DNA of 64,000 nucleotides from Rathayibacter sp. VKM Ac-2857. Lineage in GTDB: Bacteria; Actinomycetota; Actinomycetes; Actinomycetales; Microbacteriaceae. The stretch's first letter is position 1. The number at the start of each line of letters is the position of its first letter. Positions 1-64,000 of this stretch are shown here, piece by piece. The notes under the pieces are model-generated. The model was not told where the DNA came from. It ran no database searches and saw nothing but the letters and a program-made list of their open reading frames with translations. The stretch covers positions 1,364,001-1,428,000 of the forward strand of contig NZ_JABMLE010000001.1 in NCBI RefSeq assembly GCF_013205025.1. Reading direction: 5' to 3'. The position numbers were made by a program, and so were the translations under genes.

Positions 1-656
1 GCTCCTTCGGCTCCGGCGCCCTCGCCGGCGCGGCCGCCGCCGCCAACTTCGTCACCGGCCTGGTGCTGATGATCGTCGTCCTCTTCTTCTTCATGAAGGA
101 CGGCCCGAAGATCTGGGAGTTCCTGCTCCGCCCCTTCACCGGCTCGAGCTACGACCGCGCCAAGCGCGTCGGCGGCAAGACGGTCGACGTCCTCGGCGGC
201 TACATCCGCGGCACGGCGACCGTCGCTGCGGTCGACGCGATCGGCATCGGCGTCGCCCTGGCGATCCTGCAGGTGCCGCTGGCCCTCCCGCTCGCGGTGA
301 TCGTCTTCCTCACCGCCTTCATCCCGATCGTCGGAGCGACGGCCGCCGGCATCCTCGCCGCCCTCGTCGCGCTGGTGGCGAACGGCCCTGTGGCCGCGCT
401 GATCGTGATCATCGTCGTCATCGCGGTCAACCAGCTCGAGGGCAACTTCCTCCAGCCGGTCGTGATGGCCCGCTCGCTCAAGCTGCACCCGCTGATCGTG
501 CTGATCGCGCTGACCATCGGCACCGTGCTCGCCGGCATCGTCGGCGCCGTCCTCGCCGTGCCGATCGCCGCGGTCGCCTGGGGCATCGTCTCGGTCTGGA
601 ACGGCCCCGACCGCCCGGCCGAGCCGGCCCGGCAGAAGCGCGACGAGAGCGTCTGA
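1..656 (+). CDS. AI-2E family transporter, 3' part only
   Basis: The reading frame is open from base 3, so the gene begins upstream of the window; about 217 C-terminal codons are present. The protein is a run of hydrophobic segments with the sequence NQLEGNFLQPVVMARSLKLH, which is the conserved C-terminal signature of the AI-2E/UPF0118 permeases, followed by a last pair of membrane helices and a short basic tail. Family members are 7-8 TM proteins; different ones export autoinducer-2, act as Na+/H+ antiporters, or have no known substrate, so the substrate cannot be assigned here. It ends 40 bp before the convergent response regulator stop. Confidence 0.85.
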   Translation, partial: SFGSGALAGAAAAANFVTGLVLMIVVLFFFMKDGPKIWEFLLRPFTGSSYDRAKRVGGKTVDVLGGYIRGTATVAAVDAIGIGVALAILQVPLALPLAVIVFLTAFIPIVGATAAGILAALVALVANGPVAALIVIIVVIAVNQLEGNFLQPVVMARSLKLHPLIVLIALTIGTVLAGIVGAVLAVPIAAVAWGIVSVWNGPDRPAEPARQKRDESV

Positions 657-696
657 CCCGCTCGGATCGCCACGACGGGACCGTCGGGCCGCACCC

Positions 697-1365
697 CTAG
701 GGCGTGCGCCCGATGATCCCGTCGCGCAGCGCCTGGCGCCGCAGCGCGATCTTCGTGCTCACGCCGACGCCCTCGGCGCGGTACTTCGCCCGGGCGTTGC
801 GGAGCGAGCTGCGCGCCGCGTCCTGGGTGATCCCGAGCTCGGTCGCGACCTGCTTGAGCGAGAGGCCCTCGACGAAGAGGCCGACGATCCGGCGCTCGCG
901 GGCCGTCAGCGGTCCCGCGCCGCCGCCGCCGAGCAGCGCCCGGGTCTGCGGGGTGAGGAAGCACTCGCCGCGCGCCGCGGTGCGGATCGCCTCGAGGATG
1001 ACCTCGGTCCGCTCGCTCTTCACTAGATAGCCGCGTGCTCCCGCCTCCAAGGCCCCCGCGACGGTCTCCGGCTGCGAGTGCGTGCTGATGATGATCGTCG
1101 CCGCTCCCGAGGCGGTGATGGTGCGGATCTTCATCGCGAGGTCGAGGTCGTCGCCGAGGTCGATGTCCAGCAGCACGACGTCGGTCGGGAAGCGCGGGTG
1201 CGCCAGCAGCGCGGTCCAGCTCGGGGCGGTCGCGACGACGCGGATGTCGGAGCCGGAGCGGTTGATCCACTCGGTGAGGGCGCTGAGCAGGATCGGGTGG
1301 TCGTCGAGGATGGCGAGGGCGATCCCGGGGGCCCCGCTCGCCGTCACGGGATCGGGCGCACTCAT
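697..1365 (-). CDS. NarL/FixJ-type response regulator
   Basis: A 222-residue two-domain regulator. The receiver domain has the acidic pair D21-D22, phospho-acceptor D67 (LLDIDL), S94/T95 and K116 (VKS). A LuxR-type helix-turn-helix follows at about 152-210 (LTARERRIVGLFVEGLSLKQ). The ATG at 1365 overlaps the stop of the upstream membrane gene (ATGA), so translation is coupled. It is the last gene of a three-gene operon whose first gene encodes a histidine kinase (2585-3841), the likely phosphodonor. Target genes are not visible. An upstream in-frame start would overlap the previous gene by a further 96 bases and is less likely. Confidence 0.9.
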   Translation of the reverse strand: MSAPDPVTASGAPGIALAILDDHPILLSALTEWINRSGSDIRVVATAPSWTALLAHPRFPTDVVLLDIDLGDDLDLAMKIRTITASGAATIIISTHSQPETVAGALEAGARGYLVKSERTEVILEAIRTAARGECFLTPQTRALLGGGGAGPLTARERRIVGLFVEGLSLKQVATELGITQDAARSSLRNARAKYRAEGVGVSTKIALRRQALRDGIIGRTP

Positions 1366-2588
1366 GCCGGCCTCCCCGGCGGGCGGTGGTCCAGCTCGAT
1401 CGTCGTGCCCGTCCCCTCCGGCGAGGCCCGATGCGCGCCGATCTCGCCGAGGATCCCCCACACCGAGGGATCGAGGTCGCGCGGGCGCAGACCCGGCGCG
1501 CGGAGGACGATCCGCACGGGTGCCGCCGCGTCCTCGCTCTGCGCGAGCAGCAGCTCGATCGGCGGGCGACCGGCGCCCGCCTGCGTCGTCAGCAGCCAGA
1601 GGACCGAGAGCAGGCGCGAGCGGTCGGGCGGAGCGAGCGCGGCGGCCACCCCGCGCGGGTCGCGGACGAGGACCGACCCGGCCAGCAGCGCCGACTCCTC
1701 CACTGCGATCTGCAGCCAGGTGCGGTCGTGGCTGCGCGCCAGCACCTCCCGCAGCCGGTCGCCGAGCAGCCGGGCGCGCTCGCCGAGATCGGCGTCGGGG
1801 ACGGTGTCGCGGGCGACGACCTCCTCGAGCAGCTCCGCGATCTCCGCGTCGACGCGGGCGAGCTCCGCGGCGGCGAGGCTGCCCGGACCCGTGCCCGGTC
1901 CGTCCACCACGCTGTCGGCCAGCGTGCGGTCGAGCCCGCGGTGCACGTGGCGGTCGAGTGCGGTGAGCAGGGCCGCGTAGACCGCCACCGGCGCGGTCGA
2001 CAGCAGGACGTTCCCCACGGCGATGCTCGTTCCGTCGTCGGCGAGCAGCGCGTGGCCCAGCAGCCCGAGCAGGCTGAGCGCGACGAGCCCGGCGATCGCG
2101 CCGGTGCTCCGCGCGGGCGGCTGGAAGCCCAGGAGCGCGATCACCGTCGCGCCCACTCCGATGCAGACCGTCGGGTAGTAGAGCGGCGCCGGCGCCGGCA
2201 GCGCGTAGTCGGCGAACTCCAGCACCAGCGCCACGGCGTCGACGACGACGACCCCGGCGAACAGCCGGCGGGGCAGCTCGCCGCGCCGGGTCACCACGAC
2301 GACGATCCCCACCGCGAGCGCGCCGAGCACCAGGACCCAGGAGAGGCCGGAGAGCCAGGTCGCCGACCGGTCGTTCAGCGCCCAGAGGAAGGAGGCGAGT
2401 CCGCGGACCACCAGCGCCACGGAGATCGAGAGGAAGCCGACGCTGAGATAGCTCGCGGTGAGGCGGTTCGTGCGGGTGATCCGCTGGCGGACCGAGTCGA
2501 GCGTCCGCGGGCCCTGCCCCGCCGCCCGGACCAGCTCGACGAGCGTGCCCTCGCCGGAGCGGTCGGCGGCCTCCGCCGGGGCGGTCAT
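1362..2588 (-). CDS. membrane protein with degenerate histidine-kinase-like C terminus
   Basis: A 408-residue protein with about six hydrophobic segments in residues 40-215, then a soluble tail. The tail has an acidic helix (DAEIAELLEEVVARD), a region resembling a relaxed ATPase fold, and it ends with EGTGTTIELDHRPPG, which looks like the last strands of a HATPase_c domain. No phospho-accepting HD motif, N-box or DxGxG box is visible, so it is probably not an active kinase. It overlaps the histidine kinase gene upstream and the response regulator downstream by ATGA junctions. Inference: a pseudo-kinase partner or sensor subunit of that two-component system. No named family was recognised. Confidence 0.7.
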   Translation of the reverse strand: MTAPAEAADRSGEGTLVELVRAAGQGPRTLDSVRQRITRTNRLTASYLSVGFLSISVALVVRGLASFLWALNDRSATWLSGLSWVLVLGALAVGIVVVVTRRGELPRRLFAGVVVVDAVALVLEFADYALPAPAPLYYPTVCIGVGATVIALLGFQPPARSTGAIAGLVALSLLGLLGHALLADDGTSIAVGNVLLSTAPVAVYAALLTALDRHVHRGLDRTLADSVVDGPGTGPGSLAAAELARVDAEIAELLEEVVARDTVPDADLGERARLLGDRLREVLARSHDRTWLQIAVEESALLAGSVLVRDPRGVAAALAPPDRSRLLSVLWLLTTQAGAGRPPIELLLAQSEDAAAPVRIVLRAPGLRPRDLDPSVWGILGEIGAHRASPEGTGTTIELDHRPPGRPA

Positions 2589-3841
2589 CGCGGCACGCTC
2601 ATCAGGACGGTCGTGCCGGCGCCGACCGCGGAGAACACCCGGACCGTCCCGCCGACCGCCTCGATCCGCCCGACGACCGACTGCGCGAGCCCGAGCCGCG
2701 CCGCGGGCACCGCCGAGGGGTCGAAGCCGCGACCGGCGTCCGAGACGGTCACCCGGACCGAGTCCGGCCCCTGGTCGAGCGTGACGTGCGCGGTGGCGGT
2801 GCCGGAGTGGCGGCGCACGTTCTCGAGGCACTCCCCCGCCGCCCGCGCGAGGGCGTCGAGCGCCGGTGCGCGGAGGGGGACCTCGGTGCCGGAGTCGTCG
2901 GCGCCCGCGTGCCAGCGCACCTCCACGCCGAGCGTCTGCGCCCGGCGGCCGACCTCGGCGAGCACGGCGGGCACCGGGCTCCCCTCCTCGACCGCCGTCG
3001 GAGCCGGCTCCGGCTCGGCGCGGTCGAGCCGGCGGAGGAGGGCGAGGTCCGCCTCGGCCTGGGCCCGCAGCGTCGACGCGGGGACGCCCTCGCCGCGGTG
3101 GGCGAGGAGGGTGAGGGTGGCGAGGATCGTGTCGTGCATCAGCCGCGCCTCGCGGCGGCGCTGCGCCTCGCTCTCGCTGGAGCGGCGCTCGGCCGCGTGC
3201 GCGGTGAGGAGGCGCGCGGTGCCGGCGTGCGCGCGCTCGACGCTGGAGGCGAGCCAGCGGGCGCCGATGACGGCGATGATCCAGCAGACGACGACCGAGA
3301 GGCCGACGAACAGCGCGCGGCCCGACCCCCAGGTGGCCGCCGTCGCGAGGGCCAGCGCCGGGAGGCCGGCGAGCACGGCCGCCGCACCGAGCCGCGGGGA
3401 CGAGCCGATCGCGAGCAGCCCGGCGGGGAGGGCCATCGAGGCGAGCATCGTCACGCAGCTGAGCACGGTGCGGTCGCCGTCCTGGACGCCCGGGCCGAGG
3501 AACGCGGCGAGCGCGGCGAAGCCGAGCACGAGACCGGCCAGCACCGCCCGCGCCCCGGCGGGGCCGGCCCGGCGCGAGGAGAGCTGGATCGCGGCGCTGA
3601 CGACGAGCAGGAGGGCGCTCGGCAGCACGGCGAGCAGCTCGCCGGGCGCGAGCAGAGCCAGGTGGAGCGCGGACGCGCCCGCGAAGACGCCCCCGGCCCG
3701 GCGCGCGCACGCGAGCCCGACCTCGCTCTGCTCGCGCCGGAGCTCGAGCGCGTCGGCGGTCGCGATCGCGGCGGTCGCGGCACTCGAGGTCTCGGCACCC
3801 GGGGTCTCGGCACCGGGGGTCTCGGCACTCGGGAGCAGCAT
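2585..3841 (-). CDS. sensor histidine kinase (HisKA_3/HATPase type)
   Basis: A 418-residue membrane kinase. After an N-terminal stretch with tandem ETPGA repeats (residues 7-18) come about six hydrophobic segments (about 50-195), a charged helix, the HisKA_3 motif RLMHDTILATL with phospho-acceptor H236, the N-box GECLENVRRH (N341) and the G-box SDAGRGFD (368-374), ending in a GAGTTVLMSVP strand. This is the LiaS/NarX-like class that pairs with LuxR-type regulators, and one is encoded two genes downstream. The ATG at 3841 is preceded by GAGGTG at suitable spacing; a longer frame up to 4018 lacks such a site and gives an unlikely N terminus. Confidence 0.88.
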   Translation of the reverse strand: MLLPSAETPGAETPGAETSSAATAAIATADALELRREQSEVGLACARRAGGVFAGASALHLALLAPGELLAVLPSALLLVVSAAIQLSSRRAGPAGARAVLAGLVLGFAALAAFLGPGVQDGDRTVLSCVTMLASMALPAGLLAIGSSPRLGAAAVLAGLPALALATAATWGSGRALFVGLSVVVCWIIAVIGARWLASSVERAHAGTARLLTAHAAERRSSESEAQRRREARLMHDTILATLTLLAHRGEGVPASTLRAQAEADLALLRRLDRAEPEPAPTAVEEGSPVPAVLAEVGRRAQTLGVEVRWHAGADDSGTEVPLRAPALDALARAAGECLENVRRHSGTATAHVTLDQGPDSVRVTVSDAGRGFDPSAVPAARLGLAQSVVGRIEAVGGTVRVFSAVGAGTTVLMSVPR

Positions 3842-4369
3842 CGACACCTCGCCGGCAGGGGGTGCGCGAGCCGCACCCGGAGTTGCATCGTGGCACAGCG
3901 GACGGACGCGCGCGGAGCCGTTCTGCACTCCGCGGTCGCGCTCGGGCGCCCGTCTCCCGTAGAGTGGGGTCATCTCCTGGGCGATCGCCCGAATTCCACG
4001 GCTGAGAAGTCGCACCACGACGAAGAGACTCAGCCCCTGATAGAGACCGCACGGATCGAGTGCATCGCCCTCGATCTCCCGGTTCGAACGCCCGCCTCAC
4101 CCGCGGGTACCGCCCTTCACAGGACGCCGCGGAAGCCGCGCCGTTCCTCGTTCGACCCCCGCTTCTCCGACACTCTCGGTGAGCGGGACGTTCTCCCCCG
4201 CGCAGACGCACTCCCCACGAGGAGCCGCGCTCTCCGCCCCCAGACGACCCGGACCATCCGGCCGACGCGTGTTTCACCCGCAGCGGCCGAGCGGATCGGG
4301 TACCGCACAGCTGTGCGAAATCTAACGACGGCCGCTCACGCGGGCGTCACCATCACGTAAGGAAAAGAA
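3842..4369. other. 528-bp divergent intergenic region upstream of csp
   Basis: No supported gene lies between the histidine kinase start (minus strand) and the cold shock gene (plus strand). The region must hold both promoters. The visible features are a perfect 12-bp palindrome, GCACAGCTGTGC, at 4305-4316, about 55 bp before the csp start, and the AAGGA ribosome site before 4370. Cold shock genes in other bacteria often have long structured leaders; whether this one does cannot be told by eye. A GGTTCGAA string at 4080 is not part of a tRNA. Confidence 0.5.
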
Positions 4370-4579
4370 ATGCCTACTGGCACCGTTAAGTGGTTCAACT
4401 CCGAAAAGGGCTTCGGCTTCATCGCTCCCGACGACGGAGGCGCCGACGTGTTCGCGCACTTCTCCGCCATCGCCAAGGAGGGCTACCGCGAGCTCGTCGA
4501 GAACCAGCACGTCGAGTACGACGTCGAGCAGGGCCGCAAGGGCCCGCAGGCCGCGAACATCCGCGGCGTCGGCGAGTAA
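4370..4579 (+). CDS. cspA: cold shock protein, CspA family
   Basis: A 69-residue OB-fold protein of the standard CspA length. Both nucleic-acid-binding motifs are intact: KGFGFI (RNP1) near residues 15-20 and DVFAHF (RNP2) near 27-32, preceded by [11 protein letters not shown]. The family binds single-stranded RNA and DNA and melts RNA structure, acting as an RNA chaperone in the cytoplasm. The ATG follows AAGGAAAAGAA. It is monocistronic: a GC-rich hairpin terminator lies 46 bases after the stop. The long upstream intergenic region may contain a leader that controls expression. Confidence 0.96.
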
Positions 4580-4625
4580 TCACCGACTCCTGCGTCACAC
4601 GGCCTCCGGGCCGCAGCGACCTCTG

Positions 4626-4670
4626 AACGCCCCGTCCCCCGCGATCCTCGGATCCGGTGGGCGGGGCGTT
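4626..4670 (+). terminator. hairpin terminator after cspA
   Basis: AACGCCCCG at 4626-4634 pairs perfectly with CGGGGCGTT at 4662-4670, and the inner TCCCCC/GGTGGG extends the stem to about 15 bp with one mismatch. A TTCGTCGTT stretch follows. This is a GC-rich, T-poor actinobacterial intrinsic terminator placed 46 nt after the cspA stop. Confidence 0.75.
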
Positions 4671-4725
4671 CGTCGTTCCCGGTCCGACCTGCCCGGGGCC
4701 GCGCCGCGGCGGTATCCTCGCGAGC

Positions 4726-5034
4726 ATGGGACGACTGATCTACGGGCCGCAGTCACTCGAGATCGACTTCGACGATCGACTGCTCGCCCACCTGAAGGTG
4801 GCGATGTTCGCGAAGATGCGGCGGAACGAGTCGTTCAGCCTCTCCTGGACCGAGCCGGAGTCGAGCGGCTACGGCCGCAGCTCCGTCTGGATCCACCCGA
4901 CGACGCCGCTGCACTTCCGCTTCCACGGCGGCCGGCGCCCGGCCCTCAACCGCACCTGGATCGACGAGCTGATCGCCCACGCCAACGCCACCGGCGAGAT
5001 GGTCCTGGCCGCGGAGCCCGACGAGCACGCCTGA
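4726..5034 (+). CDS. DUF7882-like small protein
   Basis: A 102-residue soluble protein beginning MGRLIYGPQS with DDRLLAHLKVAMFAKMRRNE and SFSLSW segments, then SSVWIHPTTPLHFRFHGG. From memory this matches a short family common in Microbacteriaceae, now called DUF7882, whose members are often mislabelled ATP-dependent DNA ligase. No catalytic motif of a ligase is present. The ATG at 4726 was chosen because the family starts at MG-L-YG; an in-frame start 69 bases upstream would overlap the cspA terminator. Function unknown. It stands alone, followed by a REP-like repeat cluster. Confidence 0.75.
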   Translation: MGRLIYGPQSLEIDFDDRLLAHLKVAMFAKMRRNESFSLSWTEPESSGYGRSSVWIHPTTPLHFRFHGGRRPALNRTWIDELIAHANATGEMVLAAEPDEHA

Positions 5035-5040
5035 CCCCCG

Positions 5041-5243
5041 GGTCTCGATACGCCCCTCCGGGGCTACTCGACCAGCATGCTTGCCGCTAGCGGCTACTCG
5101 CCCGGCAAGTCGGCCGACACGCCCACCATGCTGATCGAGTAGCGCCCGCAGGGCGCGTATCGAGATCCACCACCGCCGGACGACCCACCCCGCTGAGGAC
5201 GGCGGGTCTCGATACGCCCCTCCGGGGCTACTCGACCAGCATG
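5041..5243. repeat. REP-like repeat cluster, 3 copies
   Basis: Three copies of a roughly 40-50 nt element: forward at 5041-5080 and 5205-5243 (CTCGATACGCCCC, then GGGGCTACTCGACCAGCATG) and an inverted copy at 5127-5174 (CATGCTGATCGAGTAG, then CGTATCGAGATCCACCACC). Each copy is itself a hairpin around GCCCC-TCC-GGGGC or CGCCC-GCA-GGGCG. The cluster fills the gap between two convergent genes. Confidence 0.85.
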
Positions 5244-5268
5244 TCTGCGGGATGCCGACGCACGCGGC

Positions 5269-5964
5269 TCAGACGACGCGGGGGCGGGCGGTGTGCACGA
5301 GCTCGTCGTGCGGCAGGGCGCGCAGGCGTGCCGCGATCTCCTCGCGGGCGGTGGCGTCGACGGACGCCCAGGCGTACTCCTCCGGCCAGAGCGGAGTGAG
5401 GGTCACCAGCTCGACGTCGCCGGTCGCCAGCTCGAGGCGCTCGGGCAGGCCGCCGCCGCGGAGCCCCAGCAGCACGCCGACCGAGCCGTGCTCGTCGGTC
5501 CAGGCCGGCGGAGCGGCCGCGCCGTGCAGGGTCGCGGTGTCGACGCCCGTGCGGCAGCAGACGCCCTGCAGCGCCGCGAGACGGGCCGCCTCGTAGAGGA
5601 CGCGGAACTGCCAGTGGTTCCAGAGGTCGGCCGCGGGGATGCCCCGGAGCGCCGAGGTCTCGAGGCACAGCTCGAGACCGAGGCCGGTGCCGGGTCGCGC
5701 GAGGCGGTCGAAGGGATCGCTGAGGCCGTCGGTGGCGAGCACCACGGAGGCGCCGCGCTCGACGCGGAGGAACGCGCGGTGATCGGTCGGCCAGCGGGCG
5801 CCGCCGCGCACCCCCGGGTCCTCCGTCGAGACGACGACCGTGCGGTCCAGCTCGCCGACGCTGCGCCAGAGCTGGGCACGATCCTCGGCCACGGCCTCCG
5901 CGAGGGCCTGCCGCTCGTCCGGGGTCCAGCGGAGCTCCCGCGCGCGGTTGAACAGCAACGACAT
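5269..5964 (-). CDS. hypothetical protein, suppressor-of-fused-like domain
   Basis: A 231-residue soluble protein without signal or membrane segments. The stretch ASVVLATDGLSDPF followed by GTGLGLELCLET, an internal NHWQFRVLYEAARLAA helix and LTPLWPEEYAWA resemble the SUFU (suppressor of fused) fold found in bacterial hypothetical and immunity-like proteins. This is a pattern-level resemblance only. The ATG at 5964 has a GGGGAG site just upstream. It is monocistronic, with its 3' end facing the REP-like cluster. No toxin gene is adjacent, so an immunity role is not supported. Confidence 0.6.
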   Translation of the reverse strand: MSLLFNRARELRWTPDERQALAEAVAEDRAQLWRSVGELDRTVVVSTEDPGVRGGARWPTDHRAFLRVERGASVVLATDGLSDPFDRLARPGTGLGLELCLETSALRGIPAADLWNHWQFRVLYEAARLAALQGVCCRTGVDTATLHGAAAPPAWTDEHGSVGVLLGLRGGGLPERLELATGDVELVTLTPLWPEEYAWASVDATAREEIAARLRALPHDELVHTARPRVV

Positions 5965-6084
5965 GAGACTCCCCGTCCGCGCGGCCGGCGTGCCGCGTCC
6001 TCCGGAACCGTACGGGGCCCGCCAGGGGGGCTCCTCCGAGCAACCGGAGTAGTTCCTGGACGCCGGGCCGCGCCGCGGACGGGC

Positions 6085-6471
6085 TCAGCCGAGCGGATCG
6101 ACGCCGTTGTGGCGCCAGCGCTCGTCGGCGAGCTGGCCCGAGCCGGCCTCGCCGTCGTGCGCGCCGAGCGGCTCGGCCTCGCGCCGCGCCTCGACCGGGA
6201 CGGCCCCGAGCGAGGTGCCCGCGCCCTCGGCCGTGCTGCCGGGGGCGAGCAGCCCCTCCTCGTCCTCGCGGGAGCCGACCTCGTCCTCCGGGGCGTTCTC
6301 GGTGCCGCTCTCGGCCATCGAGTCGTAGGGGTGGTCGGGGTCGGCGCTCTCGTCGGGAGTGGTGCTCTCCTCGTTCTCGGCGTCGGCGGGCTGGACGTCG
6401 TCCGGCTGCTCGACGTTCGCCGAGCCTCCGCTGGTGAATCCGGCGAACTCGGGGCTCTCGTCTGCGCTCAT
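6085..6471 (-). CDS. small acidic hypothetical protein
   Basis: A 128-residue protein very rich in Glu, Asp, Ser, Pro and Gly and almost free of hydrophobic stretches, so it is probably disordered in the cytoplasm. It begins MSADESPEFAG and ends ERWRHNGVDPLG; the conserved-looking C terminus hints at a real gene rather than a shadow. The ATG at 6471 is favoured over an upstream in-frame start that would run into the divergent reductase promoter. No family was recognised. It is divergent from the MDR reductase at 6552. Confidence 0.6.
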   Translation of the reverse strand: MSADESPEFAGFTSGGSANVEQPDDVQPADAENEESTTPDESADPDHPYDSMAESGTENAPEDEVGSREDEEGLLAPGSTAEGAGTSLGAVPVEARREAEPLGAHDGEAGSGQLADERWRHNGVDPLG

Positions 6472-6551
6472 GGCCGCCACGGTAGCACCGGGCGGCCAGC
6501 GCCTAGGCTCGGGGGACGACCGCCTCGGCGGCACGACGACGGGAGCGGGAA

Positions 6552-7514
6552 GTGCGACGACTGGGTTACGAGCGGTTCGGCGGACCGGACGTGCTCTCCT
6601 GGCGGGAGGCCCCCGTGCCGATGCCCGGACGCGGCGAGGTGCTGGTGCGCACGCGCGCCGCGAGCATCAACGCGACCGACGAGAAGATCCTCTCCGGCGC
6701 CGCCCGGATCATGACGGTCGGCCGGAAGCGCCCCTACGGCTTCGGGCTCGACATCGCCGGCACGGTCGAGGCGCTCGGCCCGGGCGACCACTCCGTCTCG
6801 ATCGGCGACCGGGTGGTGGGCATGACCCGCGACGGCGACGCCTTCGCCGACGCCGCGATCGTCCGCGGCCGCTCGCTGGTGCCGCTGCCCGACTCCCTCG
6901 ACGACGTGCAGGGGGTGACGCTGGCGATGTCCGGCGGCACCGCGATCGGCGTGGTCGACGCCCTGCGGGTCCGGGCCGGCGAAGAGGTGCTGGTGGGCGG
7001 CGGCTCCGGAGCGATCGGGAACCTCGTCGTGCAGCTGCTCCTCCGCGCGGGCTGCACCGTCGCCGCGACCGGCTCCGCCGCGTCCGCCGACACCCTGCGC
7101 GGGCTCGGCGCCGAGCCGCACGACTACCGCCTGCTCGACCTCGGCGTGCTCGGCGGCCGCTTCGACGCGGTGCTCGACGTCTCCGGACACCTGCCGGCGC
7201 GGGACGCCGCGATCCTGCTGGCCGACGGCGGCCGCTACGCCACCCTCGTGCCGAGCGGCCCGGACCTCGGCGCCCAGGCGGCGAGCCTCGTCCGGCGCGG
7301 CCGCCCGAAGGTGAGCAACCTGATCGTCACGGCGAGCGCCGAGCGGATCGGCCGCGCGGTCTCGCTCGCCGTCTCGGGCGAGCTCGTCCCCGCGGCCGGC
7401 GCCGTGCATCCGCTCGACGAGATCGTCGCCGTGCTGGCGCGGCGCGCTCAGGGCACCGATCGGACGATCGGCAAGATCGTCTTCACCGCCGACGACGCGG
7501 CTCCGCTGAGCTGA
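6552..7514 (+). CDS. zinc-independent MDR-type NAD(P)H oxidoreductase
   Basis: A 320-residue quinone-reductase-like member of the medium-chain dehydrogenase/reductase superfamily. It opens with MRRLGYERFGGPDVLSW, has the substrate-domain motif RAASINATDEKI, the nucleotide-binding motif VGGGSGAIGNLVVQLL at about residues 148-163, and a C-terminal GKIVF strand. The catalytic zinc ligands are absent. GTG at 6552 is chosen because it follows GGGAGCGGGAA. The substrate is unknown. The gene overlaps the convergent drug exporter by 32 bp at its 3' end, so there is no terminator between them. Confidence 0.82.
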   Translation: MRRLGYERFGGPDVLSWREAPVPMPGRGEVLVRTRAASINATDEKILSGAARIMTVGRKRPYGFGLDIAGTVEALGPGDHSVSIGDRVVGMTRDGDAFADAAIVRGRSLVPLPDSLDDVQGVTLAMSGGTAIGVVDALRVRAGEEVLVGGGSGAIGNLVVQLLLRAGCTVAATGSAASADTLRGLGAEPHDYRLLDLGVLGGRFDAVLDVSGHLPARDAAILLADGGRYATLVPSGPDLGAQAASLVRRGRPKVSNLIVTASAERIGRAVSLAVSGELVPAAGAVHPLDEIVAVLARRAQGTDRTIGKIVFTADDAAPLS

Positions 7515-9084
7515 CCGGACCCGAGCCGACCGGGGCGGCGGACTCGCCCTCCTCCTCGCGCGGCGCCGCGCCGCCGAGGGAGAGGGTCGCCGCGAAGCCG
7601 ACGGCCAGGAACGCACCCGCGGCGAAGGCGGCGAAGCGCGTGCCGTCCGAGAGCGCCTCCCCCGCGGCCCGCGCGACGTCCGCGGTGCCGGGGTCGGCCG
7701 CGAGACCGGCGATGGCCGCTCCCGAGGAGTCGACGACGGCGTCCACCGTGCTGCTGACCTGCGCGGCCGGCAGCCCCTGGTCCTCCAGCGACGAGGCGAG
7801 GACACCCGCGGTCGAGGTGTAGAGGATCGTGCCGAGCACCGCGATGCCGAGCGCCGAGCCGATCTGCCGGGCCGTCGACTGGGTGCCGGAGCCCTGCCCG
7901 CTGAGCTCGACCGGCACGTCGCGCAGCACGACCCCGGTCAGCTGCGCGGTGGCGAGGCCGACGCCGGAGCCGTAGACGGCGAGGAAGGGCACGAGCGCCC
8001 ACCACGGCGTCGTGTCGGAGACGACGGCGCCGATGCCGACGACGCCCACGATCTCGGCCGCGAGCCCGACCCGGACGATCAGCACGGCCGAGACGCGGTT
8101 GCCGAACGCGCCCGCGAAGCCGGAGGCGACGAACGAGCCGAGCGCGAGGGCGATCAGCACCAGCCCGGTCTGCACGGCCGTGTAGCCGAGCACGTTCTGC
8201 AGCCAGATCGGCAGGGCCAGGATGATGCCGAACTCGCCGAGCGAGACGATCATCGCGGCGATGCTGCCGTTGCGGAACGAGGCCAGCCGGAAGAGCCGGA
8301 GCGAGAGCATCGCCGAGCGCCCGGCGCGCTCGCGGGCCCGCGCCCAGAGCACGAAGGCGATGGTCGCGAGGACGGCGACCACGAAGGCGACCGGCACCGG
8401 CGAGGGCAGCCACCAGCCGAGGCTCCGGCCCTCGATCAGGCCGAAGACCAGGCCGGCGGAGGCGACGACCGAGAGCAGCGCGCCGACCAGGTCGACGCGG
8501 CCCGCGTCCGGCTGCTTCGACTCGTCGACGAAGAGCAGCGCGCCGACGACGATGACGATCCCGAGGGGGATGTTGATCCCGAAGGCCCAGCGCCAGGAGA
8601 AGTCGGTGGTGAGCCAGCCGCCCAGCAGCGGGCCGACGGCGGTCATGCCGCCGATCGTCGAGCCCCAGACGGCGAAGGCGATCGCGCGCTCCTTGCCGCG
8701 GAAGGTGGCGTTGATCAGCGAGAGCGTCGACGGCAGCACCATCGCGCCGCCCACGCCCTGCACCACCCGCGACAGGATCAGCAGGTCGCCGGTCGCCGCG
8801 AGCGACGCTGCCACCGAGGACAGCGCGAACAGCGCGATGCCGACGACGAGCATCCGGCGCCGGCCCCAGCGGTCGGCGAGCGTGCCGAAGGCGAGCAGGA
8901 GCGCGGCGAAGACGAGCGTGTAGGACTCCTGCACCCACTGCACCTGGGTCGAGGTGATGCCGAGGTCGGCGACGATCGACGGGATCGCCACGTTCACGAT
9001 CGTCGAGTCGACGATGATCGTCGCCACACCGAGGCTGATCACGACCAGTCCGATCCACCGGCGCCGTGCTGCTGCGAGAGCCAT
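7483..9084 (-). CDS. MFS drug exporter, DHA2 (14-TM) family
   Basis: A 533-residue permease of the EmrB/QacA class. Motifs include DSTIVNVAIPSI in TM1, LLLAFGTLADRWGRRRML (motif A) after TM2, and GPLLGGWL (motif C) in TM5; about 14 hydrophobic segments fit the family. DHA2 pumps export drugs or toxic organics by proton antiport across the cytoplasmic membrane. ATG 9084 lies 8-9 nt after GGAGGAGG, better placed than the upstream in-frame ATG at 9126. No regulator is adjacent; the divergent neighbour is glgX. The C terminus ends in a charged tail that overlaps the reductase gene. Confidence 0.9.
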   Translation of the reverse strand: MALAAARRRWIGLVVISLGVATIIVDSTIVNVAIPSIVADLGITSTQVQWVQESYTLVFAALLLAFGTLADRWGRRRMLVVGIALFALSSVAASLAATGDLLILSRVVQGVGGAMVLPSTLSLINATFRGKERAIAFAVWGSTIGGMTAVGPLLGGWLTTDFSWRWAFGINIPLGIVIVVGALLFVDESKQPDAGRVDLVGALLSVVASAGLVFGLIEGRSLGWWLPSPVPVAFVVAVLATIAFVLWARARERAGRSAMLSLRLFRLASFRNGSIAAMIVSLGEFGIILALPIWLQNVLGYTAVQTGLVLIALALGSFVASGFAGAFGNRVSAVLIVRVGLAAEIVGVVGIGAVVSDTTPWWALVPFLAVYGSGVGLATAQLTGVVLRDVPVELSGQGSGTQSTARQIGSALGIAVLGTILYTSTAGVLASSLEDQGLPAAQVSSTVDAVVDSSGAAIAGLAADPGTADVARAAGEALSDGTRFAAFAAGAFLAVGFAATLSLGGAAPREEEGESAAPVGSGPVSSAEPRRRR

Positions 9085-9265
9085 GATGCCGTCCTCCTCC
9101 GCCCCGGATCCGGTCCGGAGCTCCATTAGTAAGCCAGCTGACTATATGCCTCGGCGGGCCGCTCGCGCCAGGGTGGCGCGTGGAGGAGGGTCCGGAACAG
9201 TACCGGCCCGTGCCCCGCCGGACAAGGGCGAGAACCGCTCAGGGAGCGTTCGTCAGGATGGTCGC

Positions 9266-11310
<2,045 letters not shown>

Positions 11311-11311
<1 letters not shown>

Positions 11312-11973
11312 TGGCCGGGCCGGGCCGGACCTCGCGGCGCCTGCGCTTCAGCGGGCGCATCGCGGGGTTCGGCACGGCCTCCGGCACCCGGATCGTGCTC
11401 GGCCTGTGGGAGAGCACGCCGTTCGGCGCGTTCGCCGACGCCATGGTCGAGCGGGCGGACGGGCACCGGATCCTGATCGCGCCGACCGACGAGGTGGCGG
11501 AGTTCATCGGGTCGACGTACGCGTTCGACGAGGTGCGACTCGCGCCGGTCGCCTGGCGTCGCGTCGCCGGCGGGATCGACGCCACGGCCGGCCCACTGGA
11601 TCTGTCGCTGCGGCTCGGCCGGCTCACCCCGCTGGGCCGCCTGCTGCGCATCGTGCCGCGGCCGCTCGCCGAGCACCCCGCGTGGCTGACCGCGATCTCG
11701 CCGGTCGCCTCCGTGCTGGTGCGCGGCGTGAGCACCGCGGGCTCGGCCGGCCACGGCAAGCGGGAGTACTACGGGGTCCGTGCGATCCGCTCGATCCTCG
11801 GGGTCACCGCGTCGCTCGACGGCGAGGACCTCGGCGCGCTCGGGCCGCTGTCGCCGCCGGTCCGCTTCGGCTTCTCGTCGGCACCGGCCACTCCGGCGAT
11901 CGTCGACGTCACCACCACCATCACGCTGCCCCGGACCCCCGGTGCGGCACGAGAGAGAGGAAGCGCCTCGTGA
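11311..11973 (+). CDS. conserved hypothetical protein
   Basis: A 220-residue protein beginning MAGPGRTSRRLRFSGRIAGF, with the conserved-looking block GTASGTRIVLGLWESTPFGA and later GHRILIAPTDEVAEFIGSTY. It has no membrane segment or signal peptide. Similar proteins are, from memory, widespread in Actinobacteria without a named function. Its ATG overlaps the glgX stop (TGATG) and its own stop overlaps the GTG start of the next gene (GTGA), so the three are translationally coupled. The C terminus is Pro/Ala-rich. No catalytic motif was recognised. Confidence 0.75.
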
Positions 11974-12167
11974 AGAAGGGCGACAAGATCAGCTGGAACA
12001 CCTCGCAGGGCGAGACCCACGGCGAGCTGGTCGAGAAGAAGACGAAGGAGTTCCACTTCGAGGGGCAGAAGTTCAACGCCTCGGACGACGAGCCCTACTG
12101 GATCGTGCAGAGCGACAAGACCGACGCGAAGGCCGCCCACAAGGAGTCCTCGCTCAAGAAGAAGTAG
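11970..12167 (+). CDS. DUF2945 / hypervirulence-associated TUDOR-like protein
   Basis: A 65-residue, Lys-rich cytoplasmic protein. The sequence KKGDKISWNTSQGETHGELV and DEPYWIVQSDKTDAKAAHK matches the short DUF2945 (hypervirulence-associated TUDOR domain) family, a small beta-barrel of unknown binding partner. GTG at 11970 overlaps the preceding stop and is preceded by GAGAGAGGAAG. It closes the operon that starts with glgX. The family name of the domain comes from fungi; nothing implies virulence here. Confidence 0.82.
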   Translation: MKKGDKISWNTSQGETHGELVEKKTKEFHFEGQKFNASDDEPYWIVQSDKTDAKAAHKESSLKKK

Positions 12168-12185
12168 CGGCGCACACTGGGGAGC

Positions 12186-12521
12186 ATGAGCGACGACAAC
12201 GACGTGCGCCGACTGGCGCTCCTGCTCCCCGGCACCGAGGAGCGGACCGCCTACGGCACCCCGGCCTTCTACGCCGGCCCGAGGATGTTCGCCCGCCTGC
12301 ACCAGCGGCCGGGTGTCCTGCTCGTCTGGCGGGCCGATCTGGGCGAGCGCGAGGCGCTGCTGAAGACCGACCCGGAGACGTACTTCACGACGAGCCACTA
12401 CGACGGGCATCCGAGCGTGCTCGTGCGGCTGGAGTGCATCGCCGTGGACGAGCTCGGTGAGCTGCTGCGCGAGGCGTGGGCGGCGAGGGCGCCGCGCCGG
12501 CCGCTCGACGGTGAGGCGTAG
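12186..12521 (+). CDS. MmcQ/YjbR family DNA-binding protein
   Basis: A 111-residue protein with the family pattern LLPGTEERTAYGTPAFYAG at the N terminus and LLKTDPETYFTTSHYDGHPSVLVRL in the middle. YjbR-type proteins have a CyaY-like alpha/beta fold and are annotated as DNA-binding; a cellular role is not established. It starts 18 bp after the DUF2945 stop with a GGGGAGC site and may be co-transcribed with it. Its stop lies only 3 bp from the convergent metallopeptidase stop, leaving no room for a terminator. Confidence 0.88.
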   Translation: MSDDNDVRRLALLLPGTEERTAYGTPAFYAGPRMFARLHQRPGVLLVWRADLGEREALLKTDPETYFTTSHYDGHPSVLVRLECIAVDELGELLREAWAARAPRRPLDGEA

Positions 12522-12524
12522 TTC

Positions 12525-13523
12525 CTAGGCGCCGCGTCGCACCAGCTCGTGCACCCAGGCGAGCTTCTCGGCGATCGCGGGCGTGATGACGAACGGGTAG
12601 AGGTCGTCCTTGCCCATCGAGCGGTTCACGCTGTTGAGGGCGAGCGAGAAGCCGTGCCAGCGGGCGAGGATCTCGGGCATCTCGAGGCCGGACACGCGCT
12701 CAGCGCCGGTCGCCTGCACGCCGCCGACGAGCGATTCGGGGAGTCGGCCCCAGGGCCCGGCGACGGTCAGGCCGACCGTCGCGGTCGTCTCGAGCGCGTC
12801 GGCGATGTGCAGGTAGTGCGCGAAGGTCTCCGCGAAGTCCTCCCACGGATGCGTCGTGGCGTACTGCGAGATGTGATCGCGCGCCCAGTCCTCGGTCGAG
12901 GCGCCGCCGTAGTGCGCGTCGAGCGCGGCGCCGTAATCGGCCCGCTCGTCGCCGAACAGCGCACGGAACGCGGGCAGGAGCGTCGTGCCGTCGACGAGCA
13001 GCTGCCAGTAGTAGTGGCCGGTCTCGTGCCGGAAGTGGCCGAGCATCGTCCGGTACGGCTCGCCGAGGCGCGCCTTGAGCGCCTCGCGGTGCGCGTCGTT
13101 CCCCTCGGCGAGGTCGACGGTGATCACGCCGTCGGCGTGCCCGGTCGTGACGGAGCCCTGCGCGGAGGAGAGCAGCTCGAAGGAGAGACGGCGGGATCCC
13201 TGGACCGGGAGGTCGAGATGCCGCAGCTGCCGCAGCAGCCGCCGCTTGGCGAACTCGGCGACGGTCAGCTGGCTCAGCGTCGCCGCGTCATACACCGGCG
13301 GCCGGGCGCTGGTCAGGGCACACGAGGCGCAGGCGCCACCCGTGCCCTCCGCCGCCAGCCAGGTGCAGTCGATCGTGCCGCGGTACACGCAGAGCGCGCG
13401 CCCCTCCGCCTCGACGAGCTCGTCCGCGTCGACGTCGTACGCGAGCGCCGTGCCGCAGCGCAGGCACCGCGCGTCCTCGAACTCCACCCGCGCCTCGCAG
13501 TGCGGACAGCCGAAGACGCGCAT
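12525..13523 (-). CDS. putative zinc-binding metallopeptidase with zinc-ribbon N terminus
   Basis: A 332-residue cytoplasmic protein. The N terminus is a zinc ribbon (C6-x2-C9, C20-x2-C23), and a second cysteine set lies at C45, C53, C65 and C68. The middle holds GHFRHETGHYYW with the HExxH-like zinc motif H166-E167-x2-H170, and EDFAETFAHYLHIADA offers a downstream glutamate ligand. This matches the DUF2248/Peptidase_Mx family (putative zinc-binding metallopeptidase). Substrate unknown. ATG 13523 starts right at the ribbon; the longer upstream frame is a shadow of the HicB gene region. Confidence 0.85.
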   Translation of the reverse strand: MRVFGCPHCEARVEFEDARCLRCGTALAYDVDADELVEAEGRALCVYRGTIDCTWLAAEGTGGACASCALTSARPPVYDAATLSQLTVAEFAKRRLLRQLRHLDLPVQGSRRLSFELLSSAQGSVTTGHADGVITVDLAEGNDAHREALKARLGEPYRTMLGHFRHETGHYYWQLLVDGTTLLPAFRALFGDERADYGAALDAHYGGASTEDWARDHISQYATTHPWEDFAETFAHYLHIADALETTATVGLTVAGPWGRLPESLVGGVQATGAERVSGLEMPEILARWHGFSLALNSVNRSMGKDDLYPFVITPAIAEKLAWVHELVRRGA

Positions 13524-13534
13524 GACGGGCGAGC

Positions 13535-13747
13535 TTACCCGCCTTCTGGCCCGACGAGCTTCGAGCCCTCGCCGGTGCCGGCCAGGTCGGCGAGGACCTC
13601 GACGACGACGCTCCGGATCCCCGCGAACGCCTCCGACGACGAGTTCGCCGCCCAGGAGAGCGAGGGGAACTCCGCCACGGTGCCGAGGAACTGCTCGTCC
13701 TCCTGCGACCACTGGACCCGGTAGGTGCAGCGCTCCGCGTCGGTCAT
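13535..13747 (-). CDS. orphan HicB-family antitoxin-like protein
   Basis: A 70-residue protein with the HicB N-terminal fold signature: YRVQWSQEDEQFLGTVAEFP, then SLSWAANSSSEAFAGIRSVV. HicB proteins neutralise HicA mRNA interferases. The C-terminal DNA-binding region of full-length HicB is missing and no HicA-like gene adjoins, so this is an orphan or remnant. The ATG follows GGGGAAGGGGAGC, a strong ribosome site. It lies 11 bp upstream of the metallopeptidase start on the same strand and could be its transcriptional partner. Confidence 0.75.
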   Translation of the reverse strand: MTDAERCTYRVQWSQEDEQFLGTVAEFPSLSWAANSSSEAFAGIRSVVVEVLADLAGTGEGSKLVGPEGG

Positions 13748-13895
13748 CGTCGCTCCCCTTCCCCTTCACGGTCTCCGCGAGCACCTGCTCGACGTGACCG
13801 GACGAGTATCACGGGCGATCTCAGCGAGGCAGTGATCCTGCGCCAGATCGCGTCGCCCTCGCGATCGACTCGTCGCCGCGCTGTAGAGAGGTGCG

Positions 13896-14517
13896 ATGGA
13901 CGTCAACCAGGTCGCCGAGCAGCTCGGTGTGACTCCGCGCCGAGTGCGGGCGCTGATCGCCGCGGGCCGGATCGAGGCCAGGAAGGTCGGTCGCCGCTGG
14001 GAGATCGTGGAGGTGCCCGAGATGCGCTCGCGCCGGCCGCTCTCCGCCAGGTCGCGGCGGCTGCTGGCCCACGCCCTGCACGAGCGGACCCTGTCGGGCC
14101 TCGAGGGACAGGAGCGCGCCAGGACCGCCGCGCGCATCCGCCTGCTTCGCGCGTCGCCCGACCGCCGGGCTGCTGGCGGACTGGTGGGGCGGGACTGTGG
14201 AGTCCGGGCTCGTCGACTTCGGCACGAACCTCGTGCAGCACGCGCTCCACGGCGACCCCGCCTACGTCCGAGAGGCTCTGCACCGACCGCGACGGGAGTA
14301 CCTCCGGCGCCCGGACGTACTGGCGACCGTCGTCGGCTCGGAGCGACGCATCCAGGGCCTCTCCACCGACGAGCTGGCACACGCCGCGGGGGTGGCCGTC
14401 TCCGACGTGCGACGCCTCGAACGCGGACTGCCGATGTCGACCCCCTCGACCGCGCGACGGGTTCTGGACGTGCTGGGCGTCGAGCCGACCGCGCTTCCCG
14501 ACTTGGACTGTCGATGA
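13896..14517 (+). pseudogene. frameshifted two-HTH regulator
   Basis: The N-terminal part, from ATG 13896, reads MDVNQVAEQLGVTPRRVRAL followed by IEARKVGRRWEIVEVP, an excisionase/MerR-like HTH_17 domain. After about 88 codons sense is lost, and it continues in the next forward frame from about 14161 as AGLLADWWGG, then GLVDFGTNLVQHALHGDP and an XRE-like helix-turn-helix (LSTDELAHAAGVAVSDVRRL), ending at the TGA at 14517. A single extra base near 14150-14160 would explain the break. Intact it would be about 206 residues. It may be a real pseudogene or a sequencing error. Confidence 0.7.
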
Positions 14518-14575
14518 GGGATCGCCTGGAAGGCAGGCCCTCCGTCGCGCTGGCACGGCCCCGCCGGGCGACGAC

Positions 14576-15961
14576 CTAGGCGATGCGGATCAGCTTCTTG
14601 TTGACGAACTCCTCGAGGGCGCTGCGGCCCATCTCGCGGCCGGTGCCGGAGCGCTTGACGCCGCCGAAGGGGAGCTCGGCCGCGTCGCCGAGGACGAGGT
14701 TGATCCAGACCATGCCGGCGTCGATGCGGTCGGCCAGGCGGAGGGCCTGCTCCGAGTCGGTCGTGTAGAGGTACGAGCCCAGGCCGTAGGGGGTGTCATT
14801 GGCGAGAGCGATCGCCTCGTCCTCGTCGTGCACGCGGTAGAGCGCGGCGACGGGGCCGAAGAACTCCTCGCGGTAGGCGTTCATCTCGGGCGTGACGTCC
14901 TCGAGGACGGCGGGCGGGAAGAAGTTGCCGGTCACCTCGCCGCTCGCGCGGACGGTCGCGCCCTGCTCGCGGGCGACGGCGAGCTGCTGCTCGAGGCGCT
15001 CGGTCGCGGCGGCGGAGGAGAGCGGGCCGAGCAGGGTCCCCGAGGCGTTGGGATCCGCGGGCTGCGCGGCGGTGAAGGCCGCGGTGAACTTCTCCGCGAA
15101 GGCGTCGTAGAGCGCGTCGATCACGATGAAGCGCTTGGCGGCGTTGCAGGACTGGCCGTTGTTGTCGAGGCGGGCGGCGACCGCGTCCTCGACGGCCTTG
15201 TCGAGGTCGTCGGTGGAGAGCAGCACGAACGGGTCCGAGCCGCCCAGCTCGAGCACGACCTTCTTGAGGTTGCGGCCGGCGATCTCGGCGACGGCCGCTC
15301 CCGCGCGCTCGGAGCCGGTGACGGAGACGCCCTGCACCCGCGGGTCGGCGATGACGGTCGCGGCCTGGTCATTGCTCGCGTAGAGGTTCACGTAGACGCC
15401 GGCGGGGGCGCCGAGCTCCTCGGCGGCGGTGCGGAAGATGTCCGCGATCGCGGCGGCCGACTCCGGGCACTGCGGCGCGTGCTTGAGCAGGATCGTGTTG
15501 CCGTTCACCACGTTCGGGCCGGCGAAGCGGGCGACCTGGTAGTAGGGGAAGTTCCAGGGCATGATGCCCAGCAGCACGCCCAGGCCCGAGCGGCGGACGA
15601 ACGCCGAGCCGGTGCCGTCGGAGAGCGCGATCGGCTCGTCCTTGAGGAACTCCTCGCCGTTCTCGGCGTAGTAGCGGTAGATGTCGGCCGCGAAGCCGAC
15701 CTCGCCCTGCGCCTGGTCGAGCGGCTTGCCCATCTCGCGGACGATGATCTCGGCGAGGGCGTCGGCGCGCTCGACGTGCAGGTCGGCGACGCGGGCGATC
15801 AGGGCCGCGCGGGTGGCGACCGGGACGGTGCGCGACCAGGTGGAGTACGCGTCATGGGCCGAGGCGATCGCCTCGGAGAGCTCGGCGTCGGTGATGCCGG
15901 GGTACTCGCTCAGCGTCTCGCCCGAGGCCGGGTCGATGACGGCGTAGCTGCTGCTGCTCAT
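14576..15961 (-). CDS. NAD(P)-dependent semialdehyde dehydrogenase (GabD-like)
   Basis: A 461-residue aldehyde dehydrogenase. Key elements are [13 protein letters not shown] (oxyanion/cofactor region), VTGSERAG, general-base E238 in LELGGSDPF, and catalytic C272 in [11 protein letters not shown]. The [11 protein letters not shown] and [17 protein letters not shown] blocks fit succinate-semialdehyde or aminobutyraldehyde dehydrogenases. Its ATG overlaps the stop of the upstream amine oxidase (ATGA), so it probably oxidises the aldehyde that enzyme releases. The exact aldehyde is inferred from context. Confidence 0.9.
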
Positions 15962-17427
15962 GCGGGGAGTGCTCCTTCACGGTCGTGGGCCGGCGCGGTC
16001 GCGTCGGCGGTGTCGTGCTGTGTGTCAGCGTCGGCGGCGTCCTCGGCCAGGATCTCCTGCGCCAGGCGCCGCCCGACGCGGATCGCGCCGTCGACGTGCT
16101 GGTAGCCCTCGGCCGCGAGGTCGCTCGAGCCGAAGCGGAGCGGCCCCACCGGCTCGAGCTGCAGCGCGCCGTAGCGGGTCAGTCCGCCGAGGTCGAAGCT
16201 CGCGGCGTAGGCGCCCTGCGTCCACTCCTCCGACGCCCAGTCGCTCTCGTAGTAGACGACGGGATCGAGCGCGGCGGGGCCGTAGTAGGCGGCGAGGGAG
16301 TCGAGGATCGCGGCCTTCCGCTCGGCCTCGGGCAGGGCGAGGACGCGGTCGGCCTTCTCGTCCGAGACGAAGCCGACGAGGGTGCCGCGCTCCTCCCCCG
16401 CGTTGGAGTTGTCGTAGGCCTCGTGCACGAGGGCGTGCGGGCTGAACGCGGTGCCGGAGAGGCCGTCGGCGCGCCAGAACGGGGTCGCGTAGGTCGCGTG
16501 CACCTTGATCACGAGGCCGAGGGACTGGTGCTGGAGCGCCTGCTGGCGCAGGCGCGGCAGCGGCGGATCGAAGGTGATCCGGTTGACGAGGTTCGGCGGC
16601 ACGGCGACGATCGCGTGGCGGGCGCGCACGGTGACGCCCTCGGCGCACACCGTGACGCCGCCGTCGCCGTACTCGACGGAGCGGACCGGCCGGCCGAGCA
16701 GGACGCGCTCGGCGCCGAGGCGCTCGGCGAGCCGCTCCGGGACCTGCTGCAGCCCGCCGAGGACCCGCTTGTCGAGGATGAAGTCGGCGTCGACGAGGTT
16801 GCTGAAGCTGCCCGCGCTGGCCGCCATCAGCAGCGCCTGCAGCAGCGAGAAGGAGTGCGCGGGCTTGGTGAGCATGGCGTCGGCGATGAAGAGCGCGATG
16901 TTGGCGCGCGCCTCCGCGTCGTCGCTCTCGCCCTCGAGCCAGGCGCTGAAGCTGATCCGGTCGTAGTCGTGCGCGAGCGGGTGCGACCACGGGGCGGACG
17001 GGTCGGTCTCGGCGACGAGGCGGTCGAGCACCGCGATCAGGCGCTCGATCTCGGCCTCGGTGTGCTCGCCGCCGGGGAAGACGTCGCCGGTGAAGCGGCG
17101 GGCGTCTCCGTCGACGCCGATGTAGACGCTCTCGCCCTCGCGGTAGCGGGAGTAAGTGTCCAGACCCAGCTCGTCGAGCGTCTCGAGCAGCGCGGTCTGA
17201 TCCGGCGAGACCCACTGGCCGCCGAGCTCGAGCATCTGGCCCTCGACCACGCGCGTCTCGAGGCGGCCGCCGACGCGCTCGCGCGCCTCGAGGACGACGA
17301 CGCGGCGGCCCTGCTCCTGCAGCCGGAGGGCCGCGGTCAGGCCGGTGGCGCCGGCGCCGATCACGACCACGTCGCAGTCGAGATCGGATTCGAGGGCGGT
17401 CGCACTGGACTCCACCACGCTGTGCAT
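15958..17427 (-). CDS. flavin monoamine oxidase (putrescine-oxidase-like)
   Basis: A 489-residue FAD enzyme. The dinucleotide-binding motif VVIGAGATGLTAALRL lies at residues 21-36, followed by EARERVGGRLETRVV, the GQWVSPDQ region and the C-terminal DGAIRVGRRLAQEIL. This is the monoamine oxidase fold, which oxidises amines to aldehydes with release of ammonia and H2O2. The downstream overlapping aldehyde dehydrogenase makes putrescine or another polyamine a plausible substrate, but the family also acts on tyramine and similar amines. ATG 17427 follows GGAAAGAG. An ATTG-CGAA-CAAT inverted repeat lies 41-52 bp upstream. It is divergent from marR. Confidence 0.85.
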   Translation of the reverse strand: MHSVVESSATALESDLDCDVVVIGAGATGLTAALRLQEQGRRVVVLEARERVGGRLETRVVEGQMLELGGQWVSPDQTALLETLDELGLDTYSRYREGESVYIGVDGDARRFTGDVFPGGEHTEAEIERLIAVLDRLVAETDPSAPWSHPLAHDYDRISFSAWLEGESDDAEARANIALFIADAMLTKPAHSFSLLQALLMAASAGSFSNLVDADFILDKRVLGGLQQVPERLAERLGAERVLLGRPVRSVEYGDGGVTVCAEGVTVRARHAIVAVPPNLVNRITFDPPLPRLRQQALQHQSLGLVIKVHATYATPFWRADGLSGTAFSPHALVHEAYDNSNAGEERGTLVGFVSDEKADRVLALPEAERKAAILDSLAAYYGPAALDPVVYYESDWASEEWTQGAYAASFDLGGLTRYGALQLEPVGPLRFGSSDLAAEGYQHVDGAIRVGRRLAQEILAEDAADADTQHDTADATAPAHDREGALPA

Positions 17428-17541
17428 GACAACTCTTTCCGTCGGTGATCCCCGCTTCTGACGAGGGATTGCGAACAATTCTGGCACAGCAACGGTGGAG
17501 AAGGGCAGTGCGGGACCGGACGGATCGATCTTTCCGTCAAT

Positions 17542-17558
17542 ACATAGGCGTGCTATGT
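17542..17558. promoter_or_regulatory. candidate MarR operator
   Basis: Perfect inverted repeat ACATAG-GCGTG-CTATGT, a 17-bp site of typical MarR operator size, in the 67-139 bp between the divergent amine oxidase gene and the MarR regulator. It overlaps the first possible start codon (17555) of the regulator and ends 9 bp before the alternative GTG. TATGTT within it could be the -10 element. Confidence 0.6.
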
Positions 17559-18016
17559 TTAAGCACGTGCTCGAACCGTCTGCCCCCGTCCGCCTCGCCT
17601 CCGCCGCCACCGCGCTCGCGCGGTACGCCGGTCGCTCCAGCGGCGCGACCGGGCTCGGCGCGCAGTCCGGCGCCGTCTGGTCGACGCTCGCCGAGCTGCG
17701 CACCGCCTCCCCGGTCCGACTGGGCGAGCTCGCCGAGCGCGTCCGGGTCACTCAGCCGACGATGACCGGCATCATCGCGCGCCTCGACGTGGCCGGCTGG
17801 ATCCGCCGCGTGCACGACGAGAGCGACGGCCGCGCCTGGCTGATCGAGGGCACCGAGGCGGGATCCGCGGCGCTCGCCGAGCACCGCCTCCGCCTCGACG
17901 CCGCCCTCGCCCCGCTGTTCGAGGACCTCGACGACGAGGACCGCCGCGCCCTCGAGCGCGCCGCGGCCCTCGTCGAGGCGCGCGTCCTGCGCGTCGCCGA
18001 CCGCCCGGCCTCCTGA
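17555..18016 (+). CDS. MarR-family transcriptional regulator
   Basis: A winged-helix regulator of 153 residues from ATG 17555, or 149 from GTG 17567. The DNA-binding part reads VRLGELAERVRVTQPTMTGI, then IARLDVAGWIRRVHDESDGR (wing). No ribosome site precedes either start; the operator palindrome overlapping 17555 and a TATGTT -10-like hexamer suggest a leaderless transcript starting near GTG 17567. It lies 41 bp upstream of the MFS exporter and is divergent from the amine oxidase operon, so it probably represses both or one of them in response to an amine or drug ligand. Confidence 0.85.
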   Translation: MFKHVLEPSAPVRLASAATALARYAGRSSGATGLGAQSGAVWSTLAELRTASPVRLGELAERVRVTQPTMTGIIARLDVAGWIRRVHDESDGRAWLIEGTEAGSAALAEHRLRLDAALAPLFEDLDDEDRRALERAAALVEARVLRVADRPAS

Positions 18017-18057
18017 CTCCCCCTCCCCGCACGACCCCTCTTCCGAAAGGCCCCTCC

Positions 18058-19299
18058 GTGTCCACTCCCCACTTCCCCGCCGCGGGCGGCTCGATCCTCC
18101 GGCAGCCGCTCGCCGTCTGGGCCGTCGCCTTCGCCGCCGTCATCGCCTTCATGGGCATCGGCCTCGTCGACCCGATCCTCCCGGCGATCGCCGAGAGCCT
18201 CGAGGCGACGCCGACCGAGACCTCGCTGCTGTTCACCAGCTACCTCGTGATCACCGGCGTCGTGATGTTCTTCACCAGCTGGCTCTCCAGCCGCATCGGC
18301 GCGAAGAAGACGCTGATGATCGGCCTGGTGCTGATCGTCGTCTTCGCCGCGCTCGCCGGCACGGCCGGCAGCGTCGAGGGCGTCATCGGCTTCCGCGCCG
18401 GCTGGGGATTCGGCAACGCGCTCTTCATCTCGACCGCGCTCTCGACGATCGTCGGCGCGGCCAGCGGAGGATCCTCCGCCGCGATCGTGCTCTACGAGGC
18501 CGCGCTCGGCGTCGGCATCGCGATCGGCCCGCTGCTCGGCGGCTTGCTCGGGTCCGTCTCCTGGCGCGGACCGTTCTTCGGAACGGCCGTGCTGATGGCC
18601 GTCGGCTTCATCGCCATCGCAACGCTGCTGCGCGAGGACGGCCCGCGGCCGACTCCGACGCCGCTCTCCGCGCCGTTCAAGGCGCTCGCGGTCCCGGCGA
18701 TCCGCACGCTCGCCGGTGCGGCGCTGTTCTACAACATCGGCTTCTTCGTGCTGCTGGCCTACACGCCGTACCCGCTCGGCCTCGACGAGATGGGGCTCGG
18801 CTTCACCTTCTTCGGCTGGGGCCTCGGCGTCGCGATCACCTCGGTCTTCGTCGCTCCGCTGCTGACCGCGCGGCTGCCGCGCACCGTCGTGCTGCGCTCG
18901 GTGCTGGTGCTGCTGGCGCTCGACCTGGTCGCCGGCGGCCTGCTGATCTCCTCGCGGGTCGGCCTGATCGTCTGCATCATCGTCGGCGGCCTGCTGCTGG
19001 GCGTCGTCAACACCGTGCTGACCGAGTGCGTGATGGAGGCGACCGACCTGCCGCGCTCCGTCGCCTCGTCCGCCTACTCGGGCGTGCGCTTCCTCGGCGG
19101 AGCGATCGCCCCGCCCGCCGCGTCGGCGCTGGCCGCGGCGATCTCGCCGGCCTTCCCGATGTACGCGGCGGCGGGAGCGGTGCTCGTCGCGTCGCTCATC
19201 GTGTTCCTCGGGCGGCGGACGCTGGCGCGCGCAGACGCGCACGGCCAGGAGCCGGAGGCCGTCGAGGCCCAGTCGATCGCCATCGGCGAGAGCCTCTGA
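18058..19299 (+). CDS. MFS transporter, DHA1-like 12-TM exporter
   Basis: A 413-residue permease with 12 hydrophobic segments. It starts with the soluble MSTPHFPAAGGSILRQPLAV, has the TM1 motif GIGLVDPILPAIAESL, motif A around SWLSSRIGAKKTLMIG, and GPLLGGLLGSVSWRGPFF (motif C) in TM5. It resembles the YfkF/Bmr drug exporters. GTG 18058 follows GAAAGG. As part of the MarR-MFS unit it is likely induced by the effector of that regulator. It may export a polyamine or a toxic amine given the divergent amine oxidase operon, but this is context inference only. Confidence 0.87.
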   Translation: MSTPHFPAAGGSILRQPLAVWAVAFAAVIAFMGIGLVDPILPAIAESLEATPTETSLLFTSYLVITGVVMFFTSWLSSRIGAKKTLMIGLVLIVVFAALAGTAGSVEGVIGFRAGWGFGNALFISTALSTIVGAASGGSSAAIVLYEAALGVGIAIGPLLGGLLGSVSWRGPFFGTAVLMAVGFIAIATLLREDGPRPTPTPLSAPFKALAVPAIRTLAGAALFYNIGFFVLLAYTPYPLGLDEMGLGFTFFGWGLGVAITSVFVAPLLTARLPRTVVLRSVLVLLALDLVAGGLLISSRVGLIVCIIVGGLLLGVVNTVLTECVMEATDLPRSVASSAYSGVRFLGGAIAPPAASALAAAISPAFPMYAAAGAVLVASLIVFLGRRTLARADAHGQEPEAVEAQSIAIGESL

Positions 19300-19305
19300 G
19301 CGCGC

Positions 19306-19563
19306 GAGTCTCGATACGCCCCTCCGGGGCTACTCGACCAGCATGCTAGGCCAGCGGCGGCTCCGTCGGAGCGGCTCCATGGCGATCGAGTAGCCCGCGG
19401 AGCGGGCGTATCGAGATCCACCACCGTCCAGGCCTTGATCGTCGACGGGCGGGTCTCGATACGCCCCTGCGGGGCTACTCGACCAACATGAGGCGTCTGT
19501 CCGGCGCCGATCATGCTGATCGAGTAGGCCGCGCAGCGGGCGTATCGAGATCCACCACCGTCC
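19306..19563. repeat. REP-like repeat cluster, 4 copies
   Basis: Alternating orientation: forward at 19306-19346 and 19452-19490; inverted at 19383-19430 and 19512-19563. Each copy has the CTCGATACGCCC...GGGCTACTCGA core; inverted copies carry the trailing GATCCACCACCGTCC. The array fills the whole 276-bp gap between the MFS gene and the convergent lipocalin-like gene; nothing else was seen there. Confidence 0.88.
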
Positions 19564-19575
19564 GAGCCCGAATCG

Positions 19576-20043
19576 TCAGGGCGCGACCTCGAACATCCGG
19601 GGGCGCAGCGGCGCCGTGCGCGGGTCCGCGGCGCAGGCCGCGAGGGCGGCGGCCAGGACACCGGCGGCCGGGCGCGCCTCGCGGACGTACACGTCGACGC
19701 CCGCCGGGGTGAACGGCGTGCGGGCGAAGCGGGTCAGCGCCCAGCCGGCCTCGGCGTCGGCGGCGACGAACGACCAGCGGCTGCGGGCCAGCAGCGTCAG
19801 CGGCTCGACGCCCCGCCAGCGGAAGCCGTCGGGATCCGCGGGGTCGGGGGCGTCGATCCCGACCACGTAGCGCGTCGAGCGGCGGCCGCACCAGCTGACC
19901 ACGTCGCCGACCTCGCCGCCGGGCAGGGGCGCGTAGGTGATCGCGACCCCCTCGCGCCCCCGCCACAACGGCAGGCTCGAGCCGCGCACGAACCAGGTGC
20001 CGGTCGCGAGCGCGGCGCGGTCGATCGCGGGAGCGTCGATCAC
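19576..20043 (-). CDS. lipocalin-like hypothetical protein
   Basis: A 155-residue protein with LATGTWFVRGSSLPLWRGRE near the N terminus and ARSRWSFVAADAEAGWALTR later; the TWF-opening, alternating strands and RSTRYVVGID resemble lipocalin-like ligand-binding barrels. No signal peptide is visible, so it is probably cytoplasmic. GTG 20043 overlaps the stop of poxB (GTGA), which makes it the second gene of that operon. Ligand unknown. The family call rests on overall pattern, not on a diagnostic motif. Confidence 0.65.
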   Translation of the reverse strand: MIDAPAIDRAALATGTWFVRGSSLPLWRGREGVAITYAPLPGGEVGDVVSWCGRRSTRYVVGIDAPDPADPDGFRWRGVEPLTLLARSRWSFVAADAEAGWALTRFARTPFTPAGVDVYVREARPAAGVLAAALAACAADPRTAPLRPRMFEVAP

Positions 20044-21791
20044 GGCAGCGCGTGCTTCACGTTGGAGCGGGCCAGCGCGATCGCCTCGCCCGCGCCACCG
20101 TTCATCACCATCTTCGACATCGCGAGCGCGAAGCCCTTCACCTGGGCACCGGTGACCGTCGGCGGCAGCGAGAGCGCGAGCGGATCCGTCACCACGTCGA
20201 CGAGGACGGGCCCCGGGTCGGCGAGCGCGTCGCGGAGTGCCGCCTCGACCTCGCGCGGATCCTCGACCCGGATCCCCCGGATGCCGACCGCCGTCGCGAC
20301 CTGCGCGTAGTCGACCATCGGCACGTCCACCGCGAAGTCCGGGAAGCCGTCGACGAGCATCTCCACCTTCACCAGCCCGAGCGTCGAGTTGTTGAAGACG
20401 ACGATGGTCACCGGCAGCTTGTACGCGGCGACCGTCACGAGCTCGCCCATCAGCATCGAGAGCCCGCCGTCGCCGCTCAGCGAGACGACCTGGCGGCCGG
20501 GCTGCGCGAGCTGGGCGCCGACGGCCTGCGGCAGCGCGTTCGCCATCGAGCCGTGCGAGTACGAGCCGAGCAGCCGGCGGCGCCCGTTCGGCGTGACGTA
20601 GCGGGCCTGCCAGACGTTGCCCATGCCGGTGTCGGCGGTGACGATCGCGTCGTCGGCGAGCAGCTCGTCGAGCGTCGACGCGACCAGCTCCGGATGGATC
20701 GGCTGCTTCGTGGCGACCTCGGTGTACTTGCCGACCACGCCCGTGACGAGCTTCTCGTGCTTCTTCAGGAGCTTGTCGAGGAAGCGGTGGTCCTTGCGCT
20801 TCACCAGCGGGGTCAGCGCGTCGAGGGTCGCCGCGACGTCGCCGTGCACGGGGTGCGCGACGCTCACCCGGCGACCGAGCTTGGACGCGTCGGTGTCGAC
20901 CTGCGCGATGACCACCTTCGTGGCGTCCGGCAGGAACTGCTCGTAGGGGAAGTCGGTGCCGAGCAGGATCAGCAGATCGGCGTCGTGCATGCCCGCGTGG
21001 GCGGCGCCGTAGCCGAGCAGCCCGGTCATGCCGACGTCGTAGGGGTTGTCGTACTGGATCCACTCCTTGCCGCGCAGGCTGTGCCCGATCGGCGCGCCGA
21101 CCAGCTCCGCGAACGCGACGACCTCGTCGTGCGCGTGCCGCACGCCGGCGCCGGCGAAGATCGCGACGGTCTTCGCGTCGTCGATGGCCTGCGCGAGTGC
21201 GCGGACGTCGGACGCGGCGGGAATCAGGGTCGGCTGCTCCGGCAGCACGAAGGACGGGAACTCGCCGACCGCCTCGAACTCGGCGACGTCGCCCGGGAGG
21301 GTCACCACGGCCACGCCGCGGAGCGCCACGGCACTGCGCATCGCCGCATTCACGACCCGAGGGGCCTGGGCCGCCGTCGAGACCAGCTCGCGGTAGTTCG
21401 AGCACTCGACGAAGAGCCGGTCGGGGTGCGTCTCCTGGAAGTAGCCGGAGCCGATCTCGCCGCTCGGGATGTGGCTCGCGATGGCGAGCACGGGGGCGCC
21501 CGAGCGATGCGCGTCGTACAGGCCGTTGATCAGGTGCAGGTTGCCGGGGCCGCAGCTCCCGGCGCAGACCGCCAGCTTCCCGGTGATCTGCGCCTCCGCG
21601 CCGGCCGCGAAGGCCGCCGCCTCCTCGTTGCGGACGTGGATCCAGTCGATCCCGCCCTTCGCGGAGCCGCCGCTGCGGCGCACCGCGTCGACGATCGGAT
21701 TGAGCGAGTCGCCGACGATGCCGTAGATCCGGGAGACCCCGGCGTCGATGAGCTGGGCGATGAGCTGGTCTGCGACGGTCTTCTGAGCCAT
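20040..21791 (-). CDS. poxB: pyruvate oxidase/dehydrogenase (quinone), thiamine-dependent
   Basis: A 583-residue ThDP/FAD enzyme. The N-terminal PYR domain has IYGIVGDSLNPIVDA and the conserved catalytic glutamate in VRNEEAAAFAAGAEAQ; the central FAD-type domain has IFAGAGVRHAHDE; the C-terminal PP domain carries SGDGGLSMLMGEL and VVFNNSTLGLVKVEM, the ThDP-Mg motif GDG...NN. It oxidatively decarboxylates pyruvate to acetate and CO2, passing electrons to quinone at the membrane (PoxB) or to oxygen. The exact acceptor is not readable. ATG 21791 was chosen because MAQKTVADQLIAQL is the family start. Confidence 0.9.
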   Translation of the reverse strand: MAQKTVADQLIAQLIDAGVSRIYGIVGDSLNPIVDAVRRSGGSAKGGIDWIHVRNEEAAAFAAGAEAQITGKLAVCAGSCGPGNLHLINGLYDAHRSGAPVLAIASHIPSGEIGSGYFQETHPDRLFVECSNYRELVSTAAQAPRVVNAAMRSAVALRGVAVVTLPGDVAEFEAVGEFPSFVLPEQPTLIPAASDVRALAQAIDDAKTVAIFAGAGVRHAHDEVVAFAELVGAPIGHSLRGKEWIQYDNPYDVGMTGLLGYGAAHAGMHDADLLILLGTDFPYEQFLPDATKVVIAQVDTDASKLGRRVSVAHPVHGDVAATLDALTPLVKRKDHRFLDKLLKKHEKLVTGVVGKYTEVATKQPIHPELVASTLDELLADDAIVTADTGMGNVWQARYVTPNGRRRLLGSYSHGSMANALPQAVGAQLAQPGRQVVSLSGDGGLSMLMGELVTVAAYKLPVTIVVFNNSTLGLVKVEMLVDGFPDFAVDVPMVDYAQVATAVGIRGIRVEDPREVEAALRDALADPGPVLVDVVTDPLALSLPPTVTGAQVKGFALAMSKMVMNGGAGEAIALARSNVKHALP

Positions 21792-21984
21792 GACCCCATT
21801 CGACTCCACTCGGCTGGACTTCGCCTGCCCCTCGCGGGGCCTTGCCGGGCCGCGGCGATCGGAGTAGCGGTTCGGAGCGGTGGGCGGGAGCGGCGGCGGC
21901 CGCACCGCAGAGGGGGTGCCCGGGCGGCCCCCGCCGCCCCTACCCTGGACCCGACACCGTCACCGCCGCCGTCTGGAGCCTCCG

Positions 21985-22491
21985 ATGAACCGCCGCCGTT
22001 CCGCCCTCGTCCTCGCCGCCGCCGCGGCCCTCGCCCTCGGCCTCGCCGGCTGCTCGGGGATCAACAGCATGATGGGCGGTGAGACGCGCGACGACACCTC
22101 CGGCGAGATCGTCGACGGCGGCACGACCGACGTCTTCCAGCTCCGCGTCGGCGACTGCCTGAACGACGAGCTGAGCGAGACCGCGACCGAGGTCACCGAC
22201 GTCCCGACCGTGCCGTGCTCCGAGGCGCACAGCTACGAGGTCTTCCAGAACATCACGATGGCCGAGGCGGACGAGTACCCCGGCGAGACGGAGACCACCG
22301 CACAGGCCGACTCCGAGTGCCAGGCCGCGTTCGAGGGCTTCGTCGGCCTCAGCTACGAGGAGTCGCAGTACGACTTCAGCTACTACTACCCCACGCAGGA
22401 GAGCTGGGACGGCGGCGACCGCGTCATCAACTGCCTGATCACCGACCCCGCGGGTCCGAGCACCGGCAGCCTGGCGGGCGCCGCCGCCTGA
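21985..22491 (+). CDS. lipoprotein with septum-formation-like domain
   Basis: A 168-residue exported lipoprotein. The signal peptide has an arginine-rich start (MNRRRSALVLAAAAALALGL) and lipobox LAGC. The mature part has VFQLRVGDCLNDE, VPCSEAHSYEVFQNITMA and CQAAFEGFVG, the cysteine pattern of the Septum_form (PF13845-like) domain found in actinobacterial membrane proteins. Four cysteines may form two disulfides outside the cell. ATG 21985 follows TGGAG. A 61-bp palindrome lies 7 bp after its stop, shared with the convergent MFS gene. Confidence 0.8.
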   Translation: MNRRRSALVLAAAAALALGLAGCSGINSMMGGETRDDTSGEIVDGGTTDVFQLRVGDCLNDELSETATEVTDVPTVPCSEAHSYEVFQNITMAEADEYPGETETTAQADSECQAAFEGFVGLSYEESQYDFSYYYPTQESWDGGDRVINCLITDPAGPSTGSLAGAAA

Positions 22492-22498
22492 CCCTCCC

Positions 22499-22559
22499 CG
22501 CGAGATGCCACTTGTGCACGCTCTTCACGGCGTGTCGCGTACCCAAGTGGCATCTCGCG
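22499..22559 (+). repeat. 61-bp palindromic element, copy 1
   Basis: Starts CGCGAGATGCCACTTGTGC and ends with the complementary arm CAAGTGGCATCTCGCG; the inner right arm differs (CGTACCCA). It sits 7 nt after the lipoprotein stop and 7 nt from the convergent MFS stop. Confidence 0.9.
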
Positions 22560-22566
22560 GCGGGGA

Positions 22567-23727
22567 TCAGGGCGTGCGCGTGGCCGGGGGTCGGGGGAAG
22601 AGGGTGAGGAGCAGGCCCGAGGCGATCCAGACGGCGGCGATGCCGAGGATGAGCCAGCCGGCGTCGAGAGCGGACGCGGCTCCGGCCAGGGCGGCGCCGA
22701 CCGCGGCGGCGGCGGCGCGCAGGCCCGCTCCGATGGTGAAGACCTGGGAGCGGACGGCGGCCGGGCTCTCCTGATCGCGCAGCAGGAGCATCGCGGCGTT
22801 CGCGGGTGCGGTGAAGACTCCGGCGACGGCGAACGCGACGAGCGCCACGACGATCCCGAGGTCGGGTGCGGCGGCGAGCAGGGCGACGCCGGTCGCGGCG
22901 AAGCCCGCACCCATCACCCAGGCCGGCGGACGGTGCGTCCAGCGCCGGACGGCGACCGCGATCGCGCCGAGCAGGCCGCCGACGGCGAACGCGGTGAGCA
23001 GCCCGGCCGCAGCCGCGGTGCTGCCCACCCGCTCCAGCGACAGGCCGATCGCGGCGACTCCGGCCGCGCCGCCGCCGATCTGGCTGATCGTCCCGGAGAG
23101 GGTGACGATCGCGATCGGCCGGTGCCGGATGAGATGCGTGACGCCGGCGGCGATGGTGCGCCGGACGCCGACGGTGGGGGTCGGCCGCGCCTCCATCCGC
23201 AGGGCGAGCGAGCCGAGGACGCCCACGAGCGCGAGGGCGGCCATCGCGAGCATCGCGAAACGGGCGGAGGCGACGGCGATCACGAGCCCGGCGATCGCAG
23301 GGCCACCGATCGAGGCGACCGTGTAGGAGAGCGAGTCCTGGGCGTAGGCGCGGCGCGGGTCGGCGATCGCGCTGGTCACGAAGCTCGACATGCCGCCCAT
23401 GTAGACCGGAGTCGCCAGGCCCGCGATCACCAGCAGCAGCGCGATCAGCACCGTCGGCACGTCGCCGAGGAAGGACGCGAGCGCGAAGGAGGCGGCGGTG
23501 GCGAGCGCCGCGCCGACCAGCAGCCGGCGCGGGGCGCGCACCCGATCGAGCACCGTGCCGACGAGCGGAGCCGCGATCACACTCGGGAACAGCGCGGCAC
23601 CGGTCAGCAGCCCGCCGAGGGCGACGTCGTCGAGGCGCTCGACGGCGAGGACGGGCAGGGCGACGACCATGCCCGCGCTCGCGAGGCGCAGCGGGATCGA
23701 GGCGGTCAGGTAGGTGGCGGCGCTCAT
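22567..23727 (-). CDS. MFS transporter
   Basis: A 386-residue permease with about 12 hydrophobic segments. TM1 begins immediately after MSAATYLTASIPLRL. Motif-A-like sequence GTVLDRVRAPRRLLVG follows TM2, and DPRRAYAQDSLSYTVASIGG precedes a GP-rich helix. It resembles bacterial MFS drug or metabolite exporters of the YcxA/ENTS type; no substrate can be assigned. In its mRNA leader an inverted repeat GGGAGG-N6-CCTCCC (23735-23752) lies 8-25 nt before the ATG and contains the only Shine-Dalgarno-like sequence. It may be co-transcribed with the reductase gene 67 bp upstream. Confidence 0.8.
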   Translation of the reverse strand: MSAATYLTASIPLRLASAGMVVALPVLAVERLDDVALGGLLTGAALFPSVIAAPLVGTVLDRVRAPRRLLVGAALATAASFALASFLGDVPTVLIALLLVIAGLATPVYMGGMSSFVTSAIADPRRAYAQDSLSYTVASIGGPAIAGLVIAVASARFAMLAMAALALVGVLGSLALRMEARPTPTVGVRRTIAAGVTHLIRHRPIAIVTLSGTISQIGGGAAGVAAIGLSLERVGSTAAAAGLLTAFAVGGLLGAIAVAVRRWTHRPPAWVMGAGFAATGVALLAAAPDLGIVVALVAFAVAGVFTAPANAAMLLLRDQESPAAVRSQVFTIGAGLRAAAAAVGAALAGAASALDAGWLILGIAAVWIASGLLLTLFPRPPATRTP

Positions 23728-23794
23728 GCGGCTCGGGAGGACATCACCTCCCAGTTTTCCATGCTCTCGAGGCTCCGCTCCCCGGCCGCCGCGA

Positions 23795-24829
23795 TCAGGG
23801 CAGCAGGATCACCTTGCCGTCGAGCGTCCGCGATTCGGCGAGCTCCATCGCCGCCACGATCTCGGTGAGCGGGAAGCGCGCCGCGATGTTGGCCGTGAGC
23901 GAGCCGTCCGCGAGCAGCGCGAGCACGCGGCCCAGGTCCTCCTCGAGCCGCGCGCGGAACCGCGCGGGCCGCCGCGAGTGGCCGGCCCAGAGGTCGTAGA
24001 AGACGGCGCGCTTCCGGTTCGGCGCCAGCTGGTACGCCTGGATCCGGGCGAGCTGCTTCAGGAACGGCGGCCAGATGCTCCCCGTGCTCGCGCTGACGAT
24101 CGCATAGGCGACGAGGGTGCCGCCGGGAGCGAGCAGCGACCAGGCCAGGCGGGTGGTCTCCCCGCCGATGTTGTCGAAGACGGCCTGCACGCCGCCGGGC
24201 GCGAGCTCGCGGACGCGGGCGGCGAGCGCCGGATCGGCGTAGTCGACCGGCTCGACGCCGGCCGCGCGAAGGGCGTCGTGGTGCCGCGGCGAGGCGGCGC
24301 CGATCACCCGGATGCCCTCGAGCGAGGCGAGCCGGTGCACGAGTCCGCCGACGCCGCCGTTCGCCCCGAAGAGGAGGATCGTGTCGCCGCGGGAGAGCCG
24401 GGCCGAGCGGTGCAGCATCTGCCAGGCCGTCACTCCGTTCACCACCACGGCCTCGGCGTCCTCCGGCGCGACGCCCTCGGGGACGAGGACGCAGTCGCGC
24501 GCGGCGACGCGGGCGTGCCCGGTCCAGCCGCCGGTCTTGGTGAGGGCGGCGACGCGGCGGCCCTCGAGGGACGCGTCGCCGCCGGGGCCGACCGCGAGCA
24601 CCCGGCCGACCAGGTCGTAGCCGGGAGTGAAGGGGAACGCGGGCTGGGCGAAGTAGCGGCCGCGGCGCATGGACTGCTCGGCGAACGAGATGCCGGTGGC
24701 CTCGACGGCGACGAGCAGCTCGCCGACCGCGGGCGGCTCGACGGCGGCCTGCTCGAGGAGGAGCCCGGACGGCTCGACGAGCCCGGGGAGGACGACGCGG
24801 GTGGTGGTGCGCGGGAGGGCGGTGGTCAT
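23795..24829 (-). CDS. MDR-type zinc-independent dehydrogenase
   Basis: A 344-residue quinone-oxidoreductase-like enzyme. Features are EATGISFAEQSMRRGRYFAQ, FTPGYDLVGRVLAVG, the NADPH-binding LLFGANGGVGGLVHRLASLE at about residues 150-169, and the terminal LDGKVILLP. It probably reduces an electrophilic carbonyl or quinone. ATG 24829 follows AGGAG at 6 nt. The promoter contains a 16-bp TetR-type operator (24853-24868), and a variant of the same site lies at the tetR start downstream, so it is very likely the target of that regulator. Confidence 0.86.
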   Translation of the reverse strand: MTTALPRTTTRVVLPGLVEPSGLLLEQAAVEPPAVGELLVAVEATGISFAEQSMRRGRYFAQPAFPFTPGYDLVGRVLAVGPGGDASLEGRRVAALTKTGGWTGHARVAARDCVLVPEGVAPEDAEAVVVNGVTAWQMLHRSARLSRGDTILLFGANGGVGGLVHRLASLEGIRVIGAASPRHHDALRAAGVEPVDYADPALAARVRELAPGGVQAVFDNIGGETTRLAWSLLAPGGTLVAYAIVSASTGSIWPPFLKQLARIQAYQLAPNRKRAVFYDLWAGHSRRPARFRARLEEDLGRVLALLADGSLTANIAARFPLTEIVAAMELAESRTLDGKVILLP

Positions 24830-24852
24830 GGGGTGCTCCTAGGGGTGAGTGT

Positions 24853-24868
24853 GTGACTGGACAGTCAC
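24853..24868. promoter_or_regulatory. TetR operator upstream of the reductase gene
   Basis: GTGACTGGACAGTCAC is a perfect inverted repeat with 7-bp arms around GA. It lies 24-39 bp upstream of the reductase ATG, where it would cover the transcription start or -10 region. A two-mismatch copy with identical spacing abuts the tetR start codon. Confidence 0.7.
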
Positions 24869-24914
24869 TTCTGTGGAAATGAAGAAGTCGGTCATGCGGT
24901 GTGGGGGGCCCCTC

Positions 24915-25043
24915 CATGCTGATCGAGTAGCCCGCACAGCGGGCGTATCGAGATCCACCACCGTCAGAGGACGAGTCTGCAGACCCGCCCTGCTGATGAC
25001 GATGGGTCTCGATACGCCCCTGCGGGGCTACTCGACCAACATG
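24915..25043. repeat. REP-like repeat cluster, 2 copies plus a fragment
   Basis: An inverted copy at 24915-24965 (CATGCTGATCGAGTAG ... CGTATCGAGATCCACCACC) and a forward copy at 25005-25043 (CTCGATACGCCCC ... GGGGCTACTCGACCAACATG). A truncated forward copy, GCGGGGCTACTCGACCGGCA, follows at 25057-25080. These fill the space between the reductase promoter and the tetR 3' end. Confidence 0.85.
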
Positions 25044-25105
25044 AGTCGACCACCATGCAGGCGGGGCTACTCGACCGGCATGGGCCGATCGGCATGCGCG
25101 CCGGC

Positions 25106-25666
25106 TCAGTCGTGGTGCCGGATGCCCGTCGAGACGATGCGCGCCCACTCGGAGTCGACGCCGCCGAGGTCGGTCTGCACGATCAGGTGGCAGAGCTGGC
25201 CGTAGGCGATGAAGCGCTGGACGGCCGGGCCGTCGGCGCCCGAGACGACGCTCACGGTCCGGACGACCGAGGAGATCCCGCGGCGCACGGCCTCCCGGAT
25301 CTCGGGTACCCCGCTCGCGCTCTGCGCCTGCGACTGCAGCATGATCAGGTCGCGGTCGGCGATCAGATCGATGTAGGCGAGGGTCATCGCCTCGAGCCGA
25401 TCGGCGGGATTCGACGACGGCGACCCCTCCCCCGCCGCGGCGAGCGTCGACGCCACCAGCTCGTAGCAGCGGTCGACCGCGGCGACGAAGACGCCGAGCT
25501 TGCCGGGGAAGAGCCGGAAGACGTAGGCGGGCGAGACCCCCGCCTCGGCCGCGACCTCGGTGATCGGAGTCGCGGAGTAGCCGGTGCGGGCGAAGACGTG
25601 CACGGCGGCCGCGGTGATCCGCTCGCGCTGGGCTTCTGCGGTGGAGCGGGGGGTCGTGGTCGGCAT
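25106..25666 (-). CDS. TetR/AcrR-family regulator
   Basis: A 186-residue repressor. The DNA-binding domain reads RERITAAAVHVFARTGYSAT, then PITEVAAEAGVSPAYVFRLF with the conserved FPGK turn; the C-terminal part is a helical ligand domain. ATG 25666 was chosen from the family's usual N-terminal length. An operator copy, GTGACTG-AT-CAAACAC, directly abuts the start codon (25667-25682), which implies a very short or absent leader and autoregulation. The perfect version lies before the reductase gene 0.8 kb downstream on the same strand. Confidence 0.9.
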   Translation of the reverse strand: MPTTTPRSTAEAQRERITAAAVHVFARTGYSATPITEVAAEAGVSPAYVFRLFPGKLGVFVAAVDRCYELVASTLAAAGEGSPSSNPADRLEAMTLAYIDLIADRDLIMLQSQAQSASGVPEIREAVRRGISSVVRTVSVVSGADGPAVQRFIAYGQLCHLIVQTDLGGVDSEWARIVSTGIRHHD

Positions 25667-25682
25667 GTGACTGATCAAACAC
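25667..25682. promoter_or_regulatory. TetR operator at the tetR start
   Basis: GTGACTGATCAAACAC matches the perfect operator at 24853-24868 in the whole left arm and in five of seven positions of the right arm, with the same 2-bp centre spacing. It touches the tetR ATG. Confidence 0.6.
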
Positions 25683-25726
25683 TTACAAGCGGCGGGTGTC
25701 AAGAGCGGACGAGATCGAGCCCCGGA

Positions 25727-26596
25727 TCAGGACCGCTTCCGCCGCCCCTTCAGCGCGAGCTGGAGCGCCGCCAGGAGCAGCAGCGCGGCGAACAGCACGC
25801 CCGAGATCCGCGCGGGCAGCAGGAACGACAGCGCCACCCCGGCGAAGGAGAACCCCGTCGCGCAGAGGCCGACCACGAGCCCGGCCCGGACATCGAGCAG
25901 CCCGCGGCGCGCGTTCGCGATCGAGCCGCTGATCGCCGTCGGGATCATCGCGGCGAGCGAGGTGCCCTTGGCGAGCAGGTCGGCGAGCCCGAAGGCCCCG
26001 ACGAGGACGGGCACGGCGATCGCCCCGCCGCCGATCCCGAACAGCCCCGAGGCGACGCCCATCGCGAGACCCAGCCCGCCGAAGCCGGGCCAGACGCCCC
26101 AGCCCTCGGCGACGTCGCCGGTCTCGTTCGAGCCGAACACGGCCATCCGCACCGCCGCCGCCACCAGCAGGGCGACGAACAGCCAGCGGAGCACGCCGAG
26201 CGGCAGGCGCGCGAGCAGCCAGGAGCCGGCGATCGCGCCGATCATCGCCGCCGCGGCGATCACGGCGGCGGGGAGCCAGGCGACCTGACCGCCGAGCGCG
26301 TAGCCGAAAGCACCGGCCACCGCGGTCGGCGCGATCGCGAGCAGCGAGGTCGCGGAGGCGCGGCGCTGGTCCATCCCGGCCCAGGCGATCAGCATCGGCA
26401 CCATCACGATGCCGCCGCCGACGCCGAACGCGCCCGAGAGCACTCCGCCGACCGCGCCGATCAGGGCCAGCACGAGCATCGCCTTCGGGCGCAGGGCCCT
26501 CGGGCGGACGGCCTCGGCCGGGGTCGCCACAGGAGTCGCCCCGGGTGTCGCCCCGGGTGTCGCCCCGGGGGCCGTCGCGCTCACGTCGTCCGTCAC
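25727..26596 (-). CDS. TauE/SafE family sulfite exporter-like permease
   Basis: A 289-residue membrane protein with about eight TM segments. Two copies of the family motif are visible: LSGAFGVGGGIVMVPML in the first half and ASGLFGIGGGAIAVPVLV in the second, with GTSLAAMIPTA between. TauE/SafE proteins export sulfite, sulfoacetate or other organic anions; the substrate here is unknown. The N terminus carries tandem ATPG repeats encoded by a 15-bp DNA repeat (about 26525-26575). GTG 26596 is a weak choice; another GTG at 26626 is possible. Divergent from the esterase. Confidence 0.85.
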   Translation of the reverse strand: MTDDVSATAPGATPGATPGATPVATPAEAVRPRALRPKAMLVLALIGAVGGVLSGAFGVGGGIVMVPMLIAWAGMDQRRASATSLLAIAPTAVAGAFGYALGGQVAWLPAAVIAAAAMIGAIAGSWLLARLPLGVLRWLFVALLVAAAVRMAVFGSNETGDVAEGWGVWPGFGGLGLAMGVASGLFGIGGGAIAVPVLVGAFGLADLLAKGTSLAAMIPTAISGSIANARRGLLDVRAGLVVGLCATGFSFAGVALSFLLPARISGVLFAALLLLAALQLALKGRRKRS

Positions 26597-26703
26597 GCCC
26601 CCAGCCTGCCACCCGCGTCGTCGCACGGCGGAAACATGCGGTGCGTACCCTTCGGGGAGCGCCGCCGGTGGGGGTGGCGCGATCGACGCGAGGAGGGGGC
26701 ACC

Positions 26704-27651
26704 GTGCGCGCGACGCCGATCCGGGCCGCGTCCTGGCCGGCCGCTCTGGCCGTGCGGACGGTCTTCGAGCGCGAGGCGCGGCGGACGGCCGCGGCCATGC
26801 TCCCGTTCGCGCCCGAGGGGATCAGCCGGGTCGCGGAGCCGATCCCGGCGCGCCCCGGGGCGCCCGCCACCACGGCCGACGTCTTCCGCTCCGCGGTGGC
26901 CGGCTCGCGCCCGACCGTGGTCTGGATCCACGGCGGCGGCTGGGTCTCGGGCCACCGGCGCGACGTGGACCCCTACCTCCGCCTGCTCGCGGGCGCCGGC
27001 TACACCGCCGTCTCACTCGACTACAGCCGCGGCCCGGAGGCCGTGCACCCGACCGCGCCGCGGCAGCTGCTCGCCGCGCTGGAGCACCTCCGCCGCAGCG
27101 CCGGCCGACTCGGGATCGCCCGCGACCGCCTCGTCCTGGCGGGCGACTCCGCCGGCGCGCAGCTCGCCAGCCAGCTCGCCACCGCGATCACCAACCCCTC
27201 CTACGCCCGCGCGGCCGGGCTCACGACGACGCTGCCCGTCGACGCCGTGCGCGCGGTGATCCTGCACTGCGGGATCTTCGACCTCTCCGCTCTCGCCGGG
27301 GCGACCGGACTCGCGGGCCGCGGTCTGCGCGCCGCCCTCTGGGCCTACACCGGCCGGCGGGCCTGGTGGACCTCGGACGCCGCGCGGTGGATGTCGACGA
27401 TCGAGCACGTGACGCCGCGCTTCCCGCCGGCCTTCCTCAGCGGAGGCAACGCCGACCCGCTCACCGCGCAGCAGTCGCGGCCGTTCGCGGCCCAGCTGCG
27501 CTCGCTCGGCGTGCCGGTCACCGCGCTGCTCTGGGGCGACGGGCACGACACCGAGCTGGGGCACGAGTACCAGTTCCACCTCGAGCTGCCGGAGGCGCGC
27601 GAGGCGCTGGAGCGGACCCTCGCGTTCCTCGGGCAGCAGACGGCGCGCTGA
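26704..27651 (+). CDS. alpha/beta-hydrolase, HSL/GDXG-type esterase
   Basis: A 315-residue serine hydrolase. The oxyanion motif HGGG sits in VVWIHGGGWVSG, the nucleophile is S149 in LAGDSAGAQLA, and the acid and histidine are likely the Asp of GNADPLT and the His of GDGHDTELGHEY. This is the hormone-sensitive-lipase/carboxylesterase class acting on short-chain esters. There is a possible N-terminal hydrophobic stretch but no clear signal peptide. GTG 26704 follows a strong GAGGAGGGGG site. It is monocistronic and divergent from tauE. Confidence 0.87.
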   Translation: MRATPIRAASWPAALAVRTVFEREARRTAAAMLPFAPEGISRVAEPIPARPGAPATTADVFRSAVAGSRPTVVWIHGGGWVSGHRRDVDPYLRLLAGAGYTAVSLDYSRGPEAVHPTAPRQLLAALEHLRRSAGRLGIARDRLVLAGDSAGAQLASQLATAITNPSYARAAGLTTTLPVDAVRAVILHCGIFDLSALAGATGLAGRGLRAALWAYTGRRAWWTSDAARWMSTIEHVTPRFPPAFLSGGNADPLTAQQSRPFAAQLRSLGVPVTALLWGDGHDTELGHEYQFHLELPEAREALERTLAFLGQQTAR

Positions 27652-27786
27652 ATCGTCGGCACAGAGGGGCGACCCTGGCAGTCGCCTGGGCAGCCGGGAC
27701 GGCACCGTGACGATCACCGTGCGCGCTCCGTCCTACCTCTGAACAGCCCGATCGACCGACCGGGCCCCGAGACGAAAGAGGAGATC

Positions 27787-28200
27787 ATGGCCGAGAGCAA
27801 CGCGACCACCACGACGACGGCGACCGGAACCGGGCGCACCGTCATCGACGACGGCGTCATCGCGAAGGTCGCGGGCATCGCGGCCCGCGAGGTGCCCGGT
27901 GTGCACGCCCTCGGCAACGGCGCCGCCCGCGCCCTCGGCGCCATCCGCGGCGCGCTCGGCAACGACGACCGCGCCCAGGGCGTCAAGGTCGAGGTCGGCG
28001 AGCGCCAGGTCGCCGCCGACGTCACGATCGTCGCCGAGTACCCGGCCGCGCTCCAGGACGTCGCGGAGGGCGTGCGCGCCGCCGTCGGCCGTGCGATCCG
28101 CGAGATCGTGGGCATGGACGTCGCCGAGATCAACGTCACCGTGCAGGACGTGTACATCCCCGAGGACGACGCCCCCGAGGCCGAGCCGCGCGTCGCCTGA
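27787..28200 (+). CDS. Asp23/Gls24 family envelope stress protein
   Basis: A 137-residue cytoplasmic protein. The core DDGVIAKVAGIAAREVPGVH and later VAEYPAALQDVAEGVRAAVG and the conserved NVTVQDVYIPED fit DUF322/Asp23. In Firmicutes, Asp23 is tethered to the membrane and linked to alkaline or envelope stress; actinobacterial copies are less studied. The Thr-rich N terminus is variable. ATG follows AAGAGGAGATC. A strong GC hairpin terminator lies 17-49 nt after the stop, so the next small gene is mostly separate. Confidence 0.9.
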   Translation: MAESNATTTTTATGTGRTVIDDGVIAKVAGIAAREVPGVHALGNGAARALGAIRGALGNDDRAQGVKVEVGERQVAADVTIVAEYPAALQDVAEGVRAAVGRAIREIVGMDVAEINVTVQDVYIPEDDAPEAEPRVA

Positions 28201-28216
28201 TCACCCCAGCACCTGT

Positions 28217-28249
28217 GACGCCCCGCGGTCGATCCGGCCGCGGGGCGTC
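28217..28249 (+). terminator. hairpin terminator after the Asp23 gene
   Basis: GACGCCCCGCGG (28217-28228) pairs perfectly with CCGCGGGGCGTC (28238-28249) around a 9-nt loop. There is no U-tract, as is usual in high-GC Actinobacteria. Confidence 0.75.
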
Positions 28250-28327
28250 GCAGTGCCGCCGACACCCCGCCCCACCCGCCCCGAACGCCCGCGCCCCCCA
28301 CGCGGCACCTAACACCAGGAGAAGCGC

Positions 28328-28558
28328 ATGGAGAACAGCTGCGCCCGCCCCCTCGATGTGGACGACGCCGTCGCCCTCGTCGGCATCCTCACCACCCTCG
28401 AGGTGCTCACCTCCGCCGGCCGCCTCGGCGTCGCCGAGCTCGACGCGCTGAGGCACAGCCTCGCGCAGGGCGGTGCCGTCCTGCCCGGAGCCGACCGGAC
28501 CGAGATCGCCGCAGCCCTCGCCGCGCTTAACGCGCGACTTCGCGACAGCATGTCGTAA
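28328..28558 (+). CDS. small hypothetical protein
   Basis: A 76-residue, largely helical soluble protein (VDDAVALVGILTTLEVLTSA, then LDALRHSLAQGGAVLPGADR). No family was recognised. It is supported by CAGGAGAAG 5 nt before the ATG, by its position in a run of same-strand genes, and by codon use like its neighbours. It lies between the terminator after the Asp23 gene and the next small gene. Confidence 0.6.
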   Translation: MENSCARPLDVDDAVALVGILTTLEVLTSAGRLGVAELDALRHSLAQGGAVLPGADRTEIAAALAALNARLRDSMS

Positions 28559-28640
28559 CCACGAACCCCCGCCACGCGCAAGAGCGTGTTTGTGACAGGC
28601 TGATCATCGCGTGCCACTGCGCGACCACGAAGGAGCAGCC

Positions 28641-28889
28641 ATGAGCGTCGGTCACTACGTGCTCTCGACCACCGGGCCGTTCGCGGACGAGACCGAGATC
28701 CTCGGCGTCTACTCCTCCGACACCTGGGCCCGCGAGGCGGCTGCGAGCTGGCTCGACGCCCTCGACCACGAGGCGTTCCCGCAGTGCGTGATCGAGAACT
28801 GGAACGGGTCGCACCTGGTCCACCGCGAGGTCCTCGGCGGCCTCGGCCTCGACGACGACGGGCCCTCGGCGGGCACCCTCGAGCGCTAG
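28641..28889 (+). CDS. small hypothetical protein
   Basis: An 82-residue soluble, acidic protein (MSVGHYVLSTTGPFADETEI). The alternating strands and DTWAREAAASWLDALDHEAF helix suggest a compact alpha/beta fold; no family was recognised. ATG 28641 follows GAAGGAGCAGCC, a strong site, whereas the in-frame ATG 30 bases upstream has none. Its TAG stop overlaps the stop of the convergent pentapeptide gene by 4 bases, so there is no terminator between them. Confidence 0.65.
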   Translation: MSVGHYVLSTTGPFADETEILGVYSSDTWAREAAASWLDALDHEAFPQCVIENWNGSHLVHREVLGGLGLDDDGPSAGTLER

Positions 28890-29749
28890 CGCGTCGCCGT
28901 CGCCCAGTGCGACGGCCGCTCGAAGTGCGGCGGCAGCAGGGTCGCCGCGTCCCCGCGGGTGCTGGTGACCTGGGCCTGCGTCAGGAAGACGGCCTCGGAG
29001 AGGTCCGCGCCCCGCACATCGGCGTCCCGCAGATCCGCGCCCAGCACGTCGCAGCCCCGCAGGTCCGCTCCGTGGAGATCGGCCGCGATCAGCAGCGCCC
29101 CGCGCAGATCGGCGCCGCGCAGATCCGCTCCGGCGAGCGTCGCCGCCACGAGATCGACGCCCGGTGCCAGGCGGACCCGGCCGTGCTTCCTCCGGCGCGG
29201 ACCGTCCGCACGGGCGGCCGCGCTGGCCGCGATCAGCAGCGGACGGGCGGCGCCGTACTCGGCGTCGACGTCGGCCGCGAGGATCGCGTCCGCGTCCGCG
29301 AGCGTCAGGGTGTGCACGGCGTCGAAGCGGGCGCGCAGCGCGTCGCGCAGGGCGGCGTCCGCCCCCGGCAGGGCGAGCGCGACGTCGAGGTACCAGAGCA
29401 GCTCGTGCAGGCGGCGCATCAGCGGGAAGACCGCGAACATCCGCGCGCGCACCTCGGCGTCGTCGCGCCAGGAGACACCGCCGAACGTCCGCCTGAACAC
29501 CTTCTGACCCGCACCGAAGCAGTCGAAGACGGTGCAGCCGACGAAGCCCTCCGGGCGGAGCCTGCGGTGGATCGTGCAGGCGTCCTCGGTGTCGAGGTTC
29601 GCGCACGGCTCCCCCGCCGGCTTGTCGACCGGGAAGTCGGCGGAGCGGGTGAAGGCGAGGGCGACGCAGCAGAGGCCGAAGCAGTTCGCGCAGTCGGCGC
29701 CGAGGTCCTCCTGGCGGCCGAGCTCGACGCGGGTGCGGGCTCCGGTCAC
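28886..29749 (-). CDS. YkgJ-like cysteine-cluster protein with C-terminal pentapeptide repeats
   Basis: A 287-residue cytoplasmic protein. Residues 15-85 contain DCANCFGLCC, CANLDTEDACTIH and GCTVFDCFGAGQ, a cysteine arrangement like the zinc/iron-chelating CxxCxxCC (YkgJ) domain. A helical middle region is followed by pentapeptide repeats, A-D-L-R/H-G, from LAGADLRGADLRGALLIAAD to GADLSEAVFL. Such repeats form a right-handed beta-helix. The combination suggests a metal-linked scaffold but the function is unknown. GTG 29749 starts 13 bp after a membrane protein gene and is the third gene of the deoC operon. Confidence 0.75.
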   Translation of the reverse strand: MTGARTRVELGRQEDLGADCANCFGLCCVALAFTRSADFPVDKPAGEPCANLDTEDACTIHRRLRPEGFVGCTVFDCFGAGQKVFRRTFGGVSWRDDAEVRARMFAVFPLMRRLHELLWYLDVALALPGADAALRDALRARFDAVHTLTLADADAILAADVDAEYGAARPLLIAASAAARADGPRRRKHGRVRLAPGVDLVAATLAGADLRGADLRGALLIAADLHGADLRGCDVLGADLRDADVRGADLSEAVFLTQAQVTSTRGDAATLLPPHFERPSHWATATR

Positions 29750-29762
29750 GATCGTCCGCCCC

Positions 29763-30290
29763 TCAGTGCGACAGGGCGAGCACGCCGACGACGGCGGCTC
29801 CCAGTCCGACGAGCCCGAGCAGGCCGATGATGCTCTGACCGAGCCCGAGGCCGGCCCGGACCACCGCGATGAGGGCGATGCCGGCGAGGGTCGCGACATA
29901 GACGCCGACGCCGATCCGCAGCGCGACCACGTCGTCGATCCAGCCGAGCGCCGAGGCGGCCAGCACCAGGACGGGGAGCGAGGCGGAGGCGAGCGCGCCA
30001 CCCGAGATGCGGAGCATCGTGCGCGCCTCGGCCGCCGTCGGGGTCGCCGCGTGGGCGACCTGGTGCGCGATCACGTCGGCGACGAAGCCCGCGGCCGAGA
30101 TGCCGATGATCGCGATGACGAGGCTGCGGAGGGCGTGCGCGGAGTCGGGCTGGTCGTCGACGGCGTAGATCATCACGACGGCGAGGCCGGTGAAAGCGGC
30201 GTAGACCCGCTCCTTCAGCGCCTTCGCGATGTCGTCGAGGGAGCGGCCCTCCGCCGCGGCGCGACGACCGGACACCCCTCCCCCGCGCAC
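29763..30290 (-). CDS. membrane protein, unknown function
   Basis: A 175-residue protein with about four TM segments (GLAVVMIYAVD, SLVIAIIGISAAGFVADVIA, VLVLAASALGWI, GLLGLVGLGAAVVGVLAL) and a cytosolic N terminus with RSLDDIAKALKERVYAAFTG. It lies between deoC (5-bp gap) and the YkgJ/pentapeptide gene. GTG 30290 is chosen; an in-frame GTG at 30275 is possible and a GGGGGAGGG run between the two makes the choice uncertain. No family was recognised. Confidence 0.7.
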   Translation of the reverse strand: MRGGGVSGRRAAAEGRSLDDIAKALKERVYAAFTGLAVVMIYAVDDQPDSAHALRSLVIAIIGISAAGFVADVIAHQVAHAATPTAAEARTMLRISGGALASASLPVLVLAASALGWIDDVVALRIGVGVYVATLAGIALIAVVRAGLGLGQSIIGLLGLVGLGAAVVGVLALSH

Positions 30291-30295
30291 GGTGC

Positions 30296-31018
30296 TCAGT
30301 ACGAGGCGGTGTCGACGCGGGCGGCGGAGGAATCGCCCGCCTGGCGCGCGGTGAGGTCGCCGAGGATGACGGCCGAGCCGCTCGTGCCGAAGCGGGTGAC
30401 GCCGAGCTCGCGGAAGGCCAGGAGCGTGTCGAGGTCGCGGACGCCTCCCGAGGCCTTGACCTGGACGGCGTCCGAGACGGCGCCGCGCATCAGGCGCAGG
30501 TCGTGCTCGTTCGCGCCGCCGCCGCCGAAGCCGGTCGCGGTCTTGACGAAGTCGGCGCCCGCGCGCTCGGCGGCCTCGCTGCCGGCGACGATCTGCTCGT
30601 CGTCGAGGTAGCTGGTCTCGAGGATCACCTTGACGACGTGGCCCTCGGCCGCGTCGACGACCGCGCGGATGTCGGCCTCGACGTCGTCGAGGAGGTTGCT
30701 GCGCAGGCGCCCGATGTTGACGACCATGTCGAGCTCGACCGCGCCGTCGGCGAGGGCCTGCGTCGACTCCGCGACCTTCGCCGCGGTCGAGGTCGTGCCG
30801 TGCGGGAAGCCGATGACCGTGCCGACGAGGACGCCGGAGCCCTCGAGCCGACGGACCGCGTGCGCGATGTCGGAGGGGCGGACGCAGACGCTGAAGACGC
30901 CGGCCGCGCGGGCCTCGTCGAGCTGCGCGTCGACCTCGGCCCGGGTCAGCTCGGGCTTCAGGATCGCGTGGTCGATGAGCGCCGCGATCTCGGCGACGGT
31001 CGGAAGGCTGCTTGTCAT
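30296..31018 (-). CDS. deoC: deoxyribose-phosphate aldolase
   Basis: A 240-residue class I aldolase that cleaves 2-deoxyribose 5-phosphate to glyceraldehyde 3-phosphate and acetaldehyde in deoxynucleoside salvage. Expected catalytic residues are present: Schiff-base K159 (FVKTATGF), K188 (VKASGGVR) and D97 (VELDMVVNIG). The length fits the family. ATG 31018 follows a GGGGGG stretch. It heads a three-gene unit with a membrane protein and a YkgJ/pentapeptide protein, an unusual partnership. Upstream lies a long repeat cluster. Confidence 0.95.
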   Translation of the reverse strand: MTSSLPTVAEIAALIDHAILKPELTRAEVDAQLDEARAAGVFSVCVRPSDIAHAVRRLEGSGVLVGTVIGFPHGTTSTAAKVAESTQALADGAVELDMVVNIGRLRSNLLDDVEADIRAVVDAAEGHVVKVILETSYLDDEQIVAGSEAAERAGADFVKTATGFGGGGANEHDLRLMRGAVSDAVQVKASGGVRDLDTLLAFRELGVTRFGTSGSAVILGDLTARQAGDSSAARVDTASY

Positions 31019-31050
31019 GCCCCCCATTTTACGCGGCGCCCGGCGGCCGG

Positions 31051-31429
31051 ATCTCGATACGCCCGCTCCGCGGCCTACTCGATCAGCATGCTGGGGATCA
31101 TGGTCGCAGTGCGGCCCCGACCATGCTGGTCGAGTAGCCCCGCCAGGGGCGTATCGAGACCCACCGTCACCGAGAGGGCGGTCTGCAGGCCCCACGCCCG
31201 GTCATGGTGGATCTCGATACGCCCGCTCCGCGGGCTACTCGATCAGCATGCAGGGGCCCCGTCGGCGTGAGCGCGGCCTCCCGTGCTGGTCCCAGCATGC
31301 AGGGCCGGGACCACCGGCGTGAGCGCGGCCTCCCCTGCTGGTCGAGTAGCCCCGCCAGGGGCGTATCGAGACCCACCGTCACCGGAAGCGCTCGATACGC
31401 CCGCTCCGCGGCCTACTCGATCAGCATGC
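31051..31429. repeat. REP-like repeat cluster, 5 copies
   Basis: Forward copies at 31051-31090, 31207-31250 and 31390-31429 (CTCGATACGCCCGCTCCGCG ... CTACTCGATCAGCATG); inverted copies at 31121-31169 and 31336-31380 (GGTCGAGTAGCCCCGCCAGG ... CGTATCGAGACCCACCGTC). It is the densest cluster of the window and occupies most of the first half of the 722-bp gap between deoC and rpsN. Between 31250 and 31336, CAGCATGCAGGG sequences are also partially duplicated. Confidence 0.88.
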
Positions 31430-31667
31430 AGGGGCTCCGCCGACGTCTGCGAGGCATCGCCCATCCGTCACGGACGGCTGCCTGACAGCGGAAGAAGGAG
31501 CCGTTCGCGACGGATCACCGTCCGGAACAAGCGTCGCAAGCGGAGCGCGCGAGCGAATCGGAGAATCGCGTGCCAAGCGATTCTCCGCAGCGAACGCAGG
31601 ACGCTCTGCGGGACTCAACCATCCCGACGGGCCGACTGCGGGAGGGGCGGCAGGGACGCCCCGACCC
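31430..31667. other. unassigned spacer with a strong hairpin
   Basis: No gene is supported. CGGAGAATCGC (31559-31569) pairs perfectly with GCGATTCTCCG (31577-31587) across a 7-nt loop, an 11-bp stem. CGGACGG/CCGTCCG half-sites also flank 31470-31533. It could be a terminator, a small RNA or eroded coding sequence; the base composition is slightly less G+C-rich than its neighbours. Confidence 0.4.
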
Positions 31668-31721
31668 GTGAACGCCGAAAGGCCCCGCGATCGCGAGATC
31701 GTGGGGCCTTCCGGTGTTCAC
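31668..31721 (-). terminator. terminator of the rpmB-rpmG-rpsN operon
   Basis: A long inverted repeat starts 20 nt after the rpsN stop. The core is AAGGCCCCGCGATC/GATCGTGGGGCCTT around GCGA with one mismatch, and it extends outward through CCG and GTGAAC/GTTCAC. Read on the minus strand, CCTTTCGG follows the core. Confidence 0.8.
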
Positions 31722-31740
31722 GCAGAAATGCGGGCGCCGA

Positions 31741-32046
31741 TTACCAGCTCGACTTGGTGATGCCGGGCAGCTCGCCGCGGTGGGCCATGTCGCGGAAGCG
31801 GACACGCGAGATGCCGAACTTCGACAGGTTGCCGCGGGGGCGGCCGTCGACGGCGTCGCGGCCGCGGACGCGGACCGGCGAGGCGTTGCGGGGGAGCTTC
31901 TGGAGGCCCGTGCGGGCGGCCTCGCGGGACTCGTCGGTCCCGGCGGGGTCGACGAGGGCCTTCTTCAGCTCGAGGCGCTTGGCGGCGTAGCGCTCGACGA
32001 CCACCTTGCGCTGCTCATTGCGGGCGATCTTGCTCTTCTTAGCCAT
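31741..32046 (-). CDS. rpsN: 30S ribosomal protein S14, zinc-independent form
   Basis: A 101-residue S14 of the long type: [20 protein letters not shown] and the C-terminal signature [20 protein letters not shown]. It has no cysteine at all, so the CxxC zinc pairs of the short (C+) form are absent. S14 binds the 3' major domain of 16S rRNA in the 30S head. It starts 2 nt after rpmG, with GAGGAG inside the rpmG end acting as its ribosome site. Last gene of the rpmB-rpmG-rpsN operon. Confidence 0.97.
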
Positions 32047-32048
32047 AC

Positions 32049-32216
32049 TTAGCGCTCCTCGCGGAAGTCGACGTGCTTGCGCACTACGGGGTCGTACTTC
32101 TTGAGCACGAGACGGTCGGGGTCGTTGCGGCGGTTCTTCTTGGTCACGTAGGTGTAACCGGTTCCCGCCGTCGAGCGGAGCTTGATGATCGGACGGACGT
32201 CCTGCTGCTTGGCCAT
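32049..32216 (-). CDS. rpmG: 50S ribosomal protein L33, zinc-independent form
   Basis: A 55-residue protein translated directly from the sequence: [20 protein letters not shown], then [20 protein letters not shown], ending [12 protein letters not shown]. It is the standard L33 length and lacks the four zinc-binding cysteines of the C+ form. Its ATG shares one base with the rpmB TAA (TAATG), so the two are translationally coupled. Confidence 0.96.
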
Positions 32217-32452
32217 TAGATCTTCACCCCTCGAGCGAGAACATCCTTCACGACGGACTCGATGCCACGGGCGTCGATGACCTTGATGCCCTTGGCCGAC
32301 AGCGTCAGCGTGACGTTACGGCGCAGGGACGGGACGTAGTACGTCTTCTTCTGCACGTTCGGGTCGAAGCGGCGCTTGGTGCGCCGGTGCGAGTGCGAGA
32401 TGGCGTGTCCGAAGCCGGGGACGGCTCCGGTCACCTGGCAGACTGCTGCCAT
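32216..32452 (-). CDS. rpmB: 50S ribosomal protein L28
   Basis: A 78-residue L28: [34 protein letters not shown], then [18 protein letters not shown]. Only one cysteine (C5) is present, so it is the zinc-independent type. ATG 32452 follows GGAGGAAACC. It is the first gene of an operon of three zinc-free ribosomal proteins, transcribed from a clear promoter about 150 bp upstream. Confidence 0.96.
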
Positions 32453-32586
32453 GGTTTCCTCCATGTGTGGGTACCGTGGGCCACGCGCGGCACGAGGCCT
32501 CGCCCGACCCACCCAAGGTCACTTGTCGGCGCACCGCCCGCCTGTCGAGGGGGACCGGGGTCCCGCCCGGAGGGCAGCGCGCAAGA

Positions 32587-32602
32587 GCGTGCAGATGCAC
32601 GC
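32587..32602. promoter_or_regulatory. palindrome in the rpmB leader
   Basis: GCGTGCAGATGCACGC is a 16-bp inverted repeat with 7-bp arms that starts about 3 nt downstream of the predicted rpmB transcription start. It could be an operator or a short RNA hairpin. It does not resemble an AT-rich Zur box. Confidence 0.4.
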
Positions 32603-32611
32603 AACCCGAGT

Positions 32612-32640
32612 AGCTTAGGCGACACGCGCGCGCCCTGCAA
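32612..32640 (-). promoter_or_regulatory. promoter of the rpmB operon
   Basis: On the minus strand, TTGCAG (32635-32640), a 17-bp spacer and TAAGCT (32612-32617) form a near-consensus housekeeping sigma promoter. The predicted start near 32605 gives a leader of about 150 nt before rpmB. Confidence 0.7.
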
Positions 32641-32704
32641 GGCTCGCCGGTGCTACCGTCGCTCCCGGTGCTCCGGGGGGTCCGGTCCGCCACGTGGGGG
32701 GACC

Positions 32705-33538
32705 ATGAACGGCTCGAAGCCGGATGCACTGCGGCGCCGTGCGCTGCTGCTGGGGATCGCCTCCGCCGCCGTCGGCCTGGCCGGGTGCACGAGCACCGCG
32801 CGACTCACGCCGACCGCGACGCCGGTGGCCGCGACCTCGACGCCCACTCCCACCCCCACTCCCCCGCCGCGCCCCGTGCCGACGGCGACGGCGACCCCCG
32901 TGCCGGTCCGCGCGCGCTTCCCCCTGCCGGAGGGCACGATCACCGAGCTGCCCGGCGACGGGAACCTGATGGCGTGGACGGTCGACGACGGCGCCGACTC
33001 CGACGTGGTCGCCGCCTACGCGCAGTTCGCCAAGGACACCGGGACCCGCCTCACCTTCTTCCTCAACGGCAAGTACGACTCCTGGACCGCGAACGCGCCG
33101 GCGCTCGCACCGCTGGTCGCGAGCGGGCAGGTGCAGCTCGCGAACCACACCTGGTCGCACGCGGATCTCACCTCGCTCTCGGACGACGGGATCCAGGAGG
33201 AGCTCGGCCGCAACGGCGAGTTCATCCGCGCGACCTACGGGGTGGAGGCCGCTCCCTTCTACCGGCCGCCGTTCGGCTACACCGACGCGCGCAGCCGGGC
33301 GGCCGCGGCGGCCGTCGGCTACACGGCGACGACGCTCTGGTACGGCTCGCTCTCCGACTCGGGGCGGATCACGCCGGAGCAGCTGCTCGGCTTCGCGGAC
33401 GAGTGGTTCCGGCCGCAGCGCATCGTGATCGGGCACGCCAACTTCGACCCGGTGACGACGGTCTACGCGCAGCTGGTCGACATCCTCCGCGCCCGCTCCC
33501 TCGAGACGGTGACCCTCCGCGACGTCTTCGCCGTCTGA
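32705..33538 (+). CDS. polysaccharide deacetylase (NodB domain) lipoprotein
   Basis: A 277-residue exported lipoprotein: signal RRRALLLGIASAAVGLAGC with lipobox LAGC, then a long Thr/Pro spacer, then a NodB domain. Metal-site motifs are AWTVDDGADSD (usually TFDDG) and NHTWSHADL (HxxxH); YRPPFGYTD supplies the catalytic-arginine motif. Carbohydrate esterase 4 enzymes remove acetyl or acyl groups from peptidoglycan, chitin or other surface glycans. The Phe-to-Val change in TVDDG keeps both aspartates. ATG 32705 follows GGGGGGACC. A 61-bp palindrome follows 7 nt after the stop. Confidence 0.87.
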   Translation: MNGSKPDALRRRALLLGIASAAVGLAGCTSTARLTPTATPVAATSTPTPTPTPPPRPVPTATATPVPVRARFPLPEGTITELPGDGNLMAWTVDDGADSDVVAAYAQFAKDTGTRLTFFLNGKYDSWTANAPALAPLVASGQVQLANHTWSHADLTSLSDDGIQEELGRNGEFIRATYGVEAAPFYRPPFGYTDARSRAAAAAVGYTATTLWYGSLSDSGRITPEQLLGFADEWFRPQRIVIGHANFDPVTTVYAQLVDILRARSLETVTLRDVFAV

Positions 33539-33545
33539 CGCTCGC

Positions 33546-33606
33546 CGCGAGATGCCACTTGTGCACGCTTTTCACGGCGTGTCGCGCTCACAAGTGGCAT
33601 CTCGCG
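33546..33606 (+). repeat. 61-bp palindromic element, copy 2
   Basis: Outer arms identical to the other copies; the inner right arm reads GCGCTCACAAG instead of GCGTGCACAAG. It lies between convergent stops, 7 nt from each. Confidence 0.9.
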
Positions 33607-33613
33607 GCGGGGG

Positions 33614-34498
33614 TCAGCGCCGCAGGGTCGCGTGGGCGGCGGCGGCGATCGCGGCGGCGACGGCGTCGAGGCTCGGGGTGTGGAGGGACCACTGCTGCCA
33701 GTAGAGGGGGACGTCGACGGGGGCGCCGCCGAGGGGGACGAGGCCCGCGGCGCCGACGGGGGCCTGCAGCTCGGGCAGCATGCCCCAGCCGAGGCCGAGG
33801 CGCACGGCCTGCTCGAAGTCGGCCGAGCCGGGCACGCGGTGCTGCGGCGGGCGGGCCTCCACCCCGGCCGCGGCGAGGAAGCGGGTCTGCAGGCGGTCCT
33901 TCTCGTCGAAGACGACGACGGGCGCGACGGCGAGCGCCGCGGCCCCCGGCCCGTCCGGGAACCAGCGGTCGGCGAAGGCGGGGGCGGCCATCGCCCGGTA
34001 GCGCATCACGCCGAGCGGAGCGACGGTGCAGCCGAGCACCGCCTCCGCCTCGGCCGTGACCGCGGCGAGCACGGTGCCGTCGCGGAGGAACGCGGTGGTG
34101 TGCTCCTGATCCTCGCGGTGCAGCTCGACGACCACGTCCGGGACGGTTGCGAGCGCGGGCAGGACCCACGTCGCGAGCGAGTCGGCGTTGACGGCCATCG
34201 GCACGGTGACCGGTCCGCGGCCCTCGCGCCGGCCGCCGTCGAGTGCGCGGACGGCGTCCTCGGTGAGCAGCTCGATCTGGCGGGCGAGGCGGAGGAGGCC
34301 GGCGCCCGCCTCGGTCGCGACGACGGGCCGCGAGCGGACCAGCAGCACCCGGCCGGCGGCCGACTCGAGCGCCTTGATCCGCTGGCTGAGCGCCGAGGGC
34401 GTGACGTGCAGCTCGCGCGCGGCGGCGTCGAAGGAGCCGAAGCGGACGGCGGCGGCGAGGGCGCGGAGGCGGGCGAGGTCGAGATCGTCGGTCAGCAT
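33614..34498 (-). CDS. lysG: LysR-family regulator, ArgP/LysG type
   Basis: A 294-residue LTTR. The N-terminal HTH reads LRALAAAVRFGSFDAAAREL, then HVTPSALSQRIKALESAAGR, which is the IciA/ArgP subtype signature, and the effector domain follows. It is divergent from a LysE-family exporter 83 bp away, the classic LysG-LysE arrangement in which the regulator activates amino-acid export when lysine or arginine accumulates. ATG 34498 is 5 nt after GAGGAG; the GTG 12 bases upstream lacks such a site. Confidence 0.9.
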   Translation of the reverse strand: MLTDDLDLARLRALAAAVRFGSFDAAARELHVTPSALSQRIKALESAAGRVLLVRSRPVVATEAGAGLLRLARQIELLTEDAVRALDGGRREGRGPVTVPMAVNADSLATWVLPALATVPDVVVELHREDQEHTTAFLRDGTVLAAVTAEAEAVLGCTVAPLGVMRYRAMAAPAFADRWFPDGPGAAALAVAPVVVFDEKDRLQTRFLAAAGVEARPPQHRVPGSADFEQAVRLGLGWGMLPELQAPVGAAGLVPLGGAPVDVPLYWQQWSLHTPSLDAVAAAIAAAAHATLRR

Positions 34499-34581
34499 CG
34501 CGCTCCTCACATCAGTTCTGCTTACGGTACTGAAGAAGCATGAGCTGGTCTACAGGGCGGGCGCGCTCTAGCGTCGGAGCC

Positions 34582-35193
34582 GTGTCCCCCTTCCTCGCCA
34601 CCCTGTCCGGCCTCGGCTTCGGCCTCTCGCTCATCATCGCCATCGGCGCGCAGAACGCCTTCGTGCTGCGGCAGGGGCTGCGCCGCGAGCACGTGCTCGC
34701 CGTCGTCGCGATCTGCGCGCTGGCGGACGCGGCCCTGATCGTCCTCGGCATCGCCGGGATCGGCGCCGTGCTCGAGTCGGCACCGTGGCTGCTGGTCGCG
34801 ATCCGCTGGGGCGGGATCGCCTTCCTCCTCGCGTATGCGTTCCTCGCCGCGCGGCGGGCGCTGCGCCCGGGCACGCTCGAGGGCGACCCGGCCGGCGCCT
34901 CCACGTCGCTGCGCACGGCCATCGGCACCTGCCTGGCGCTGACGCTCCTGAATCCGCACGTCTACCTCGACACGGTGGTGCTGCTCGGCTCCGTCGCGAA
35001 CACGCACGGCGACGAGCGCTGGTGGTTCGGTGCGGGCGCGGCGGTGGGCAGCGTGCTGTGGTTCACGGCGCTGGGCTTCGGGGCGCGGGCCCTACGGCCG
35101 CTGTTCCGCAGCCGCACGGCCTGGCGGGTGCTCGACGGGGCGGTCGCGGTCGTGATGGTGGTGCTGGCGGTGTCGCTCGCGCTGTCGTCCTGA
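34582..35193 (+). CDS. lysE: LysE/ArgO-family basic amino acid exporter
   Basis: A 203-residue membrane protein with about six TM segments. The family signature GFGLSLIIAIGAQNAFVLRQ lies at the N terminus, followed by GLRREHVLAVVAICALADAA and the LTLLNPHVYLDTVVLLGS motif typical of LysE/ArgO. It exports L-lysine and L-arginine by proton-coupled exchange; the exact substrate is inferred from the family and the adjacent LysG-type regulator. GTG 34582 is preferred over ATG 34540 because it matches the family's usual start. The last four codons lie inside the first unit of a nine-copy 15-bp tandem repeat. Confidence 0.9.
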   Translation: MSPFLATLSGLGFGLSLIIAIGAQNAFVLRQGLRREHVLAVVAICALADAALIVLGIAGIGAVLESAPWLLVAIRWGGIAFLLAYAFLAARRALRPGTLEGDPAGASTSLRTAIGTCLALTLLNPHVYLDTVVLLGSVANTHGDERWWFGAGAAVGSVLWFTALGFGARALRPLFRSRTAWRVLDGAVAVVMVVLAVSLALSS

Positions 35194-35316
35194 GCGCTGT
35201 CGTCCTGAGCGCCGTCGTCCTGAGCGCCGTCGTCCTGAGCGCCGTCGTCCTGAGCGCCGTCGGTCTGAGCGCCGTCGTCCTGAGCGCCGTCGTCCTGAGC
35301 GCCGTCGGTCTGAGCG
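35182..35316 (+). repeat. 15-bp minisatellite, 9 units
   Basis: Nine head-to-tail copies of CTGTCGTCCTGAGCG or its variant CCGTCGTCCTGAGCG; two units read CCGTCGGTCTGAGCG. The first unit contains the last codons and TGA stop of lysE, so each unit carries an in-frame stop. The array ends 10 bp before the stop of the convergent membrane gene. Confidence 0.95.
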
Positions 35317-35326
35317 GAGGCGCCGG

Positions 35327-35974
35327 TCAGCCCGCGCGGACCATCGAGCGGGCGGCGAGCAGCCAGAAGACTCCGGTGGCGAGGATCACGAGCGACCCGG
35401 CGATCGAGGCGACGATCGAGATCCCGATCAGCAGCCCCTGCGACGGTGTCGCGGTGACCAGCAGCGGGACGGTCGTGGCGAATCCTCCGGCGGCGTTCAC
35501 GGCCACGGCGACCGCGGGGATCACCACCACCCGCCGCGGGACGGTGCGGGAGCGCCCGAGCGCGACGAGCCCCACCACTCCGGCGGCCAGGGTGAGCACG
35601 GCCAGGGTGAGCACGAGCGTCGAGGCGGCGATCATCTCGGGCGTGGACGTCGAGCCCGTCGTGCTCGGCGAGGACCAGGACACGATCGGCCGCAGCACGA
35701 TCAGCACCGCGAAGACGATGAGCGCGGTCGCGCCGGTCGGACCGACCAGCCCGCCCTTCGAGTCGGCCCCGCGTGCGAGGACCGACGCGGCGGCCGCGAG
35801 CAGGCCCGCCCCCAGGAGCACGACGGCGCGCGCCGCGAGCGAGGATCCGGAGCCGACCGGGGCGAACAGGAACACGACGTCGAGCAGGCCCGCCGCCGCC
35901 ACGAAGAGGCCGGCGAGCCGCAGCGTGGCCGCGCGCGAGGCGGCAGACGCAGGGACGGTGGACGGAGCTGTCAT
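35327..35974 (-). CDS. six-TM hypothetical membrane protein
   Basis: A 215-residue integral membrane protein with six hydrophobic segments (LAGLFVAAAGLLDVVFLF, LLGAGLLAAAASVLA, ALIVFAVLIVL, LVLTLAVLTLAAGVVGLVAL, VIPAVAVAVNAAGG, GISIVASIAGSLVILATGVF) and short loops. No family or catalytic motif was recognised. It is divergent from the GntR gene and convergent with lysE across the minisatellite. ATG 35974 is preceded by GAGAGGGGAACCCG. Confidence 0.75.
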   Translation of the reverse strand: MTAPSTVPASAASRAATLRLAGLFVAAAGLLDVVFLFAPVGSGSSLAARAVVLLGAGLLAAAASVLARGADSKGGLVGPTGATALIVFAVLIVLRPIVSWSSPSTTGSTSTPEMIAASTLVLTLAVLTLAAGVVGLVALGRSRTVPRRVVVIPAVAVAVNAAGGFATTVPLLVTATPSQGLLIGISIVASIAGSLVILATGVFWLLAARSMVRAG

Positions 35975-36018
35975 CGGGTTCCCCTCTCGCGGGCTGTGCT
36001 CCTCACGCTAGCGCTCTG

Positions 36019-36059
36019 GTTCGAACGTGCATTGTTCTACTAACATGGCGAACATGTTC
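36019..36059. promoter_or_regulatory. GntR promoter region with clustered GAAC/GTTC half-sites
   Basis: GTTCGAAC (36019-36026), GTTC (36034-36037) and GAACATGTTC (36050-36059) surround a TAACAT -10-like hexamer (36041-36046). The last palindrome overlaps the ATG at 36054. This is consistent with an autoregulated leaderless promoter. Confidence 0.45.
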
Positions 36060-36407
36060 CTGCGCGTCGATCACTCCTCGCCCCGCTCGCTGGCCGACCA
36101 GCTCGAGTCGCAGGTGCGCGCCGCAGTGGCGTCGGGCGAGCTCTCGGCGGGCGACCGCCTGCCTCCGGCGCGCGAGCTCGCCGACTCCCTCGGCATCAAC
36201 ATGCACACCGTGCTGCGCGCGTACGGCGCGCTCCGCGACGACGGCCTCCTGCAGATGCGGCGGGGGCGGGGCGCCTGGGTCGCGGAGTCGGCCGGACCCG
36301 GCCTCGTGCGCGTCACCGCCCTCGTCGAGCAGCTCGTCGCCGAGGCCCGCCGCAGCGGCATCAGCCGCGCGGACGTCATCCGCCTTCTCGAGAGGACCGC
36401 ACTGTGA
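36054..36407 (+). CDS. GntR-family regulator, YtrA type
   Basis: A short 117-residue GntR protein: winged-helix domain RSLADQLESQVRAAVASGEL, then RLPPARELADSLGINMHTVL and the wing GLLQMRRGRGAWV, followed by a small dimerisation helix instead of a large effector domain. That is the YtrA subfamily, which usually represses its own operon with a membrane protein or ABC transporter. No ribosome site precedes ATG 36054, ATG 36045 or GTG 36027; MFLRVD at 36054 is the usual family start and fits a leaderless message. Its stop overlaps the DUF1648 gene (GTGA). Confidence 0.87.
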   Translation: MFLRVDHSSPRSLADQLESQVRAAVASGELSAGDRLPPARELADSLGINMHTVLRAYGALRDDGLLQMRRGRGAWVAESAGPGLVRVTALVEQLVAEARRSGISRADVIRLLERTAL

Positions 36408-37378
36408 CCACCTCCGGCTCCACCTCCACCGACCGCAGCCCGCGCACGCTCGTCGCCGCCGCGTCGCTGCTGCTCCCCGCCTCGGCGATCCTCGTGTCGC
36501 AAGCCGTCCTCGGCGACCGGCTCCCGCCCGTGCTCGCCTCGCACTGGTCGAGCACCGGCGCCGCCGACGAGGCGCAGCCCGTCGCGGTCCTCCTCCGGCT
36601 GGCACTGCTGTTGGCGGGGGTACCCGCCGTCGCCGGACTCGTCGCCGCGGCACTCGGCCGCGCCCCGCGCCTCCTGCTCGGCGGACTCGGGCTGGTCGCC
36701 GGTCTCGGTGCCGGCGCCTGGGCGACGTCGGTCGGGACGACGCTCGCCGCGGGGTCGGCGGAGGGTGCCGTGCTCGGTGCCTGGCTGCTCGCGCTCCTCG
36801 GGGGCGGGCTGTTCGCGGTGGTGCCGGCGCTGATCGCCCCGCCCACCCGGCACGCGCCGCGGGTCGCCGTCGACCGGCTGCCGCTCGGCCGCGAGGAGAC
36901 CGGCGCCTGGTCGCACACCGTCACCGGGCGGGTGTTCGCGATCACGGGAGTGGTGCTGCTGCTCATCGCCGCGGCCGCGGTCCCGGGGCTGGTCGCCACC
37001 GGCGACACGGGACCGGCGATCGCGATGGCGATCGTGCTCGGGGCGAGCGCCGTCGTGATGCTCGGCTTCACCCGGCTGCGCGTCACGGCCGACCGCCGCG
37101 GGCTGCGCGTGGTGTCGAAAGCGCTCGGGATCCCGCTGCGGCGGATCCCGCTGGCGTCGATGGCCTCGGTGAGCACCGCCGCGCTGCGGCCGTCGGAGTG
37201 GGGCGGCTGGGGCTACCGGATGTCCCCCGGGCGCTCGGCCCTCATCCTCCGCGCCGGCCCGGGGCTCGTCGTGACGACCACCCGCGGCAGCGAGTTCGCG
37301 ATCAGCCTCAGCGATCCCGAGACCCCGGCCGCCCTCCTCGAGACGCTGCGCCGACGCGCGGAGGGCCGACGCGCGTAG
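36404..37378 (+). CDS. DUF1648-type membrane protein
   Basis: A 324-residue membrane protein with about eight hydrophobic segments. Near the N terminus, DRLPPVLASHWSSTGAADEA matches the DUF1648 motif (LP...HW...G). The C-terminal part is a soluble PH-like stretch (TADRRGLRVVSKALGIPLRR, IPLASMASVS) resembling a bacterial PH domain. GTG 36404 overlaps the GntR stop by 4 bases. In Bacillus, DUF1648 proteins such as SdpI pair with regulators and confer immunity or act as sensors; here the role is unknown. Confidence 0.8.
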   Translation: MTTSGSTSTDRSPRTLVAAASLLLPASAILVSQAVLGDRLPPVLASHWSSTGAADEAQPVAVLLRLALLLAGVPAVAGLVAAALGRAPRLLLGGLGLVAGLGAGAWATSVGTTLAAGSAEGAVLGAWLLALLGGGLFAVVPALIAPPTRHAPRVAVDRLPLGREETGAWSHTVTGRVFAITGVVLLLIAAAAVPGLVATGDTGPAIAMAIVLGASAVVMLGFTRLRVTADRRGLRVVSKALGIPLRRIPLASMASVSTAALRPSEWGGWGYRMSPGRSALILRAGPGLVVTTTRGSEFAISLSDPETPAALLETLRRRAEGRRA

Positions 37379-37429
37379 GGTGCGAGCGCGGCCGGTGGCC
37401 GCCGCCGGAGTCTTCACGAGGGAGTGGGC

Positions 37430-37933
37430 ATGGACGAGCTGCGCAGCAAGACGGTGACCTGGCACGATCCGATGGCGGGGGCGGCCGCGGCGATGCGGAT
37501 GAGCGGGCTGGACTACCTGCGTGCGATGAAGGACGGGACGATCCCGCCGCCGCCGATCATCACGCTGATGAACATGGACCTCGGCGCGGTGGACGAGGGC
37601 CGGGTGGAGTTCCGCTGCTCGCCCGACGAGTCGCACTACAACCCGATCGGGCGGGTGCACGGCGGCTTCGTCTGCACGGTGCTCGACTCGGCGGCGGGCT
37701 GCGCCGTGCAGTCGACGCTGCCGGCCGGCGTCGGCTACACCTCGCTCGACCTCACCGTCAGCTACCTCCGCGGCCTGCACCAGGACAGCGGCGAGCTGCT
37801 CGCGGTCGGCACGGTCGTGAAGCCCGGCCGCCGCGTGGCGTTCGCCGAGGCGAGGGTGACGGACGCGCAGGGACGCCTGGTCGCGACGGCCACGTCGACG
37901 CTGCTGGTGTTCCCGCTGGGTGAGGGCGCGTGA
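37430..37933 (+). CDS. PaaI-family acyl-CoA thioesterase
   Basis: A 167-residue hotdog-fold protein. The core HYNPIGRVHGGFVCTVLDSA contains the HGG turn and the acidic residue that activates water in PaaI-like thioesterases. YTSLDLTVSYLRGL and a C-terminal ATATSTLLVFP strand complete the fold. It probably hydrolyses an aromatic or acyl-CoA thioester in the cytoplasm; the substrate is not readable. ATG 37430 follows GAGGGAGTGGGC; a GTG six bases earlier is also possible. It stops 13 bp before the convergent HepT gene. Confidence 0.86.
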   Translation: MDELRSKTVTWHDPMAGAAAAMRMSGLDYLRAMKDGTIPPPPIITLMNMDLGAVDEGRVEFRCSPDESHYNPIGRVHGGFVCTVLDSAAGCAVQSTLPAGVGYTSLDLTVSYLRGLHQDSGELLAVGTVVKPGRRVAFAEARVTDAQGRLVATATSTLLVFPLGEGA

Positions 37934-37946
37934 GCTCGAGCAGCCG

Positions 37947-38282
37947 TCAGTCCTCGGATGCGCGCTCGCGCAGGCGCCGGACCGCGGCCTCGAGCGCGGG
38001 CAGTTCCGTGGTCACCGTCGCCGCAAGAATGGCGTGCGTGGTGTCGAAGTAGCGGTGCGCGAATCTGTCGCGCATCCCGGCGACATCTCGCCAGGGCACC
38101 TCCGGTTCCGTCTCGAGGAGACTCTGCGGAAGATCTTTGACGGCCTCGCCGATCTCGACGAGGCGCATCCTCACGGCATCGAACACCAGACCGTCATCGA
38201 GTCCACCGCGGTCGAGGTGCGCTCGGATCGCCGCGGCAGCGGCAGCGATGTCGGCCAGACGATGGCGCGGCTCTCTGCTCAC
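37947..38282 (-). CDS. hepT: HepT-like toxin (DUF86)
   Basis: A 111-residue HEPN protein. The active-site motif R-x4-6-H-x-Y is R71-DRFA-H76-R-Y78 in the segment AGMRDRFAHRYFDT. In the HepT/MntA systems the HEPN protein acts as a toxin, and the nucleotidyltransferase silences it by AMPylating the tyrosine of this motif. Its ATG overlaps the antitoxin stop (ATGA), the standard order for the pair. Length and helix content fit the family. Confidence 0.88.
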   Translation of the reverse strand: MSREPRHRLADIAAAAAAIRAHLDRGGLDDGLVFDAVRMRLVEIGEAVKDLPQSLLETEPEVPWRDVAGMRDRFAHRYFDTTHAILAATVTTELPALEAAVRRLRERASED

Positions 38283-38794
38283 AGCGGCGTCAGGTCCGTC
38301 TCGATGGCGCGGCGCACATGCTCCTTGAGCCCCTGCTCGGGGACGAGGTCGACGGGAGCGCCGAGGATCTCGCTGAGCTCGCGCTCGAGGGCTGCCAGAC
38401 CGAGGACGCCGAGACCGGCTGGGATCGTCACGAGGAGATCGAGGTCACTGTCCGGGCGGTCGTCTCCGCGGGCAGCGGATCCGAAGATCCGCGCATCGGC
38501 GACGCCGCGACGGCGCAGCGCCCGGCGGAGCTCGGCACGGTGGCGCAGGACCTGCCGCCCGACAGGCCCCGAGAGCGCCGCAGCCGGTGCGGCGCTCCGC
38601 TCGAGCGAGAGGTCGAGGGTGAAGCCTGCAGCGGAGAGGAGGCGACGAAGCGTCGGGAGGGTCGGCTCGCGCGCGCCTCTCTCGTAGGCGCTGATCATGC
38701 TCTGGGCGACTCCGGCTCGCTCCGCCACCTCGCTCTGATGCAGTCCGGCCCGCGATCGCGCTTCGATCAGCAGGTCTCCGGTTTCCGTGCGCAT
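38279..38794 (-). CDS. mntA: MntA-like nucleotidyltransferase antitoxin with N-terminal XRE HTH
   Basis: A 171-residue two-domain protein. Residues 8-60 form an XRE helix-turn-helix (LHQSEVAERAGVAQSMISAY), and residues 85-171 carry the minimal nucleotidyltransferase motif GSAARGDDRPDSDLDLLV with catalytic D116 and D118. It is translationally coupled to the HepT toxin. The fused HTH probably lets the antitoxin autoregulate the operon, unlike plain MntA. The ATG at 38794 is the first codon that yields a complete HTH domain. Confidence 0.85.
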   Translation of the reverse strand: MRTETGDLLIEARSRAGLHQSEVAERAGVAQSMISAYERGAREPTLPTLRRLLSAAGFTLDLSLERSAAPAAALSGPVGRQVLRHRAELRRALRRRGVADARIFGSAARGDDRPDSDLDLLVTIPAGLGVLGLAALERELSEILGAPVDLVPEQGLKEHVRRAIETDLTPL

Positions 38795-38955
38795 GCGGCG
38801 AGCATATCAACGATCGCGTATTTCGCGTCGTTCCGCGCCACGTCGGAGGCACGAACGCGGGTCGCCCGCAAGTGGCAACGCGGGTTTCCGCGCTGTGGTC
38901 GCATGGAGGCCGGACGCAGCCGCTCGGGCGCCTCCCCCGATGCGACAGGACCTGC

Positions 38956-40344
38956 ATGCCCACGACCGCGAGCCGGCCGACGATCTTCGCCCTGCACGGG
39001 CTCGGCCTCAGCGGCCGCCTCTTCGATCCGCTCGCCCGCGAGCTCGCCGATTCGGCGGAGGTGGTGGCGATCGATCTGCCCGGCTTCGGCGACGCGCGCG
39101 ACGCCGCCGACATCTCCCTCGAGGCGATGACGACCGCAGTGATCCGCACGATCCGCGAGCACGGCGCGACGCGCTGGCTGCTCGTCGGGCACAGCATGGG
39201 CGGGAAGGTCGCCTCTCTGGTGGCCGCGCGCACGCTGTCCGGCCGCTCCGGACTCTTCGGGCTCGCGGGGGTCGTGCTGCTGGCCGGCTCGCCGCTCTCA
39301 CCCGAGCCGATGCCCGAGGAGAAGCGGAGCGAGATGCTCGGCTGGGTCGCCGACGGCCCCCTCGACGAGGAGCACGCGCGTACCTTCCTCGAGCAGAACA
39401 TCGGCGGCGCCCTGCCCGCCGCCCTGGAGCGGCAGGCGCTCGCCGACCTGCTCCACTCCTCTCCCGCCGCCTGGCGCGACTGGCTGGAGACCGGCAGCCG
39501 CGAGGACCGCACGGACCTCGCCGATGCCCTCGGCGTCCTGCCCGCCCTGCTGATCGCGGGCGGCGCGGACGGCGACCTCGGCGCCGACGGCCAGCGCGCG
39601 ACCAACGCCCGGACCTACCCGCGCGCCCGCCTGATCGAGCTGCCCGGCGCCGGGCACCTGCTGCCGATCGAGCGGCCGGTCGAGGTCGCCGTGGCGATCC
39701 GCGCCTTCTGGAGCGACGAGGCCGGCACCGGACCGGCCGTGCCCGCCGACGCCGCGGAGTCGATCCGCTCCAGCCGCACCACCTCCCGGATCCGCGCACT
39801 CTTCGCCGAGCGCCTGCTCGCGGACGACCCGGCGTACGCGCCGAAGGCGCTCACTCCCGCCCAGCTGACGACGCTGCGCGCCGTCGCGGACCGGGTGGTT
39901 CCGCAGGACAGCGGCGACAGCGCCGCCCCCGGCCGGATCGACCTCGCCGCCCGCGTCGACGCCCAGCTCGCGGCCGGCCGCGGCGACGGCTGGCGCAACG
40001 CCGACCTGCCGAGCGACCCCGAGGCCTACCGCCTCGGCCTCGACGCGCTCGCCGGAGTCGACGGCCTCTCCCCCGAGGAGCAGGACGCGCGACTGGAGGC
40101 GCTGGGCACGGAGCCGCTCGGCGCGTTCAGCGCGGAGCAGGCGAAGGCCTGGTTCGAGGACTGCCGCAACGACCTGGTCCGGGTGTGGCTCGCGCACCCC
40201 GCGAGCCTCGCCCGCATCGGCTTCGACGGCTTCGCGACCGGCGGCGACGTCCTCCCCCTCCTCGGCTTCACCGCCCTCGCCGCCGGCGAGCACGACACCT
40301 GGGAGCCCCTCACTTCGCAGCAGAGCACGAGGAGCCACCGATGA
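38956..40344 (+). CDS. alpha/beta-hydrolase fused to a gluconate-2-dehydrogenase subunit-3-like domain
   Basis: A 462-residue fusion. Residues 8-255 are an alpha/beta hydrolase: HGLG (14-17), nucleophile S80 in VGHSMGG, acid near D205/D207 and H234 in GAGHLLP. Residues about 290-450 resemble the gluconate 2-dehydrogenase subunit 3 family (LTPAQLTTLRAVADRVVPQD, then WFEDCRNDLVRVWLAHP). No Tat or Sec signal is present. Its stop overlaps the start of a GMC oxidoreductase, the usual partner of the second domain. The hydrolase half may release the alcohol or sugar that the dehydrogenase oxidises; that is inference. Confidence 0.8.
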   Translation: MPTTASRPTIFALHGLGLSGRLFDPLARELADSAEVVAIDLPGFGDARDAADISLEAMTTAVIRTIREHGATRWLLVGHSMGGKVASLVAARTLSGRSGLFGLAGVVLLAGSPLSPEPMPEEKRSEMLGWVADGPLDEEHARTFLEQNIGGALPAALERQALADLLHSSPAAWRDWLETGSREDRTDLADALGVLPALLIAGGADGDLGADGQRATNARTYPRARLIELPGAGHLLPIERPVEVAVAIRAFWSDEAGTGPAVPADAAESIRSSRTTSRIRALFAERLLADDPAYAPKALTPAQLTTLRAVADRVVPQDSGDSAAPGRIDLAARVDAQLAAGRGDGWRNADLPSDPEAYRLGLDALAGVDGLSPEEQDARLEALGTEPLGAFSAEQAKAWFEDCRNDLVRVWLAHPASLARIGFDGFATGGDVLPLLGFTALAAGEHDTWEPLTSQQSTRSHR

Positions 40345-41885
40345 ACACCGCGACCATGCGCCGCTACTCCCCCGACGAGGTCGTCGACGCCGTCGTGATC
40401 GGCACCGGCGCCGGCGGCGCCCCGATCCTCGCGACCCTCGCCGCGCGGGGCCTGCGGGTCGTCGCGCTGGAGGCCGGACCGCACTTCGATCCGCTGACCT
40501 TCACCGCCGACGAGACCGAGGCGACCGAGATCAACTGGATGGAGGAGCGCCTCAGCGGCGGCAGCACCCCCACCGCGTTCGGACCGAACAACAGCGGCCG
40601 CGGCGTCGGCGGCTCCACCCTGCACTGGGGCGCGTTCACCCCGCGCCCCGACCCGCGCGACCTGCTGCTGCGGACCGAGTCGGGCCTCGGCCGCGACTGG
40701 CCCGTGACGCACGCCGAGCTGCTCCCCTACCTGGAGCGCGCGGAGGCCACGATCGGCGTCTCCGGGCCGGCCGACTACCCGTGGGACCCCTCGCGCCGCT
40801 ACCTGCAGGCGCCGGTGGACCGCAACGCCTCCGCCGAGATGATGCTGCGCGGCTGCGCGGCCCTCGGGATCCGCGCCACCGACGCCCCCGCCGCCGTCCT
40901 CAGCGCGGGGCGGGACCAGGAGGCGCACGGCGAGCGCGCCTCCTGCCGCAACTGCGGCCAGTGCCACCAGGGCTGCCGCACCGGCGCCAAGGGGAGCATG
41001 GACACGTCCTATCTGCCGCTCGCGGTGCGCGACGGGGCGGAGATCCGCGCCGAGTCCTTCGTGCACGGCATCGAGCTGGACGCGGCCGGCCGGGTCAGCG
41101 CCGTCGTCTACACCTCGGAGGGGGTCGAGCGCCGGCAGCGCTGCTCCGCCCTCTTCCTCTGCGCGGGCGGCGTGGAGACGCCGCGGCTGCTCCTGCACAC
41201 CGGCGTCGCGAACAGCAGCGGGCTCGTCGGGCGCAACTTCCTCGCGCACGGCGCGACCCAGGTCTGGGGCACCTTCGACGAGGAGATGCGCGGCTACCGC
41301 GGCTACCCCTCCTCCGTGATCACCGAGGACACCGTGCGTCCGGCCGACGCGGACTTCGCCGGCGGCTACCTGATCCAGAGTCTCGGCACCATGCCGCTCA
41401 CCCAGGCGACCTCGTTCGTCCGCGGCGCCGGGCTGTGGGGGCCATCGCTGATGGCGGCGCTGGACGACTACCGCTTCCTGGCGGGCGTCGGCATCAACGC
41501 GGAGTGCCTGCCCTCGGACGACAACCGGCTCGTGCTGACCGACGAGCTCGACGAGCACGGGGTGCCGAAGGCGCGCATCACCTTCTCGCCGGGCTCGAAC
41601 GAGGAGGCGATCGACCAGCACGCGATCCGGACGATGACCGCGATCGTCGAGGCGGCGGGCGCGCGCAGCACCCGGGTGATCGCCCGCACGGCGCACACGC
41701 TCGGCACCTGCCGGATGGGCACCGACCCGGACGACGCGGTCGTCGACGGCGACGGCCGCAGCTTCGACGTGCCGAACCTGTTCGTCTGCGACAACTCGGT
41801 CTTCCCGAGCGCCGTGATCGCCAACCCGGCGCTCGCGACGATGGCGCTCGCGCTCCGCACGGCGGACCGCTTCCTCGCGGCGTAG
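40341..41885 (+). CDS. GMC-family oxidoreductase (gluconate-dehydrogenase flavoprotein-like)
   Basis: A 514-residue FAD enzyme. The Rossmann motif VVIGTGAGGAPILATLAARG lies at residues 18-37; GRGVGGSTLHWGAF is the GMC signature; a cysteine group C202, C205, C208 and C212 in SCRNCGQCHQGCRTG may bind an Fe-S cluster, as in 3Fe-4S sugar dehydrogenases; the C terminus has HTLGTCRMG and NPALATMALAL. It oxidises an alcohol or sugar hydroxyl to carbonyl. ATG 40341 overlaps the fusion gene's stop and follows GAGGAG. A 61-bp palindrome follows 17 nt after the stop. Confidence 0.9.
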   Translation: MNTATMRRYSPDEVVDAVVIGTGAGGAPILATLAARGLRVVALEAGPHFDPLTFTADETEATEINWMEERLSGGSTPTAFGPNNSGRGVGGSTLHWGAFTPRPDPRDLLLRTESGLGRDWPVTHAELLPYLERAEATIGVSGPADYPWDPSRRYLQAPVDRNASAEMMLRGCAALGIRATDAPAAVLSAGRDQEAHGERASCRNCGQCHQGCRTGAKGSMDTSYLPLAVRDGAEIRAESFVHGIELDAAGRVSAVVYTSEGVERRQRCSALFLCAGGVETPRLLLHTGVANSSGLVGRNFLAHGATQVWGTFDEEMRGYRGYPSSVITEDTVRPADADFAGGYLIQSLGTMPLTQATSFVRGAGLWGPSLMAALDDYRFLAGVGINAECLPSDDNRLVLTDELDEHGVPKARITFSPGSNEEAIDQHAIRTMTAIVEAAGARSTRVIARTAHTLGTCRMGTDPDDAVVDGDGRSFDVPNLFVCDNSVFPSAVIANPALATMALALRTADRFLAA

Positions 41886-41902
41886 GCGGGCCTCCTCCCT
41901 CC

Positions 41903-41963
41903 CGCGAGATGCCACTTGTGCACGCTTTCGTCGGCGTGTCGCGTACTCAAGTGGCATCTCGCG
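41903..41963 (+). repeat. 61-bp palindromic element, copy 3
   Basis: Forward orientation, 17 nt after the GMC oxidoreductase stop and about 100 bp upstream of the same-strand ABC operon. The loop reads GCTTTCGTCGGCGTGTCGCG. Confidence 0.9.
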
Positions 41964-42063
41964 AGGGGGATCAGGGGACTTAACACATCGGAAACGCCTC
42001 AGAAACCGCACAGCATATGGGCGGGGTTGAGTGGGGGGACACCCCTCACCCGATGGAGCCCGC

Positions 42064-43047
42064 ATGCCCTTCTCCCGGTCGTCCACCCGCGCTGCCCGCC
42101 GCGCCCTCGCCCTCGGCGCGGCGCTCGCCGTCGCCCTCCCGCTCGTCGCGTGCTCCGGAGCGAGCGACGCCGCCTCGGACGGCGGCGGCGAGACCGTCAC
42201 CGTCACCGTCGGCACCCTGCGCGGCCAGCCGCACTTCTACCAGCCGTTCCTCTACGAGCAGTTCGCGGAGGAGGGCGTCGAGTTCGAGGTGATCACCCTC
42301 GACACCACGCCCGCGCTCAGCGACGCCCTGGTCGCCGGGACGATCGACTTCGCGATCTCGGGCGTCACCCCGACCATCGCCTCGATCGCGCAGGACCGGG
42401 ACCTGAAGATCGTCGCGTCCGCCGCGGACGGCGGCTCGGGCTTCCTCGGCGGCGAGGGCATCTCCTCCGTCGAGGACCTGGCCGGCAAGAAGGTCGGCTA
42501 CATCCAGGGCAGCGCCCAGGAGGTCGCGCTTCGCTACTACCTCGACCAGGCCGAGCTCACCGACGACGACCTCGAGCTGATCACGATCCCGGTGCCCGAG
42601 ATGGCGTCCGCGTACACCAGCGGCTCGATCGACGCGTTCTTCGGCGTGGAGATCGGCGTCTCGATCGCGGAGGCCGCCGGCGGCACCGAGATCGCCGACC
42701 CCTACGCGACGCCGATCGGCCGGGTCAACATCGGCCTGGTCACCACCGGCGCGATGATCGAGGAGCAGCCGGAGGTCGTGCAGAAGGTCGTCGACACGCA
42801 CGCCGCGACGACCGAGTACATGGCCGACAACGTGGACGAGTGGCTGCCCGACATGATCGCCGAGTTCGGCGGCGACCAGGAGGTGCTCGAGTCGGCGCTG
42901 GAGAACTTCTGGCTCCGCTCCGACCTCAGCGAGGAGTACCAGGGCCAGCTCGGCGCGCTCGCGACGCAGATGCAGGAGCTCGGCTTCATCGACTCGGCGC
43001 CCGCGATCGAGGACGTCGTCGACACGACGTTCGCGCCCGCGGCCTGA
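42064..43047 (+). CDS. ABC substrate-binding lipoprotein, SsuA/TauA/NMT1-like
   Basis: A 327-residue exported lipoprotein: basic start, hydrophobic core, lipobox LVACS. The mature protein has VTVGTLRGQPHFYQPFLYEQ, ALVAGTIDFAISGVTPTIAS, DLAGKKVGYIQGSAQEVALR and YTSGSIDAFFGVEIGVSIAE, the bilobed NMT1/SsuA fold. The family binds sulfonates, nitrate or thiamine precursors; this ligand is unknown. It heads a three-gene importer operon (SBP, permease, ATPase). ATG 42064 gives a signal of normal length. Confidence 0.88.
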   Translation: MPFSRSSTRAARRALALGAALAVALPLVACSGASDAASDGGGETVTVTVGTLRGQPHFYQPFLYEQFAEEGVEFEVITLDTTPALSDALVAGTIDFAISGVTPTIASIAQDRDLKIVASAADGGSGFLGGEGISSVEDLAGKKVGYIQGSAQEVALRYYLDQAELTDDDLELITIPVPEMASAYTSGSIDAFFGVEIGVSIAEAAGGTEIADPYATPIGRVNIGLVTTGAMIEEQPEVVQKVVDTHAATTEYMADNVDEWLPDMIAEFGGDQEVLESALENFWLRSDLSEEYQGQLGALATQMQELGFIDSAPAIEDVVDTTFAPAA

Positions 43048-43058
43048 GCGGTCGCCCG

Positions 43059-43940
43059 ATGACCACCACGACCCGCCCCGCGGAGGCGGCGACCGCCACC
43101 GAGCGGCTCGCGACCGTCAAGCGCCGGCGCCGCCCCGGGCGCAGCGGCTGGACGCCCTTCCTGCTCGGCCTGCCCGTCCCGATCCTGTTCCTGCTGCTCT
43201 GGCAGTTCGGGCGGGCGGGCGAGTGGGAGCTGCCGTTCGGCATCCGGATGGCCTTCCTGCCCTACCCGGGCGACGTGCTGGTCTCGCTGATCGACTACGC
43301 CGTCGCGGGGCTGCGGAACGACGCGTTCAGCGGGCTGCTCTGGACCGACCTGGCGGCGAGCGCCGGCCGCGTCTTCGGCGGCTTCGCGCTCGCCACGGTG
43401 CTCGCGGTGCCGCTCGGCGTGCTGATGGGCCGCTACTACGCGATCAACTCGCTGTTCGATCCGTTCATCAACTTGTTCCGGCCGGTTCCGGCGACGGCGT
43501 GGGTGCCGCTGGTGGCGCTGCTGATCGGCTACGGCGACCAGGCGTCGATCTTCCTGATCACGCTCTCGGCGTTCTTCCCGATCGTGCTCGGCACGATCAG
43601 CGGCGCGCGCCAGGTGCCGCCGCGGCTGATCGAGGCGGCGCGGATGCTCGGCACGTCGCGAGGAGGCGTGCTCGTGCGGGTCGTCCTGCCCGCCTCCGCC
43701 GCCGCGATCGTCAACGGCATGCGCATCGGCCTCGGCCTCGCCTGGGTCGTGCTGGTGCTCAGCGAGACGACCGGGGTGAGCACGGGCCTCGGCTCGACGA
43801 TCTTCCTGGCGCGCGACGTGGTGCGCACCGACCTGATCGTGGTCGGGATGATCTGCATCGCGATCGCGGGCTTCGCCTCCGACAGGCTGCTCCTGCTCCT
43901 GTTCCGCGTGCTCTTCGGCCGCCGGCCGCTCGTCAAGTGA
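43059..43940 (+). CDS. ABC transporter permease, SsuC/TauC-like
   Basis: A 293-residue membrane subunit with six TM segments and a basic cytosolic N terminus. The permease EAA-loop reads RQVPPRLIEAARMLGTSRGG, which contacts the ATPase; FLPYPGDVLVSLIDYAV is typical of SsuC/NrtB permeases. It starts 11 bp after the binding-protein stop and ends 7 bp before the ATPase gene. It forms the channel of the importer together with the other two products. Confidence 0.92.
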   Translation: MTTTTRPAEAATATERLATVKRRRRPGRSGWTPFLLGLPVPILFLLLWQFGRAGEWELPFGIRMAFLPYPGDVLVSLIDYAVAGLRNDAFSGLLWTDLAASAGRVFGGFALATVLAVPLGVLMGRYYAINSLFDPFINLFRPVPATAWVPLVALLIGYGDQASIFLITLSAFFPIVLGTISGARQVPPRLIEAARMLGTSRGGVLVRVVLPASAAAIVNGMRIGLGLAWVVLVLSETTGVSTGLGSTIFLARDVVRTDLIVVGMICIAIAGFASDRLLLLLFRVLFGRRPLVK

Positions 43941-43947
43941 GGACCCG

Positions 43948-44748
43948 ATGACGCACTCCGCCCCCTCCGCCGCCCCCGCTCGCACCGCGGACGTCCACGT
44001 ACTCGACCTGGTGAAGCGCTACGACACCGCCGGCGGCGGCGTGCTCGCCATGGCCGACGTCTCGCTCGACATCCGCTCGGGCGAGTTCGTCGCCGTGGTC
44101 GGCGCGAGCGGCTGCGGCAAGTCGACGCTGCTGCGCATCCTCGCCGGGTTCGAGGAGGCGACGGAGGGCGTCGTCGAGGTCGGCGGCCGGGCCGTCTCCG
44201 CGCCCGGGCCTGATCGCGGCGTGGTCTTCCAGGACTACGGGCTCTTCCCCTGGCTGAGCGTGCGCGAGAACGTGGCCTATGGGCCGCGGCGCAAGAAGCT
44301 GGCCAAGGCGGCCGCGGCGGAGGTGACCGACCGCTTCATCGAGGCGGTGGGGCTGACCCGATTCGCCGACCGCTTCCCGGGCGAGCTGTCCGGCGGCATG
44401 CAGCAGCGCGTCGCGATCGCGCGGGTGCTCGCGAACGAGCCGTCTGTGCTGCTGATGGACGAGCCGTTCGGTGCGCTCGACGCGCTCACCCGCTCCGATC
44501 TGCAGGTCGAGCTCAAGCGGATCCACCGCGAGACGGGTACGACCGTGCTGTTCGTGACGCACTCGATCGAGGAGGCGGTCTACCTCGCCGACCGCGTCGT
44601 GGTGATGACCGGCGGCGCCTCGCACGGGGTGCCCGGGCACATCAGCGAGATCGTGACGGTCGACCTGCCCGGCGAGCGCGACGTGACGGCGCCGGAGTTC
44701 AACGAGTGCAAGCGCCGCATCTCGGCGCTGGTGCACGCGCCGGCCTGA
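43948..44748 (+). CDS. ABC transporter ATP-binding protein, SsuB/TauB-like
   Basis: A 266-residue ATPase with all core motifs: Walker A GASGCGKST (52-60), Q-loop Q95 (VVFQDYGLFPW), signature LSGGMQQR (147-154), Walker B LLMDEPFGALD with D171-E172, and H-loop H205 (VTHSIEEAVYL). The FQDYGLFPWLSV stretch is typical of the nitrate/sulfonate/taurine class. It energises uptake through the permease encoded just upstream. A 61-bp palindrome lies 8 nt after the stop. Confidence 0.94.
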   Translation: MTHSAPSAAPARTADVHVLDLVKRYDTAGGGVLAMADVSLDIRSGEFVAVVGASGCGKSTLLRILAGFEEATEGVVEVGGRAVSAPGPDRGVVFQDYGLFPWLSVRENVAYGPRRKKLAKAAAAEVTDRFIEAVGLTRFADRFPGELSGGMQQRVAIARVLANEPSVLLMDEPFGALDALTRSDLQVELKRIHRETGTTVLFVTHSIEEAVYLADRVVVMTGGASHGVPGHISEIVTVDLPGERDVTAPEFNECKRRISALVHAPA

Positions 44749-44756
44749 CGCCGTGC

Positions 44757-44817
44757 CGCGAGATGCCACTTGTGCACGCTTTTCACGGCGTGTCGCGTGC
44801 ACAAGTGGCATCTCGCG
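44757..44817 (+). repeat. 61-bp palindromic element, copy 4
   Basis: Consensus copy: 23-bp perfect arms around a 15-nt loop, TTTTCACGGCGTGTC. It is in forward orientation, 8 nt after the ABC ATPase stop and upstream of the same-strand small gene. Confidence 0.92.
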
Positions 44818-44867
44818 GGAGGGGGCGAGGGAGGCTTCGGGGATCCACGTCTGAAGGAGGAAGCGTC

Positions 44868-45176
44868 ATGACGAGTTCCGTTCGCGCCGGCCGGATCGCC
44901 AGGAGCGCTCTCGCCGGGGTGCTGCTCATCAACGCGGTGCCGCACGGCGTCGCGGCGCTGCAGGGGCGGAGATTCCCCTCGCCGTTCGCCACGCCGCCGG
45001 GGCGCGGGCTGTCGTCGCCGCTCGCGAACGCGGTGTGGAGTGCGGGCAATCTGGCCGCCGGGCTGGCCGCCCTGCCGCGCCGCAGGTCGAGAGGCGAGGG
45101 TCGCGGCGCGGTCCTCGGCGCGACGGCGATGGGCGTCTTCCTCGCCGCGTACTTCGGGAGCCTCGACCTCGACTGA
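44868..45176 (+). CDS. small membrane protein, unknown function
   Basis: A 102-residue protein with about three hydrophobic segments (SALAGVLLINAVPHGVAAL, ANAVWSAGNLAAGLAAL, GAVLGATAMGVFLAAYFGSL). The pattern NAVPHGVAALQGRRFPSPFA resembles a short uncharacterised bacterial membrane family. ATG 44868 is preceded by a perfect AAGGAGG. A 61-bp palindrome lies 11 nt after the stop, shared with the convergent surface protein gene. Confidence 0.75.
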   Translation: MTSSVRAGRIARSALAGVLLINAVPHGVAALQGRRFPSPFATPPGRGLSSPLANAVWSAGNLAAGLAALPRRRSRGEGRGAVLGATAMGVFLAAYFGSLDLD

Positions 45177-45187
45177 CGCCTCCCTCG

Positions 45188-45248
45188 CGCGAGATGCCAC
45201 TTGTGCGCGCCGCCATCGGCGTGTCGCGTGCACAAGTGGCATCTCGCG
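45188..45248 (+). repeat. 61-bp palindromic element, copy 5
   Basis: Outer arms conserved; the inner left arm reads GTGCGCGCCGCCATCGG, the most diverged loop. It sits between convergent stops, 11 and 10 nt away. Confidence 0.9.
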
Positions 45249-45258
45249 GAGGGGTGGC

Positions 45259-46386
45259 CTACGCGGTGCGGCGGCGGCGGGCGGTGAGGAGGAGCGTCGC
45301 GCCGGCCAGGAGCAGGACGCCGGAGATCGGGAGAACGGCGCCGGCGGGCGAGCCCGTCTCCGCGAGCGCTGCCGTGCGGTTCACGGCCTTCGCCGGAACG
45401 ACCGTCGAGGACGGCTGCACCGGGACGGCCGGCTGCACGGTCGACGCGGGCTCGAGCGGCACGGCCGGCTGCACGGTCGTGGACGGCTCCAGCGGGACGG
45501 CCGGACGGACGGTCGTGGCCGGCGTCAGCGGGACGGCCGGCACCACCGGCGTCTTCGGGATCGGGAGGGTGTCCGAGAGACGGTGGACCACGCGGAAGTC
45601 CTTCGGGCTGAGGCCGGAGACCTCGGTCGCGAGGCCGGCGGAGCCCCGGTTCAGGTCCTCCTGGGTGACCGTGCTCTGCACGCTCATCACCGTCGTCTGC
45701 CCGACGGCGAGGTCGGCGCCGCCCAGCAGATCACCCAGGTGCACGAAGCGCAGGGGCACGTCGCCGGTGTTGGTCACGGGCACCGTCCAGGTCACGATCG
45801 TCCCGGGCACCACCGGCACCTGCTCGAAGACCCCGGTCAGCTCGCCGGACAGGTGCGGATGCTCGCCCGGGAGGGTGAGTCCGCCGTTCAGGGACTTGGA
45901 GACGGTGACGCCCTGCGGGGTGGTCCCCGACGCCTCGATGAGAACGATGACGGCCCCGGTCTGCAGGTCGTCCTCGCCGACGGTGGTCTGCGTCGTCAGG
46001 GTCACCGTCCCGCCGACGGGCAGATCCGCCCCTCCGAGGAGGTCGCCGAGATGCACCCCGCGCAGCGGCACGTCACCGCTGTTGGTGAGGCGCGCGGTCC
46101 AGTGCACCGTCGAGCCCAGCCCGACGGGCTTCCCGGTGCCCGTCTCGAACTCGCCGGTGATCGTGCCGGAGATCTTCGGGTTCTCCTCGGCGAGCGCGGC
46201 CTGGGCCGCGGGGGTGGCGGAGGCCGCGGGGGTGGCCGACGCCGCGGGCGCCGCCTCGCTCGCGTGCGCGTCCGTCGCGGCGGAGCCGAGCAGCCCGGCC
46301 AGCAGGACGGCGGAGGCGGCAGCACTCGCGATCCTCGGGCGGGCGGGTCGATCGTGTCGAGTGGGACGGTGCGGTCGAGTGGGCAC
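45259..46386 (-). CDS. sortase-anchored surface protein with two tandem domains
   Basis: A 375-residue exported protein. A signal peptide (about 1-43) is followed by an Ala/Pro spacer and two tandem domains of about 105 residues (NPKISGTITGEFETG..., HPHLSGELTGVFEQV...), each with TNSGDVPLRGVHLGDLLGGA-like cores, similar to DUF11/DUF7507 adhesin repeats. A stalk of 12-residue repeats (TTVQPAVPLEPA type) leads to LAETG, a hydrophobic helix and RRRR. LAxTG is the class E sortase signal of Actinobacteria. No sortase gene is in the window. Probably cell-wall-linked. Confidence 0.85.
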   Translation of the reverse strand: MPTRPHRPTRHDRPARPRIASAAASAVLLAGLLGSAATDAHASEAAPAASATPAASATPAAQAALAEENPKISGTITGEFETGTGKPVGLGSTVHWTARLTNSGDVPLRGVHLGDLLGGADLPVGGTVTLTTQTTVGEDDLQTGAVIVLIEASGTTPQGVTVSKSLNGGLTLPGEHPHLSGELTGVFEQVPVVPGTIVTWTVPVTNTGDVPLRFVHLGDLLGGADLAVGQTTVMSVQSTVTQEDLNRGSAGLATEVSGLSPKDFRVVHRLSDTLPIPKTPVVPAVPLTPATTVRPAVPLEPSTTVQPAVPLEPASTVQPAVPVQPSSTVVPAKAVNRTAALAETGSPAGAVLPISGVLLLAGATLLLTARRRRTA

Positions 46387-46638
46387 GGGACTCCTCAGAG
46401 GTGGTGGCGACGGCGGTGGACGCCGCCGATCCTCTCGCCCCGCACGGGTGGCGGCCGCATCCGTGGCACTCGTCGTTCCGGGGGCACGAAGTGACGAGGC
46501 GCCCCGTCGGTGACGACGAGGGCACTCGCCCGATCCCGCAGAAGGGGGGTCAGTGATCAGCTGGGAACGACTCGTTCTGTGTCACTGCTCCTGTCACGCT
46601 GGGCACAGGCTCCATCACACGTCTTGCGAGAGGGAACG
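46387..46638. other. 252-bp divergent intergenic region
   Basis: No gene is supported between the surface protein and the small hypothetical gene. The palindrome GAACGA-C-TCGTTC lies at 46565-46577; its GAAC-N5-GTTC spacing does not fit a LexA box. AGAGGG precedes the next start. Confidence 0.4.
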
Positions 46639-46908
46639 ATGCCCGCACTCCGGCTGGTGCTCTACCTGGTCGACGACCCCGAGCAGACGCCGCACCTCTG
46701 CACGTTCCACGGCGACCGCCATCGGCTCGCCCACGATCTCGAGACGCGGCAGTTCCTGCCCGTCGTCCGCGGTCACGGGCAGTACAGCGTCGTCGCGGTG
46801 AACCGCATCCAGCGCGTCGAGTTCGAGCGGCTCGAGGAGGACGCCGCGGACCAGCCGGCTCGCCGCGCGGACGACCTCGAGAAGGCGGCGCACACCCTCC
46901 GCGGCTGA
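46639..46908 (+). CDS. small hypothetical protein
   Basis: An 89-residue soluble protein: MPALRLVLYLVDDPEQTPHL, HGDRHRLAHDLETRQFLPVV, then VAVNRIQRVEFERLEEDA. It has alternating strands and a charged C-terminal helix; no family was recognised. ATG 46639 follows GAGAGGGAAC. It is monocistronic and upstream of the lipoprotein gene. Confidence 0.65.
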   Translation: MPALRLVLYLVDDPEQTPHLCTFHGDRHRLAHDLETRQFLPVVRGHGQYSVVAVNRIQRVEFERLEEDAADQPARRADDLEKAAHTLRG

Positions 46909-47054
46909 TCCCCGCGACCGACCTCCGCGACGGCACGGATCGCCGGCTGCGGATCGTTATCGGATCGCGTACCCGGCGAGGCCCGTCGCATCGGAGGATG
47001 GCGGAGGGGGACGGATCGTGCTCCCGTCGTCCGCTCTCCGGGGGTTCCGCCACC

Positions 47055-47792
47055 ATGCTCGTTCCGTCTCGCACGCTCCTGCGCGCTGTTCTCGTCGTCG
47101 GCGTGGTCGCCGGGCTGAGCGGGTGCGTTCCCGCCGGCGATCCCATCGCGCAGCCCGCCGAGACGGCGACAGCCACCGCTACCGCTACCGCTACCGCTAC
47201 CGCTACGGTCACCGCGACTCCGACGCCGACTCCGACGCCGACGCCGACACCCACGCCCGCGCCCGCTGTCGCCGCGAGCCTGCTGATCGGGCCGACCTCG
47301 TTCTCGCTGGTGGACGCGGAGGGCGCTCAGCTGGGCACCTGGGAGTACCGCAACGGCACGGGCGTCGTCGCCGCGCTGACCGACGCGTTCGGCAGCGAGC
47401 CCGCCGAGTCGGACGACGTCCCCTACGAGGGCTACCGCAGCCGCGCCTACAGCTGGCCGGGCTTCGTCCTCAAGGACACCGACGTCTACGACGCGGGCGG
47501 ACCGGAGCTCACCTACCCCGAGCCGGACTTCCTCCTCGAGGCCACCGCCGCCACGGTCGGTGATGTCGCCATCAGCACCCTGGGCGGAGTCGCAGTGGGT
47601 GACGCGACCGCCGAGGTGGTGGCCGAGCACCCGGACAGCGCGAACGGCGGCTCCCTCGGCACCTTCCTCTTCGACACGACCCCCGTCGGCACCCTCGAGG
47701 GCCACGAGCTGACCAACACGGTGGGCGCGATCGCCGAGGACGAGGTCACCGTCTCGCGCCTGCTCGCGCCGTTCGTCAACTGGGGCGTCTGA
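47055..47792 (+). CDS. lipoprotein with Thr-Ala/Thr-Pro repeat linker
   Basis: A 245-residue exported lipoprotein: signal LRAVLVVGVVAGLSGC, then a linker of TA dipeptides followed by TP dipeptides, then a globular domain (ASLLIGPTSFSLVDAEGAQL ... PEPDFLLEATAATVGDVAI). The TA part is encoded by five perfect ACCGCT hexamers (47175-47204) and the TP part by ACGCCG/ACTCCG units, so length can change in frame. The globular domain was not recognised. ATG 47055 gives a normal signal length. Confidence 0.75.
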   Translation: MLVPSRTLLRAVLVVGVVAGLSGCVPAGDPIAQPAETATATATATATATATVTATPTPTPTPTPTPTPAPAVAASLLIGPTSFSLVDAEGAQLGTWEYRNGTGVVAALTDAFGSEPAESDDVPYEGYRSRAYSWPGFVLKDTDVYDAGGPELTYPEPDFLLEATAATVGDVAISTLGGVAVGDATAEVVAEHPDSANGGSLGTFLFDTTPVGTLEGHELTNTVGAIAEDEVTVSRLLAPFVNWGV

Positions 47793-47812
47793 GGGGCGCG
47801 GGCACCGGCGCG

Positions 47813-47853
47813 GGATCTCGATGCGCCCGCTCCGCGGGCTGCTCGATCAGCAG
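47813..47853 (+). repeat. degenerate REP-like copy
   Basis: GGATCTCGATGCGCCCGCTC...CGGGCTGCTCGATCAGCAGG matches the REP-like element with several substitutions (GATGCG for GATACG, GCTGCTCGA for GCTACTCGA). Confidence 0.65.
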
Positions 47854-47964
47854 GAAGCCCGCAGGCACGAGCAGAGCGGCGGCCGTGCCCGTCGAGCGGC
47901 CGGCCGCTGTGGCGCCTCGCGATCGCGTGGTGCGCCTCCGCCGACGTGGCGGCGGCGATCGCGC

Positions 47965-48837
47965 TCAGCAGTCGCGGGAGCCGAAGCCGAGCCCCGTGAT
48001 CGCGCTGCTGTGCCAGCCCTGGTAGCCGCCGTGCTGGCTGTAGACGAGCGAGCTGCCCGAGGGGAAGGAGCGGAACGTGAAGGTGTCGTAGCGGGGCCCG
48101 CGCGTGAGATTCGGCTCGAACTCGGTGGCGCGTCGGAAGGGGTCGGCGATCGTCCCGGCGCCGACTCCCGCGTCTCCGCCCCGCGAGGAGATCGAGGTGG
48201 GCGCGACGCTGAAGCCGACGGTCGACCACCACTTCGTGGCCCAGTAGAGCGTCTCGCTGTGCGCGCTCGAGCTGATGTCGAGGAAGGTGAGCTGCACGTC
48301 CACCGGGTCGAACGGCTTCCCGGCCGCATCGAAGAACTCGAAGATCAGCGTCTGCGCATCGGGCCCCGGCGTCGGCACCTCCGGGACCCTCACGTCCGAC
48401 GACGACGCCTGCCCGGCGCGGCGCTGGTTCAGGAGGAGCACCCCGGGTTCGAAGATGCGCGACGGCGCCTCGTTGGCGAAGTCCGAGGATCCACCGGCGT
48501 ACCACACCGTGCCGTCCTGGGTCAGGTTGTAGTTCGTGCCGTCGACCGTGGGCGTGGTCGTGGTGTCCGGCGCCAGGACCGAGGTGATCCGGACCGTGGA
48601 CGTCGTTCCGGTGGGCGAGGTCGCGGTGAGGGTCAGCGGATTCAGCGACACGCTCGACTGCGTGAACATCGTCACGCTCGTGCAGGGCAGCGGGTCGGTG
48701 GCCGGAGTCATCGACGCGGCGGCGAGGGGAGCCCCGACCGCCGCGCTGATCACGGGGATGCTCCAGAGCGCGCCCGCCGTGACGGAGCGACGGGTGGGAC
48801 CGGAGGAGTGAGTCGGGTCGGACGAGAGAGGGGACAT
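47965..48837 (-). CDS. Tat-exported protein, paralog A
   Basis: A 290-residue protein with a twin-arginine signal (PTRRSVTAGALWSIPVISAA) ending in APLAAAS. The mature part has a Cys near its start (PCTSVTMF) and ends in SRDC. Motifs shared with two neighbours are STVRITSVLAPDTTT, LLLNQRRAG, DAQTLIFEFFDAAGKPFDP, STVGFSVAPTSISSRGG, GAGTIADPFRRAT and FPSGSSLVYSQHGGYQGWHS. A beta-rich fold is likely. No known family was recognised. ATG 48837 follows a GAGAGAGGGG site. Confidence 0.8.
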   Translation of the reverse strand: MSPLSSDPTHSSGPTRRSVTAGALWSIPVISAAVGAPLAAASMTPATDPLPCTSVTMFTQSSVSLNPLTLTATSPTGTTSTVRITSVLAPDTTTTPTVDGTNYNLTQDGTVWYAGGSSDFANEAPSRIFEPGVLLLNQRRAGQASSSDVRVPEVPTPGPDAQTLIFEFFDAAGKPFDPVDVQLTFLDISSSAHSETLYWATKWWSTVGFSVAPTSISSRGGDAGVGAGTIADPFRRATEFEPNLTRGPRYDTFTFRSFPSGSSLVYSQHGGYQGWHSSAITGLGFGSRDC

Positions 48838-49020
48838 GGCGGATCCGTTCCAGAGGAGGAGTGGACAGGCGAGGACCGACTGCCCGACACGGCAGCGTAG
48901 GTTCGACATCCCACAAAGACGAATCCTCCTCACGTCTGGCGCGGGACGTCGGTTCGCCGCTGCTCCCTAGGCGGTGCTCAGCAGCGGGACGCCGGCTCGA
49001 GCCCACCGGCGCCCCGGCCC

Positions 49021-49857
49021 TCACTCCCCGTCGGCGAAGTCCGTGCCGCGACTGAGAGGCTCCCACGCGTCGACGTCGGAGCGGAGGGAGTCGAGCACTG
49101 CGCGGAAGGCGTCCGACGCGTCGTTGCCGAGCAGCAGGATCGACGGAGGGGCGGCCGACTCCACGGCCTCGATCAGCGCGGTCGCCGCCTTCGCCGGGTC
49201 GCCCTTCTGGGTGCCGTGCACGGTGTCGTGCTCCTTGCGGCGCTTGCCCGCCGTCTCGGCGTAGTCCGCGATCGGCTGCGACGACTGGGTGAGCGAGCGG
49301 CCGGCGAAGTCGGTGCGGAAGCCGCCCGGCTCGACCGAGAACGCCCGGATGCCCAGCGGCGCGACCTCCTTGCGCAGCGACTCGGTGAGCGCCTCGATCG
49401 CGGCCTTCACCGCGGCGTAGTAGCCCGAGCCCTCCGGCGAGATGCGCGCGCCGATCGAGGACAGGTTGACGATCGTGCCGGAGCGGCGCTCGCGCATCCC
49501 GGGCAGGACCGCCTTGATCGTGCGGACGGTGCCGAAGAGCTGGGTGTCGAAGAGCTGCTGCACCGCGGCCTCCTCACCCTCCTCCACCGCCGCGCGGTAG
49601 CCGTAGCCCGCGTTGTTGACGAGCACGTCGATCCCGCCGAAGCGCTCCTCGGCGGCGTCGACCGCGGCGGCGACCTGCGCGTCGTCGGTCACGTCGAGGG
49701 CCAGGGCGAGCGCGGAGTCGGGGTGCGCCTCGGCGATGTCGCGGACGGAGTCGACGTCGCGCGCGGTGACGACGGCGCGGTCGCCGTGGGCGAGGACGGC
49801 GGTCGCGAGCGCGCGGCCGAGTCCGGTGGAGCAGCCGGTGATGAGCCAGGTGGTCAT
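49021..49857 (-). CDS. short-chain dehydrogenase/reductase
   Basis: A 278-residue classical SDR: cofactor motif TGCSTGLG (7-14), structural NNAG (81-84), catalytic S133/S134, Y147 and K151 (YYAAVKAA). VTDDAQVAAAVDAAEERFGG and VEPGGFRTDFAG fit the SDR11/oxidoreductase-like group with an extended substrate loop. It probably reduces a ketone or oxidises a secondary alcohol with NAD(P). The N terminus directly precedes the Rossmann strand, supporting ATG 49857. It is divergent from the DUF1206 gene. Confidence 0.9.
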   Translation of the reverse strand: MTTWLITGCSTGLGRALATAVLAHGDRAVVTARDVDSVRDIAEAHPDSALALALDVTDDAQVAAAVDAAEERFGGIDVLVNNAGYGYRAAVEEGEEAAVQQLFDTQLFGTVRTIKAVLPGMRERRSGTIVNLSSIGARISPEGSGYYAAVKAAIEALTESLRKEVAPLGIRAFSVEPGGFRTDFAGRSLTQSSQPIADYAETAGKRRKEHDTVHGTQKGDPAKAATALIEAVESAAPPSILLLGNDASDAFRAVLDSLRSDVDAWEPLSRGTDFADGE

Positions 49858-49981
49858 GCGGTCCTTCTTCCTCGAGGGCGCCCGCGGCAGGCGCGATCGG
49901 TGGGATCGGCGCGGGCAGGACTCCATTCCACCGCCGCCGGGGCGCCGCGGGACAGGGGTGGACGCGTGAGAGGCTGGTCCG

Positions 49982-50791
49982 GTGTCCACAGTGAGCGTGC
50001 CGACGCCGCGCTCGGGGGTCCGGACGCGGCGATTCCGGCGCCTCGCGCGCCTCGGCTTCGCCGTCAACGGCGTGGTGCATCTGCTGATCGGCGGACTCTC
50101 GCTGCGGGTCGCGTTCGGGGACGAGACGACGCAGGAGGCGGATCCCTCCGGCGCGATCGCGCGCCTGGCCGAGACGCCGGCCGGACTCGTCGTCGTCTGG
50201 GCGGCGCTGGTCGCGCTCGTCGCGCTCGGGCTCTGGCAGCTCTCCTTCCAGAGCCGCTCGAGCGATCCGAGCCGCGCGAAGCGCCTCGGGCGGCGGATCG
50301 TGGAGTCGGGCAAGGGCTTCGCGGCGCTCGCGCTGGCCGGGACGACGCTGGTCTTCGCGCTCGGCGGGTCGACGAGCTCCTCCGCCACCATCCGCGCGAT
50401 CAGCACCGACCTGCTGGCTCGGCCGGCGGGAGCGATCGTGCTGACGCTGGTCGGCGGGATCGTCCTCGGCAGCGGGATCGGCTTCGTCGCCATCGGCGTG
50501 CGCCGCGGCTTCCGCAAGCTCGTGCGGATCCCCGCAGGGCGGCGCGGCACGGCCGTGCTGATCCTCGGCGCGGCCGGCTACGTCTCGAAGGGCATCGCCC
50601 TCGGCATCGCCGGCGGCCTCTTCGTCGTCGCCGCGATCACCGGCGACGCCCGGCGGGCGACCGGCCTCGACGGCGCCCTGCGCTTCCTCGACGTCCCGCC
50701 CTACGGGACCATCGCGCTCACCGTCATCGGCGCCGGCCTCGTGATGTACGGCGGCTTCCTGATCGCCCGCGCGAAGCTCGCCAAGCTCTGA
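49982..50791 (+). CDS. DUF1206 membrane protein
   Basis: A 269-residue protein with six TM segments arranged as three two-helix repeats, each opening with an R-G/F-V-G-like stretch (RRLARLGFAVNGVVHLLIGG, SGKGFAALALAGTTLVFALG, GRRGTAVLILGAAGYVSKGI). This matches the DUF1206 domain. Function unknown; members are common in Actinobacteria and cyanobacteria. GTG 49982 begins the first repeat with a short cytosolic tail. Its stop is 19 bp from the convergent paralog B. Confidence 0.88.
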   Translation: MSTVSVPTPRSGVRTRRFRRLARLGFAVNGVVHLLIGGLSLRVAFGDETTQEADPSGAIARLAETPAGLVVVWAALVALVALGLWQLSFQSRSSDPSRAKRLGRRIVESGKGFAALALAGTTLVFALGGSTSSSATIRAISTDLLARPAGAIVLTLVGGIVLGSGIGFVAIGVRRGFRKLVRIPAGRRGTAVLILGAAGYVSKGIALGIAGGLFVVAAITGDARRATGLDGALRFLDVPPYGTIALTVIGAGLVMYGGFLIARAKLAKL

Positions 50792-50810
50792 GCGACTGTC
50801 GTCGGCCGGG

Positions 50811-51626
50811 TCAGCAGTCGGTGGAGCGGAAGCTGAGCGCGCTCAGCGCGAGAGACTGCCAGCCCTGCCGGCCCTCGTGCTGACCGCAGACGAAAGTGCT
50901 TCCGGAGGGGAGGACGTCGAAGGCGAAGGTGTCGAAGAGGGGCTCTCCGCCGGCGGGCTCGTCTCCTGTCGCTCGGCGGAAGGGGTCGGCGACGGTTCCC
51001 GCGCCCGTACCGGCGGAACCTCCTCTCGACGAGATCGAAACGGGCGGCGTGCTGAATCCGACGGTGTCCCACGAGCTCACGAACCACGGCGCCGAGGGTG
51101 CGGCTCTCGAGTCGATGTGGGAGAACGTGAGTTCGGCGCCGACAGGAGCGAACGGCCGTCCGTCCTTGTCGAAGAACTCCACCATGAGCGTCTGCGCGGG
51201 CGAGCCAGCCGTCGGAGTCCCCGCCGTCGACCCCGCGCGGCGTTGATTCAGGACGAGCGACCCGGGCACCCAGCCGCCGCGTCCCTGCGCCTCGTACGAC
51301 GATCGGCGCTCGGCGAAACCGGACCAGACGACGGTGTCCCGAGTCAGGTTGAAGCTCTGCCCCTCGGTCTCGGTCGTCGTGCCGGGCGCGAGAACGGACG
51401 TGATCCGGACGGTCGAGGGGACTCCGGTGGTCGAAACCGCCGAGAGCACGGTGGGGTTGCTCGCGACCGTGGACCTCGTGAACATCGTCGCACTGCGGCA
51501 GAAGACGGGCGATGCGGAGGCGAGCGGAGCCGCCACGGCCGCAGCGACGACGGGGACGCTCCAGGCTGCGCTCGCGGCCACCGCACGACGGGAGGGTCCG
51601 GAGAAGGCGGGAGGAGGCACGGGCAT
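50811..51626 (-). CDS. Tat-exported protein, paralog B
   Basis: A 271-residue homolog of the proteins at 47965 and 52323. The signal reads PSRRAVAASAAWSVPVVAAA and ends APLASAS. Conserved blocks are STVRITSVLAPGTTT, LVLNQRRAG, PAQTLMVEFFDKDGRPFAP, WDTVGFSTPPVSISSRGG, GAGTVADPFRRATG and FPSG-like VLPSGSTFVCGQHEGRQGWQ, ending in RSTDC. It has an extra cysteine in FVCGQ compared with the other two. The start was kept because the signal has normal length from MPVPPPAFSG. Unknown function. Confidence 0.8.
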   Translation of the reverse strand: MPVPPPAFSGPSRRAVAASAAWSVPVVAAAVAAPLASASPVFCRSATMFTRSTVASNPTVLSAVSTTGVPSTVRITSVLAPGTTTETEGQSFNLTRDTVVWSGFAERRSSYEAQGRGGWVPGSLVLNQRRAGSTAGTPTAGSPAQTLMVEFFDKDGRPFAPVGAELTFSHIDSRAAPSAPWFVSSWDTVGFSTPPVSISSRGGSAGTGAGTVADPFRRATGDEPAGGEPLFDTFAFDVLPSGSTFVCGQHEGRQGWQSLALSALSFRSTDC

Positions 51627-51764
51627 CGGTCACGTCCTGTCTTGAGAGGAAGCCGTCGCGAGGCCGCGGCGAAACCAAGCATCCCTCATCTCTGCGTCCC
51701 GCTGCGGTGCGGCGCAGGACGTCGCCACGACCGCAGTCGCGCGGGCGCTAGGGATCGAAAGGGC

Positions 51765-52241
51765 TCAGCCGGAGGGCACCGTCGGATCGAGACGCTTCGC
51801 GTAGCAGCGGGTCGCCGGCTCGTCGCCCCAGTAGCCGAAGCCGGGGATGAGCTCGTAGCCCGAGCTGCTGTAGAGCGCCATCGCCTCGGGCTGCTCGATG
51901 CCGGTGACGAGGCGGAGCAGCGTCACGCCGTGGCGGACGGCGAGCTCCTCGACTCCCGCGAGGAGGACGCGGCTGTGACCGCGGCCGCGCGCCGCCTCGG
52001 TCACGAACATCCGCTTGATCTCGCCGACCTCGCCCTCGGCGGCGAGCGCGACGCAGCCGACGACGTCCACCCCGATGTGGAGCAGCAGCGTCGGCGCGTC
52101 CGCGGGCGGCCTCGGCCCCGGGTCGTCGCCGCCGTAGCGCCGCATGATCTCCGCCTCCTGCACGGCGAACAGCCGCCCCGACACTGCGTCGTCGGCCGTC
52201 GTCTCGACCAGCCGCACCTCGTCCGCACCCATGTCGCTCAC
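51765..52241 (-). CDS. GNAT-family N-acetyltransferase
   Basis: A 158-residue acetyltransferase. The acetyl-CoA-binding motif is KRMFVTEAARGRGHSRVLLA (RGRGHS in place of the usual Q/RxxGxG/A). The C-terminal GYELIPGFGYWGDEPATRCY is typical of small-molecule GNATs. The substrate is unknown. GTG 52241 is chosen; ATG 52232 nine bases downstream is almost equally good. It lies 15 bp from palindrome copy 6 and is downstream of paralog C on the same strand. Confidence 0.85.
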   Translation of the reverse strand: MSDMGADEVRLVETTADDAVSGRLFAVQEAEIMRRYGGDDPGPRPPADAPTLLLHIGVDVVGCVALAAEGEVGEIKRMFVTEAARGRGHSRVLLAGVEELAVRHGVTLLRLVTGIEQPEAMALYSSSGYELIPGFGYWGDEPATRCYAKRLDPTVPSG

Positions 52242-52256
52242 GGTCCCATCGCGCGC

Positions 52257-52317
52257 CGCGAGATGCCACTTGTGAGCGCGACACGCCGTGGAAAGCGTGC
52301 ACAAGTGGCATCTCGCG
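52257..52317 (-). repeat. 61-bp palindromic element, copy 6
   Basis: Inverted relative to copies 1-5 on the plus strand, but forward relative to the upstream minus-strand gene (paralog C), whose stop is 5 nt away. The inner arm has GCTCACAAG. Confidence 0.9.
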
Positions 52318-52322
52318 GAGGG

Positions 52323-53135
52323 TCAGCAGTCGTCGGCGCGGAACCTGAGGCCGGTGAGGAAGATCGCGTGCCAGCCCTGCCTGCCCTCGTGCTGGGTGTA
52401 CGTGAGCGTGCTCCCGGAGGGGAAGGCGTCGAAGGAGAAGATGTCGGTCTTGGAGAACGAGGTGGTCGGCGCCTCGCCCGTCGCGCGCCGGTACGGGTCG
52501 GCGATCGTGCCTGCACCGACACCGTCGACCAGGCCGTCCTTCGCGATCGAGGTCGGCGCGACGCTGAAGCCCACCGTGTCCCAGTGGGTCGGCGTCCACA
52601 CTCGACGCTCCTGGGAGGTGAGGTCGACGATCTCGAGCTCGAAGCCGATCGGATCGAAGACGCGCCCCTGCGGGTCGAAGAACTGGAAGGTCAGGGTCTG
52701 GGCATCGGATCCCGGGCTGGGGAGCTCGGTGATCGGACCTGCGCGGCGCTGATTCAGGACGAGCGCCTTCGCGCCCCAGTACGAGTAGGACTCCTCGGCC
52801 GCGGCACCGTCGGTCGTGCGCCCTCCCCATCCCATCCCCGCCTGGGTCAGGTTGTAGCTCGTGCCCTGGGTCTCGGTCGTGGTGCCGGGCGCGAGCACCG
52901 ACGTGATCCGGACGGTCGACACTGCGCCGGAGGGTGAGACCGCCTGGAGCACGGCGGTGCTGCCGCCGGTGTTACTGGTCCGGCGGAAGTTGACGGCGCT
53001 GTAGCACGGAACGGCGGTGGAGGCGGCGGCGAGGGGCGCGGAGATCACTGCGGCGGCGACGGGAGCGCTCCACGCCGCCGCGGTGGTCACGGTGCGGCGG
53101 GAGGGTCCGGGCGTGCCGGAGGAGGGCTGGGACAT
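52323..53135 (-). CDS. Tat-exported protein, paralog C
   Basis: A 270-residue member of the same family: signal PSRRTVTTAAAWSAPVAAAV, ending SAPLAAAS. Shared blocks are STVRITSVLAPGTTTETQG, TSYNLTQAGMGWGG, LVLNQRRAG, DAQTLTFQFFDPQGRVFDP, WDTVGFSVAPTSIAK, GAGTIADPYRRATG, FPSGSTLTYTQHEGRQGWHA and the terminal RADDC. The two mature cysteines are at the two ends, suggesting a disulfide closing the domain. ATG 53135 follows AAAGGA. Followed by a palindrome copy. Confidence 0.8.
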   Translation of the reverse strand: MSQPSSGTPGPSRRTVTTAAAWSAPVAAAVISAPLAAASTAVPCYSAVNFRRTSNTGGSTAVLQAVSPSGAVSTVRITSVLAPGTTTETQGTSYNLTQAGMGWGGRTTDGAAAEESYSYWGAKALVLNQRRAGPITELPSPGSDAQTLTFQFFDPQGRVFDPIGFELEIVDLTSQERRVWTPTHWDTVGFSVAPTSIAKDGLVDGVGAGTIADPYRRATGEAPTTSFSKTDIFSFDAFPSGSTLTYTQHEGRQGWHAIFLTGLRFRADDC

Positions 53136-53277
53136 GCAGGGTCCTTTCGATGGCGATCAGAAGACGGAGTCGCGGGGGCGTGGTAACGCTGTCATCCGCG
53201 ACGATCGCCAGCTAAGCGCACCCCTGCCCTCCGACGCACGCCCCCCGTTGGTGACGACCGCACGCCCTGTCGCCCTC

Positions 53278-53338
53278 CGCGAGATGCCACTTGTGCGCGC
53301 GACACGCCGAGGAAGGCGTGCACAAGTGGCATCTCGCG
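53278..53338 (-). repeat. 61-bp palindromic element, copy 7
   Basis: Same relative direction as copy 6: forward when read with the LysR gene that ends at 53360, 21 nt away. The loop is CCTTCCTCGGCGTGTCGCGC. Confidence 0.9.
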
Positions 53339-53359
53339 GAGGGGAGGGGGACGCGCGGG

Positions 53360-54250
53360 TCAGGCGTAGGTCGCGGCGATCTCGGCGAGGCACTCGCGGA
53401 AGACGCGGACGGCGGGCGAGGCGAGCTGGGCCTCGCGCTGGGCGGTGAAGATGGTGCGGCGGGGGCGGCCGGGCAGCTCGAGCAGTCGGCAGTCGGCCTC
53501 GCCGCCGGCCCAGACCAGGTCGGGCATCAGCGCGACCGCGTTGCCCGAGGCGGCGAGGCGGATCTGCGCCTGGAGATCCGCGGTCTCGAAGCGCACGTCG
53601 GGCTCGAAGCCCGCGACGCGGCAGGTCTGCTCGGCGAAGTGGCGGCTGGCGGTACCGCGCGGCTCCATCACCCAGGCGGCGTCGCGGGCGCCCCGCAGGT
53701 CGCGGATCGCGGAGTCGCGGCCCACCGCGAGGCGGATCGCGTCGGTCGTGAGGTCGCTGCGCACCAGGCCCGGCAGCCAGGACACGGAGTGGCCGGGGTA
53801 CTGCTCGGCGACGACCAGGTCGAACTCGCGCGCCCAGGAGGTCTCGTGCAGCGCCCCCTCCGGCTCGCGCTGCACCATCTCCACCCGCACCTCGGGTGCG
53901 CGCTCGGCGATCGAGCGCAGCGCGCCGGGCATCAGCGCGAGCGCCGCCGACTGGAAGACCGCGACCCGCACCCGCCCGGTGACCGACTCCCCCGACGCGG
54001 CGAGCGCCGCCTCCGCCCGCTCGAGCAGCGCCAGCACCTCACCGGCGGCCGCGACCAGGATCTCGGCCTGCGGGGTGAGCTGCACCCGCCGCCCGACCTT
54101 GCGCAGCAGCTCGACGCCGGTCTCGCGCTCGAGCACGCTCAGCTGCTGCGAGACCGCGGAGGGACTGTAGGCGAGGGCCTCCGCGGCGGCGGCCAGGGTG
54201 CCGCGGATGGCGACCTCGCGCAGCAGCACCAGGCGGCGGACGTCGAGCAC
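53360..54250 (-). CDS. LysR-family regulator of putA (probable)
   Basis: A 296-residue LTTR: HTH LDVRRLVLLREVAIRGTLAA, then AEALAYSPSAVSQQLSVLER, followed by the effector-binding part. GTG 54250 is 5 nt after GAGGT. It is divergent from putA across 102 bp that contain a large inverted repeat, so proline-responsive control of putA and of itself is the simplest reading. Regulators of this kind respond to the catabolised substrate or an intermediate; the ligand is inference. Confidence 0.87.
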   Translation of the reverse strand: MLDVRRLVLLREVAIRGTLAAAAEALAYSPSAVSQQLSVLERETGVELLRKVGRRVQLTPQAEILVAAAGEVLALLERAEAALAASGESVTGRVRVAVFQSAALALMPGALRSIAERAPEVRVEMVQREPEGALHETSWAREFDLVVAEQYPGHSVSWLPGLVRSDLTTDAIRLAVGRDSAIRDLRGARDAAWVMEPRGTASRHFAEQTCRVAGFEPDVRFETADLQAQIRLAASGNAVALMPDLVWAGGEADCRLLELPGRPRRTIFTAQREAQLASPAVRVFRECLAEIAATYA

Positions 54251-54282
54251 GGGCGACCTCGATTCGGTACGGAGGAACAGTA

Positions 54283-54324
54283 AGCAGGAGTGACCGGTAC
54301 CGGTAAGGAACGGTCGCTTCTGCT
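54283..54324. promoter_or_regulatory. inverted-repeat operator between lysR and putA
   Basis: AGCAGGAGTGACC (54283-54295) and GGTCGCTTCTGCT (54312-54324) match as inverted repeats in 11 of 13 positions with a 16-bp spacer, and a perfect palindrome ACCGGTACCGGT (54293-54304) sits inside. It lies 29-70 bp before the putA start and 33-74 bp before the lysR start, where a LysR dimer pair would bind. Confidence 0.6.
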
Positions 54325-54352
54325 CAACGGTACCCCGTCGAATACTGGGGGC

Positions 54353-57300
54353 ATGACGGATCTCGCAGCGCCTGCCCGCTCCACCGGCCCCTCCTCCGAC
54401 GACGCCGCCGGACCCGCCGGTCCCGCCGCGGACAGCGTCGACCCCGGCCTCGTCGACGCCAGCGTCGCGCTGGTGCGCCAGTGGCTGCGCGACGCCGCCG
54501 ACGTCCCGGTGGACGCGTCCGGCGCCCAGCTCGCCGGCGTGCTGAAGGACCCGACCGGCCTCGACTTCACCGTCGGCTTCGTCGACGGCGTGGTCCGGCC
54601 CGAGGACACCAAGGTCGCCGCCGCGGCGCTGCGCTCGATCGCCGGTGGCGTCCCGCGCTTCCTGCCCGCCCCGATGCGCGGCGCGGTCGCCCTCGGCGGC
54701 GCGATGGCCCCGCTGCTGCCGGACGTGGTCGTGCCGATCGCCCGCCGGGTGCTGCGGCAGATGGTCGGCCACCTCATCATCGACGCGACCGACTCGCGCC
54801 TCGGCCCGGCGATCGCGAAGATCCGCCGCGACGGCGTCCGGCTCAACATGAACCTGCTCGGCGAGGCGGTCCTCGGGCGGAAGGAGGCGCAGCGCCGCCT
54901 GGAGGGCACGCACCGCCTGCTCGCCCGCGACGACGTCGACTACGTCTCGATCAAGGTCTCCTCCACCGTCGCCCCGCACAACCCGTGGGCGTTCGACGCC
55001 GCGGTCGACGACATCGTCGAGGAGCTCGCGCCGCTCTTCACCCGCGCCGCCGCCGCGACGCCGCAGAAGTTCGTGAACCTCGACATGGAGGAGTACAAGG
55101 ACCTCGACCTCACCATCGCGGTCTTCACCCGCCTGCTCGACCGGCCCGAGTTCCTCGGTCTCGAGGCGGGCATCGTGCTGCAGGCCTACCTGCCCGACGC
55201 GCTCTCCGCGATGATCCGGCTGCAGGAGTGGAGCGCCGCGCGCCGGGCCCGCGGCGGCGCCGGCATCAAGGTGCGACTGGTCAAGGGCGCGAACCTGCCG
55301 ATGGAGCAGGTCGAGGCGTCGGTGCACGGCTGGCCGCTGGCGACCTGGTCGACGAAGCAGGACTCGGACACCAACTACAAGCGCGTGATCGACTACGCGC
55401 TGCACCCCGACCGGATCCGGAACGTGCGGGTCGGCGTCGCCGGGCACAACCTCTTCGACGTCGCCTACTCCTGGCTGCTGGCCGGCGAGCGCGGCGTCCG
55501 CGAGGGGATCGAGTACGAGATGCTCCTCGGCATGGCGCAGGGCCAGGCGGAGGCGGTGCGCCGCACGGTCGGCTCGCTGCTGCTCTACACGCCGGTCGTC
55601 TCGCCCGGGGAGTTCGACGTCGCGATCGCCTACCTGATCCGCCGGCTCGAGGAGGGCGCGTCGAGCGACAACTTCATGTCGGCCGTGTTCGAGCTCGAGG
55701 CGCAGCCCGCGCTGTTCGCCCGCGAGGAGGCCCGCTTCCGCGCCTCCGTCAGCGCGCTCGACGGCGCGGTGCCGCCCGCGCACCGGGTCGCCGACCGCTT
55801 CGCCGCCTCGGGCCGCCCCGGCTTCGGCGACTTCCGCAGCACTCCGGACACCGATCCCTCCGTCGCGGCGAACCGCGCCTGGGCGCAGGAGATCCTCGCC
55901 CGCGTGCCCGGCTCCCGCGCCGGGGTCGACGCGATCGAGGCCGCGACGATCAGCACCCGCGACGAGCTGGAGGCGGCCCTCGCCGCGACCCGCGCCGCCG
56001 GCTCCGCGTGGGGCGCCCTGCCCGCCGACGAGCGGGCGCGCATCCTGCACCGCGCCGGCGACGAGCTCGAGGCCCGCCGCGGCGAGCTGCTCGAGGTGAT
56101 GGCCGCCGAGGCCGGCAAGACGATCGACCAGGGTGACCCCGAGGTCTCCGAGGCGATCGACTTCGCGCACTACTACGCCGAGCGGGCCCGCGAGCTGGAC
56201 TCGGTCGACGGGGCGGTCTTCCACCCCGCGCAGCTGACGCTCGTCGCTCCGCCGTGGAACTTCCCGGTCGCGATCCCCGCGGGCGGTGCGCTCGCCGCGC
56301 TGGCCGCCGGCTCGGCCGCGGTGCTGAAGCCCGCCGGGCCGACCGCGCGTTGCGGCGCCGTGCTGGCCGAGGCGCTCTGGGCCGCCGGCGTGCCGCGCGA
56401 GGCGCTGCTGCTGCTCCGCCTGCCCGAGGAGGAGCTCGGCGCGGACCTCGTCGCCCACCCCTCCGTCGACCGGGTGATCCTCACCGGCGCCTACGAGACC
56501 GCCGAGCTGTTCCGCTCCTTCCGGCACGATCTGCCGCTGCTCGCGGAGACCAGCGGCAAGAACGCGATCATCGTCACCCCCTCCGCCGACCTCGACCTCG
56601 CGGTGAAGGACGTCGTCTCGAGCGCCTTCGGCCACGCCGGCCAGAAGTGCTCGGCCGCCTCGCTCGTCGTGCTGGTCGGCTCGGTCGCGCGCTCCAAGCG
56701 CTTCCGCGCGCAGCTGCTCGACGCGGTCGACTCGCTCACCGTCGGCCTGCCGACCGATCCGGCGACCCGGATGGGGCCGGTGATCGAGCCCGCCGCGGGC
56801 AAGCTGCTGCGCGGGCTCACGACCCTAGGCGAGGGCGAGAGCTGGCTGCTGCAGCCGCGCGCGCTCGACGACACCGGCATGCTGTGGAGCCCGGGCGTCC
56901 GCGACGGCGTGCGCCGCGGCTCCGAGTACCACCGCACCGAGTACTTCGGCCCGATCCTCGGGATCATGACCGCGGCGACGCTCGAGGACGCGATCGCGCT
57001 CGTCAACGAGGTCGACTACGGCCTCACCTCGGGCCTGCACGCGCTCGACACCGCCGAGATCGGCACCTGGCTGGACGGGATCCAGGCCGGCAACCTCTAC
57101 GTCAACCGCGGCATCACCGGGGCGATCGTCGAGCGCCAGCCGTTCGGCGGCTGGAAGAAGTCGGCGGTCGGACCGGGGACGAAGGCCGGCGGGCCGGACT
57201 ACCTGCTCGGGCTGGGGTCGTGGACCTCGGCGCCGTCGGCCGCCACCACCGCGGTCGACGACCCGCGCGTCGGTCGGCTCGTGGCCGCCGCCCGCGCGGA

Positions 57301-57841
57301 GCTGCCCGCTGCGGAGGCGGACGCCGTGGAGCGGACGGCTCGCAGCGCTGCGCTCGCCCACTCCGCCGGCGCCGCCCGCGACGTCACCGCGCTGGCCGCC
57401 GAGCGGAACGTGTTCCGGCACCTGCCGTACGACGCCCCGGTGCTGATCCGCCTGGCGGAGGGCGTGCCGGTGGGCTCGCTGGTGCAGGTGGTCGTGGCCG
57501 CGGCGACCGCGGGCGCGCGGGTAGCGGTCTCGAGCGCGACGGCGCTGCCTCCGCAGCTCGTGTCGGCCATCGCCGCGGGAGCGACTGCGGTCGCCGTCGA
57601 GGACGAGGCGGCCTTCGCGGCACGCGTCCGCGAGCACGGCGCCGGCCGGGTGCGCCTGCTGGGCGCCGACGCCTCCTCCGTGACGTCCGTCACCGGCGGC
57701 CGCCCCGACCTCGCCGTCTACGCGAACGAGGCCACCGAGTCCGGCCGCCTGGAGCTGCTCCCGTTCCTCCGCGAGCAGGCCGTCTCGATCACGGCCCACC
57801 GCTTCGGCACCCCGGACCACCTGACGGACGCCCTGCTCTGA
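54353..57841 (+). CDS. putA: bifunctional proline dehydrogenase / pyrroline-5-carboxylate dehydrogenase
   Basis: A 1162-residue enzyme that oxidises proline to glutamate in two steps. The N-terminal PRODH barrel (about 60-480) has MNLLGEAVLGRKEAQRRLEG, IKVRLVKGANLP and the FAD-site region ASDNFM. The ALDH domain (about 500-1000) has PPWNFPVAIP, LTGAYETAELF, LAETSGKNAI and catalytic C766 in HAGQKCSAAS. A C-terminal extension (about 1000-1162) looks like a degenerate ALDH-like tail, as in long PutA forms. No DNA-binding N-terminal domain is present. ATG 54353 is taken because GGGGG precedes it. Confidence 0.93.
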   Translation: MTDLAAPARSTGPSSDDAAGPAGPAADSVDPGLVDASVALVRQWLRDAADVPVDASGAQLAGVLKDPTGLDFTVGFVDGVVRPEDTKVAAAALRSIAGGVPRFLPAPMRGAVALGGAMAPLLPDVVVPIARRVLRQMVGHLIIDATDSRLGPAIAKIRRDGVRLNMNLLGEAVLGRKEAQRRLEGTHRLLARDDVDYVSIKVSSTVAPHNPWAFDAAVDDIVEELAPLFTRAAAATPQKFVNLDMEEYKDLDLTIAVFTRLLDRPEFLGLEAGIVLQAYLPDALSAMIRLQEWSAARRARGGAGIKVRLVKGANLPMEQVEASVHGWPLATWSTKQDSDTNYKRVIDYALHPDRIRNVRVGVAGHNLFDVAYSWLLAGERGVREGIEYEMLLGMAQGQAEAVRRTVGSLLLYTPVVSPGEFDVAIAYLIRRLEEGASSDNFMSAVFELEAQPALFAREEARFRASVSALDGAVPPAHRVADRFAASGRPGFGDFRSTPDTDPSVAANRAWAQEILARVPGSRAGVDAIEAATISTRDELEAALAATRAAGSAWGALPADERARILHRAGDELEARRGELLEVMAAEAGKTIDQGDPEVSEAIDFAHYYAERARELDSVDGAVFHPAQLTLVAPPWNFPVAIPAGGALAALAAGSAAVLKPAGPTARCGAVLAEALWAAGVPREALLLLRLPEEELGADLVAHPSVDRVILTGAYETAELFRSFRHDLPLLAETSGKNAIIVTPSADLDLAVKDVVSSAFGHAGQKCSAASLVVLVGSVARSKRFRAQLLDAVDSLTVGLPTDPATRMGPVIEPAAGKLLRGLTTLGEGESWLLQPRALDDTGMLWSPGVRDGVRRGSEYHRTEYFGPILGIMTAATLEDAIALVNEVDYGLTSGLHALDTAEIGTWLDGIQAGNLYVNRGITGAIVERQPFGGWKKSAVGPGTKAGGPDYLLGLGSWTSAPSAATTAVDDPRVGRLVAAARAELPAAEADAVERTARSAALAHSAGAARDVTALAAERNVFRHLPYDAPVLIRLAEGVPVGSLVQVVVAAATAGARVAVSSATALPPQLVSAIAAGATAVAVEDEAAFAARVREHGAGRVRLLGADASSVTSVTGGRPDLAVYANEATESGRLELLPFLREQAVSITAHRFGTPDHLTDALL

Positions 57842-57854
57842 CCCTCTCCCCTCC

Positions 57855-57915
57855 CGCGAGATGCCACTTGTGCACGCTTTTCACGGCGTGTCGCGTGCAC
57901 AAGTGGCATCTCGCG
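57855..57915 (+). repeat. 61-bp palindromic element, copy 8
   Basis: Consensus copy with 23-bp perfect arms, between convergent putA and hicB stops (13 and 17 nt away). C-rich and G-rich flanks next to each stop extend the symmetry. Confidence 0.92.
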
Positions 57916-57932
57916 GAGAGGGAGGGGGCGGG

Positions 57933-58313
57933 TCAGGAGGCGATCTGGGAGATGCGCTGGTGGGAGAGGTTCAGGAGGACGGCGGCGTCCCGCATCGAGA
58001 CCCCCTCACCCCGGACTCCGGCGACTGCGTCGTGCTGCAGGCGCTCGTACTCGTCGCGGCTGCGCTCCAGATCCTCCCTCGCCGCCCGCACCTGCCCCAG
58101 GACGGCCGCCACGTCCTCCGGGAAGGCGGCGCCGTAGTCCCAGGTCAGCTCGACGGTGTCCTCATCGACGTCGGTCAGCCCCGAGACGAGATCCCGGACC
58201 TCACCGTCGAGCAGAGCGAGGGAGCGCGACTCGGTGGCTCCTCCGGGGAGCCCCTGCACGACCGCCACCCAGAACGGCTTCTCGCGCGTGACGACGACGT
58301 GATAGCGGTTCAT
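57933..58313 (-). CDS. hicB: HicB-like antitoxin
   Basis: A 126-residue protein: N-terminal RYHVVVTREKPFWVAVVQGL strand-helix fold of the HicB type, an acidic middle (SGLTDVDEDTVELTWDYG), and a C-terminal helix-turn-helix-like stretch VSMRDAAVLLNLSHQRISQ that could bind the operator. It pairs with the HicA-like gene whose stop overlaps its ATG by one base (TGATG). The order hicA-hicB and overlap are classic. Confidence is limited because the N-terminal core is diverged. Confidence 0.75.
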   Translation of the reverse strand: MNRYHVVVTREKPFWVAVVQGLPGGATESRSLALLDGEVRDLVSGLTDVDEDTVELTWDYGAAFPEDVAAVLGQVRAAREDLERSRDEYERLQHDAVAGVRGEGVSMRDAAVLLNLSHQRISQIAS

Positions 58314-58567
58314 CAGTCCAACCAGCCCTTTCCGAAGAGGTGCTCGAGCGCGCTCTCGTTCGAGCGCGTGACGGTCTGCGACATCTGGCCCGAGTGACCG
58401 GTCAGGCCGACCCGCCCGATCTCGACGCCCTCGGGATCGAGGACGACCCAGATCGAGTGCGATCCCTTGCCCCGCCGCGGCAACTGGACCACAGACCAGC
58501 CGCGGCGGCGGGCGTTCCTGCGGATCGCCTTGAGCACATCAGCTGCCGACCGCGTCCCGTTCACCAC
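58313..58567 (-). CDS. hicA: HicA-like mRNA interferase toxin
   Basis: An 84-residue basic dsRBD-like protein. RRRGWSVVQLPRRGKGSHSI contains the GSH core with the catalytic histidine of HicA (usually QKGSH), followed by WVVLD and the GQMSQTVTRSNESALEHL helix. HicA cleaves mRNA until HicB binds it. GTG 58567 is the first codon of the probable leaderless message: a TAGACT -10 element ends 6 bp upstream. It is transcribed towards putA and is divergent from the acyltransferase. Confidence 0.78.
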   Translation of the reverse strand: MVNGTRSAADVLKAIRRNARRRGWSVVQLPRRGKGSHSIWVVLDPEGVEIGRVGLTGHSGQMSQTVTRSNESALEHLFGKGWLD

Positions 58568-58573
58568 AGGATA

Positions 58574-58615
58574 AGTCTAGGAAGGTGGCCGAGCAAGCGT
58601 CTACCTGGGTAGACG
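58574..58615 (-). promoter_or_regulatory. hicAB promoter and candidate operator
   Basis: TAGACT (-10) occupies 58574-58579 on the minus strand, giving a start at or next to the hicA GTG (58567). An 18-bp palindrome CGTCTACCTGGGTAGACG at 58598-58615 covers the expected -35 region, where HicB could repress. Confidence 0.6.
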
Positions 58616-58723
58616 GCATGGCGCCGCGCGTCGCCTCGCGCCGCCGGACGTCCGGTCCGCCCGTTCGCGACAGGGTGCGGGGGGACGGTCGACGGCGGGG
58701 GCGGGGGGCGCCAGGCTGTGCGC

Positions 58724-59824
58724 ATGACGCGGCAGGAGCAGGCGCCCTCGGCCGCGGTCAGCACCCGGTGGCTGAGCATCGGGGCCGCGCTCGATCCGCA
58801 GAGCAACAGCATCAACGCGCTGCGGCTGGGGCTCGCGGTGCTGGTGATCGTGTCGCACTCGTTCCCGCTGGGCGGCTACGGCGACGCGCCGGGCGCCGGG
58901 GGCAGCGGCGGCTCCGGGCTGGGCCACTCCGATCTGGGCGACTGGGCGGTGGGCGGCTTCTTCGTCACGTCCGGCTACCTGATCACCGCGAGCCGGCTCC
59001 GCTCGCGCTCGCTCGGCGACTACCTCTGGCGGCGGTTCCTGCGCATCTACCCGGCCTTCCTCGTCTCGTTGCTCGTCGTCGGGTTCGCGATCGCGCCGCT
59101 CGCCTCGCTGCTGCTCGGCGCCGGCCCGTGGAGCGCGGCGGGCGGCGCGCGGTTCGTGCTCGGGAACCTGCTCCTCTACATCCGCGAGTACGGGATCGCC
59201 GGAATGCTCGGCTCCGTGCCGTACCCGGGGGCCTGGAACGGCTCGCTCTGGAGCCTCTTCTTCGAGTTCGTCAGCTACCTCGTGATCGGAGTGCTGATCT
59301 CGGTGGTGCCGCGGCGGTGGGTCGCGCCGCTGGTGGTCGTCGGCTTCGCGGGGCTGACCCTGGTCGCCGGGGTGCTGGCCACCGATCTCGTGCCCTTCCC
59401 CGCGGCCCTCAACCAGACGGTGACGCTCGTCGCGTACTTCCTGGCGGGGGCGATCGTGCACCTCTTCCGCGACCGGATCCCGCTGACGCTGCCGCTCGCG
59501 CTCCTCGCGGTCGCCCTCTTCGCGCTGGTGGTGGCCAGCGGGCTGTACCGGGTGCTGGCGGGGCTGCCGCTCGCCTACCTGATGCTGGCCCTCGGCGCGC
59601 GCCTCCCCCTGCGGCGCCTCGGGGCGACCCACGACGTCTCCTACGGGATGTACATCTACGCGTTCCCGGTGCAGCAGCTGCTCGCGCTCGCGCTGGTCGA
59701 CGCGGACGTGCCGCTCGGGGCGTACGTGCTGCTCTCGATCGCGGCGACGCTGCCGTTCGCCTGGGCCAGCTGGCTGCTGATCGAGCGCCCGGCGATGCGG
59801 CTGAAGCGGCTGACGGCGCGCTGA
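58724..59824 (+). CDS. acyltransferase 3 family membrane protein
   Basis: A 366-residue membrane acyltransferase with about ten TM segments. Family signatures are LAVLVIVSHSFPLGG with the catalytic histidine, GGFFVTSGYLITASRLRSRS, LWRRFLRIYPAF and WNGSLWSLFFEFVSYL. Such enzymes O-acylate (usually O-acetylate) cell-surface carbohydrates. Its position beside glycosyltransferases and an ABC exporter suggests it modifies the same polysaccharide. ATG 58724 is chosen over GTG 58718. A palindrome copy follows 12 nt after the stop. Confidence 0.88.
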   Translation: MTRQEQAPSAAVSTRWLSIGAALDPQSNSINALRLGLAVLVIVSHSFPLGGYGDAPGAGGSGGSGLGHSDLGDWAVGGFFVTSGYLITASRLRSRSLGDYLWRRFLRIYPAFLVSLLVVGFAIAPLASLLLGAGPWSAAGGARFVLGNLLLYIREYGIAGMLGSVPYPGAWNGSLWSLFFEFVSYLVIGVLISVVPRRWVAPLVVVGFAGLTLVAGVLATDLVPFPAALNQTVTLVAYFLAGAIVHLFRDRIPLTLPLALLAVALFALVVASGLYRVLAGLPLAYLMLALGARLPLRRLGATHDVSYGMYIYAFPVQQLLALALVDADVPLGAYVLLSIAATLPFAWASWLLIERPAMRLKRLTAR

Positions 59825-59836
59825 CCCCCTCCCTCC

Positions 59837-59897
59837 CGCGAGATGCCACTTGTGCACGCGACACGCCGTGAAAAGCGTGCACAAGTGGCATCTCGCG
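59837..59897 (-). repeat. 61-bp palindromic element, copy 9
   Basis: Consensus arms with perfect 23-bp pairing, in the opposite orientation to copy 8, between the convergent acyltransferase and fucosyltransferase-like stops (12 and 17 nt away). Confidence 0.92.
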
Positions 59898-59914
59898 GAG
59901 GGGGCGGGAGGGGG

Positions 59915-60745
59915 TCAGGCGTCCCAGCCGCCGGGGAGGTCGCGGATCACGCTCCAGCGCGGGTCGAGCTGGGTCGCCGCTCCGCCGTTCCAGGCCCGGC
60001 TGTGGAACCACGGCGCGATCACCTCGGCGTCGCCGTGGCGGTGGCGGCCGAGGTAGCCGCCCCAGTACGAGAACGTCGAGTTCGTCAGCACGAGGCGGCG
60101 CGAGGCCGCCAGCAGGGCGAGCTGCCGCGGCACGGGGGTGCCCGGCTCGGGGCAGCGCACGTCGAGGCCGGTCAGGAGCGGCCCGAGCTTGAGCCGGCAC
60201 CAGTCGAGGTCGTCCGAGACGAGGAGCACGCTGCGCACCTCGGCCGACTCCCGCGCCTGCGCGAGCGCCGCGCGCACGTACTCGACGACGTCGAAGGAGT
60301 AGCGGCCGCGGAACTCCGGGACGCTGTAGTAGTCGCCCCGCCGGATGTTGATCGTCAGATCGGCCGACGGCCGCGCCGCCGCGACGAGCTCCCCGAAGGG
60401 GCCGGCGAGCAGGTGCGAGTCGAGGAAGGCGTCCAGCTGCGCGGCCCCGAAGTCGACTCCGAAGCGCTGGTGCGTGCCGCCGGCCTCGCGCGGCTGGAGG
60501 AAGGACACGTCGCCGGGCGCGACGACCAGCTCCCGGGTGCGAGGGAACAGCTCCGCCCACTCCGCCGACCGCGCCGTGCCGCGCACCACCGTCGGCTCCC
60601 CGCGCTCGCGGCGCATGGCGGCCTGCAGCCAGAAGTAGAGGAGGTTGCCGACGCCGAACGCGTCCTGCGGGATCAGCACCGTCGCGCCCCGCCGGCGGAG
60701 CGGCTCGAGGACCGCCGCCCGCAGATCGCCCAGCCGCGGCCTCAC
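59915..60745 (-). CDS. alpha-1,2-fucosyltransferase-like glycosyltransferase (GT11)
   Basis: A 276-residue glycosyltransferase with the GT11/fucosyltransferase motifs: HxRRGDY-type INIRRGDYYS at the GDP-sugar site, and LTNSTFSYWGGYLG near the C terminus, plus FGVGNLLYFWLQAAMRRERG near the N terminus. It would transfer fucose or a related sugar from a GDP-sugar to a polysaccharide repeat. GTG 60745 overlaps the ABC transporter stop (GTGA), so it is coupled to it. Fucose is inferred from family only. Confidence 0.8.
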   Translation of the reverse strand: MRPRLGDLRAAVLEPLRRRGATVLIPQDAFGVGNLLYFWLQAAMRRERGEPTVVRGTARSAEWAELFPRTRELVVAPGDVSFLQPREAGGTHQRFGVDFGAAQLDAFLDSHLLAGPFGELVAAARPSADLTINIRRGDYYSVPEFRGRYSFDVVEYVRAALAQARESAEVRSVLLVSDDLDWCRLKLGPLLTGLDVRCPEPGTPVPRQLALLAASRRLVLTNSTFSYWGGYLGRHRHGDAEVIAPWFHSRAWNGGAATQLDPRWSVIRDLPGGWDA

Positions 60746-62541
60746 GAGAGCTCGCCCAGCGCCACCAGCTGCGCGAAGCCGGGATGCGCGGCGCGCACCT
60801 CCTCGAAGGTGCCCTCGCCCTCGATCCGCCCGTCCTCGAGGAAGAGCAGCCGGTCGGCGCCGCGCACGGTCGAGAGGCGGTGCGCGACGATCAGCACCGT
60901 CATGCTGCCGTGCAGGCCGGCGATGGCGGTCGAGATCTCGTGCTCGGTCCGGTTGTCCAGCGCCGAGGTCGCCTCGTCGAGGACGAGGACCGACGGCCGG
61001 CGGTAGAGGGCGCGCGCCAGGCCGATCCGCTGCCGCTGCCCGCCCGAGAGCCGGACTCCGCGCTCGCCGACGCGGGTGTCGAGGCCGAGCGGCAGCTGCT
61101 CGACGAAGTCCTCGAGCTGGGCGATGCGGACCACCTCGCGGATCCGCTCGGGATCGACCCCGTCGCGGGGCACCCCGAAGGCGATGTTCGCCGCGAAGGA
61201 GTCGTCGAGCAGGAAGACGTCCTGCGGCACGACGCCGAGCCCCGCGTACCAGCCCGCGAGATCCTCCTGGATCGGCCGCCCGCCGCAGAGCACGCGGCCG
61301 GCGGTGGGCTCGAGCAGGCCGAGCACGAGATCGAGGAGCGTGCTCTTGCCCGCGCCGCTCGAGCCGACGAAGGCCGTGGTGGCGTTCTCGGCGAGGCGCA
61401 GGGTCACGCCGCGGAGCACGTCGCGGGAGGCGTCGGGGTAGCGGTAGACGACCTGCTCGAGCTCGATGTCACCGGCGAAGCGCCCGTCGGGGCCGGGCGT
61501 CTCGTCGTGCGAGCCGTGCGCGCCGAGCTCGCGGGCCGCGTCGTCGACGATGCGCAGACTCGCCTGGCCGCTGCGGACGATCGCGAAGGTGGCGGAGATC
61601 CGGTTGAGGGTGGGCAGGGCGCGGAGCGACGCGGCGGCGAACACGCCCAGCACCGAGAGCGCCTCGGCGGACGAGCCGGTCGCCACGAGGATGCCGGAGA
61701 CGCCGATGATCGCGACGACGAACCCGATCTCGAGGAGGTACTTCGGCAGCTCCGAGACCAGCGAGAGCATCCGGGACGCCTGGGCTCCGCGCCGCTTCGC
61801 GGCCTGGAATCCGGCGACGAGGCTCGAGGCGCTGGAGGAGAGCCGCGCCTCGCGGAAGCCGTCGAGCGACGGGAGGAGGAACTGCCAGGTCTGCAGCGAG
61901 GCCTCGGCGGTCTCCTCGCCGATCCGGCCCTGCCGACGGCGGAGCAGGCGCTGCGTGCCGCCGAGCAGCAGCGCGAAGAAGACGGCCGCGAACAGGGTCG
62001 CCCCGGGCGAGGCGAGGAGGAGGACCACGACCAGCGCGACGAGCACCAGCAGGTCGGAGGCGAGGCCGAGCACGCCGAGCAGCACTCCGGACGCCTGCGC
62101 GGTCGAGTCGTTGATGTTGCGGTAGACCTCCGACAGCCGCCGCGTGCGGTGCACGGCGAAGGGGGCGAGCACGTACCGCCGCAGCAGCTCGGTCGACGCG
62201 TCGGCCGCGATCCGGGTGGTGCGGCCGAGCAGCCACCAGCGGAAGACGATCGTGCCGATGCTCTTCAGCACGAACACCGCGGCGACGAAGCCGGCGACGA
62301 GCGGGACGAGGGTCGCGACGTCGGAGGTGCCGACCAGGCCCGCGATCGTGCTCGTCACCGAGCCGGCGCCGGTGTCCGCTCCGGTGAGCAGCGCCATCAG
62401 CGGCACCATCGCGGCGACGCCGAGGGTGTCGAGGACGGCCAGCACGATCGAGCCGGCCACCGCGACGACGAGCCAGCCGGGCGACGCCGCGCCGGCGAGG
62501 GCGAGCAGGGTGCCGAGTCCCTGCCGGATCGAGCCCCTCAT
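60742..62541 (-). CDS. ABC exporter, fused TMD-NBD (MsbA/PglK-like)
   Basis: A 599-residue half-transporter: six TM segments in residues 20-310 and a nucleotide-binding domain with Walker A GSSGAGKST, signature LSGGQRQR, Walker B VLVLDEATSALD, and H-loop IVAHRLSTV. It resembles lipid- or lipid-linked-glycan flippases such as MsbA or PglK. In this cluster it most likely moves a polyprenyl-linked glycan across the membrane. Its start overlaps the GT4 gene stop and its stop overlaps the GT11 gene, so all three are coupled. Confidence 0.87.
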   Translation of the reverse strand: MRGSIRQGLGTLLALAGAASPGWLVVAVAGSIVLAVLDTLGVAAMVPLMALLTGADTGAGSVTSTIAGLVGTSDVATLVPLVAGFVAAVFVLKSIGTIVFRWWLLGRTTRIAADASTELLRRYVLAPFAVHRTRRLSEVYRNINDSTAQASGVLLGVLGLASDLLVLVALVVVLLLASPGATLFAAVFFALLLGGTQRLLRRRQGRIGEETAEASLQTWQFLLPSLDGFREARLSSSASSLVAGFQAAKRRGAQASRMLSLVSELPKYLLEIGFVVAIIGVSGILVATGSSAEALSVLGVFAAASLRALPTLNRISATFAIVRSGQASLRIVDDAARELGAHGSHDETPGPDGRFAGDIELEQVVYRYPDASRDVLRGVTLRLAENATTAFVGSSGAGKSTLLDLVLGLLEPTAGRVLCGGRPIQEDLAGWYAGLGVVPQDVFLLDDSFAANIAFGVPRDGVDPERIREVVRIAQLEDFVEQLPLGLDTRVGERGVRLSGGQRQRIGLARALYRRPSVLVLDEATSALDNRTEHEISTAIAGLHGSMTVLIVAHRLSTVRGADRLLFLEDGRIEGEGTFEEVRAAHPGFAQLVALGELS

Positions 62542-63644
62542 GCCGCGCTCCGGGTGTGGACGTCGGCGTAGACCCCGGCGATGTCGGCGCACATCCGCGC
62601 GACGGAGCGCGGCGCGGCGGCGGCGGCCGGCTCCTCCGCCTGGCGCTCGAGCGCCCGCGCCACGGCCGCGGGGTCGTCCGCGTCGACGAGCGAGCGGGGC
62701 GCGAGGATCTCGGGGTTGCCGCCGACCGCGGTGGCGACCACGCCCAGGCCGCGGGCGACGGCGTCGAGGAGGGTGTACGAGCAGTTCTCCCAGACCGAGA
62801 GCTGGGCCACGACGTCCGCCTCGGCGAGCATCCGGGCGGAGTCGACGAAGCCGGGGAAGGCGACCGCGTCGCCGAGGCCGAGGGCGCTCGCCCGGGCGCG
62901 GAGGGCGCCGTCGAGCGGTCCCTCCCCCGCGACGGTCAGCGTCGCGCCGGGCACCCGGCGGTGCAGGACGGCGAAGGCCTCGAGCAGGGCGTCGATCCGC
63001 TTCTCGGGCGAGAGGCGGGAGAGCGAGACGACGCGGAGCGCGCCGGCGGGGCGGGGGCGGCGAGCGGCGGCGGGGGCGTCCACAGCGGGGCCGTCCACGC
63101 CGTTGAGCACGACGTCGATGGGCAGCACCGCGTGCCACTTCTCCCGCATCGCGCGCCGGGTGGCCTGCGAGACGGCGATCGCCCCGTCGAACCGGTGCAG
63201 CCGGGCGCGGTGGGCGAGCGCCATCGCCCGGGCCTGCGCACCCGAGCGGTGGTAGACGGCGTCGGGGCCGGCGATGCCGTGCTCGGTGGTCAGCCGCCGG
63301 ACGCCGCGGGGCAGCGGGGTCGCGGCGCTCACGAGGTCGGCGTGGGCGAGGTGCGAGTGCACGATCGCGGGCCGGAGGGCTCCGGCCGTGGCGGCGAGCG
63401 TGCGGACGGAGGCGGCGAGGCCGGCGGCCGTGCCGAAGCGGCCGGTCGTCACCGCCGAGCCCTGGGCGCGCAGCCGGCGCGCCAGGGCGCCCTCGGGGCA
63501 GAGCACGACGACGCGGTGGCCGGGGATGCCCTGCCGCGCGACGTCGACGACGTGCCGGGCGACCCCGCCGTCGTCGGCGACGGGCACCAGCCAGAGCGCG
63601 ATCGGCGCGGCGCCGCCCGCAGCCGCACTCTCGCCCGCGCTCAC
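62538..63644 (-). CDS. GT4-family glycosyltransferase
   Basis: A 368-residue glycosyltransferase of the GT-B fold. Motifs are DDGGVARHVVDVARQG near the N terminus, SLSRLSPEKRIDALLEAF and VAGEGPLDGALR in the C-terminal nucleotide-sugar domain, and WENCSYTLLDAVARGLGVVA, the E-x7-E region (with an Asp at the second position). GTG 63644 overlaps the preceding stop (GTGA) and is preceded by GGAGGAGTGGCT; a GTG at 63650 is also possible. It probably builds the surface polysaccharide handled by the coupled ABC exporter. Confidence 0.87.
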   Translation of the reverse strand: MSAGESAAAGGAAPIALWLVPVADDGGVARHVVDVARQGIPGHRVVVLCPEGALARRLRAQGSAVTTGRFGTAAGLAASVRTLAATAGALRPAIVHSHLAHADLVSAATPLPRGVRRLTTEHGIAGPDAVYHRSGAQARAMALAHRARLHRFDGAIAVSQATRRAMREKWHAVLPIDVVLNGVDGPAVDAPAAARRPRPAGALRVVSLSRLSPEKRIDALLEAFAVLHRRVPGATLTVAGEGPLDGALRARASALGLGDAVAFPGFVDSARMLAEADVVAQLSVWENCSYTLLDAVARGLGVVATAVGGNPEILAPRSLVDADDPAAVARALERQAEEPAAAAAPRSVARMCADIAGVYADVHTRSAA

Positions 63645-64000
63645 AGCCACTCCTCCAGCCGCTCGAGGGCTGTCCAGAAGCCCTCGCCGCTGTCGACGTG
63701 GCCCTGCCAGATCTCGGGGATGAACGGCACGCCCGGCGCCAGGGCGTCCAGCGCCGCGGCGAACACCGGCCAGTCGATCTCGCCCTCGCCGATCTGCACG
63801 CCCTCGCCGTCGATCCCGGTCGCGTCGACGAGGTGCAGGTGCGCGCTGAGCGGCGCCAGCAGCTCGACCGCCGCCGAGAACGCGGTGCCGAGGAAGGTGG
63901 TGGCGAGCTTGGTGTGCGAGGCGTCCAGGCAGAGGGCGGTGCCGGTCTCGCGGGCGAAGGCGGCCGTGTCCTCCGGGTCGACGAAGAGGTTGTGGAACTG
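63641..64000 (-). CDS. sugar phosphate isomerase/epimerase-like TIM barrel, C-terminal part
   Basis: Only the last 119 codons are in the window; the start lies beyond base 64000. The reverse strand reads CLDASHTKLATTFLG, HLHLVDATGIDGEGVQIGEG and VPFIPEIWQGH, ending LERLEEWL. The metal-site Asp/His residues and EIDWP block fit the xylose-isomerase-like sugar isomerase/epimerase family, sometimes attached to NeuB-like synthases. Its stop overlaps the GT4 start, so it belongs to the surface-polysaccharide operon. The exact sugar is unknown. Confidence 0.75.
   Translation of the reverse strand, partial: QFHNLFVDPEDTAAFARETGTALCLDASHTKLATTFLGTAFSAAVELLAPLSAHLHLVDATGIDGEGVQIGEGEIDWPVFAAALDALAPGVPFIPEIWQGHVDSGEGFWTALERLEEWL

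Follow-up and report, generated by a model that had tools for sequence, protein, structure and literature searches.

RAYT transposases that act on a terminal tag account for many REP-like palindromes. BIMEs bind gyrase in E. coli, and inverted pairs of uptake sequences double as terminators in Neisseria and the Pasteurellaceae. In PMC3733652, REP palindromes have stems of 5–13 or 8–9 bp and, in the genomes mapped there, lie mostly less than 20 bp from the 3′ ends of ORFs in convergent or unidirectional arrangement; some copies are intragenic, the CGTC class lacks a dedicated transposase, and REP-like families that have no terminal motif are mentioned for M. tuberculosis and D. radiodurans, among others. 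Neither Actinobacteria nor Clavibacter nor Rathayibacter appears as a word in the main text of that paper.

The element analysed here is a 61-bp palindrome of Rathayibacter sp. VKM Ac-2857 that occurs in nine copies in the window (i.e. the whole 64,000-nt stretch of DNA that was analysed, to which all coordinates refer). Like the untagged and CGTC-type REP sequences of PMC3733652, it is a short palindrome found in tens of copies or more at gene 3′ ends, with some copies inside genes. Unlike the REP sequences of that paper, it forms a stem that reaches 23 bp around a 15-nt loop, bears no terminal GTAG or CGTC tag, and carries its identity in the internal loop. In-frame insertion into a coding gene is shared with the Rickettsia palindromic elements described in PMC10969869, but those are ~150 bp long whereas the Rathayibacter element has 61 bp and overlaps a gene call in 3 of 96 copies.

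The element in the window and across the genome

All nine 61-mers of the original prediction are present at the coordinates it gave, as are the perfect 23-bp pairing around a 15-nt loop that it described for the copies at 44757, 57855 and 59837 and the loop sequence CGGCGTGTC, which is found in 9/9 window copies and is reversed at 52257, 53278 and 59837. Searching the window for the half-site GATGCCACTTGTG with ≤2 mismatches gave 19 matches, 18 of which are the 18 arms, against 0.42 expected (0/100 shuffles reached 19). Over a constant 61 bp the hairpin consists of outer arms of ~15 bp, a variable inner stem, a 6-nt spacer that also varies, and the invariant asymmetric loop CGGCGTGTCG; half-sites are invariant and spacing is constant across copies. 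An extension of the stem through the C-rich and G-rich flanks was considered and rejected, as pairing within 4–20 nt equalled that of shuffled partners; because flank complementarity is no better than this, the 61 bp are the structural unit. Four RNA folds of three copies gave −57.6 to −74.4 kcal/mol, with z-scores of −6.7 to −11.9.

Using a codon-model gene caller written for this analysis, we found five window copies between convergent genes and four between tandem genes, and 11 of the 14 scanned window genes that flank copies have a Pfam match. Copy 1 (22499..22559, + strand, with CGGCGTGTC on the + strand) lies between the convergent genes 21985-22491(+) and 22567-23727(−), and copy 2 (33546..33606, +) between 32705-33538(+) and 33614-34498(−), each with a gap of 7 nt on both sides. 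Two tandem copies follow on the + strand: copy 3 (41903..41963), 17 nt past the stop of 40341-41885(+), and copy 4 (44757..44817, one of those with the perfect 23-bp stem), 8 nt past the stop of 43948-44748(+). Both are found at the same gene end in genomes G007, G009 and G011, and copy 3 has divergent counterparts in G004 and G006. Copy 5 (45188..45248, +) is convergent, with gaps of 11 and 10 nt, and in G009 the 150 nt that follow the stop of the 44919-45176 ortholog contain no copy. On the − strand, where their loops also lie, are two tandem copies. The stop of 52323-53135(−) is 5 nt away from copy 6 (52257..52317), which recurs at the same place in G007; that of 53360-54250(−) is 21 nt away from copy 7 (53278..53338), which has counterparts at this gene end in G007, G009 and G011 and a divergent one in G003. 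The last two are convergent and have the perfect 23-bp stem: copy 8 (57855..57915, +; gaps 13 and 17 nt) is at the same gene end in G007, G009, G011 and G003, with a divergent counterpart in G013, and copy 9 (59837..59897, −, loop on the − strand; gaps 12 and 17 nt) is absent from the matching place in G007.

As predicted, the element is genome-wide: the 4.6-Mb Rathayibacter genome holds 96 copies, and the family was found in 15/15 Rathayibacter genomes searched, with 17 to at least 150 model matches per genome, both strands counted. Arm matches (98 forward and 98 reverse) barely exceed the 96 full elements, which leaves almost no single arms; in this the family differs from the uptake sequences of Neisseria and the Pasteurellaceae, whose lineage dialects and inverted pairs at gene ends it otherwise resembles. 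Of these copies, 48 lie between convergent genes, 36 between tandem genes and 9 between divergent genes, while 3 overlap a gene call. Of the adjacent gene 3′ ends, 110/132 are less than 40 nt away, compared to 12/54 adjacent 5′ ends (Fisher p ~4e-15), and in G009, a sister species, the figure is 78/91 adjacent 3′ ends. These counts support a gene-end location for the family. The claim that the element always follows stop codons holds in the window, where a stop is 5–21 nt away in 9/9 copies, and becomes a strong tendency genome-wide, given the 9 divergent and 3 gene-overlapping copies. The element lies mostly 5–25 nt past stops, and the modal gap to the gene end, unnoticed previously, is exactly 7 nt (26/110 sides). 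The asymmetric loop is oriented with the upstream gene in 24/36 tandem cases of this genome (p 0.065) and is split 24:24 among convergent ones.

One of the gene-overlapping copies could be traced and lies in frame within a DUF3418 helicase gene. This in-gene copy is found in 10/14 genomes and is missing from 4; arms and loop are intact in the coding frame in six species, and 3 to 6 arm or loop letters have been lost in G001, G002, G005 and G013.

Two further genome-wide patterns were assessed. The loop motif, with 2 occurrences outside elements against 11.5 expected under a first-order model, looked as if it were avoided elsewhere, a candidate we rejected because a maximal-order model expects 2.9 in this genome and 4.7 in G009, where 5 are observed. 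Copies in G009 show no replication-strand bias (44/83), a count that takes the start of the record to be the origin; the unannotated ORFs in the opening 2.3 kb of the record lend this assumption no support.

Conservation of orthologous copies

For the comparison with orthologous copies in G009, any site whose matching stretch contained two or more copies was removed before counting, and BLAST matches had to reach 75% identity and 200 nt. Among the 44 orthologous pairs, 32 are colinear, 5 are inverted (no more than 5 of the 18 variable positions having changed), and 7 have a different interior, which shows that inversion or replacement of the interior in place occurs at some sites. Within the 32 colinear pairs, the loop CGGCGTGTCG differs at 1/320 positions (0.3%), the outer arms at 13/896 (1.5%), the inner stem at 33/384 and the spacer at 46/192 (24%), whereas 10.66% of 16187 third codon positions differ in the flanking genes (Fisher p 2e-14 for the loop and 8e-27 for the outer arms). 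Loop and outer arms thus change far less than third codon positions do, unlike the spacer, and are held by selection in place. Across the species compared, most copies have been inherited at post-stop sites that are fixed. Loci of both this genome and G009 were chosen for holding copies, which biases shared-site rates, and the 67/70 of a shared-site survey is likewise not a sharing rate, the G011 loci having been chosen in the same way. Clean empty sites are few (e.g. L050:3677 in G009), and several apparent absences are neighbouring pairs or triplets of copies that are fewer in the relative.

Going from this genome to G009, 12 inner-stem changes in these pairs disrupt a base pair and 9 create one; pairing survives 8 single changes and 1 double change, and 2 positions stay unpaired. 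As these changes are not mainly compensatory, inner-stem pairing is weakly held at best. Covariation is present family-wide, with 9 pairs showing two-sided change (5.4 in shuffles, 4 to 8 in slid versions), 72 two-sided-change cells (32 in shuffles, 6 to 17 in slid versions) and a score of 0.119 against 0.061 (0/500 shuffles), but selection on inner-stem pairing, which it might suggest, was rejected on account of the short-term changes.

Transposase, tag and the loop in other genera

A search for a RAYT gene, suggested by the original prediction, revealed no RAYT-type Y1 transposase: Y1_Tnp (PF01797) was found in 0/15 genomes, with 5/14 control genomes positive. This same Y1_Tnp search constituted our search for the autonomous partner of a MITE. 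Although the family resembles REPIN/RAYT systems in being an interspersed, high-copy palindrome, it differs from them in having no Y1_Tnp gene in any of the 15 genomes and in being a single long hairpin rather than a hairpin pair. The element also has no unpaired terminal GTAG or CGTC tag, its consensus start CGCGAG being fully paired, and by eye there is no clear target duplication at the empty site L050:3677 (compared with L249) or at the helicase site. In the broad sense it is REP-like, i.e. a high-copy intergenic palindrome near the 3′ ends of convergent and tandem genes. Rfam gave four matches up to E 1 in window positions 22000-60500, all to microRNA models and below gathering scores; phage and plasmid collections gave no match to the element; the titles and abstract openings searched contained no description of it; and the 14-nt arm string had no match in the papers searched.

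The same loop occurs with other stems in four more genera (Amnibacterium, g48, g55 and g58), as found with model R2, which contains the loop, so that its matches are enriched for it. Stems are species- or genus-specific. Among 44 listed hairpins (loci L277-L317), 17 are without GGCGTGTC, and every one of the 8 from genera g68 and g76 is among these. Of the 27 with this word, at least 2 (L281:2934 and L282:2877) have it partly or wholly in an arm. A central loop common to related bacteria inside differing arms points to a probable, undescribed variety of a known bacterial repeat class.

Candidate explanations

We favour, at about even confidence, the reading that these copies form an untagged, RAYT-less, REP-like interspersed palindrome family of the Microbacteriaceae that is defined by its loop. 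A putative host factor would recognise the loop and outer arms on DNA, whether double-stranded, extruded or single-stranded, and largely regardless of strand; interiors may be exchanged by strand-switching or by recombination through the arms; gene ends would be places that tolerate insertions; and there, in a secondary role, the hairpin may end or stabilise the transcripts that arrive from both flanking genes. The earlier proposal of spread by an unknown process survives as regards origin, but at present the majority of the sites compared are inherited and maintained by selection, alongside some local inversion or replacement. This family of Actinobacteria has neither RAYT nor terminal tag, and its signature is an internal loop that is found across several genera in differing stems. 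With selection in place and inversion or replacement at fixed sites directly evidenced, it offers a comparative system for the old question of whether repeats persist as selfish or as functional sequences.

The original prediction took the element for a terminator. A plain terminator is not borne out: TTTT occurs in 0/132 twelve-nt stretches downstream of the hairpin, which thus lacks the U-tract of Rho-independent terminators, conservation of loop and arms exceeds what pairing would require, an in-frame copy is intact, and loop orientation follows the upstream gene without significance. Bidirectional intrinsic terminators at convergent genes share the position and the hairpin but not the missing U-tract or the invariance of sequence and loop. 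It is nevertheless conceivable, if somewhat unlikely, that the element is a dedicated bidirectional terminator or mRNA-end stabiliser, in which the 23-bp hairpin, transcribed from either gene, ends the transcript or blocks 3′ exonucleases. Its siting just past stops, with half of the copies convergent, would fit, as would the strong RNA folds: convergent gaps have a median z of −9.2 with the element (n=44) and −0.87 without it (n=26; 38% of these are below −2). In line with this reading, PMC8355165 reports poly-U trails to be dispensable in its 13 genomes. Against it stand the lack of TTTT downstream, the invariant primary sequence and loop, the in-frame coding copy that keeps arms and loop in six species, the 9 divergent copies, and inner-stem changes that are not compensatory.

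The loop-defined family that we favour has a bolder form, which we regard as unlikely: a new class of hairpin in which a putative widespread Microbacteriaceae factor (a hairpin nuclease, recombinase or DNA-binding protein, other than an HUH Y1 enzyme) would recognise GGCGTGTC in the extruded or single-stranded hairpin. Stems would be exchangeable lineage dialects, and action at the loop would cause the in-place inversions and replacements, keeping copies alike at fixed gene-end sites.

By analogy with BIMEs, the element could be a DNA site for a chromosomal protein (gyrase, or a nucleoid or condensin-type factor) where convergent transcription piles up supercoils. Constant spacing, invariant half-sites, a strand preference that is not significant (tandem 24:12, p 0.065), conservation that extends into a coding frame, and uneven spread along the records of G009 (Kuiper p 0.0008 for 83 copies, 0.077 once copies within 10 kb are merged) and G003 (p 0.0012, 51 places) are consistent with such a site, but no such protein is known and the 15 genomes differ widely in copy number, and we consider it rather improbable.

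Least probable of all is a still active selfish miniature element in which only intact arm-and-loop copies can donate and overwrite old sites, for although 12/44 G009 pairs are inverted in place or have a different interior, stems are lineage-specific, and the in-gene copy is eroded in four genomes and in none of six other species, there are few clean empty sites and no RAYT-type transposase, and the 32 colinear pairs keep the ancestral variable interior while arms and loop hardly change, so that overwriting does not explain the conservation.

Copy number and distribution in Rathayibacter

The original prediction that a 61-bp palindrome occurs nine times in the window held: every copy lies where it had been placed (at 22499, 33546, 41903, 44757, 45188, 52257, 53278, 57855 and 59837), and this occurrence is far above chance. 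The element comprises outer arms, a variable inner stem, a variable spacer and an asymmetric loop. Across the genome, 96 places match a 34-position core with at most three mismatches, 54 of them exactly, and arm matches number 98 forward and 98 reverse, with unpaired arms almost absent. The outer arms and positions 30-39 (CGGCGTGTCG) are near-invariant among the 96 copies, variation falling mainly at positions 19, 20, 24-29, 42 and 43. The flanks are C-rich facing the element on both sides, including sides without a gene end, and pair with each other no more than composition predicts.

R1, a covariance model based on 72 copies, matched all 15 Rathayibacter genomes searched, with 17 to at least 150 matches per genome when both strands are counted; G009, a sister species, has 83 pattern places and G003, another relative, 51 model places. 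An exact pattern was positive in 10 of 398 sampled genomes of the family Microbacteriaceae, every one in Rathayibacter, and although the pattern gap allowed 8-nt variation, the matches listed (at most ten per genome) were all equally long. The matches listed in another scan came from Rathayibacter plus one outsider, Amnibacterium kyonggiense.

Placement relative to genes

Gene calls came from a codon model whose training set was the fetched loci (442,852 bases, 428 genes), and they are supported by Pfam matches in 11 of the 14 scanned window genes flanking copies. The 96 copies lie between convergent genes (48), tandem genes (36) or divergent genes (9), or overlap a gene call (3). Adjacent gene ends fall less than 40 nt from the copy at 110 of 132 3′ ends versus 12 of 54 5′ ends, and the commonest gap to a 3′ end is exactly 7 nt (26 of 110 sides). 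In the fetched parts of G009 the 64 copies are placed similarly (33 convergent, 25 tandem, 4 divergent and 2 inside genes; 78 of 91 gaps below 40 nt, 18 of them 7 nt), a set that is not independent of the first because many G009 copies are orthologs of those studied here. Between tandem genes the loop has the orientation of the upstream gene in 24 of 36 cases (two-sided p 0.065) and in 17 of 25 in G009 (p 0.11), and between convergent genes its orientations are split 24:24. The distribution of copies is uneven along the G009 record (83 copies, Kuiper p 0.0008; 0.077 once copies within 10 kb are merged) and along that of G003 (51 places, Kuiper p 0.0012).

Conservation and variation at orthologous sites

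Copies were paired with orthologous sites by flanking DNA, sites with more than one copy being dropped, which gave 104 pairs, 89 in the same orientation and 15 flipped. Of the 44 pairs with G009, 32 are colinear, with changes at no more than 6 of the 18 variable positions. Five are inverted in place and show 5 changes or fewer; the interior is different in the remaining 7, of which 4 keep their orientation and 3 are flipped. In the colinear pairs, differences number 1/320 in the loop, 13/896 in the outer arms, 33/384 in the inner stem and 46/192 in the spacer, against 10.66% of third codon positions in the genes alongside. Arms and loop, diverging so little by comparison with third codon positions, are therefore kept by selection at the site. 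Another 43 colinear pairs with other relatives concur, differing by 1.0% in the arms and 0.5% in the loop but by 13.6% in the inner stem and 31% in the spacer.

One copy lies in frame within a large helicase gene (domains DEAD, Helicase_C and DUF3418; fetched locus L065:11770-15600, orthologs L250-L263), where it encodes an insert of about 20 residues that is present in 10 of the 14 genomes having the locus and absent from G006, G008, G010 and G012; G014 gave no match. In six species (G000, G003, G004, G007, G009 and G011) the two arms (29 nt) and the loop are without a single letter change although they are part of a coding frame; in G001, G002, G005 and G013 arms and loop taken together have lost 3 to 6 letters. 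Comparison of position 3677 of locus L050 with G009 revealed another empty site, and elsewhere, where two or three copies are neighbours, relatives have fewer of them. At the window's gene ends, other species carry no copy, unrelated palindromes or a copy at the same stop (G003 and G013; G004 and G006 have variants). In locus L104 of G001 the gene end is taken up by another long palindrome (arms of the GCACAACCGAGGCCAGGAGTGC type), apparently as a single copy between two convergent genes, the orthologs of genes 43948-44748 and 53360-54250 of the window.

Related hairpins, classification and mechanism

Elsewhere in the family, R1 had matches at E-values up to 1e-6 in 6 of 109 other genomes. Six copies fetched from Amnibacterium have the Rathayibacter loop and different arms, each within 40 nt of a gene 3′ end. 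R2, a wider model made from 24 sequences, was applied with only 13 candidates given a score in each genome and with rough E-values; it matched 46 of 397 family genomes in 15 of 85 genera, the Rathayibacter group contributing 8 genomes and one genus. A hairpin finder run on 41 loci drawn from these matches listed 44 strong hairpins, 27 of which (in genera g48, g55 and g58) contain the loop word GGCGTGTC on stems unlike those of Rathayibacter; at L281:2934 and L282:2877 the word lies partly or wholly inside an arm. It is missing from the other 17, including all 8 from genera g68 and g76, which have stems like the Rathayibacter arm. Given the loop on foreign stems and Rathayibacter-like stems without the loop word, arms and loop look like two separable modules, a reading to be taken with caution since R2 itself contains the loop. 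Palindromes of g68 and g76 with arms CGAGATGCCACTT or similar join Rathayibacter-like arms to other loops (L116-L123, L287, L289, L290 and L295-L297).

In a published account (PMC3733652), repetitive extragenic palindromes (REPs) lie mostly less than 20 bp from 3′ ends, some copies are intragenic, and the CGTC class has no transposase. The 61-bp family resembles these REPs in copy number and placement but has neither feature of the REP definitions tested, a terminal tag and a REP-associated transposase (RAYT, carrying a Y1_Tnp domain); we class it as an untagged REP-like family whose defining feature is the loop.

The most parsimonious mechanism is a factor that would act on loop and arms at the DNA level, as their conservation and the lack of a clear strand preference suggest, with the hairpin serving secondarily at mRNA ends, as position and folding suggest. 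The rival readings are a pure terminator, a site bound by a chromosomal protein and an active selfish element. Four RNA folds of three copies gave -57.6 to -74.4 kcal/mol. No U-tract follows the hairpin (TTTT in 0 of 132 downstream stretches). Inner-stem changes in colinear pairs destroy base pairs roughly as often as they create them, which counts against a purely RNA-structural reading. A search for Y1_Tnp genes found none in the 15 Rathayibacter genomes (it was positive in 5 of 14 control genomes), the phage and plasmid collections gave no match, and no Rfam family reached gathering score in window 22000-60500.

The window contains other repeats. A second interspersed palindromic family, with core TCTCGATACGCC..GGGGCTACTCGACCAGCATG and relatives, occupies 5018-5243, 19284-19579, 24915-25043 and 31053-31458; in G001 and G005, sequences like it follow a gene stop where other species carry the 61-bp element. 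About ten copies of a 15-bp unit (GCGCCGTCGTCCTGA type) form a tandem array at 35149-35346, and 36-bp repeats lie at 45392-45571 within the coding part of a gene that matches DUF7507. Three related stretches at 47962-53097, spaced by about 2.8 and 1.5 kb (repeat families D3, D5, D13 and D14), are probably paralogous genes.
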